Assembly: GCA_026770585.1 (NCBI GenBank)
Contig: MU646507.1
Span: 505,525 to 533,455 of the forward strand
DNA: 27,931 nt
Direction: 5' to 3'
Source of the DNA: Baffinella frigidus
Taxonomy: Eukaryota; Cryptophyceae; Cryptomonadales; Baffinellaceae
Both the position numbers and the translations under genes were made by a program. The notes beneath the pieces are model-generated. The model was not told where the DNA came from, searched no databases, and was given only the letters and a program-made list of their open reading frames with translations. Of this stretch, positions 1-27,931 are shown piece by piece (the first letter of the stretch is position 1; each line of letters opens with the position of its first letter).

Positions 1-107
1 AACCCCAAACCCCAAACCCCAAACCCCCCACACCCCACACCGAAACCCCAACCCGAAACCACACCCCACACCTAAACCCCAATCCAAAACCCGAAACACT
101 CAAACAG
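1..107 (+). repeat. C-rich heptamer tract ending at an exon acceptor
   Basis: Repeats of AACCCCA, then CACACCC and AACCCGA variants with 7-base spacing, running into the AG at 106-107. Telomere-like in composition, but it lies inside a gene and recurs in most introns, so it is intronic filler rather than a chromosome end. Confidence 0.85.
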
Positions 108-167
108 GGCGGGCTGCTGCAGAGCGTGCGAGACCTCATCAAACGCGACGCCCCCCTCGAGGATAAG
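108..167 (+). CDS. Exon 1, copy a: first half of an ankyrin repeat
   Basis: Twenty codons after AAACAG and before GTCTCA. The peptide includes [15 protein letters not shown], the LL...GA-like second helix and turn of an ankyrin repeat. It joins in phase 0 to exon 2, whose [11 protein letters not shown] is the start of the next repeat. A second, nearly identical copy lies at 396-451. I cannot tell which is used. They could be alternatives, since each has an AG before it and a GT after it. Confidence 0.65.
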
Positions 168-3100
168 GTCTCACTCCACACAGCGGGCTACGAAGGGGTT
201 TTCCTGCGCTGAGAGCCCGAGTTTCCGTTACCTTATCCGTAGGAACCCCCCTATGTCCCTACGGGTTTCCTACAGTAGGGTCCTAGGTCTTGTCGCGTAG
301 GGGTTATTCAAAACCCCTTGGAAGTCCGCTGTGTGGTGTGCCAGGGGCGGGCGGCGCGACTGAGACCAAATAGATTGAGACAGCGCTAGGATTAGGGCTG
401 CTTCGGAGCGTGCGGGACCTGATCAAACGCGACGCGCCCCTCGAGGATAAGGTCTAGCTCTGCCCAAAGTTGACGGCTTTGTACCGCACACCCAGAATGT
501 TAACTTCAGAATAGTCTGCTAACCCGACTGAGAAGGATAAAGTGCGCACCTGGTGCGGTCTATTCCTCTCATTTCCTGCCTACCGTAGGGAATCACTTGT
601 TGACACTTGTTGACTTGTTCGAAAGAGGAATAAAAGGCGCAGAATTGAGGCGAGCTTCGAAAAGGATGTGGGTACTCGCATCAACACGAGGTCTTGGGAG
701 GGCCGTGAGACGTACCGAATGTGCGATCGTACCACCAGCAACCCGCTGCAGCTTATATCCGGATCGGGTACTGTAGTAATTTTCAGCTAAACCGAAGAAA
801 TCTCTTCGGTATCTCCCGTCAGCAATTCGAGGTCCCTAGGGTTTCCTACTGTAGGGTCATAGGAAAGATTGTTTTTCCAATAAAATACCCGAATCCTTGC
901 GAGTACCCGGTATAAGCTGCTACGGGTTGCTGGTGGTAGGAGGCGTAGGGCCTACCGTAGGGAATGGTGGTAACGAGGTAACAAGCTACTTCCGGGGTGG
1001 GCACCCTCAGGAGGGTAACAGCGATGACCCGCCGGGTCTGAACAGCTCCCCGTGTACCCCCCTCAGGACCCTGAGGGCAACACAGCGATGCGCTATGCTG
1101 CTTTCGGCACCTCTGACATCGCCTAGGACAAAAGGATGTGGGTACTCGCATCAACACGTGGTCTTGGAAGAGCCCACACGAGAATGCAAGAGGGGCCTAT
1201 TTAAACGCAAGATAATTTTGTATGTTGCATTTGTGTAGTAACTTTCATTGCCCTTGGAGCCACTGAAACCCTGGTTAGGCCGGTTACGAGGTTGGAACAC
1301 CTTATCCTGGTACAAGTTTTTCAACCCCACATGTAAATAGGCCCCTCTAGCATTCTCGAGTGGGCCGTCAGACGTACCGAACGCACGATCCTATCAGCCG
1401 CAGGAGCCACCGTAGGCGATACCGTATGCTAAAGAGCAGCTCCCCGGGGTTCGACTCGAAGATTCTGTCGTGATTTCGATCATTCTGTGGTGATCTCGAA
1501 GCTTATGTGGTAATCTCGAACATTCTGTGGTGATCTCGAACATTCTGTGGTGATCTCGATCATAGGCGATACCGTATGCTAAAGAGCAGCTCCCCAGGGT
1601 AGGACCAACCGTAGGGAATGGCCTGTGCGAAAAAGCAGCTCCCCTTGACCCCGCGCAGGATCCTGAGGGCAACACGGCGATGCATACTGCCGAAATGCTC
1701 AGAGCCGTAGGACCTACCGAACGCGCGATCCCATCAGTTGCAGGGCCGCACCTGATGCGGTCTATTCTTATCTCAGAAAACGAGTTCTGAAACTCGTTTT
1801 CTTAAGTTAATTTCTCTACAAATTTGTCAACTTATGCTGAGAGTAAAGAATAAGTTGACGAATTTGTAGGGGAGTTGACTTAAGAAAACGAGTTTCAGAA
1901 CTCGTTTTCTGAGATAAATTCGTCTCGTTTCCTGGGTACCGTATGGAAGTGCACATCCTGAAGACATTCTCCGATCCCGAGCAGGACCCTGAGGGCAACA
2001 CGGCGATGCACTATGCTGTGCTCTACGAGCGCGCCAAGGTCTCTCTCTCTCTCTCTCTCGTTCGCTCTCTCTCTCTCGTTCGCTCTCTCTCTCTCTCGCT
2101 CTCGCTCACTCTCTCTCTATCTATCTCCCTCTTTCTAGCTCTTTCTCTCTCTCTCTCGCTCGCTCTCTTTCTCTCGCTCGCTCGCTCTCGCTCGCTCTGT
2201 AGCTCTCTCTCTCTCGCTCGCTCGCGCTCTCTCTCTCTACCTCGCTCTCCCTCTCTCTCTCTCCCTCTCCCAAGAGGCCGCCCACACGCCTTCACTTAGC
2301 GACCGCTCGTTTTTCACTTAGCGCCTAACGAGGGATTCCGTGGCTCTACGAGCGCGCCAAGGTCTCTCTATCTCTCTCTTTCTCTCTCTTTCTCTCTCTT
2401 TCTCTCTCTCTCTCTCGCTCGCTCGCTCTCTCTCGCTCGCTCTCTCTCTCTCTCTCGCTCGCTCGCTCGCTCGCTCTCTCTCTAGCTCTCTCTCTCTCTC
2501 GCTCGCTCGCTCGCTCGCTCTCTCTCTATCTATCTCGCTCTCGCTCCCTCTCTCTCGAGAGGTCGCCCACACGCCTTCACTTAGCGCCCGCTCGTTTTCC
2601 ACTGAGCACCCTCCCCTCCCTGTCTTCATCCAGCGCTCGCTCCTTTTTCACCTAGTACCGCATGTGGCTTGTTCGCAGTGACGCCCACCAGCCCTCCGAG
2701 GTGGACCAAATCGAGGCTGGAAAAGCGCCTATTCCTCGGGCGGCACCTTCGAAAATGAATGTGCCGCCCGAGGAAAGGCTCCAACCAATCGTCGATTTGG
2801 TCCGTCTCACAAGGCTGCGACTGCTAACTGCGGGCGCAGAGCGCTACCTCTGGGGATGAACCCCACTTCACTGCCAGTCAGAATATTTCAGGGGTGTAGT
2901 AAAGACCCTTTCAAAACACAACAATGGGTCTGGGACCCACAATATTGACTTAAGGCTGTAGCTACAGGGGCAGTTAACTTAGTGGACTTGGGACGAAATT
3001 TCACGGCTGGCAGTGCACTTAGGCATAGCCGGGGTGACTTTGAAACCCCGCCGAGATTGGTTTCCGCTCTGGGACAAAACCTGGTTGACAAACCTGAAAC

Positions 3101-6100
3101 CGTGTGTCTCATTAGGTGGAGGAGGCGCTGATCGAGGCGGGGGCGGAGCGCTACCCGGTACACCCTTCACTCTCAACCCCAATCCCCAAACCCTGAACCC
3201 TGAACCCTAAACCCTGAACCATAAACCCTAAACCCTAACCCCAAACCCCAACCCCCACACCCCACACCCCAAACCCCACACCCCAAACTCCAAACCCCAA
3301 ACCCCAAACCCCAAACCCCAAACCCCAAACCCCAAACCCCAAACTCTAACCTAGGCCAACAACATCGGGGAGACGCCGGATGACACGAACCTGGAGCGGC
3401 TCCGGCAGCACGCGTTCCGCGAGCTCAGACAGGGCCAGAGCGGGTATCCCCAAACCCTACTAATCCACAACCCAAACCTAAAAAATAAAAAAATAAAATG
3501 AACCCGGCAGCGCGCGTTTCGCGAGCGGAGACAGGGCCAGAGCGGGTACCCCTCAACCCTACTCCCTAAACCTTGATTTTTCGAGCTCAAACAGGGTCAG
3601 AGCGGGTAACCATCCACCCTGCCCCCCAACCCTCCCAAAAAATGAACCCACCAGGGCTTCAGGATAGGAAACCCTGAACCCGCCAGCACGCGTTTCGCGA
3701 GCTGATGCAGGGCTTGAGCGGATACCCCTCAACTCTACCCCCCCCAGAAACAATCAACCCTAACCCACACAACAACAAAAACCAAAACGTGAACCCACCA
3801 GGGCGCGTTTCGCGAGCTCGCAAGGCTTGAGCGTGTAACCCGGAACCCTAATGCCTGATACCTTAACCCTAAACCCTTCAGGGAGCTCAGATAGAGGCAG
3901 AGCGGGTAACCCTATCAACCCCAATTCCTTATACCTTAACCCCAACCCTTCCCGAAGCCGAGGCAGGGGTTGAGTGGGTGAAACACTAAACCCTCATCGA
4001 CAACCCAAAAAAAAAAAATCTGAAAGCCTGAACCCACCAGCACGCGTTTGGCGAGCTCAGAAGGCTTGAGCGGGTAACCCTGAACCCTAATCTCTAATCC
4101 ACGAACCCTCACCCGCCGCCTAAACCTTAACCCCTAAACCCTGATCTCGAAACCCGAAACCCGAAACCCGAAACCCGAAACCCAAAACCCGAAACCCTTT
4201 CGTTCTCACACAATAACACGCAGCGACGTGGCATGCAAAACCCTAACCCACGTACCCTGCGCCAGGTTCGTGCTGTGGGTGATCGGCAAGCAGTGGATCC
4301 ACACACCCGGACCTTGAAACCGGAACCCGGAACCCGGAACACTGCTGCACCCTGCTGAACCCTAACCCCTGAACACCAACCTAGGTTCGTGCTGCGGGTG
4401 ATCGGCAAGCAGTGGATCCCTGCCGACCTTAGGGAAGGCGAGGAGGTACCCCCCCTAGCCCCAAACCCCAAACCCCGAACCCTGAGGGTTTAAGGTGCCG
4501 TCTTGCACTCTAAACCCTAATCCCTAATCCCTAATCCCTAAACCCTAAACACTGAACACGCAACCATAAACCATAAACCATAATCGTTAACCATAAACCC
4601 TAGGCGGCGGGGTGGGGGTTGGGGAGTAGGGATTGGGGTGGGGTGGTTCGTTCTGTGGGTGATCGGCAAGCAGTGGATCCCAGCCGACCTTCGGGAAGGT
4701 GAGGAGGTACACCCCCAAACCCTGAGGGGGAGTTTGAACCTTGAACAATAAACAATACACTATACACACTAAAAAATGAACACTCAACACGAACACTAAA
4801 CACTAAACAATAAAAAATAAAACAACACACCAAAATTTAAAATTTAAAAAACGCCATAAACACTTAAGGATTAGGGAGTAGGGATTGGGGTGGTGAGGTT
4901 CGTGCTGCGGTTGATCGGCAAGCAGTGGATCCCTGCCGACCTTCGGGAAGGCGAGGAGGTACTTCCAACACCCAAATGCTTCTCGCTTTACCCCAACCGC
5001 TCTCGTACGACCTTACCCAAAATAATAAATCCTAATTCCAAACCTAAACCACTTCCGCACCGTGATCTTACCCGAAAACTCTAAACCGTATCCCTAAACA
5101 ATCAACACTCAAAACTAATCACTAAACGCTTAACACTAAAAACAAAACTTTGAAAAAAAAATAACCCCGAAACTCGAAACCCGAAACCCGAAACCCAAAC
5201 CCCTAAACCTTACGCCCGAACCCCGCAGGGGCGGCTGCTGACGCACGGGCGGCGCATGTCGCTCACGGTCATCCGTCCGCGCACCCCTTCCAGGTCAAAC
5301 CCTACACCCTACACACCCTACACCCTACATCCCACACCCTACACCCTACATCCCACACCCTACACCCTACACCCTACACCCTACACCCTACACCCTACAC
5401 TGCAGCCCCCCCTACACAAAACATGAAAAACAGATGCTAGGAAAAAAGCTAAGCCCCACACCCTGAAAAAGGTCGCTGGTCAGCCGGCCGAGTCGCGGGG
5501 CAGGCGTGACTTGCCTCCTCCTCTTCCTCCTCCGCACCCCCCCCTATACAAAACATGACTAATCGATGCCGGGAATAACGCTAAACCCCACACCCTAAAA
5601 AAGGTCGCTGGGCAGCCGGCCGAGTAGCGTTAGCTCGTGATCAGACCGTACGGCTTTCGTTTTCTGTGGACCTTTTCACCTCCGGGCGCTGAACCCCACA
5701 CGCGCGCAGGTCGCTGGGCAGCCGGCCGAGTAGCGTTACAGTCCACCTACCCTAACGCAGGCTACCGTAACACATACTTACCCTCCACACATACTCCTTC
5801 GGCCGGCCCCCGATTTCCCCCTGCAAGGAAGTATGCCTGAAGGTTGTCGCCATAACGCATACCTACCCTCCACACATACTCAATCAGTCCGGCCCCGACG
5901 GGTATGTGTTAGGGTAGGTCCACTGTAGCTCATGATCAGGTCGTACGGCTTTCGTTTCCTGTGGACCGTTTCACCTCCGGGCGCTGAACCCCGCACCCTG
6001 TAACAGGTCGCTGGGCAGCCGGCCGAGTAGCGGGGCAGGAGTGACGCGCCTGCGCTCTACCTCCTCGGGCCGCCGGAGCAGATCCCCCCGCTCGGTAACT

Positions 6101-8109
6101 GCCTCCCCACACGAGGCTATCCATGCGAGCAGATTCATAAGTTAATTATTGGATTTTTGCCCAGGAAACACGCCAAAAGTCAGCATTTGATCACGTTTCC
6201 GTACGGACATCCGTACGGAAACGTGATCATTTCCCCACGCTCTACCCCCTCGGGCCGCCGGAGCCGATCCCCCCGCTCGGTAACTGCCTCCCCCTCCTCC
6301 TCCTCGCTGTTTTGTACCGCAGGATCCCCGCAGGATCCCCGCAGGGGGGGCAGGAAGCCTGATCACTGGTGGGCAAATCGCCTTTTTCAATCCCTGAGAT
6401 TTGTGCTGGAGGCCTTCTCCTCCTGAATTCACTGGGAGAAACAGCCTTCCAGAAAGCCCGCGCTCTTGTTGCGAAGAGCAACTGTCAGAATCCACCGGAA
6501 AAACGTATCAGAATCCACCGGATAAACGCCTTCCAGAAAGCCCGCGCTTTTCTTGCTGAGAACCACGGAAGCATCCGCAGTTGGCGCCTTTTTGCTCCTC
6601 CTGCCTCTCCTGCTCCCCACTTAGCGGCAGAGCAGATCCCCGCCGGTAGAGTGCCTCCTCCGCCTCCTCTTCTTCCTCCTCCTCCTCCTCCTCCTCCCCC
6701 TCCTCATCCTCATCCTCTTCGTCATCATCATCATCATTCTCCTCCTCCTCTTCCTCTTCCTCCTCCCCCTCCTCATCCTCATCCTCCTCATCGTCATCAT
6801 CATCATCATCCTCCTCCTCCTCCTCTTCCTCCCCCTCCTCATCCTCATCCTCCTCGTCATCGTCATCATCATTCTCCTCCTCCTCTTCCTCCTCCTCATC
6901 CTCATCATCATCATCATCCTCCTCCTCCTCCTCCTCCTCCTCCTCTTCTTCCTCCCCCTCCTCCCCCTCCTCATCCTCATCCTCCTCATCATCATCATCA
7001 TTCTCCTTCTCCTCCTCCAATTTGCTCCCACTCTGAAGGCTGGTGGCTGACACGCACTCTGCGATCGAAACAGCGGCAAACGTCCCCATTGCTCAGAACA
7101 AAGACATCTTACAAACCGACATGCCAACTGGCTTCTCGGCCGAAATCTCGTTCGAAGCCCTCCAGTAGTAATTTCCGTTGCCCAAAAGCAATTAATTAAT
7201 CCTTCTATGTAGAGGTCTCCCTCTCTCTGACACGCAACCTCAAACACAAGGCAGGAATCGCGTTCTCCCGCGGCCATCTCCCCGGACAAGTCTCCATATA
7301 TCACAGGGATTGAAAAAAGGCGATTTTCTTTAGGATTTTGGTTCGCGCAGTGTTCCCTGAGGAGCACCTAGAGCTACCATGGTGCAGGTTCGGCAGTTGA
7401 AGCGCTCCGCATTCTTGACGGCTGGTGGCTCACACGTTTCCTGCGATCTAATCCCGCCGAGTATTCATAAGGAATACGATTTTGGTGTATCTTCAGGGGT
7501 ATAAATAAGACAGTCGTCTATCTAGACTTCATTTAGAGCCTCAAGATACACCAAAATCGAATCGGAGATCCCCGAAATCCTATTCATTATGAATACTCGT
7601 CTGGATGAGATCGACACAGCGGCGGGCGTCGCCTTCTCGAAGCGCTCCGCACTCTTGACGGCTGGTGGCTCACACGTTTCCTGTTTGTCGATCGGCTGGT
7701 GGCTCACACGTTTCCTGCGATCGACACAGCGGCGGGCGGGAGGAGCAAAAAGGCGCCAACTGCGGATGCTTCCGTGGTTCGCCTTCTCCACCGGGCCAAA
7801 AAAAACGGTCTAGTCACCTGTCGCACGGAGTAGAGTGCACGTGACCTTTCTCTGTGTCTATGCGGAGGTCTCCCTCTCTCTGACACGCAACCTCAAAAAC
7901 AGCGGCAGGGATCCCCTGCCCCACCGGGCGAAAGACTCCCCCCGATCTCCCCCAGCAAATCCGCGGAAAGGTCCACGGACAAGGCTGCGGACAAGGCGGT
8001 CGTGGATAAGTTCAGCTCTCCGGGGAAGGCTGGGGTGTTGACGATCTCGGACCTGGACGGGGGTACGACGCAACAGGTTATTACCCCCTCACACACGCAC
8101 ACACATGCA

Positions 8110-8143
<34 letters not shown>

Positions 8144-11100
8144 CCTCCCATTGGTTTACGGCTGCCGCGGCGTCGCCTACCAAGGGCGACGCTCCCAAGC
8201 AACAGGTGATCGCCTGTCAAGTTGGTAGTACCATGCAATGACCCTCACCCTCTTCCCTCGCGCCCCTCGTCCGCACGGCGATGCTCCCGATGGATCCCGT
8301 TTCCATGTTGATAGGCGTCTTATCCCCGGTCTTGCCCGGGGAGCTCATCTTGTCCACCCACGACGCTCTCGGACCTGGACGGGGGTACGACGCAAGAGGT
8401 CTCCCCATTCCCACCCTCTGGTCCGGTGGCTTATCCCCGGGGAAGACCGGGGATAAGACAGCTCATCTTGTCCACCCGGGGAAGGCCTTATGCCCGGCCT
8501 TCCCTTTGATGAGGGGGGGTCGGACCATCGGAGGTCGAGCTCGAGGAGTCCCGGGGGCGCACACTCCTCATGTACGCGTGCAGCAACGTTGCACGCGTGC
8601 TGCCCTCTGGCGTGGATAGGCGAGACCCGTCGGGAGCATCGCCGTGCGGGCGAGGGGGGCGTGCCACGTTCCACCAAAACACTCCCCGCCTGCACGCCAC
8701 GTGCTAAACCTGTTTAACACCACACCCGGCAGCGTGTAAGAGTCGGATCGGAGGAGGCGCTCGACCCTGAACCCTCATCCCTATCCCCAAGCCCCTAACC
8801 CGGAAACCCTAGCAGCGTGGACGGGTCGGACCATCGGAGGTCCCGCTGGATGAGTCCCGGGGGCGCACGCTCCTCATGTACGCCTGCGAACTGGGCCTCT
8901 CTAAGGTAGACCCCCAACCCCAAATTCTCGCCGGACGGGACCCTAAAATTTCGCCGGGTGAGAGCTATCCTAAACCCTGGGGTTTGGGTTTTGGGGTTTA
9001 GGGTCTGGGGGGGGTGCCGCCGGGCAGCTGCCCATGGTCTTGCGCCTGCGCGGATTCGAGGGCGATAGATTGCTGGTGCTGATAACCTGTGTTGTGAATA
9101 ATGCTGGCGCTGATAACCTGATAACTTGGCATGGGCTGATAACCTGATGACGTGGCAGGTGGTGAAGATGCTGGTGCGCATGCGCGCCGACGTCTCCGCG
9201 CGCAGCAAGGTCCAACCCCCTTCGTGACCCCCTAAAACCCTAAAGCCTCAACCATGGGGTAGCGAATTCGGTTCGACCACTTGTCGACAACATCAACGTT
9301 TGGCGTTTTGCCGAAACGTCAACTTTTGGCATCATGCGAGGATGCGCGCCGACGTCTCGGCGCGCAGCAAGGTTCTCACCCCTACCCCTAACCCCTAAAC
9401 CCTGGGGGGTAGCGTATTCGATTAGACAAGCGCTTTCGGTGACAACCTTCTAGCTCTCGCCGACGTCTCCGTGCGGAGCAAGGACACGTCGGCAGGTTCT
9501 ACCCCCTACCCCCGTGACACCTCAACTCTAAACTCTAACCCCTACCCCTACACCCTACACCCTAAACCCTGAAGCCTGGACCCTAAACTCTAAACTCTAA
9601 ACTCTAACCCCTACCCCTAACCCCTAAACCCTGAAGCCTAAAGCCTAAAACCCTGGAGCCTAAACCCTGGGGTGGCGTCCCAGGGGTTCTAAACCCTACC
9701 CCCTAAACCCTAAACCCTGAGGTGGAGTATTCGGTTAGACAACTGCTTGCGGGGACCCACTTTAGACGCGATGGTGGGCACTCAAATGTCAACTCAATGG
9801 CTCAATCCTTCAAATCGAAGGATTCCGCCAAAAGTTGACGGTGCGGGCAGGTGGAGTTGACTTTTGCGATTTTCGGTCTACGCTAGGGGGAGGCCTCCCC
9901 CTAGCGTAGACCCCCACGCAGGGCTCTTCGGTGGGGCATTTCAGGGGCGTTTGTGAAGCCTCTGGGTCGTTCTTGGAACCGTTTCGTCGAAATCCGGTTA
10001 CAGTCTTGAAACCTGGCTCCAATTCTAAAGCCCCGGAGTGATAAAGGTCTCTCTCTCTCTCTCTCTCTCTATTTCTCTCTCTCGCAACCGGACGGATCTC
10101 TCTCTCGCAGAGTGTAGAGGTTACGGCTTAGGGGTTGGGCCTAACCCCGAAACCCGAAACCCAAAACCCCAAACCTTGAACCTCAAACCCTAAACTCGAA
10201 CGCGGCAGGACGGCGTCTCGGCGGTAGAGCTGTGCGCGACGGCGGGGAACGTCGAACACGTCCGCTTCTCTCTCTCTCTCTCTCTCTCTGGTACTAACAA
10301 CGATCTCTCTCTCTCTGATACCTCATAACCTATTAGTGCTAATAACCCTCTCTCGCTCGCTCGCTCTCTATCTCTGACTCTCTCTCTCTCACTCTCTCTC
10401 TCTCTCCTGCATCAGGACGGCGTGTCAGCAGTGGAGCTGTGCGCGACGGCGGGGAACGTCGAACACGTCCGCTACCTCAACTCCAAACTCGCACCAGAAG
10501 ACCAGGTCTAGTCCCTACGGTAGTGTTCTCCCCTACGGTAGGCAACCCGTAGAGATATAGGGGGGTTCCTACGGACAAGGTCACGGAAACTCGGGCAGTT
10601 CCTGCCCGAAAAGCGACGGCGGGGAACGTCGAACACGTCCGCTACCTCAACTCGAAACTCGCGCCCGAAGACCAGGTCGCCCTTTAGGGTTTGGGGGTTG
10701 GGGCAGGGCCAAGGCTGGCCCTGCCCTGTGATTATATATCGGGTTTTACACACGCGTCCAGTTTGTACTGCCTCCGCCCTTCTGTTAGGGACGCGACCGT
10801 CCCTAAAAGGTGGTTTTAAACTGCCGGGAACGTCGAACATCGAACATGTCCGCTACCTCAAGTCCACGCAACGATGACCTGTTCATCAAATCCCTCTGTT
10901 TTCAAAGTCAACTCGCCTTCAATCGCCCACAAATCTGTCAACTTGTCCGGATTCCGGATTCAATTACTTTTAGGAATGCAGGAATAATAGAAAGACTCAA
11001 CAAAAACACACCTGTTTGATACACATGTCATCGTCGCGTGGGTCGAAACTCGCGCCCGAGGAACCCTAAACCCGAAACAGGTGGATGAAGTGGTGGAGGC

Positions 11101-14100
11101 AACAACCTGTTTAGGGTTGGGGGTTGGGGGTTCAAGTCAACTCTTGATGCAAGAAGGGACGATCTTATCAGCATCGTCGCCATGTCCCAGCTGTCCGTAT
11201 ATCGGTTGTTGCAACTGTCGGGCACTGACCGAAGCCTCAACAGGTGGATGAGGTGGTGGAGGCAACCACAGAACTGGGCTCTCTCCGCAAGAGCTTCCTG
11301 GTTTAACCCCAAACCCTAAACTCCATCAACCATAAATGAACCATAACCCCTAAACCCTAAACCCTAAACCCTAAACTCTAAACCCTAAACTCTAAACCCC
11401 AAACCATAAACCCTAAACCCTAAACCCCGAACCATACACCCTAAACCCCAAACCATACACCCAGAACCCTTAACTCTAAACCCTAAACCCTAAACCCTAA
11501 ACCCTAAACCCTAAACCCTAAACCCTAAACCCTAAACCCTACACTCCATACTCTAAACTCTGAACTCTAAACCCTAAACCCAAGCGCTTCCTGGTCTGCC
11601 ATCTTCCCAGAAACCCGAAACACCAAACACCAAATACCAAACCTCAAACACCAAACACCAAAAACCAAAAACCAAAAACCAAAAACCAAACGCCAAACAC
11701 CAAGCTACCGCAACTCCTTTCGTGTGCGCAGGTGTTTTTGCGCACAGGGCTCGGCGGGAATGGGGACCGACAACGCGCTGCGAGGGGGGGGGTAGTCGCG
11801 CGCAACGGTCACGTTGCTGGCGAAAGGATTACCAATTTGTACGGGTATCGTTGAGATGGTCCGCTTTCCGTGGCTGCTAAGTGGTTGCTAAGTGGTTTTC
11901 CGGGGCTGCTAAGTGGGTTTCCGCGAAGCCAGTCCGCTGCCTCAACTCCTTTCTTGTGCGCAGGTGTTCTGTGCGCAGGGCTCGGCGGGGATGGGGACCG
12001 ACAACGCGCTGCGGGGCGGGCAGTCGCGGGACGTGACGATGGACTTCAAAGAGTTTGTGTCGTTCCTGGGGGAGGTGCGCGGCCCGTTGAATTGATGAAG
12101 TTCGCTGGATACCCATGAAATAGCGAAATCTTGGGTGGTGCAGAGCGGAGTCCAGCCGAGTGCGAAGCTGCTGAATGGACTGGGCAGGTTTTGCTTACAG
12201 CCCGATTTAGTGATCGCCCCGGGGCGATGACTAAATCGGGTAATTGTACCTGAGAAGGTAGTCAGCAGTTGCGGGATTCAACGAGCATCGTGCTGATCTC
12301 GAACATGCTGTGCTGATCTCGAACGTTCTGCACTCTCGAATACTCTGTCGTGATTTCGATCATTCTGTGGTGATCTCGAAGCTTCTGTGGTAATCTCGAA
12401 TGTTCTGTGCTGATCTCGAACATTCTGCGTGCAGGTGGGCCTGATCGGGACAGACGGCCCTGTCAGCAAAAAGCTCGCGAACGAGGTGTGCGGCACACCC
12501 AGAACCCACCCACACAGCGGGCTTCGAAGGAATTTTAGGCCCAAATTGGGCCACCTTTCCGTTACCTTATCCGTAGGAACCTCCCCTATGTCCCTACGGA
12601 TTGCCTACCGTAGGGTCGTAGGTCATATCGCTTGAGGGTTATTCACAATCCCTTCGAAGTCCGCTGTGTTGTAGCAGCTACCGGTGCCTTGGCAAAGCAG
12701 TCCATCTGGAGTGTTTTGTACAAATTGCAACTCCTTTCGGATTGACGTGGAATCTCCTTTCGGATTGACGTGGAATCTCCTTTCGCATTGACGTGGAATC
12801 TTCCCCGGAAATCCGGGGAAGATTGGCGTCTGGCACCGACTGACGGCCCCGTCAGTCAAAAGCTTGTGAATGAGGTGTGCGACACACCCAAAGCACCCGA
12901 AAGAATCGACACACCCAGAACACCCAAAAAAAATTAATGCGAAAACGGCTTTAATTTAAAACTATTGGATTCAATGAAAATTACTACACAAAAGCTTTGA
13001 TATTACTAGTAAAACTCATTGTGTGTAGTAAATTTCATTGCCAGAAAGTTTTGAATGCAAACCGTTTCCTTATGAAATTGTTCTCGATCCACGTTGTGGT
13101 TGCGGCGTGTTTCCCTCGGTGCCTTCGAACGAATGGGCATTCCCAGATCGTTCGCCCCGAAAACGTAAACCATAAACCCTGAACCCTGAACCCAAAACAG
13201 GTGTTTCAAAAGGTGTTGCACAACCGCGGCATTGCCTCTGGCGAGATGCACTGGCCCCATGTGAGACCTCAAACCCCTAAACCCAGACTCTAGACCCTCA
13301 ATCCTAAACACTAAACCCTAGACCCTAAACCCTGAACCCTAAAACCTAAACCCTAAACACTAGACCCTAGACCCTGAACCCTGAACCCTAAACCCTAAAC
13401 CCTAAACCATAGACCCTAAACCCTGAACCATATAGCTTAAACCTGAAACCTTGAACGCAAGGGCGGAGAATCCTCTGGAGAAATGCACTGGCCCCATGTG
13501 CGCCACTAAACCCTGAACCCTAGACCCTCGACCCTGAACCCAAAGGTGGAGTTTTCCGCCTCCGAATTCCTAGCGCTGCCTCGCTAAGGTTGACTGTCTG
13601 GCTATTCTCAAGTTGACATGCTGGGTCGGCGGTACAAATTCGTCAGTTTTAGAGCGGGAAAGAGCCCAAATAGACTGAGACACAAATCCGCGGCACAGCC
13701 TCCGGAGAAATGCACTGGCGCCAGGTGCGCCCCTAAACCCTAAACACTGAACCCGAAACCCTGAACACTGAACTCTAGACCCTGAACCCTGAACCCTAAA
13801 CCCCAAACCCTCAACCTTAAACCTAGCCGGCTCACTCCTGAACCCCAATCCCTCAACCTCAAACCCTCAACCCGAACAGTTCAAGGAGTGTCTGTACAAG
13901 GTGTGCGCGATCCTGAAGAAGGACGAGATCTGCGGGGTGCCTCTTGGAGACCTCAGGCACGACGTCGAGGAGCAAGGTCGCCCTATGTACATAAATATAT
14001 AGATATATTATATATATATAACATAATATATAATATATAATATAATATGTATATGTATGTGTGTGCGTGTGTGTGTGTTTGTGTATGCCTGAAGAAGGAC

Positions 14101-14207
14101 GAGATCTGCGGGGTGCCTCTTGAAGACCTCAAGCACGACGTCGAGGAGCAAGGTCGCCCTATATTTACATAAATATATAGATATTATATATATATACATA
14201 TTATATT

Positions 14208-14252
<45 letters not shown>

Positions 14253-14320
14253 GTGTATATATATATATATGCCTGAAGAAAGACGAGATCTGCGGGGTGC
14301 CTATATATATATATATATAT

Positions 14321-14377
<57 letters not shown>

Positions 14378-14399
14378 ATATATATATATNNNNNNNNNN

Positions 14400-14486
<87 letters not shown>

Positions 14487-14487
14487 G

Positions 14488-14559
<72 letters not shown>

Positions 14560-17500
14560 GTATATGTATGTACATATATATTATGTGTATATATATATAT
14601 ATATTATGTATATATATTTATATATTCATAGATGACTGAAGAAGGATGAGATCTGCGGGGTGCCGATCGACGACCTGAAGCACGACGTCGAGGAATAAGG
14701 TCGTCGTCAAAAATTTATTTTAAAAACACGATAAATTTATCGTGTTTTTTCATTATTCCATTTTTTCCCCTTATTATGGCGGCTAATTTCTCTGCACAAC
14801 GCTCTACTCCCGCTGATCTGAAGTAACGTTTTTTGCATGTCCCGAGAAAATGTCTCCAAAATCAGTGAGTCTCACGAATCTACAACCGGGTTGATGTTCG
14901 CTGGGGAGAACAAAATCCGGACGCTGAACCCGAAACCCGAAACCCGAAACCCGAAACCCGAAACCCGAAACCCGAAACCCGAAACCCGAAACCCGAAACC
15001 CGAAACAGGGGAGAACAAGATCCGCACGATGACGCGGCCGCTGAAGCTCGTCGCTGTCTCGAAAAAGTGCATGGAGAGGGACCTCGTCTGGATGCAGGTA
15101 TGTTGAGGGTTCAGGGTTCAGGGTTCAGAGTTGAGGGTTGAGGGTTGAGTTCACCGGCCGCGTCGCGAACTCGTGCGTCGCCTGGTGCGCGGCCACCACA
15201 AGGCCTTGTTGTAGTCGCACGCAGTGGTCTCGCGCGCCCGCTCCCCGATCTTGTTCAGCTGCTCCTGCTCAGGGTGTAGGGTTCAGCGTTTGGGGTTGAG
15301 TTTTTGGTGTACGTACACCAAAAACAGATCTCAAACACGACCCCGCATGACGTGTAGGATTCAGGGGTTGGGGTTGAGTTTTGCGGGGTCGTGTTTGAGA
15401 TCTGCACATGCGGGGTCGTGTTTGTAGAGCTGTGTGCTTGATCTCGTTTGCAGCTGCAGTCTTAATCCGGGGGCATGTTTAATTCAACAGAAAATGGATC
15501 CCCATGTGTTCAAAGGAGTTAGACGAAGGTTGATTATGGCCATACGTACATTTAAACGGTGCCAGAATCCGGTTTGATGGGCCATTTTCTTTTACATTAA
15601 ATATGTTCCTGGATGAGTCTTGTCCGCGCCCTAAACCCTAAACCTTCAACCCTAAACTCCACACCCTGAGCAGAACCAACTGAACAAGATCGGCGAACGG
15701 GCGCGCGAAACGACCTCGTGCGACTACGCTGCATACGGACACGGTCTTGCCCCAGAGCCCGTTCTGCACCACACCCGAGGAATCACCTTCCGGGCTCCAA
15801 AGCAGGGCGTAGGCTTTAGGGCGTACAGTTTACGATTCCAGGTTTAGGGTTTAGGGTTTCGGCTCACCGATCTTGTTCAGCTTGTTCCGTTGAGGTTTTG
15901 GGGTGTAGGGTGTAGGGTGTAGGGTGTAGGGTTTACGTGAGGAAGATCGGCGAACGGGCGCGCGAAACGACCTCGTGCGATTACGCTGCCTACGGACACG
16001 GTCTGGAGCTTATGGCTGCGGGCTGAGGGTTTTCGGTTTGCGCGTTTTCTAATTTGATTTGTGCGTGTCAGGGTTCAGGGTTGCGGGTTTAGGGTTTGGG
16101 GTTTGCATGCGATTACGCTGCCTACGGACATGGTCCCGCTCTCTATCCCAACCCGGAGCTGATTCCGACAATCGAGGCTGGTGTTGCGCTACAGTCCTAC
16201 GTTACTGGGTCAGGTGCAAGCTCTGATTGAGTCGCGTGTTCAGATGATGTCCCATCTTAGTATGGACCAGCACCAGGTCTGGTTCAGTGGAGGTGACTCG
16301 TTTCACGAATGTTGACGGTGTTGTACCACGGAGATTCTCGTGTCTTTCAATCGAACCCGTGGGTTCGAGTAGTGTAACCCGTTTGGGTCACACTACTCAT
16401 TACGACAGTCTCGTCTTTCATTCTGTCTAGTTTGCATTTATGTATATGTATATACATATATGTGTGTGCATAACGATGATGATTATCATACGTATAATGA
16501 TATATATGTATATATATGTATATATATATATGCGCCTGACAACGGTGTGGGGATGCAGGGGTGACGACCGGGAAGCACTCGATCCGGAGAGAGACGTTCA
16601 ACGTGTACCGCCAGCTCCTCCGCGTGCCCCAGTACCAAATGGTCCCTTCCCCGCTCCTAAGTTGACGAATTTGTACCGCGGACCCAGCATGTCAACTTAG
16701 GAATAGTCAGCCAACCTGACTGAGGCAGCTCCTCCGCGTGCCCCAGTACCAAATGGTCAAATCCCGCCGAATATTTGAAATAATTGCTCGGGGGTTAAGG
16801 CTGGGATCTGTGGAAGTTTCTATCAATTCCCACAGAATCTTACCGGTAATGTCCAGTTTTCGTCCTCACCCTTTCCGTGCCTCCACCACACAGCAGGCTA
16901 CGAAGGGGTTTCCGGCCCAAATCGGGCCACCTTTCCTTTACCTTATCCATAGGAACCCCCCTATGCCCCTACGGATTGCCTACAGTAGGGTCCTAGGTCT
17001 TATCGCTTAGGGGTTATTCAAAATCCCTTCCAAGTCCGCTGTGTTGCTAAGGGGCAAAACTGCTTCTGGAAGTCGTTGGCTACTTTCCTGCCTGATTCAG
17101 TCTCGACATTTTGGGGAGACCGGTCACTTCCCCGCTCCAAAGTTGACGGATTTGTACCGCGGACACAGCAGGTCAACTTAGGAATAGTCGGCCAACCCGA
17201 CTGAGGCAGAGCTAGGAGTGCCCAATTACCAGATGGTCCTCACCCTTTCCGTGCCTCTTATCTAGGGGTTCTTTGCCTCGAACAACGCATTCCTCATCTC
17301 TACCGTAAGGATACGTCCATTTACGGAATTCTTGCGTCCATCTGGAATCGTTACGTCCATTTACGGAATGCTGACGTCCATTTACGGATGTTTACGTCTA
17401 TTTGCAGGACGTGCCGACGTTTCTGAAACCCAAGGAGCAGCGGAAGAAGTTATTTACGGATTCATCCCCTCTGTTTCCGGAATGCTTACGTCCATGAACG

Positions 17501-20500
17501 GATTCGTTACGTTGATTTACTAGTTCGTTACGTCCATTTACGGAATACTTACGTTCATACTGATCTGTTGATTGTTTACGTCCATTTAGGACGTTCCGAA
17601 GTTTTTGACACCGAAGGAGCAGCGCAAGAAGCTATTTACGGATGCATTGCGTCCATTCACGGGATGCTGACGTCCATTTACGGGATTCTGACGTCCATTT
17701 ACAGGATCTTCACGCCCTCACGTCCATTTATGCCATTTATGGAATACTTACGTCCATTTACGGCACCTTGTTTTGCAGGACGTGCCGAAGTTCCTGAAGC
17801 CGAAGGAGCAGCGCAAGAAGCTATTTACGAATTCATTGCGTCCATTTATGGAATCCGTACGTCCATTGACGGATTTCTTGTCTCGTTTTACGTCCATTTA
17901 CGGAATCCTTACGTCCATGTGCAGGACGTGCCGAAGTTCCTGAAACCGAAGGAGCAGCGCAAGAAGGAGGCGAGCGCAAAGTTCTTTTTCAACACCATCG
18001 ACACCGACCACTCCGGGGAGCTCACCCGCTACGAGCTCAAGGTGCGAGAATAGAGGGCGGATTCCTACCTCTTGTCGGAAGTGTTGCAAAAGATTCTGGA
18101 TCGGTCCTGAGACCGCAAACGGGTTGGAACCCCTAGAGAGAGTTGGAAGATTCTGGGTCGGTCCTATGACCGCAAGCGACCTCCCTCTAGGGGTTCCTTC
18201 CCGGTCTTGACTGGGTACAAGGAGAGTTACCAGAGGTGAGGGATCTGAAACTAGAGGTAGGGAATCCGCACCCCACGCAGGGCTGGAGGGGGGGTATTCA
18301 AAAGTCATTTTTGACGGGGAAAATTTCTCAAGAGTCATTTTTTAGCACAAAAACGGCTCCAAGAACGAGCAAACGGCTCCAAGAACGAGCATGGAATACC
18401 CTACCCAAGGGCCTGGAGTGGACTCCGGAGAGCTCACCCGCCCACTTAGCAGCCACCCGGTGCTTCACGGATACAGTCCATCTAAACGATTTGTACTAGA
18501 ATCTTATCCATTTGCGTTGGATGCTAACCGCGTTTCCCCCGAATATCCGGGGGGGGAGGAACTCGGGCGCTGCTGAGTGGTCCAGTCAACTGCCTGACGG
18601 ACTCCTGCAGAACGCCAAAAGTGCACGCTGGACGATTACTTAAGTCTTCTTATGGACGTTTAAAGGGCTCTGCTAAGTGGACGAGCGCAAGGTGTCTGCC
18701 CCCCAAACAGACCAATGGTTGACCGTCGACCGTCCGTCAAGATTATCTTCGTATACGTTGTATACTTGGTGATATACGACTCTGGGTAGGTCCCTCGAGA
18801 TTATCTTCTCTCTCGTGTCCCCAGACCGACCCTGAGTATATCATCGAAATAATCTTGACTGGAGAAACGCTGTTTCAGAGAGTCGACTCTTGTGCAGAAA
18901 CGCAGCCTCGTTTGCAGATAGTTGACTGAGAACTCTTCCTGATTTGCAGAGCGCGTTGACCAAAAGGACCACGCAGGGCTCTTGGGGGGGGGTATTCAAA
19001 AGTAAATTTGCCAAGGGGAAACGGTATTCAAAAAACAATTTTCAGGAGAAATGGCTCCAACAACGACTAATGGCGCCAAGAACGGATCTGGAATACCCCA
19101 CCGAAGAGCCCTGCGTGGTCTCACGCCAGAGTGCAGGAAGGGGTAAATTGTCAGGAGCGTACAGGAGTACGGGTGTTGGCTTTTGAAAACCACAGCCCGT
19201 GGGGCGAATTAACTTTTGGCCAAAAGTCAAGAGCCCCCTTCGAGGGCTCTGGCGTGATTCCGCCTCGTTGGTAGAGAGAGTTGACTAAGAACCCCGTCTG
19301 GTTTGCAGAGAGAGAAAGAGAGAGTTGACTAAAAGAACGCTGCCACGTTGGCAGAAAGCGTTGACTAAATAAAACCTTCCGCCTAGTTGGTAGAGGAGAG
19401 TTGACTAAGGACCCCGCCTCGTTTGCAGAGAGAGAGAGAGAGTTGACTAAACAAAATTTCCGCTTTGTTTGCAGAGTGCGCTGGACGACTACGCTTTTCG
19501 CAAGGAGGAGCAGGAGGAGGTAACCCCTACACCCTACACCCTACACCCTACACCCTACACCCGACACCCTACACCCTAAATCCAAAACCCAAAACCCAAA
19601 ACCCAAAACCCAAAACCCTAAAATCTAAACCCCAAAACCTAGACACTCAACAATAAAACCCAAAACCCACACCCCAAACCCAAAACCCCAAACCCAAAAC
19701 ACCAAACACCAAACACCAAACCCCAAACCCCACACCCCAAACCGCAGGTGTTCCGCCTCCTGGAAGGGAGCTCGGCCGTGCGCCTCTCCGACTTCATCAA
19801 GGTTGTTATCTCAACCCGTGACTTTACACAGCTGGGCCCTAAACCCCAAACCCCAAACCCTAAACCCTAAACCCTAAACCCTAAACCCTGAACCCGAAAC
19901 CCTAAACTCGAAACCCGAAACCCGAAACCCTAAGCCTCTCGACTTCATCAAGGTCTGAAACACCTCAACCCTTCACCCTACCGCTCACAAGACTTCGGTG
20001 AACCCAACTCCCTGGATATCTGGGGGGTACGTGACCATTACCGGTACAATCCGAAGAAAAGGACCCTAAATTCAGAAATTTGCGTTTCCTGTAGCCTTCT
20101 GAGTGGTCCCAGAACCCTAAACTGTCAATTGATTTTTTGCGGGGGCGGCAGGAGATGATGGAAGGGGACGTGTCATTCGCCGGGCGAGAGAGCAAGTCGA
20201 AGAACTCCCAACTGACGCCCTATCCACCCAACTGACGCCCTATCCTGGGCCAACTGCCGCCCTATCCACCCAACTGACCCCTTATCCCGGGCCAACTGAC
20301 GCCCTATCCACCCAACTGACGCCCTATCCTGCGCAGGGGATGATGGAAGGGGACGTGTCATTCGCCGGGCGGGAAAGCAAGTCGAAGAAGTCCCAACTGC
20401 CGCCCTATCCACCCAACCGACGCCCTATCCTGGGCCAACTGCCGCCCTATCCTGGGCCAACTGCCGCCCTATCTACCCAACTGACGTCCTATCCACCCAA

Positions 20501-23500
20501 CTGACGCCCTATCCACCCAACCTACGCCCTATCCACCCAACTGACGCCATATTTCGCAGGGGATGATGAAAGGGGACGTATCCTTCGCCGGGCGAGAGAG
20601 CAAGTCGAAGAAGTCCCAACTGCCGCCCTATCCACCCAACTGACGCCCTATCCTGGGCCAACTGCCGCCCTATCCTGGGCCAACTACCGCCCTGTCCACT
20701 AAACCGACGCCCTCTCCACCCAACCGACGCCCTATCCTGCTCAGGGGATGATGGAAGGGGACGTGTCATTCGCCGGGCGAGAAAGCAAGTCGAAGAAGTC
20801 GGATAGCTTCCTCCAGATCGGCCTCTCTCTCGCGAAGCGGGTACGTGACCCCTATTTCCTTGGCTCAGAGGCGCCCACCCCAGTTTTTTGCGCTTAAGGC
20901 GCTTGTGAACATCCTGGTTTATAGTGGACCCTTAAAGGCGCTTGGGGTCCATCTTAGCCCCAAGCGCCTCGACTCTCTGGACCCTTAAAGGCGCTTGGGG
21001 CTGAGATGAAGAACCTCGGGGGGGTGAAAATGTCTCCATCTTATGGCTTTTCTCCATATTAGACTTCCCAGCCTAAGATGGAGATCCTGGGGTGGGGGGG
21101 GGGGGGTCCTCCATATTAAGGGTGGGGGGGGTTCTAAGGGTGGGGGTTGTACCCACTCCGATAGAAAAGAAGTCGGCGCCCGGAGGCGAAAGGGTCCACA
21201 TTATCGCAAACGTAAATCCGTCGTGCGTCTTCCTATTATGCGTGGTACGAATTGGAGAGAGAGCAAGTCGAAGAAGTCGGATAGCTTTTTTCCAAATCGT
21301 CCTGTCTCTCGCAAAGCGGGTACGTGACCCCTGTTTTTTGCGCAAGAAACAGCAATCTCCCCCAAAAACGCTCAAACGCACTTTCGCCTGTTTCTGCTCA
21401 AACGCACTTTCATGGGGTAACGGCCTGAATTCAGGGTAGTTAAGCCTACGGTATTGACTAGGCCTAGCTATATCTCAGTCTATTTGGTCTTACTAATTTG
21501 GTGAGACCAGGCCTCCACAAAGCGGACTTCAAAGGGATTTTGAATAACTCCTAAGTGATAAGACCTACGACCCGACGGTAGGCAACCCTTAGGGACATAG
21601 GGGGGTTCTACGGATAATGTAACGGAAACTCGGGCACTGAGTGCCCAAAAATCCCTTCGTAGCCTGCTGTGTGACTCTCGCGAAACTGGGAGTGGATCCA
21701 CTTCCAGTTTCTTGCACGCATTCTAGCTCTGTCCCAGTTCAATTCGGTCTCGTAGATAGAGTGCCCCCCCGAAATTTCACAGGTAAATTTTGACACCCCC
21801 CCATGAAATTCACCTGTGAAATTTCGGGGGGGGCACTCCACCCCCCCATGAAATTCACCTGTGGAATTTCGGGGGGGGCACTCTATTTACGAGGCCGAAT
21901 TGAACTGGGACAGAGCTAGGCATTGGCGCTCACCCCAGTTTCTTGCGCTTAAAGGCTCCTGCGAACATCATGCATTTTGCACCCACCTCGTCGAAAAAAA
22001 CACATCATACGTGTGAGACACTTTTGTGTAATGGATGGTGGTATGATCAGGTGACGAAAAAGGAGCAGCCAGACAAGATCCTCTCCATCTCCCCGGGCCT
22101 CTTCGGCATGATGCACAAGGTCTGAAACACCTCTCTCTCTCTCTCGCTCTCGCTCTCGCTCCTCAGACCCTGATCCTTTGGCCCGTGTTCTGGTTACCCC
22201 TGAGCGCCTCTCGATCTCCCCCGGCCTCTTCGGCATGATGCACAAGGTTCCCTAAACCCGAAACCTTCAAACCGAAATCCTGAACCCTGAACCCTGAACC
22301 CTGAACCCTGAACCCTGAACCCTGAACCCTGAACCCTGAACCCTGCACCCTCCCCGGGTCTCTTCGGCATGATGCACAAGGTAAACCCTGAACCTGAAAG
22401 ATTCAACCCTAAACCTTGAACCCTAATCCCTGATCCCTAAACCCTCTTCGGCATGCACAAGGTATACCCCAAATCCTGAACCCTAAACCATAAACCCTGA
22501 ACTCTGAATCCTGAACCCTTAACCCTCAACCCTGAACCCTTGATCTCCCCGGGGCTCATCGGCATGATGCACAAGGTCTGAAACACCTGGACCCTGACCT
22601 CATCCGGGAACATGTTTAATTTGAAACAAAATGGCCTATCAAACCGGATTCTGGCCCTAATTAAATTTACTTAGGGCCCTAATTGACCTTTGTCTAACTC
22701 CTATGAACAAATAGGGATCCGTTTTCTTTCAAATTAAACCTGTCCCCGGATTAGACCCCTAGTTCGAGTGTTGCCCGGCCCTTGTTCTAGTTACCCCTGT
22801 ACGTTGACTGAACCCTACACCCTACACCCTAATCCTAAGCCCTAAACCCTAAACCCTAAACCCTAACACGGTCTGAGATCCGCCCAGCCATGCGCGCAAC
22901 TATTGCTAGGGAGCATACTCATCTCGAAAGATGACTGAATCAGTTCCCTATTTAGCGTTTTCATTTCATTAGGAGGCCTAATTAAATTTACTATGCCCTA
23001 ACTAATTTCTCCTATTCAACCTCCTATTGAAAAGGAACTGATTCAGCTATCCTCCGAGATGAACACTCTTGAAGGCAGATCAAACCCGTCTCGGTTTCTA
23101 CGCGTGGAAAGCTTTTGCTGGGAAGAATGTTTTTATACATCAAGCCCATCTCGGGTTCTGAGAGTGGAAATCGCACTAGAGCGCTTGCGGGAAAACTTGT
23201 CCGATTTCAACGAGAAATGTTTTCAGAAATTCAGAGAATTTGAACCAGAATCGTTTAGATGGACCGGTTTCTTGTCACGTCCTGATACAAATTGTCTGAA
23301 TTTCTGAAAGTATTTCTCGTTGAATCGGACAAGTTTTCCCGCAAGCGCTCTACATCGAGCCCATCTCGGGTTCTGGAAGTGGAAATCGCACTACCTCTTC
23401 TAGATGATGCCCTGAACCCTGCACCCTGAACCCTGAAGATGTTCTGCGACTTTGCGCTCTCCGAGAGCCTCGTGTGCAGAAAGTCGATGAAAACGCAGCC

Positions 23501-26500
23501 TCGTTTGCAGATAGTTGACCAAAAACTCTCCCTTCTGCGACTTTGCGCTCTCGGAGCGCGTGTGATGGGTGTTGAAGTGACCCCCCTGTACGCCGACGTA
23601 ACCCTTACCTTAACCCCAAACCCCACACCCCAAACCCTAACCCCCACACCCCAAACTCAAGATGTTCTGCGACTTTGCGCTCTCGGGGCGTGACAAGTCC
23701 CCGGCCGGACAGAGCGTTGACTCAGAGAGAGAGTTGACTGAAAAATCTGGCTCGTGCGCAGATGTTCTGCGACTTCGCGCTCTCGGAGCGGCTGGCCTCC
23801 TTCGACAAGTCCTCTTGCGTCTACGCCCCCCCTCAGGTTCCGAGCCCCACAATTTCCTTCTTCTTTATTACTCGCGAGCCTTAAGTTGAGTGATCCAGTA
23901 GTCTATGAGCCTTCTGAGACTCGACACAACGTACTGTTTACGCCCCCCCCCCTCAGGTTCCGAGCCCCACTCGACACCACTTACTGCAAAGTAACCCTCT
24001 CGACACCACTTACTGTTCCGAGCCCTACCCGACACAACTTACCCCACTCCACACAACTTACTAGCTCTGCCTAAGTAAAACTAGGCTCGTCATAAATGCA
24101 TTTTGATCGTCCTTTTGTGCTGGGGTTCCTGCTCTCAAGCCGTAAAACACGATGTTAGTCCACCCTCATAACCTGTCCTCTCGTGCGCAGCTGTCAACGC
24201 TCGTGGTGCCAGATCCCACCGTGCGTAATTCCTCCATGGGCATGCACACGCGCAAATCCTAAACCTTCCGAGTGGGGGCTCGTTCCGAGCCCAACTCGGA
24301 AGCGTCCAATCCAACACCTGTAAGGAAAAACTCCACCCGTTGGAACCCCCAAGCAACAAGGCAACAAGAGCTCAAAAGACACACCTTACTGTAAAGCGCC
24401 AAGGCGAGACAGGCCTACACTGCAGAGTTGCTTTACTGCCTCCCCCTCCCAGCAACCCTGCAACAGCCCGGTCAGCTAGCTGTCAATAGCCCGGTCAGCT
24501 AACCCCGGACGCGCGTGCGCAGCTGTCAGCGCGCGCGGTGCCCGGACAGTACGACGGTTAGCTGACCCCAGTCACAGCATACCGGTCAGCTGACTTCCTT
24601 ATGACGGTCGGCTGACCCTAACAACTTCAGTACGGCGGTTAGCTGACTCCCTTATGGCGGTTAGCTGCCCCTCATAACCTGAACGCAGCTGTCAGCGCTC
24701 GCGGTCCCGGACCGCACGGTGCCCCTGACACACTTGTCCGGGGTATGACGGCTGGCTGACTTCCGTATGACGGTTTCCGTATGACGGTTTCCGTTTGACG
24801 GTTAGCTGTCTTCCTTATGTCGGTTAGCTGGCTTCTTTATGTCGGTTAGCTGACTTCCTTCTGTCGACCCGTGTGCGCAGCTGTCAGCGCTCGCGGTGCC
24901 GGACCCGAGCGTCCGCAAGTCGTCAATGGGCATCAACACGCGCTTCGCGGTCCGTCCCCGCCCGCCACCCACAAACCACAAACCAAACCGTTACAAACCG
25001 TTACAAACCGTTACACACCGTTACAAACCGCCACCCTTTGTATAAACCGTCACCGCCACCCTGATAACAAGTCCGTTAAAAGTGGTTGTACCAGCACGAT
25101 TATAAATTTGTACCGGCGCGAGAGAAATTTGTACCACGGCAATGTTATATTATATATATTGTACGACACCCTTCTGCGCTCGCGGTGCGTTACCTCCCGC
25201 CACCCTCCTCCACTTTCTCTACGACCATCACTTGATTCTGGGAAAAAATACCAGATTTGTGCCAGCAACACCCCGAAAGTTAAGAGCCCGGCGCCGCAAC
25301 AATGCGGAATTGGTACCACGAAACCCTTTTGAAGCGAACCGTCGCGTTCTGAAATTCCCGCGTGTGATCTGGCGTGGCGAGAGGCCTCTCGTGTTTCATG
25401 TAGATACCTGAGCTGATTCCTAAGGCAACCGTTCCTGGAAAGGTAAAAGTCAACTGGGCGACAACTTGGGATGACACAGGTTATAAAAGCATTTTAGTTG
25501 ACCCATAAAATAATTTTAGCTGCCCCTTTGTACTGGAGTTTCTGCTCTAAAAGCATTGTACAGCGAGCCCAGGATTATTCAGGCGTCCTGGCGTGACCCT
25601 GATCCTCCAATTCCAACAACAGGTTGTGAACCCCTTTAATCCGCACGTCCTCGCAGCCACCTTCCAAAACACTAAAAGTGCCATTCTCGGTTCAAAAGAC
25701 CTATTTTAAGGAATTCTACGGATCAGGTAACGGAAACTTGGGCACTGAGTGCCCGAACATCCCTTCGTAGCACTCTGTGTGGTCTGAGGGGTGGTGGCTG
25801 AACCCCCCTCCCCCGAACAACAGGTTGTGAACCCCTTCGATCCGCGCGTCCTCGCAGCCACAGCACCAAATGGCTCCACCACCAGAGTCAGCGACTCGCC
25901 ACACCCGGGCAGCGCGCACACCACACATAGCACAGGTTACGACCCCCCCCCCCTGTGTCTGTACCTTTTCAGCGTGTTGTATGGGCGTATGGTTGGCGCT
26001 AGGGCTCTCCGCGCCCGGAGGCTAAAAGGTGCAGAAAAAAACGAAGGCGGTATTTACGTCTTAGCAAACGTTGTGTTTTTTGTGCTCGCCGCCACAGGGG
26101 CAAACGGCTCCGCCACTAGAGTCACAGCGATTTCCCGAACCAGGGCAGCACGCACAACTTGCATAGCACAGGTTACGACCCCCCCCCCTGACTCGAAGCT
26201 GGCCGTGGCCTTTTCGTAAATGATGTGTGTACGCTCAATGTGGGTTTTGCTCGAGCGTACATCCAACATGTGAGAAAGGTGCACGGTCAGCAACATCATA
26301 GGCTAACGTCCTGAAAATGGGGTAGTCAGGCATACGGCATTGCCTAGGACCTCCTACCGCAGGCCGAGGGATCGTAGGACCAAAAAGTCTCGGCCTACGA
26401 CAGGAGGTCCTGGGCAATGCCGTAGGCCTAACTACCCCATTTTCAGGCCGTTACCCTATTAAACAGCGCAGAATGGCACCCGGGCAGCACGCACACTACA

Positions 26501-27413
26501 CACAGCACAGGCTACGATCCTCTTCTTTGTCGGTACCTTTCAGCGTACTGTACAGGGGTACCGCGCTCATAAGAAAGTGCCACCCCTTAGGACCCTACAG
26601 TAGGACTATGCCTAGGGCCCTATGGTGGTCCTAGGGGGGGGGGGCGTTTCTTGTGAGCGAGGTACCTATGGGCGCATGTTTGGCGCTAGGGCTCCCCGCG
26701 CCCGGAGGCTAAAAGGTACAGAAAAAACGAAGACGGTGTTGATGTCTTGGCAAACGTTGCGTTTTTGTCCTCCAAATGGCTCCACCACCAGAGTCACCAC
26801 GCAAGAGTGTAAGACTGACCTGGGAAAACGAGTCAGTTCACACGGAATTTGTATCAACTTTCCGAAATTTTGATTTTTCTCGGCGGAGAATGTTGACTTA
26901 TGAACTTTTCAAAATAGCCAGATCTGGCTATTTCTCCTGCAGGCCACTCTGCCCTACACTCTTGCGTGGCAGCGACTGGCCCCACCCGGCCAGCACGCGC
27001 ACTATCCGCCTTATCCGGGGAAACCTGTTGTTCTTTCATTTCCTGGCAACGAACGTTACTACACAAATTCTTTAATATTACTAGTAAGAACGAATCGTGT
27101 AGTAATTTTCGGGCAAATTCCCCTCCAAATCACCTCTATAACCCTGAAAACCTGAACTCTAAACCCCAAACCTGTGCTATCCCCCACTCTGCAGGGCGCG
27201 GGAAATCCCCGTCAAAATCCCCGCCCGCCAAGTCCCCCCCCGGCTCCCCCCACTCCCGACGCAACTCCAACTCTCCGGAGCCCGGGTCGAAACGGGGGGA
27301 CTCTCCCGAACGACAGTCGAAGCGCGGGGTGTCGCCGGAACCGAGGAGGGGCAAGTCGCCGGAGGAGAAACCCTCGTCGAAGATGCGGTCGAGCCGCGAT
27401 GGGTGCATCGATG
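108..27413 (+). CDS. Split gene: ankyrin-repeat plus EF-hand protein, 29 exons, incomplete at both ends
   Basis: Overall gene model; the exons are listed separately. Seen: short + strand blocks bounded by AG and GT whose phases agree (for example exon 16 ends in phase 1 and exon 17 starts with two bases; exon 18 to 19 and 28 to 29 likewise), and whose peptides join into known folds. Exons 1+2 and 9+10+11 make ankyrin repeats; exons 20+21+22 make an EF-hand and a degenerate partner; exon 29 is a Ser-Pro/basic tail. Known: ankyrin repeats bind proteins and EF-hands bind calcium. Inferred: a calcium-responsive scaffold or adaptor. No start codon, stop codon, promoter or signal peptide is visible. 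The only phase clash is exon 7 to exon 8, so an exon or boundary is missing there. Where an exon has several copies I chose the most complete one with good splice sites. Confidence 0.78.
176..336. mobile_element. CCACACAGC-family MITE, copy 1 (161 bp)
   Basis: Ends are inverted repeats of about 26 bp: CCACACAGCGGGCTACGAAG on the left and the complement of CTTGGAAGTCCGCTGTGTGG on the right. The inside has GTTACCTTATCCGTAGGAAC and a CCTACAGTAGG palindrome. There is no coding capacity and no convincing target duplication. Three more full-length copies lie at 12510, 16886 and 21515. Confidence 0.85.
396..451 (+). CDS. Exon 1, copy b: alternative or duplicate ankyrin exon
   Basis: Encodes [18 protein letters not shown] with one substitution (Q to R) relative to copy a. 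Differences are mostly third-position (CTC to CTG, GCC to GCG), so it looks coding rather than decayed. AG at 394-395 precedes it and GTCTAG follows, a donor that itself begins a CTAGCTCTG repeat. It is nearer to exon 2 than copy a. The acceptor phase differs from copy a as drawn, and the upstream exon is outside the window. Confidence 0.55.
452..532. repeat. CTAGCTCTG...AAGTTGACG dispersed repeat, copy 1
   Basis: Begins CTAGCTCTGCCCAAAGTTGA and continues with TTTGTACCGC, GTTAACTTC and CAACCCGACTGAG-like blocks. The same order of blocks appears at 16657-16725 and 17131-17215 (+) and at about 13567-13680 (-). The 17131 copy ends in CAGAGCTAG, the complement of this start, so these look like degenerate terminal-inverted-repeat elements related to the 21723 and 27615 elements. 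Confidence 0.6.
1768..1917. mobile_element. Foldback MITE with ATTC target duplication (150 bp)
   Basis: Terminal inverted repeats start TTATCTCAGAAAACGAG and include CTACAAATTTGTCAACTTAT nearer the loop. ATTC stands on both sides (1764-1767 and 1918-1921). An uninterrupted paralogous site GCGGTCTATTC followed by CTCTCATTTCCTG exists at about 555-575, which fixes the element ends exactly. Confidence 0.88.
1985..2038 (+). CDS. Exon 2: ankyrin repeat start
   Basis: Eighteen codons, [18 protein letters not shown], between GAGCAG and GTCTCT. D..GNTA.HYA is the ankyrin consensus for the first helix. It joins exon 1 (...APLEDK) and exon 3 ([10 protein letters not shown]...) in phase 0, giving one uninterrupted ankyrin module across three exons. 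Partial copies of its start (1067, 1659) and end (2343) flank it. Confidence 0.8.
2039..3115 (+). repeat. Intron 2: CT/CGCT microsatellites, exon echoes, foldback
   Basis: 2039-2270 and 2362-2560 are TCTC/GCTC pyrimidine tracts. Between them 2343-2361 repeats the last bases of exon 2 with the GTCTCTC donor. After each tract comes the segment GCCCACACGCCTTCACTTAG (2279 and 2564). 2816-2853 is a decayed copy of exon 3 (CTGCGGGCGCAGAGCGCTAC-like). 2700-2806 is a foldback. The rest (2860-3110) shows nothing recognisable. Confidence 0.7.
2701..2806. mobile_element. Foldback element inside a decayed exon 3 echo
   Basis: GGACCAAATCGAGGCTGG near the left end pairs with the complement of CGTCGATTTGGTCC near the right, and CCTCGGGCGGCAC pairs with GTGCCGCCCGAGG around the loop. 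It separates a GAGGTGGA start-like piece from the GGGCGCAGAGCGCTAC piece of an exon 3 copy. The target duplication is not clear. Confidence 0.55.
3116..3157 (+). CDS. Exon 3: ankyrin repeat, second helix
   Basis: Fourteen codons, [14 protein letters not shown], after ATTAG and before GTACAC. The VE.LIEAGA motif is the ankyrin second helix and turn. Phase 0 on both sides. It continues into exon 4 ([10 protein letters not shown]), the next repeat's N..GETP turn. A decayed copy is at 2816-2853. Confidence 0.75.
3158..3354 (+). repeat. Intron 3: heptamer array from donor to acceptor
   Basis: Begins GTACACCCTTCACT and runs through CCCTGAA, CCCTAAA, CCACACC and nine or so CCCCAAA units to CTAACCTAG. 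Practically the whole 197-nt intron is 7-base repeat on the sense strand. Confidence 0.85.
3355..3443 (+). CDS. Exon 4: ankyrin end and charged helix
   Basis: Encodes [18 protein letters not shown] followed by [11 protein letters not shown], ending in phase 2 before GTATCC. NNIGETP fits an ankyrin turn; the rest is a basic helix. The phase-2 end matches exon 5, which begins with a single G completing a glycine codon (QSG-FVL). The last 25-40 nt are repeated seven times downstream with the donor. Confidence 0.75.
3444..4897 (+). repeat. Intron 4: seven exon 4 echoes, then three exon 5 echoes, in heptamers
   Basis: Exon 4 ends recur at 3505-3545, 3581-3605, 3681-3721, 3799-3834, 3879-3905, 3952-3977 and 4037-4073, each with GCGAGCTC and/or GAGCGG and, in six of seven, GT in the donor position (mostly GTAACC). 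Exon 5 starts recur at 4266-4300 (truncated), 4385-4445 (complete) and 4646-4706 (complete, but acceptor AG changed to TG). Heptamers (CCCTAAA, CCCGAAA) fill the rest; 4606-4645 and 4869-4893 are G-rich (GGGATTGGGG). Confidence 0.8.
4385..4445 (+). CDS. Exon 5, copy b: intact duplicate
   Basis: Same length (61 nt), phases and splice sites (CTAG before, GTACCC after) as the copy at 4898. The peptide [20 protein letters not shown] differs by one residue (V versus L at position 5). Because it enters in phase 2 and leaves in phase 0, it cannot be spliced in series with the other copy without a frameshift, so the two would have to be alternatives. Confidence 0.5.
4898..4958 (+). CDS. Exon 5: [10 protein letters not shown] exon
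   Basis: One base plus 20 codons after GTGAG and before GTACTT. The peptide has a hydrophobic strand [10 protein letters not shown] followed by [10 protein letters not shown]. It completes the split glycine from exon 4 and ends in phase 0. No family recognised. Chosen over 4385 because it is closest to exon 6. Confidence 0.65.
4959..5228 (+). repeat. Intron 5: AT-richer degenerate heptamers
   Basis: Degenerate CCTAAAC, CACTAAA and then CCCGAAA units up to the acceptor CCCCGCAG. Nothing else visible. Confidence 0.6.
5229..5293 (+). CDS. Exon 6: basic segment
   Basis: Encodes [20 protein letters not shown] and two further residues, ending in phase 2 before [20 protein letters not shown] resembles a basic Ser/Thr-containing linker. 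No echo copies seen, unusual for this gene. Confidence 0.6.
5294..6038 (+). repeat. Intron 6: CCCTACA array and tandem copies of the exon 7 acceptor region
   Basis: 5294-5400 is CCCTACA repeat. GTCGCTGGGCAGCCGGCCGA, which lies just before exon 7, is repeated at about 5472, 5603, 5711 and 6007; the first copy keeps GGGGCAG plus GCGTGAC (5504-5513). A segment reading GTACGGCTTTCGTTT...TTTCACCTCCGGGCGCTGAAC occurs at 5647 and 5941 and is the complement of repeats at 21165, 26000 and 26690. A TA-flanked element sits at 5739-5925. Confidence 0.7.
5739..5925. mobile_element. TA-flanked element, Tc1/mariner-like MITE (187 bp)
   Basis: Left end CAGTCCACCTACCCTAACGC, right end the complement of CAGTGGACCTACCCTAACAC. 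TA on both sides (5737-5738, 5926-5927). The copy at 5621-5645 (GAGTAGCGTTAGCTCGTGAT) is the same site without the insert, with a single TA. TA duplication and CAGT ends are typical of Tc1/mariner relatives. No transposase is encoded. Confidence 0.85.
6039..6094 (+). CDS. Exon 7: [18 protein letters not shown]
   Basis: One base plus 18 codons and one base, after GGGGCAG and before GTAACT. It completes the arginine codon from exon 6 (phase 2). Ends in phase 1. Proline-rich, no family recognised. Its 3' half with the GTAACT donor is echoed at 6239-6279 and, shorter, at 6626-6645. Confidence 0.6.
6188..6229. repeat. Perfect 42-bp palindrome
   Basis: Two 20-bp arms, TGATCACGTTTCCGTACGGA and its exact complement, around CA. 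It could extrude as a hairpin. No terminator role expected in this context. Confidence 0.9.
6655..7017 (+). repeat. TCC/TCA trinucleotide microsatellite
   Basis: CCTCCTCCT and TCATCATCA blocks alternate in about five higher-order units. It opens long frames on both strands (poly-Pro/His on +, poly-Glu/Asp on -), but the composition is that of a simple repeat in an intron. Confidence 0.9.
7449..7608. mobile_element. TAATCC-family MITE with GATC duplication (160 bp)
   Basis: Starts TAATCCCGCCGAGTATTCAT and ends with the complement of TCATCCAGACGAGTATTCAT; the arms also share GATTTTGGTGTATCTT. GATC stands on both sides (7445-7448, 7609-7612). The empty site CCTGCGATCGACACAGCGG exists at about 7714-7732. 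Same family as 15463 and 22600. Confidence 0.87.
7956..8076 (+). CDS. Exon 8: Lys/Asp/Ser-rich linker
   Basis: After CCCCCAG, one base and 40 codons to GTTATT. The peptide includes [20 protein letters not shown] and then [19 protein letters not shown]. Hydrophilic, no family recognised. It leaves in phase 0, matching exon 9. It may begin further upstream, because the frame is open to about 7911. Direct and inverted fragments follow in intron 8. Confidence 0.6.
8077..8815 (+). repeat. Intron 8: direct and inverted echoes of exons 8 and 9
   Basis: 8108-8142 is CT repeat. 8365-8398 repeats the exon 8 end (TCGGACCTGGACGGGGGTAC) with a GT donor. On the minus strand 8318-8362 and about 8440-8480 read VDKMSSPGK-like, inverted versions of exon 8's VDKFSSPGK. 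8519-8583 is a diverged exon 9 copy ([14 protein letters not shown]). 8266-8300 and 8625-8660 are an inverted pair around CCGCACGGCGATGCTCCCGA. 8761-8812 is heptamer. Confidence 0.65.
8816..8905 (+). CDS. Exon 9: ankyrin repeat start
   Basis: Thirty codons between TAGCAG and GTAGAC, phase 0. The peptide ends [18 protein letters not shown], the ankyrin motif G.TLL..A...G. It continues directly into exon 10 ([17 protein letters not shown]). A diverged copy lies at 8519-8583. Confidence 0.82.
8906..9158 (+). repeat. Intron 9: mixed heptamers and TGATAACCTG repeats
   Basis: GACCCCCAACCCC at the donor, then a G-rich stretch 8981-9012 (GGGTTTTGGGGTTTAGGG), then GCTGATAACCTG repeated four times (about 9079-9148) before the acceptor GTGGCAG. 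Confidence 0.65.
9159..9209 (+). CDS. Exon 10: ankyrin second helix
   Basis: Seventeen codons, [17 protein letters not shown], after GGCAG and before GTCCAA, phase 0 both sides. VVK.L....ADV.A is the ankyrin second helix and turn and completes the module begun in exon 9. Its end is echoed at 9341-9371 (with donor) and 9456-9482 (donor lost). Confidence 0.82.
9210..10415 (+). repeat. Intron 10: exon 10 and exon 11 echoes, heptamers, palindrome, CT tracts
   Basis: Exon 10 echoes at 9341 and 9456; each is followed by heptamers and a GCGTATTCGATTAGACAA-like segment (9413, 9726). 9500-9720 is CCCTAAA/CCCTACC array. 9875-9912 is a palindrome, next to a CCACGCAGGGCTCTT end (9914-9936) of the 18967 element family. 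CT tracts at 10046-10105 and 10265-10410. Exon 11's start with its CAG is echoed at 10209-10266. Confidence 0.7.
9875..9912. repeat. Perfect 38-bp palindrome
   Basis: GGTCTACGCTAGGGGGAGG followed at once by its exact complement. A hairpin of 19 pairs with no loop, directly followed by an element-like end. Confidence 0.9.
10416..10505 (+). CDS. Exon 11: ankyrin repeat
   Basis: Thirty codons after CATCAG and before GTCTAG, phase 0. The peptide starts [20 protein letters not shown] and ends [27 protein letters not shown] is a good ankyrin repeat following exon 10. The exon or parts of it recur at 10209-10266, 10613-10675, 10821-10860 and 11041-11060. Confidence 0.82.
10506..11243 (+). repeat. 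Intron 11: exon 11 end echoes, MITE fragment, exon 12 start echo
   Basis: 10509-10612 is a fragment of the CCACACAGC element (CCTACGGTAGG, GGGGGGTTCCTACGGA, CGGAAACTCGGGCA). Exon 11 ends follow at 10613-10675 (complete to CCAG with GTCGCC), 10821-10860 and 11041-11060. 11081-11109 is exon 12's start after ACAG. Between them lie unique-looking stretches without recognisable coding. Confidence 0.68.
11244..11300 (+). CDS. Exon 12: [19 protein letters not shown]
   Basis: Nineteen codons after CAACAG, before GTTTAA, phase 0. Probably a helix joining the ankyrin region to the EF-hand region (continues SFL-VFCAQG). Echoed in part at 11081 (start) and at 11582-11593 (AAGCGCTTCCTG with GT). Confidence 0.7.
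11301..11963 (+). repeat. Intron 12: long CCCTAAA array, CCAAAAA variants, exon 13 echo
   Basis: 11301-11580 is almost pure CCCTAAA with CCCCAAA. 11610-11700 is CACCAAA/ACCAAAA. 11732-11813 is a diverged copy of exon 13's start after TGCGCAG, with the peptide frame broken by a G run at 11784. GGCTGCTAAGTGG repeats fill 11870-11920. Confidence 0.78.
11964..12074 (+). CDS. Exon 13: EF-hand-like segment
   Basis: Thirty-seven codons after TGCGCAG, before GTGCGC, phase 0. The peptide runs from [19 protein letters not shown] to [27 protein letters not shown] is the end of a calcium-loop plus F-helix of an EF-hand. The loop itself lacks the usual D.D.DG spacing, so calcium binding here is doubtful. 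Calmodulin-family context is supported by the canonical hand in exon 20. Confidence 0.75.
12075..12434 (+). repeat. Intron 13: 20-bp GATCTCGAACATTCTGTGGT tandem repeat
   Basis: 12292-12428 has about seven imperfect units of the form TGATCTCGAACATTCTGTGC, running to the acceptor GTGCAG. The same satellite occurs in intron 1 (1457-1565). 12207-12241 contains a CCCGATTTAGT...ACTAAATCGGG hairpin. Confidence 0.78.
12435..12485 (+). CDS. Exon 14: [17 protein letters not shown]
   Basis: Seventeen codons, CAG before and GTGTGC after, phase 0. Leads into VFQKVL of exon 15. A diverged copy with the same donor lies at 12832-12874, beyond an inserted element. Confidence 0.68.
12510..12671. mobile_element. 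CCACACAGC-family MITE, copy 2 (162 bp)
   Basis: Same ends and interior as copy 1 (TTCCGTTACCTTATCCGTAG, CCTACCGTAGGGTC). Inserted between exon 14 and its echo. No clear target duplication. Confidence 0.87.
12972..13040. mobile_element. Small foldback with TTACTACACA ends (69 bp)
   Basis: CAATGAAAATTACTACACA on the left pairs with the complement of TGTGTAGTAAATTTCATTG on the right. The interior has CTTTGATATTACTAGTAA, shared with the copy at 27045-27116. A lone end is at about 1230-1250. Confidence 0.75.
13201..13260 (+). CDS. Exon 15: [20 protein letters not shown]
   Basis: Twenty codons, AAACAG before and GTGAGA after, phase 0. The echo at 13471-13497 keeps the last 27 bases (one nucleotide change plus codon-level changes) and the GTGCGCC donor; another is at 13690-13724. 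No family recognised. Confidence 0.7.
13261..13879 (+). repeat. Intron 15: heptamers with two exon 15 end echoes and an inverted dispersed repeat
   Basis: CCCTAAA, CCCTAGA and CCCTGAA arrays at 13266-13440, 13505-13540 and 13727-13870. Exon 15 echoes at 13471-13497 and 13690-13724. 13567-13680 is the AAGTTGACG dispersed repeat in minus orientation. Confidence 0.78.
13880..13976 (+). CDS. Exon 16: [20 protein letters not shown] exon
   Basis: Thirty-two codons plus one base, after CGAACAG and before GTCGCC. It starts [20 protein letters not shown] and ends [10 protein letters not shown]. Leaves in phase 1, matching the two-base start of exon 17. Its 3' two thirds are repeated at 14087-14152, 14271-14302 and 14635-14699. 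The last copy has TAA where exon 16 has CAA. Cys-rich helix, no family recognised. Confidence 0.72.
14160..14634. repeat. TA-rich microsatellite with an assembly gap
   Basis: Long AT dinucleotide runs with an N run around 14390-14399, then GTGTGTG and TATG tetranucleotides. Array length is unreliable across the gap. Confidence 0.95.
14722..14749. repeat. Perfect 28-bp palindrome
   Basis: AAAAACACGATAAA and its exact complement, adjacent. Just after the last exon 16 echo. Confidence 0.85.
15009..15097 (+). CDS. Exon 17: basic segment [16 protein letters not shown]
   Basis: Two bases plus 29 codons after GAAACAG and before GTATGT. The peptide has [19 protein letters not shown] then [10 protein letters not shown]. 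It completes the glycine from exon 16 (Q-G-E) and ends in phase 0. No family recognised. Confidence 0.72.
15210..15267 (-). pseudogene. Inverted copy of exon 18
   Basis: On the minus strand it reads [19 protein letters not shown], against [19 protein letters not shown] in the real exon. Several of the base differences are silent (GGG/GGC, GAG/GAA, ACC/ACG). It brings its own ACCCTGAG acceptor context. No donor follows in the same place. Confidence 0.75.
15463..15616. mobile_element. TAATCC-family MITE with GTCT duplication (154 bp)
   Basis: Left end TAATCCGGGGGCATGTTTAA; right end the complement of TCATCCAGGAACATATTTAA. GTCT on both sides (15459-15462, 15617-15620). Same length as the 22600 copy, in the opposite orientation. 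Confidence 0.88.
15671..15743 (+). CDS. Exon 18: [19 protein letters not shown] exon
   Basis: Twenty-four codons plus one base, after CCCTGAG and before GTCTTG. It leaves in phase 1, matching exon 19's two-base start (H-G-V). Parts are repeated inverted (15210, 15865) and direct (15943, 16108). Amphipathic, no family recognised. Confidence 0.7.
15744..16558 (+). repeat. Intron 18: inverted and direct exon 18 echoes, G-rich heptamers, AT tracts, hairpins
   Basis: 15865-15891 is the exon 18 start inverted; 15943-16000 its remainder direct, with donor GTCTGG; 16108-16132 the last 25 bases, with GTCCCG. G-rich heptamers (TTTAGGG, GTGTAGG) at 15835-15860, 15890-15932 and 16020-16105. Hairpins at 16351-16368 (TCGAACCC/GGGTTCGA) and 16367-16398 (GAGTAGTGT...ACACTACTC). 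TATG/TA tracts at 16440-16530. Confidence 0.72.
16559..16641 (+). CDS. Exon 19: [20 protein letters not shown] exon
   Basis: Two bases plus 27 codons after GATGCAG, before GTCCCT. After [20 protein letters not shown] it ends RVPQYQM. Phase 1 in, phase 0 out. The last 30 bases with the donor are repeated at 16726-16755 and, diverged, at 17206-17235. No family recognised. Confidence 0.75.
16642..17924 (+). repeat. Intron 19: exon 19 end echoes, MITE, then exon 20 start echoes in a TTACGTCCATTTACGGAAT satellite
   Basis: The first half repeats exon 19's end (16726, 17206), each preceded by the AAGTTGACG dispersed repeat (16657, 17131), with a CCACACAGC element at 16886-17046. 17300-17924 is a ~18-20-bp satellite TTACGTCCATTTACGGAAT. 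Exon 20's first 42 nt with acceptor recur at 17408-17449, 17590-17631 and 17779-17820; each stops at exactly the same base (AAGAAG), then returns to satellite. Confidence 0.85.
16886..17046. mobile_element. CCACACAGC-family MITE, copy 3 (161 bp)
   Basis: Ends CCACACAGCAGGCTACGAAG and the complement of TTCCAAGTCCGCTGTGTTG. The segment TCACCCTTTCCGTGCCTC before it recurs at 17241 without the insert, followed by TTATCTAGGGG, so the flank is duplicated. No clean target duplication. Confidence 0.87.
17925..18041 (+). CDS. Exon 20: canonical EF-hand
   Basis: Thirty-nine codons after TGTGCAG, before GTGCGA, phase 0. It begins [14 protein letters not shown] and carries [20 protein letters not shown]. 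The 12-residue loop (codons 26-37, nucleotides 18000-18035) has D at 1 and 3, S at 5, G at 6, L at 8 and E at 12, the pattern of a calcium-binding EF-hand. The F-helix continues into exon 21. The first 14 codons are echoed three times upstream. Echo 1 has K to T and echo 2 has P to T; echo 3 matches in protein. Confidence 0.88.
18271..18417. mobile_element. GACCACGCAGGG-family element, degenerate copy
   Basis: CCCCACGCAGGGCTGGAGGG then GGTATTCAAAAGTCATTTTT; near the right end GGAATACCCTACCCAAGGG. Same layout as 18967-19120, including CGGCTCCAAGAACGAGC twice. The right terminus has decayed. Confidence 0.7.
18967..19120. mobile_element. GACCACGCAGGG-family MITE (154 bp)
   Basis: Ends GACCACGCAGGGCTCTTGGG and its complement with one mismatch zone (CGAAGAGCCCTGCGTGGTC). 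GGTATTCAAAA and GGAATACCCC sit inside the arms. No clear target duplication. A lone end occurs at 9914-9936. Confidence 0.82.
19475..19519 (+). CDS. Exon 21: EF-hand F-helix [15 protein letters not shown]
   Basis: Fifteen codons, TTTGCAG before and GTAACC after, phase 0. Acidic/basic helix continuing from exon 20 ([12 protein letters not shown]) into exon 22 (VFRLLEG), as expected for the linker between paired EF-hands. Confidence 0.8.
19520..19747 (+). repeat. Intron 21: heptamer array from donor to acceptor
   Basis: GTAACCCCTACACCCTACACC through CCCAAAA and CACCAAA to AAACCGCAG. Essentially the whole 228-nt intron is sense-strand heptamer, with the donor GTAACCC itself in register. Confidence 0.87.
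19748..19801 (+). CDS. Exon 22: degenerate second EF-hand
   Basis: Eighteen codons, [18 protein letters not shown], phase 0. F..L...SS..V.LSDFI is EF-hand-like (loop end and F-helix) but lacks the acidic loop residues, so it is probably a structural partner of the exon 20 hand. The last 19 bases with GTCTGA are echoed at 19934-19952. Confidence 0.78.
19802..20744 (+). repeat. Intron 22: CCAACTGACGCCCTATCCA satellite with three exon 23 start echoes
   Basis: 19835-19930 heptamers, then the exon 22 end echo (19934-19952). From 20207 a ~20-bp satellite CCCAACTGACGCCCTATCCA. Exon 23's first ~55 nt, with acceptor, recur at 20152-20206, 20337-20392 and 20560-20615, each breaking into satellite after AAGAA(G/C)TC. 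Confidence 0.87.
20745..20840 (+). CDS. Exon 23: [17 protein letters not shown] exon
   Basis: Thirty-two codons, CTCAG before and GTACGT after, phase 0. [20 protein letters not shown] is followed by [12 protein letters not shown]. Hydrophilic basic stretch then an amphipathic helix. It is the only complete copy: three 5' echoes lie upstream and one 3' echo (21255-21319) downstream. Confidence 0.8.
21515..21674. mobile_element. CCACACAGC-family MITE, copy 4 (160 bp, reversed)
   Basis: Opposite orientation to copies 1-3: CCACAAAGCGGACTTCAAAG on the left and GTAGCCTGCTGTGTG at the right; interior CCGACGGTAGGCAACC, GTAACGGAAACTCGGGC. Confidence 0.85.
21723..21919. mobile_element. CTAGCTCTG-family MITE with GCATT duplication (197 bp)
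   Basis: Ends CTAGCTCTGTCCCAGTTCAA and its exact complement. GCATT on both sides (21718-21722, 21920-21924). The interior has a tandem CCCCATGAAATTCACCTGTG and GAAATTTCGGGGGGGGCACT. Second member at 27615-27769. Confidence 0.9.
22051..22119 (+). CDS. Exon 24: [20 protein letters not shown] exon
   Basis: Twenty-three codons, GATCAG before and GTCTGA after, phase 0. It ends GLFGMMHK. The last 18-34 bases with the donor are repeated four times downstream. No family recognised. Confidence 0.78.
22600..22753. mobile_element. TAATCC-family MITE with GACC duplication (154 bp)
   Basis: Left TCATCCGGGAACATGTTTAA, right the complement of TAATCCGGGGACAGGTTTAA. GACC on both sides (22596-22599, 22754-22757). 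The interior GGAGTTAGACAAAGGT-like block matches the 15463 copy in reverse. Confidence 0.88.
22919..23062. mobile_element. Foldback MITE with TCATCTCG ends (144 bp)
   Basis: TCATCTCGAAAGATGACTGA and the complement of its right end share TCATCTCG and CTGAATCAGTTCC. The interior has CCTAATTAAATTTACT, also present inside the 22600 element, so the two may be related. Flanks ATAC and ACAC are only a possible 4-bp duplication. Confidence 0.72.
23179..23350. mobile_element. Foldback MITE with TA duplication (172 bp)
   Basis: Arms start GAGCGCTTGCGGGAAAACTT and extend about 60 bp with few mismatches (GTCCGATTcAACGAGAAAT). TA on both sides (23177-23178, 23351-23352). The host repeat CCCATCTCGGGTTCTG...GAAATCGCACTA occurs on both sides; its second copy (to 23394) is uninterrupted. 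Confidence 0.85.
23762..23836 (+). CDS. Exon 25: [18 protein letters not shown] exon
   Basis: Twenty-five codons after GTGCGCAG, before GTTCCG, phase 0. It ends CVYAPPQ. The start is echoed three times upstream, the end once downstream (23938-23956, with GTTCCGAGCCCCAC). No family recognised. Confidence 0.75.
23837..24880 (+). repeat. Intron 25: exon 25 end echo, diverged exon 26 copy, GGTTAGCTGACTTCCTTA satellite
   Basis: 23938-23956 echoes exon 25's end. CTCGACACCACTTACTG repeats fill 23970-24060. 24191-24253 is a nearly full-length diverged exon 26 copy. 24460-24870 is a TACGGCGGTTAGCTGACTTC satellite carrying exon 26 starts at 24523-24546 and 24689-24713, each after GCAG. Confidence 0.82.
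24191..24253 (+). pseudogene. Diverged near-full copy of exon 26
   Basis: Reads [20 protein letters not shown] against [20 protein letters not shown] in exon 26. By hand I count about seven silent and six amino-acid changes over 21 codons, more silent change than decay alone would give. GTGCGCAG acceptor intact; the donor region (CGCAAATCCTAA) is lost, leaving an in-frame stop. Confidence 0.72.
24881..24949 (+). CDS. Exon 26: [20 protein letters not shown] exon
   Basis: Twenty-three codons after GTGCGCAG and before GTCCGT, phase 0. It ends RFA. Echoed upstream at 24191, 24523 and 24689, and a fragment (TGCGCTCGCGGTGC) downstream at 25181. No family recognised. Confidence 0.75.
24950..25412 (+). 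repeat. Intron 26: CCGTTACAAA repeat and unassigned sequence
   Basis: 24975-25060 has ACAAACCGTT units of 10 bases, a different period from the usual heptamer. 25080-25410 includes AAATTTGTACC repeats and an AT-rich patch. No gene or clear element seen. Confidence 0.55.
25413..25442 (+). CDS. Exon 27: [10 protein letters not shown] (tentative micro-exon)
   Basis: Ten codons between CTGAG and GTAAAA, phase 0 on both sides, so it can be included or skipped without changing frame. Short length and no echo make this the weakest exon call. Confidence 0.4.
25443..25823 (+). repeat. Intron 27: exon 28 start echo and MITE fragment
   Basis: 25623-25662 repeats exon 28's start after CAACAG ([13 protein letters not shown]). 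25711-25782 is a fragment of the CCACACAGC element in reverse orientation (GGTAACGGAAACTTGGGCAC, CCTTCGTAGCACTCTGTGTGG). The remainder is unassigned. Confidence 0.7.
25824..25935 (+). CDS. Exon 28: [20 protein letters not shown] exon
   Basis: Thirty-seven codons plus one base, CAACAG before and GTTACG after. It starts [20 protein letters not shown] and ends [15 protein letters not shown]. Phase 1 out matches exon 29's two-base start (T-G-R). The end with the GTTACGACCCCCC donor is repeated at 26085-26171, and with GCTACG at 26476-26510. Low-complexity Ser/Thr/His/Pro, likely disordered. Confidence 0.72.
26300..26457. mobile_element. Long-arm foldback element (158 bp)
   Basis: Arms of about 70 bp: AGGCTAACGTCCTGAAAATG on the left, the complement of AGGGTAACGGCCTGAAAATG on the right; both arms continue with GGGTAG and GGCATTGCC and end at CTCGGCC by the loop. 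AT on both sides may be a 2-bp duplication. A half copy is at 21415-21457. Confidence 0.78.
27045..27116. mobile_element. Small foldback with TTACTACACA ends, copy 2
   Basis: GGCAACGAACGTTACTACACA pairs imperfectly with the complement of GTGTAGTAATTTTCGGGC; interior TTTAATATTACTAGTAAGAA matches 12972-13040. Confidence 0.7.
27195..27413 (+). CDS. Exon 29: Ser-Pro/Lys/Arg-rich tail
   Basis: The longest exon: two bases, 72 codons and one base, from TCTGCAG to GTTCCC. The peptide repeats KSP and KRG.SPE motifs ([42 protein letters not shown]), then [13 protein letters not shown]. Regular SP motifs between basic residues look like proline-directed kinase sites in a disordered tail. Not a classical RS splicing domain. 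The end (GGTCGAGCCGCG...TGCATCGATG with GTTTCC) is echoed at 27787-27813. Leaves in phase 1, so the gene continues beyond the window. Confidence 0.78.
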
Positions 27414-27931
27414 GTTCCCCCTATTCCGAACCCCGAACCCCAAATCCCGAACCCCAAACCCCGAACCCCGAACCCCAAATCCCAAGTTCCAAACCCCAAA
27501 TCCCAAACCCCAAATTCCGAGCCCCGTACCCCCACCCCCGAACCCCGAACCTGCACCAGAAACCAGAAACCAGAAACCCGAAACTGGACCAGTTTTCCTC
27601 CCCGAGCCAGCATCCTAGCTCTGTCCCACTTGGATTTGGGCTCCCCATAAATTTGCCCCCTCCAAAATTTTACGGGTAAATTTCAGGGGGGGGGGGGTCA
27701 AAATTCGCCTGTAAAATTGGGGGGGGGGGCGAATTTTTTGGGAGCCCAAATCAAGTGGCACAGAGCTAGGCATCTTTGCAGTCCACGGTCGAGCCGCGCT
27801 GGGTGCATCGATGGTTTCCCCAATCCCGAACCCTGAACCCCCAATCCCGAACCCCGAACCCCAAATCCCGAACCCCAAATCCCGAACCCCGAACCCCAAA
27901 TCCCGAACCCCAAACCCCAAATCCCGAACCC
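27414..27931 (+). repeat. Intron 29 (incomplete): CCCGAACCCCAAAT arrays, MITE, exon 29 echo
   Basis: 27425-27590 and 27818-27931 are CCCCGAA/CCCCAAAT repeats on the sense strand. Between them lie an element (27615-27769) and the exon 29 end echo (27787-27813). Confidence 0.85.
27615..27769. mobile_element. CTAGCTCTG-family MITE with GCATC duplication (155 bp)
   Basis: Left CTAGCTCTGTCCCACTTGGA, right the complement of CTAGCTCTGTGCCACTTGAT; GGGCTCCC inside both arms. GCATC on both sides (27610-27614, 27770-27774). The G-run/AAATTT interior resembles 21723-21919 in layout, although the sequence differs. Confidence 0.9.

Follow-up and report, generated by a model that had tools for sequence, protein, structure and literature searches.

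Gene structure and the copies of exon edges

The window, meaning the whole 27,931-nucleotide stretch of Baffinella frigidus DNA analysed here, contains one ankyrin/EF-hand-like gene on the plus strand, spanning positions 111–27414 with 28 exons of 42–220 nt rather than the 29 counted in a preliminary description. AG immediately precedes exons 2–28, GT immediately follows exons 1–27, and the spliced exons 1–28 yield a 776-amino-acid reading frame with no stops. A homologue with 43% identity, covering 92% of the query, backs this gene model. The product matched solely ankyrin and EF-hand models in Pfam, its EF-hand region falling in exon 20, and an Rfam search returned no match at the gathering score.

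Searching the window with each exon (BLAST, E ≤ 0.01, own exon excluded) identified 60 additional matches, here termed echoes, of which 58 lie on the plus strand and 2 are inverted. Every one is within approximately 1.04 kb of its own exon, with none elsewhere in the window. Echoes accompany 24 of the 28 exons (1, 2, 4, 5, 7–20 and 23–28); exons 3, 21 and 22 have weak matches alone, and the window search found no echo of exon 6, weak matches included. Identity of the direct echoes to their exons is graded, from 77 to 100%, and 3 of these 58 are whole-exon copies (one of exon 1, two of exon 5). A chance origin was ruled out by a control in which 36 of 55 exon-edge tiles had a local direct copy, compared with 3 of 55 with any match in the reversed window.

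Copies of exon ends with their splice sites beside most exons, as the preliminary description had reported, are real (24 of 28 exons, 60 matches). Its examples were borne out: seven copies of the end of exon 4 (five by BLAST, two further by eye); three of the start of exon 20, at 17408, 17590 and 17779; three of the start of exon 23, at 20152 (our alignment begins at 20154), 20337 and 20560; and four of the end of exon 24 (22207, 22350 and 22543 by BLAST, the fourth near 22447 by eye). Exons from the gene model and echoes from the echo search are listed below in window coordinates.

111..167 (+): exon 1; putative start, without preceding AG
395..451 (+): whole echo of exon 1, 91% identity
1067..1100 (+): 5′ echo of exon 2
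1659..1684 (+): 5′ echo of exon 2
1985..2038 (+): exon 2
2343..2361 (+): 3′ echo of exon 2
3116..3157 (+): exon 3; weak match alone, 2830–2848
3355..3443 (+): exon 4
3504–3545, 3582–3605, 3680–3721, 3877–3905, 4038–4061 (+): five 3′-part echoes of exon 4
4266..4300 (+): 5′ echo of exon 5
4385..4445 (+): exon 5
4646..4706 (+): whole echo of exon 5, 92%
4898..4958 (+): whole echo of exon 5, 97%
5229..5293 (+): exon 6; no echo found
5472–5532, 5604–5629, 5710–5735 (+): three 5′ echoes of exon 7, in tandem and alike in their intron flanks; by eye, an inserted inverted-repeat element follows the last (5710–5735)
6007..6094 (+): exon 7
6238..6279 (+): 3′ echo of exon 7
7909..8076 (+): exon 8
8362..8398 (+): 3′ echo of exon 8
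8517..8581 (+): 5′-part echo of exon 9
8816..8905 (+): exon 9
9159..9209 (+): exon 10
9342–9371, 9458–9482 (+): two 3′ echoes of exon 10
10209..10266 (+): 5′ echo of exon 11; 4 differences, 4/4 synonymous
10416..10505 (+): exon 11
10613–10675, 10835–10866 (+): 3′ echo and internal echo of exon 11
11081..11106 (+): 5′ echo of exon 12
11244..11300 (+): exon 12
11736..11789 (+): 5′ echo of exon 13; 6 differences, 6/6 synonymous; a 1-nt shift adjoins
11964..12074 (+): exon 13
12435..12485 (+): exon 14
12838..12874 (+): 3′ echo of exon 14
13201..13260 (+): exon 15
13472–13497, 13683–13723 (+): two 3′ echoes of exon 15
13880..13976 (+): exon 16
14088–14152, 14272–14302 (internal), 14636–14699 (+): three downstream echoes of exon 16
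14904..14927 (+): 5′ echo of exon 17
15009..15097 (+): exon 17
15211..15261 (−): inverted echo of exon 18, inside a 107-nt inverted copy (15211–15317) across the acceptor
15674..15743 (+): exon 18
15849..15886 (−): second inverted echo of exon 18; 5′ edge, yet downstream of the exon
15938–16000, 16108–16130 (+): two 3′ echoes of exon 18
16559..16641 (+): exon 19
16726..16755 (+): 3′ echo of exon 19
17408–17449, 17590–17631, 17779–17820 (+): three 5′ echoes of exon 20, one common inner junction
17925..18041 (+): exon 20; EF-hand region
18422..18441 (+): internal echo of exon 20
19475..19519 (+): exon 21; weak match alone
19748..19801 (+): exon 22; weak 3′ match, 19934–19952
20154–20207, 20337–20392, 20560–20615 (+): three 5′ echoes of exon 23, one common inner junction, minisatellite between
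20745..20840 (+): exon 23
21254..21319 (+): 3′ echo of exon 23
22051..22119 (+): exon 24
22207–22246, 22350–22380, 22543–22575 (+): three 3′ echoes of exon 24
23439–23470, 23533–23558, 23662–23690 (+): three 5′ echoes of exon 25
23762..23836 (+): exon 25
24191–24253, 24523–24542, 24689–24713 (+): three 5′ echoes of exon 26
24881..24949 (+): exon 26
25623..25660 (+): 5′ echo of exon 27
25824..25935 (+): exon 27
26082–26171, 26477–26510, 26772–26796 (internal), 26970–27002 (+): four downstream echoes of exon 27
27195..27414 (+): exon 28; end placed by eye, GT starts at the last base, so the end may be 27413
27786..27814 (+): 3′-part echo of exon 28, downstream of the exon

Local duplications straddle splice junctions

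Direct echoes upstream of an exon copy its 5′ edge and those downstream its 3′ edge, without exception among the 48 truncated edge echoes, and the copied part is the first or last ~20–90 nt of the exon. In all eight introns that hold both kinds, the 3′ echoes of the upstream exon come before the 5′ echoes of the downstream exon. Proto-splice-site duplication would put the downstream exon's start at the start of the intron and the upstream exon's end at its end; own-side polarity (48/48) and intron order (8/8) rule out intron gain by this route. When successive units were compared, their intron flanks were recognisably alike in 21 of 52 pairs, against 10 of 312 controls; in the remaining 31 pairs flank similarity was not demonstrable. 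Within the exon 20 array the echoes share a single inner exon-to-intron junction, and so do those of the exon 23 array. The repeated unit is an intron flank plus an exon edge, arranged head to tail, as in tandem duplication of local segments that span a splice junction. Polarity, splice-site, flank and order counts include three gapped direct matches.

This geometry shows that local duplications straddling a splice junction occurred at most exons of this gene. Polarity, order, flanks and common inner junctions all support the repeated local duplication around splice junctions proposed in the preliminary description; template switching, also suggested there, gains support from the inverted pair of exon 18 echoes and from three inverted matches in two other loci. 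Across all window echoes, distance from the exon was weakly related to divergence (rho 0.19, P = 0.17). We do not claim plain random duplication as the cause of the edge enrichment: 15 simulated runs of randomly placed tandem duplication, with polarity built in by construction, gave local copies for 61–83% of intron tiles, 30–51% of edge tiles and 13–17 exons, whereas we observed 26%, 65% and 24 exons. Mutually exclusive tandem exons are complete exon copies. Exons 1 and 5 resemble them in having whole-exon copies, but the remaining window echoes are truncated, and tandem exon duplication, which requires complete copies with both splice sites, was rejected with 3 of 58 whole.

The phenomenon extends beyond "one gene", the scope first given to it, as 5 of 6 other coding loci examined in the same 382-Mb genome carry echoes. 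In three other loci, 15 of 16 direct edge echoes had the polarity seen in the window; at locus L026, an echo lay on the predicted side for one of five exons.

Synonymous divergence and retained splice sites

The strongest anomaly, missed by the preliminary description, is that echoes diverge from their exons mainly at synonymous sites. In the 55 echoes used for codon counts and branch estimates (3 gapped and 2 inverted matches, 5 of 60, were left out), 162 of 2,112 sites differed, distributed over the codon positions as 29:29:104. Fourfold sites differed at 66 of 364 (18%) and zero-fold sites at 51 of 1,386 (3.7%), a ratio of 4.9, and using one echo per exon (24 exons) gave 5.7 (bootstrap 3.5–9.7), whereas decay of a copied exon that is itself under constraint should give at most approximately 2. 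In three other loci the ratio was 8.4 (50/158, 32%, versus 19/505, 3.8%). Base composition was ruled out as the source of the third-position changes, as base-specific zero-fold rates predict 14.7 fourfold changes (approximately 29 if both sides change) compared with the 66 observed.

Echoes also differ from one another in this manner (38 pairs; 27% at fourfold and 6.8% at zero-fold sites). On the echo branches, estimated for 15 exons, divergence was 0.135 at fourfold and 0.034 at zero-fold sites, a ratio of 4.1 (bootstrap 2.65–8.1), whereas a neutrally decaying pseudo-exon copy would change equally at all codon positions on its own branch. Thus, plain decay of junk copies fails to predict the mainly silent differences. 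The window exon's own branch was short (fourfold 0.02 versus ~0.14 for echoes), and the exon branch appears shorter because echoes were detected by their similarity to the exon; in two other loci it was long but uncertain (0.167, interval 0.025–0.274, five exons). Of the inverted echoes of exon 18, the first was biased (1:0:6 by codon position) and the second was not (3:3:4). In an annotation-free test, the mismatch rhythm of exon-touching window repeats tied with, but did not exceed, the highest of 300 randomisations.

Most copies keep their AG or GT, as had been noted: AG in 21 of 25 echoes and GT in 24 of 27, together 45 of 52 (87%), close to the 0.85 expected from mean identity (0.923 squared). 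A weight matrix did not distinguish echo splice sites from true ones. Exons end in G in 26 of 27 cases, with A as the preceding base in 19 of 27, and AG directly followed by GT is therefore frequent in 3′ echoes. None of 44 retained echo sites gave an open in-frame exon, which leaves productive decoys unsupported; with retention near expectation, this also leaves unsupported the selected role as decoy splice sites offered earlier. A role without protein consequence is possible. Cryptic splicing at the inner ends of echoes was rejected, as no consistent GT or AG was seen there by eye.

Origin of the echoes

The explanation we favour, to which we give about an even chance, is that echoes are local duplicates of retired edges from other functional versions of the same exon, tolerated as by-products and not selected as decoys. 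The data show that short segments spanning a splice junction (intron flank plus exon edge) have been duplicated locally and repeatedly; each event leaves the exon whole and places a shortened edge, splice site included, in the adjoining intron, which grows. Such duplications are tolerated because the whole exon survives. The echoes would be recently retired edges of those other versions, most likely alleles, transferred by unequal, misaligned exchange or by template switching. If introns turn over fast, exon edges may be the most stable homologous stretch for misaligned exchange. Among scored candidates in the readable assembly there was no second version of the gene, exon-20 DNA and a 214-amino-acid piece matching this locus alone, and we therefore infer the alleles or paralogues. 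Pattern matches to a 187-amino-acid piece numbered 61 in genome contigs and 7 in viral contigs, with none confirmed as relatives. The implied synonymous difference of 18–32% is very high for alleles. Plain allele sampling also predicts equal branches, against the short exon branch in the window (0.02 versus ~0.14).

Polarity, order, retained splice sites and similar flanks are also accounted for by serial tandem duplication, in which every echo records the exon of its own chromosome at the time of copying and thereafter decays neutrally as intronic sequence; on each exon side, moreover, the farther echo was more diverged in 25 pairs, less in 10 and tied in 3. We nevertheless consider it rather unlikely, as it predicts ratios no higher than approximately 2, with rates equal along echo branches, in contrast to the observed 4.9 and 8.4 and the 4.1 on echo branches, and private changes in nearer echoes fell 4:8:22 by codon position. 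It is unlikely that an assembler strung different haplotypes or strains together. Between two functional haplotypes one would expect mostly synonymous differences and introns that do not resemble each other, concatenated alternative introns could give the correct polarity, and this is a draft assembly with 10 N in the window. However, the sole N run sits in an AT array away from echo joins, the echo arrays of exons 20 and 23 each have one common novel exon-to-intron junction, an exon 7 unit bears a later insertion (by eye), inverted echoes occur in the window and in other loci, and direct window echoes grade from 77 to 100% identity. Zipper-type misassembly was rejected: it predicts the next exon's 5′ echoes before the previous exon's 3′ echoes, an order found in none of eight introns.

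Selection in place, on decoy or recursive (AG-GT ratchet) sites or on translated alternatives, would fit the retention of AG or GT in 45 of 52 cases, the splice scores not told apart from true ones, the low zero-fold divergence on echo branches and the exon-end bases (A 19/27, G 26/27) that make AG-GT frequent in 3′ echoes. We judge it distinctly improbable given the 0 of 44 open in-frame exons, the 1-nt shift in the exon 13 echo, inner ends that are not consistently canonical splice sites (by eye) and an L027 echo that alters a residue of the PTREL motif (by eye); a ratchet would need AG-GT, not 20–90 coding nucleotides. That an introner or other mobile element made the introns and copies is very improbable. 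A ~160-bp inverted-repeat family does recur in several window introns, and stretches resembling it were spotted by eye at L021, L026 and L027, but all 60 echoes adjoin their own exon, largely refuting an element origin and differing from introners, in which one mobile sequence recurs across many unrelated introns and forms the intron with a short target duplication; the inverted-repeat family search revealed no element common to the echoes.

Among the matches listed in our literature search (titles and abstracts), there was no description of such echoes. In PMC2891723, as here, a local duplicate of exonic sequence with a splice motif becomes intronic; there, one duplication within an exon creates a new intron, whose two ends should then resemble both flanking exons, whereas echoes are truncated edges that accumulate, many at a time and with fixed polarity, in introns already present next to the exon they copy, in several genes. 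For 90-bp LRR exon arrays of Tetrahymena, another protist in which exon/intron units vary in number and intron lengths change, PMC6564038 proposes unequal crossing over and exon shuffling, but there whole exons multiply in one gene family, in contrast to echoes, which are mostly edges that stay intronic and occur in unrelated genes. Introner elements of the protist Amoebophrya (PMC7789003) likewise show repeats at exon/intron boundaries, direct and inverted, and inverted repeats in introns; their direct repeats are 3–5 nt and belong to repeated families, unlike echoes of ~17–90 nt copied from adjacent exons.

If real, these duplications would be a widespread way for introns to grow, with readable traces left by events that straddle a junction. 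They fill genes with sites that a weight matrix does not separate from the true ones, and splice-site choice with a very weak donor signal becomes directly testable. Synonymous-dominated divergence of non-coding copies points either to frequent exchange between functional versions that are extremely diverged or to some unknown process. More tentatively, exon edges may turn over continuously throughout the genome, misaligned exchange between very diverged functional versions depositing retired edges in introns. Were that so, each intron would be a local archive of its neighbouring exons' synonymous variation, and edge deposition would be the main source of intron growth.

Gene structure and arrangement of the exon echoes

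The window, the final 27,931 bases of its contig (assembly: 382 Mb, 1,364 contigs), contains 28 plus-strand exons of 42–220 nt each. AG precedes exons 2–28 and GT follows exons 1–27; the end of exon 28 was placed by eye, and its last base begins a GT. The joined exons encode 776 amino acids without a stop, comprising ankyrin repeats and an EF-hand region in Pfam (EF-hand models under their curated cut-offs). Searching with 740 residues, we found homologues of 1,157 amino acids (43% identity, 92% of the query covered) and 1,244 amino acids (40%, 99%), both with a Pfam RCC1 accession; the part of the gene in the window is without RCC1. An inverted RCC1-repeat-like fragment in intron 11 (11143–11208, minus strand; 20 residues) matches the C-terminal part of the proteins P0001 and P0002 (tblastn E 0.001–0.15); in the homologues, this part follows the region aligned with the window's exons.

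Comparison of every exon with the window (E ≤ 0.01, each exon's self-match left out) yielded 60 echoes, that is, partial or rarely whole exon copies, of which 58 were direct and 2 inverted, on 24 of the 28 exons. All lie within about 1.04 kb of their own exon, in adjoining introns or downstream of exon 28. A local direct copy was found for 36 of 55 exon-edge tiles and 90 of 352 non-repetitive intron tiles, whereas with the window reversed any match at all was limited to 3 and 27 of them, respectively. The echoes are real and local, bearing out the preliminary description, which had placed copies of exon edges beside their exons.

The 24 upstream direct echoes comprise 23 5′ edges and one internal piece; of the 34 downstream ones, 25 are 3′ edges, 6 are internal and 3 copy the whole exon. 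Among these 58, 3′ edges were absent upstream, and truncated downstream echoes never included a 5′ edge. Where an intron holds both kinds, the upstream exon's 3′ echoes precede the downstream exon's 5′ echoes (8/8). This polarity and order are expected because duplicating a junction-straddling segment regenerates a complete exon. Similarity between the intron flanks of successive units was recognisable in 21/52 pairs versus 10/312 mismatched controls and is partly simple repeat. The echoes of exon 20 have one inner junction (where exon sequence breaks off into intron) in common, as does the exon 23 array, and exon 7 has tandem units, one of which, as read from the sequence, carries a later insertion between inverted repeats. 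Local junction-straddling duplication, the first cause suggested in the preliminary description, has thus recurred at most of this gene's exons with the coding frame kept intact. The second suggestion there, template switching, is supported by the inverted echoes of exon 18, one of them a 5′ edge sitting downstream. Both are parts of inverted copies spanning the exon 18 acceptor, which can arise by template switching but not by plain unequal crossing-over between direct repeats.

Simulated random duplication with exon-breaking events rejected (five settings, three runs each) gave 25–90 echoes on 13–17 exons, compared with 24 exons affected in the window. Local copies were present for 61–83% of simulated intron tiles versus 26% in the window, and for 30–51% versus 65% of edge tiles. 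Either intron copies are lost faster than echo copies or duplications prefer exon edges; faster loss would fit the quick drop in identity outside the exon part.

Other elements in the window's introns
176–334: dispersed inverted-repeat family of ~160 bp
12510–12672: same family
16886–17044: same family
21515–21673: same family
10531–10612: partial copy of this family
25714–25788: partial copy of this family
1768–1917: palindromic element, 71-nt arms, 92% complementary
26298–26459: palindromic element, 71-nt arms, 89% complementary
14160–14625: long AT dinucleotide array with a 10-N run, between exon 16 echoes

By eye, stretches resembling the ~160-bp family also occur in three further coding stretches of this genome (L021, L026 and L027). 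Many window introns contain intron-specific minisatellites and telomere-like heptamers (AACCCTA, AACCCCA and AACCCGA; for example, 3175–3344, 11305–11581 and 14927–15006).

Splice sites of the echoes

Most edge or whole echoes in the window keep their splice dinucleotide, as originally noted (AG in 21/25, GT in 24/27). Outward from the junction, it takes no more than 3–4 nt for identity with the true flank to drop to about half. True donors in the window carry almost no information outside G|GT. The donor signal sits on the exon side, where 26/27 donors (exons 1–27) have G as the final exon base; G is also the first base of 21/27 exons (exons 2–28). Weight-matrix scores failed to tell echo sites from true ones (donor, P = 0.15; acceptor, P = 0.77). 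When 44 of the 45 retained echo sites were substituted for the true site, 18 kept the frame and 26 shifted it, and none of the 44 gave an open in-frame exon, all 18 frame-keeping ones being closed. At the level of sequence, this argues against productive use of echo splice sites, and against that use only, because long intron insertions are expected to close frames anyway; regulatory use is compatible with it. Selected decoy splice sites are the least supported of the three origins first suggested.

Coding-like divergence and the source of the echoes

Differences between 55 ungapped direct echoes and their exons fell on codon positions at 29:29:104, with 102 synonymous and 60 non-synonymous (random expectation, 26% synonymous). 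Four-fold degenerate sites differed at 66/364 and non-degenerate (0-fold) sites at 51/1,386, a ratio of 4.9; it was 5.7 (bootstrap 3.5–9.7) when each of the 24 exons contributed a single echo. A constrained exon paired with a freely changing echo does not fit, as its ceiling is a ratio of about 2. Likewise, the 66 four-fold changes seen exceed the 14.7 predicted from base-specific 0-fold rates, or about 29 when change on both sides is allowed. Pairs of echoes of the same exon (n = 38) differed at 27% of four-fold and 6.8% of 0-fold sites. Apportioned by parsimony across 15 exons, change on echo branches was 0.135 at four-fold and 0.034 at 0-fold sites (ratio 4.1, 2.65–8.1), and on the exon branch 0.021 and 0.004; when restricted to echoes of 40 nt or longer (6 exons), echo branches gave 0.145 and 0.022. 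The echoes' own branches therefore look coding, although the tested sites are not productively usable in their present place. In two other loci the exon branch was long but uncertain (0.167, 0.025–0.274; five exons).

Some further results lend this picture no help. Distance and divergence correlated weakly (ρ = 0.19, P = 0.17; 55 echoes), and of the two inverted exon 18 echoes, the second showed no codon bias. In an annotation-free test, the three-base rhythm of mismatches exceeded the top of 300 randomisations for all window repeats pooled (207 and 201), only tied it for exon-touching repeats (97 and 97) and fell below it for intron–intron repeats (110 and 116). Synonymous-dominated divergence is the one truly odd property of the echoes.

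The echoes may have originated in further functional versions of their exon; misaligned exchange or template switching would have moved them, and they would have been severed recently compared with the age of those versions. Queries with exon-20 DNA and a 214-amino-acid piece found no second gene copy among the scored candidates of the readable assembly, making alleles the likelier source. The weakest point of deriving echoes from functional versions is the very high divergence needed between them. The shortness of the window's exon branch counters plain sampling of equally old alleles. Coding-like divergence would also result from misassembled haplotypes, but the common inner junctions, the nested insertion and the inverted echoes speak against that explanation.

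Other loci and compared systems

Seven of twenty 10-kb stretches at fixed places had at least 1.5 kb readable; all seven contained local direct repeats, at 0.13–2.4 pairs per kb, the window itself having 105 pairs over 27.9 kb. The mismatch rhythm exceeded all 300 randomisations in L021 alone, an apparent minus-strand gene with repeated 3′ edges. A DEAD helicase search gave 18 matches, 7 of which fell within the five stretches, each on its own contig, that we took from it. Exon-by-exon search, with bounds placed by eye, of L027, L026 and L021 (the last chosen for its rhythm and hence a selected sample) found 24 echoes, 21 direct and 3 inverted. Direct edge echoes lay on the predicted side in 15/16 cases, the exception being in L026, where three of five exons had no echo, one a wrong-side and one a right-side echo. 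Across the three loci, GT was retained in 12/12 and AG in 4/5; differences fell at 15:8:56 by codon position, with 50/158 at four-fold versus 19/505 at 0-fold sites. L028 and L029, queried with the HMM match alone and hence with inexact edges, added three echoes, all on the expected side; none was found in L030, a long open frame. Echoes thus occur in five of six further coding loci, and the pattern that the preliminary description gave for one gene extends beyond it.

Among the papers listed in literature searches, no title or abstract describes exon echoes of this kind. The closest printed cases among them, intron gain by tandem duplication and Tetrahymena exon-array shuffling (PMC6564038), each differ from the echoes in defining features. 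We rate the echoes as belonging to a known process of local duplication, with the addition of an odd, synonymous-dominated divergence.
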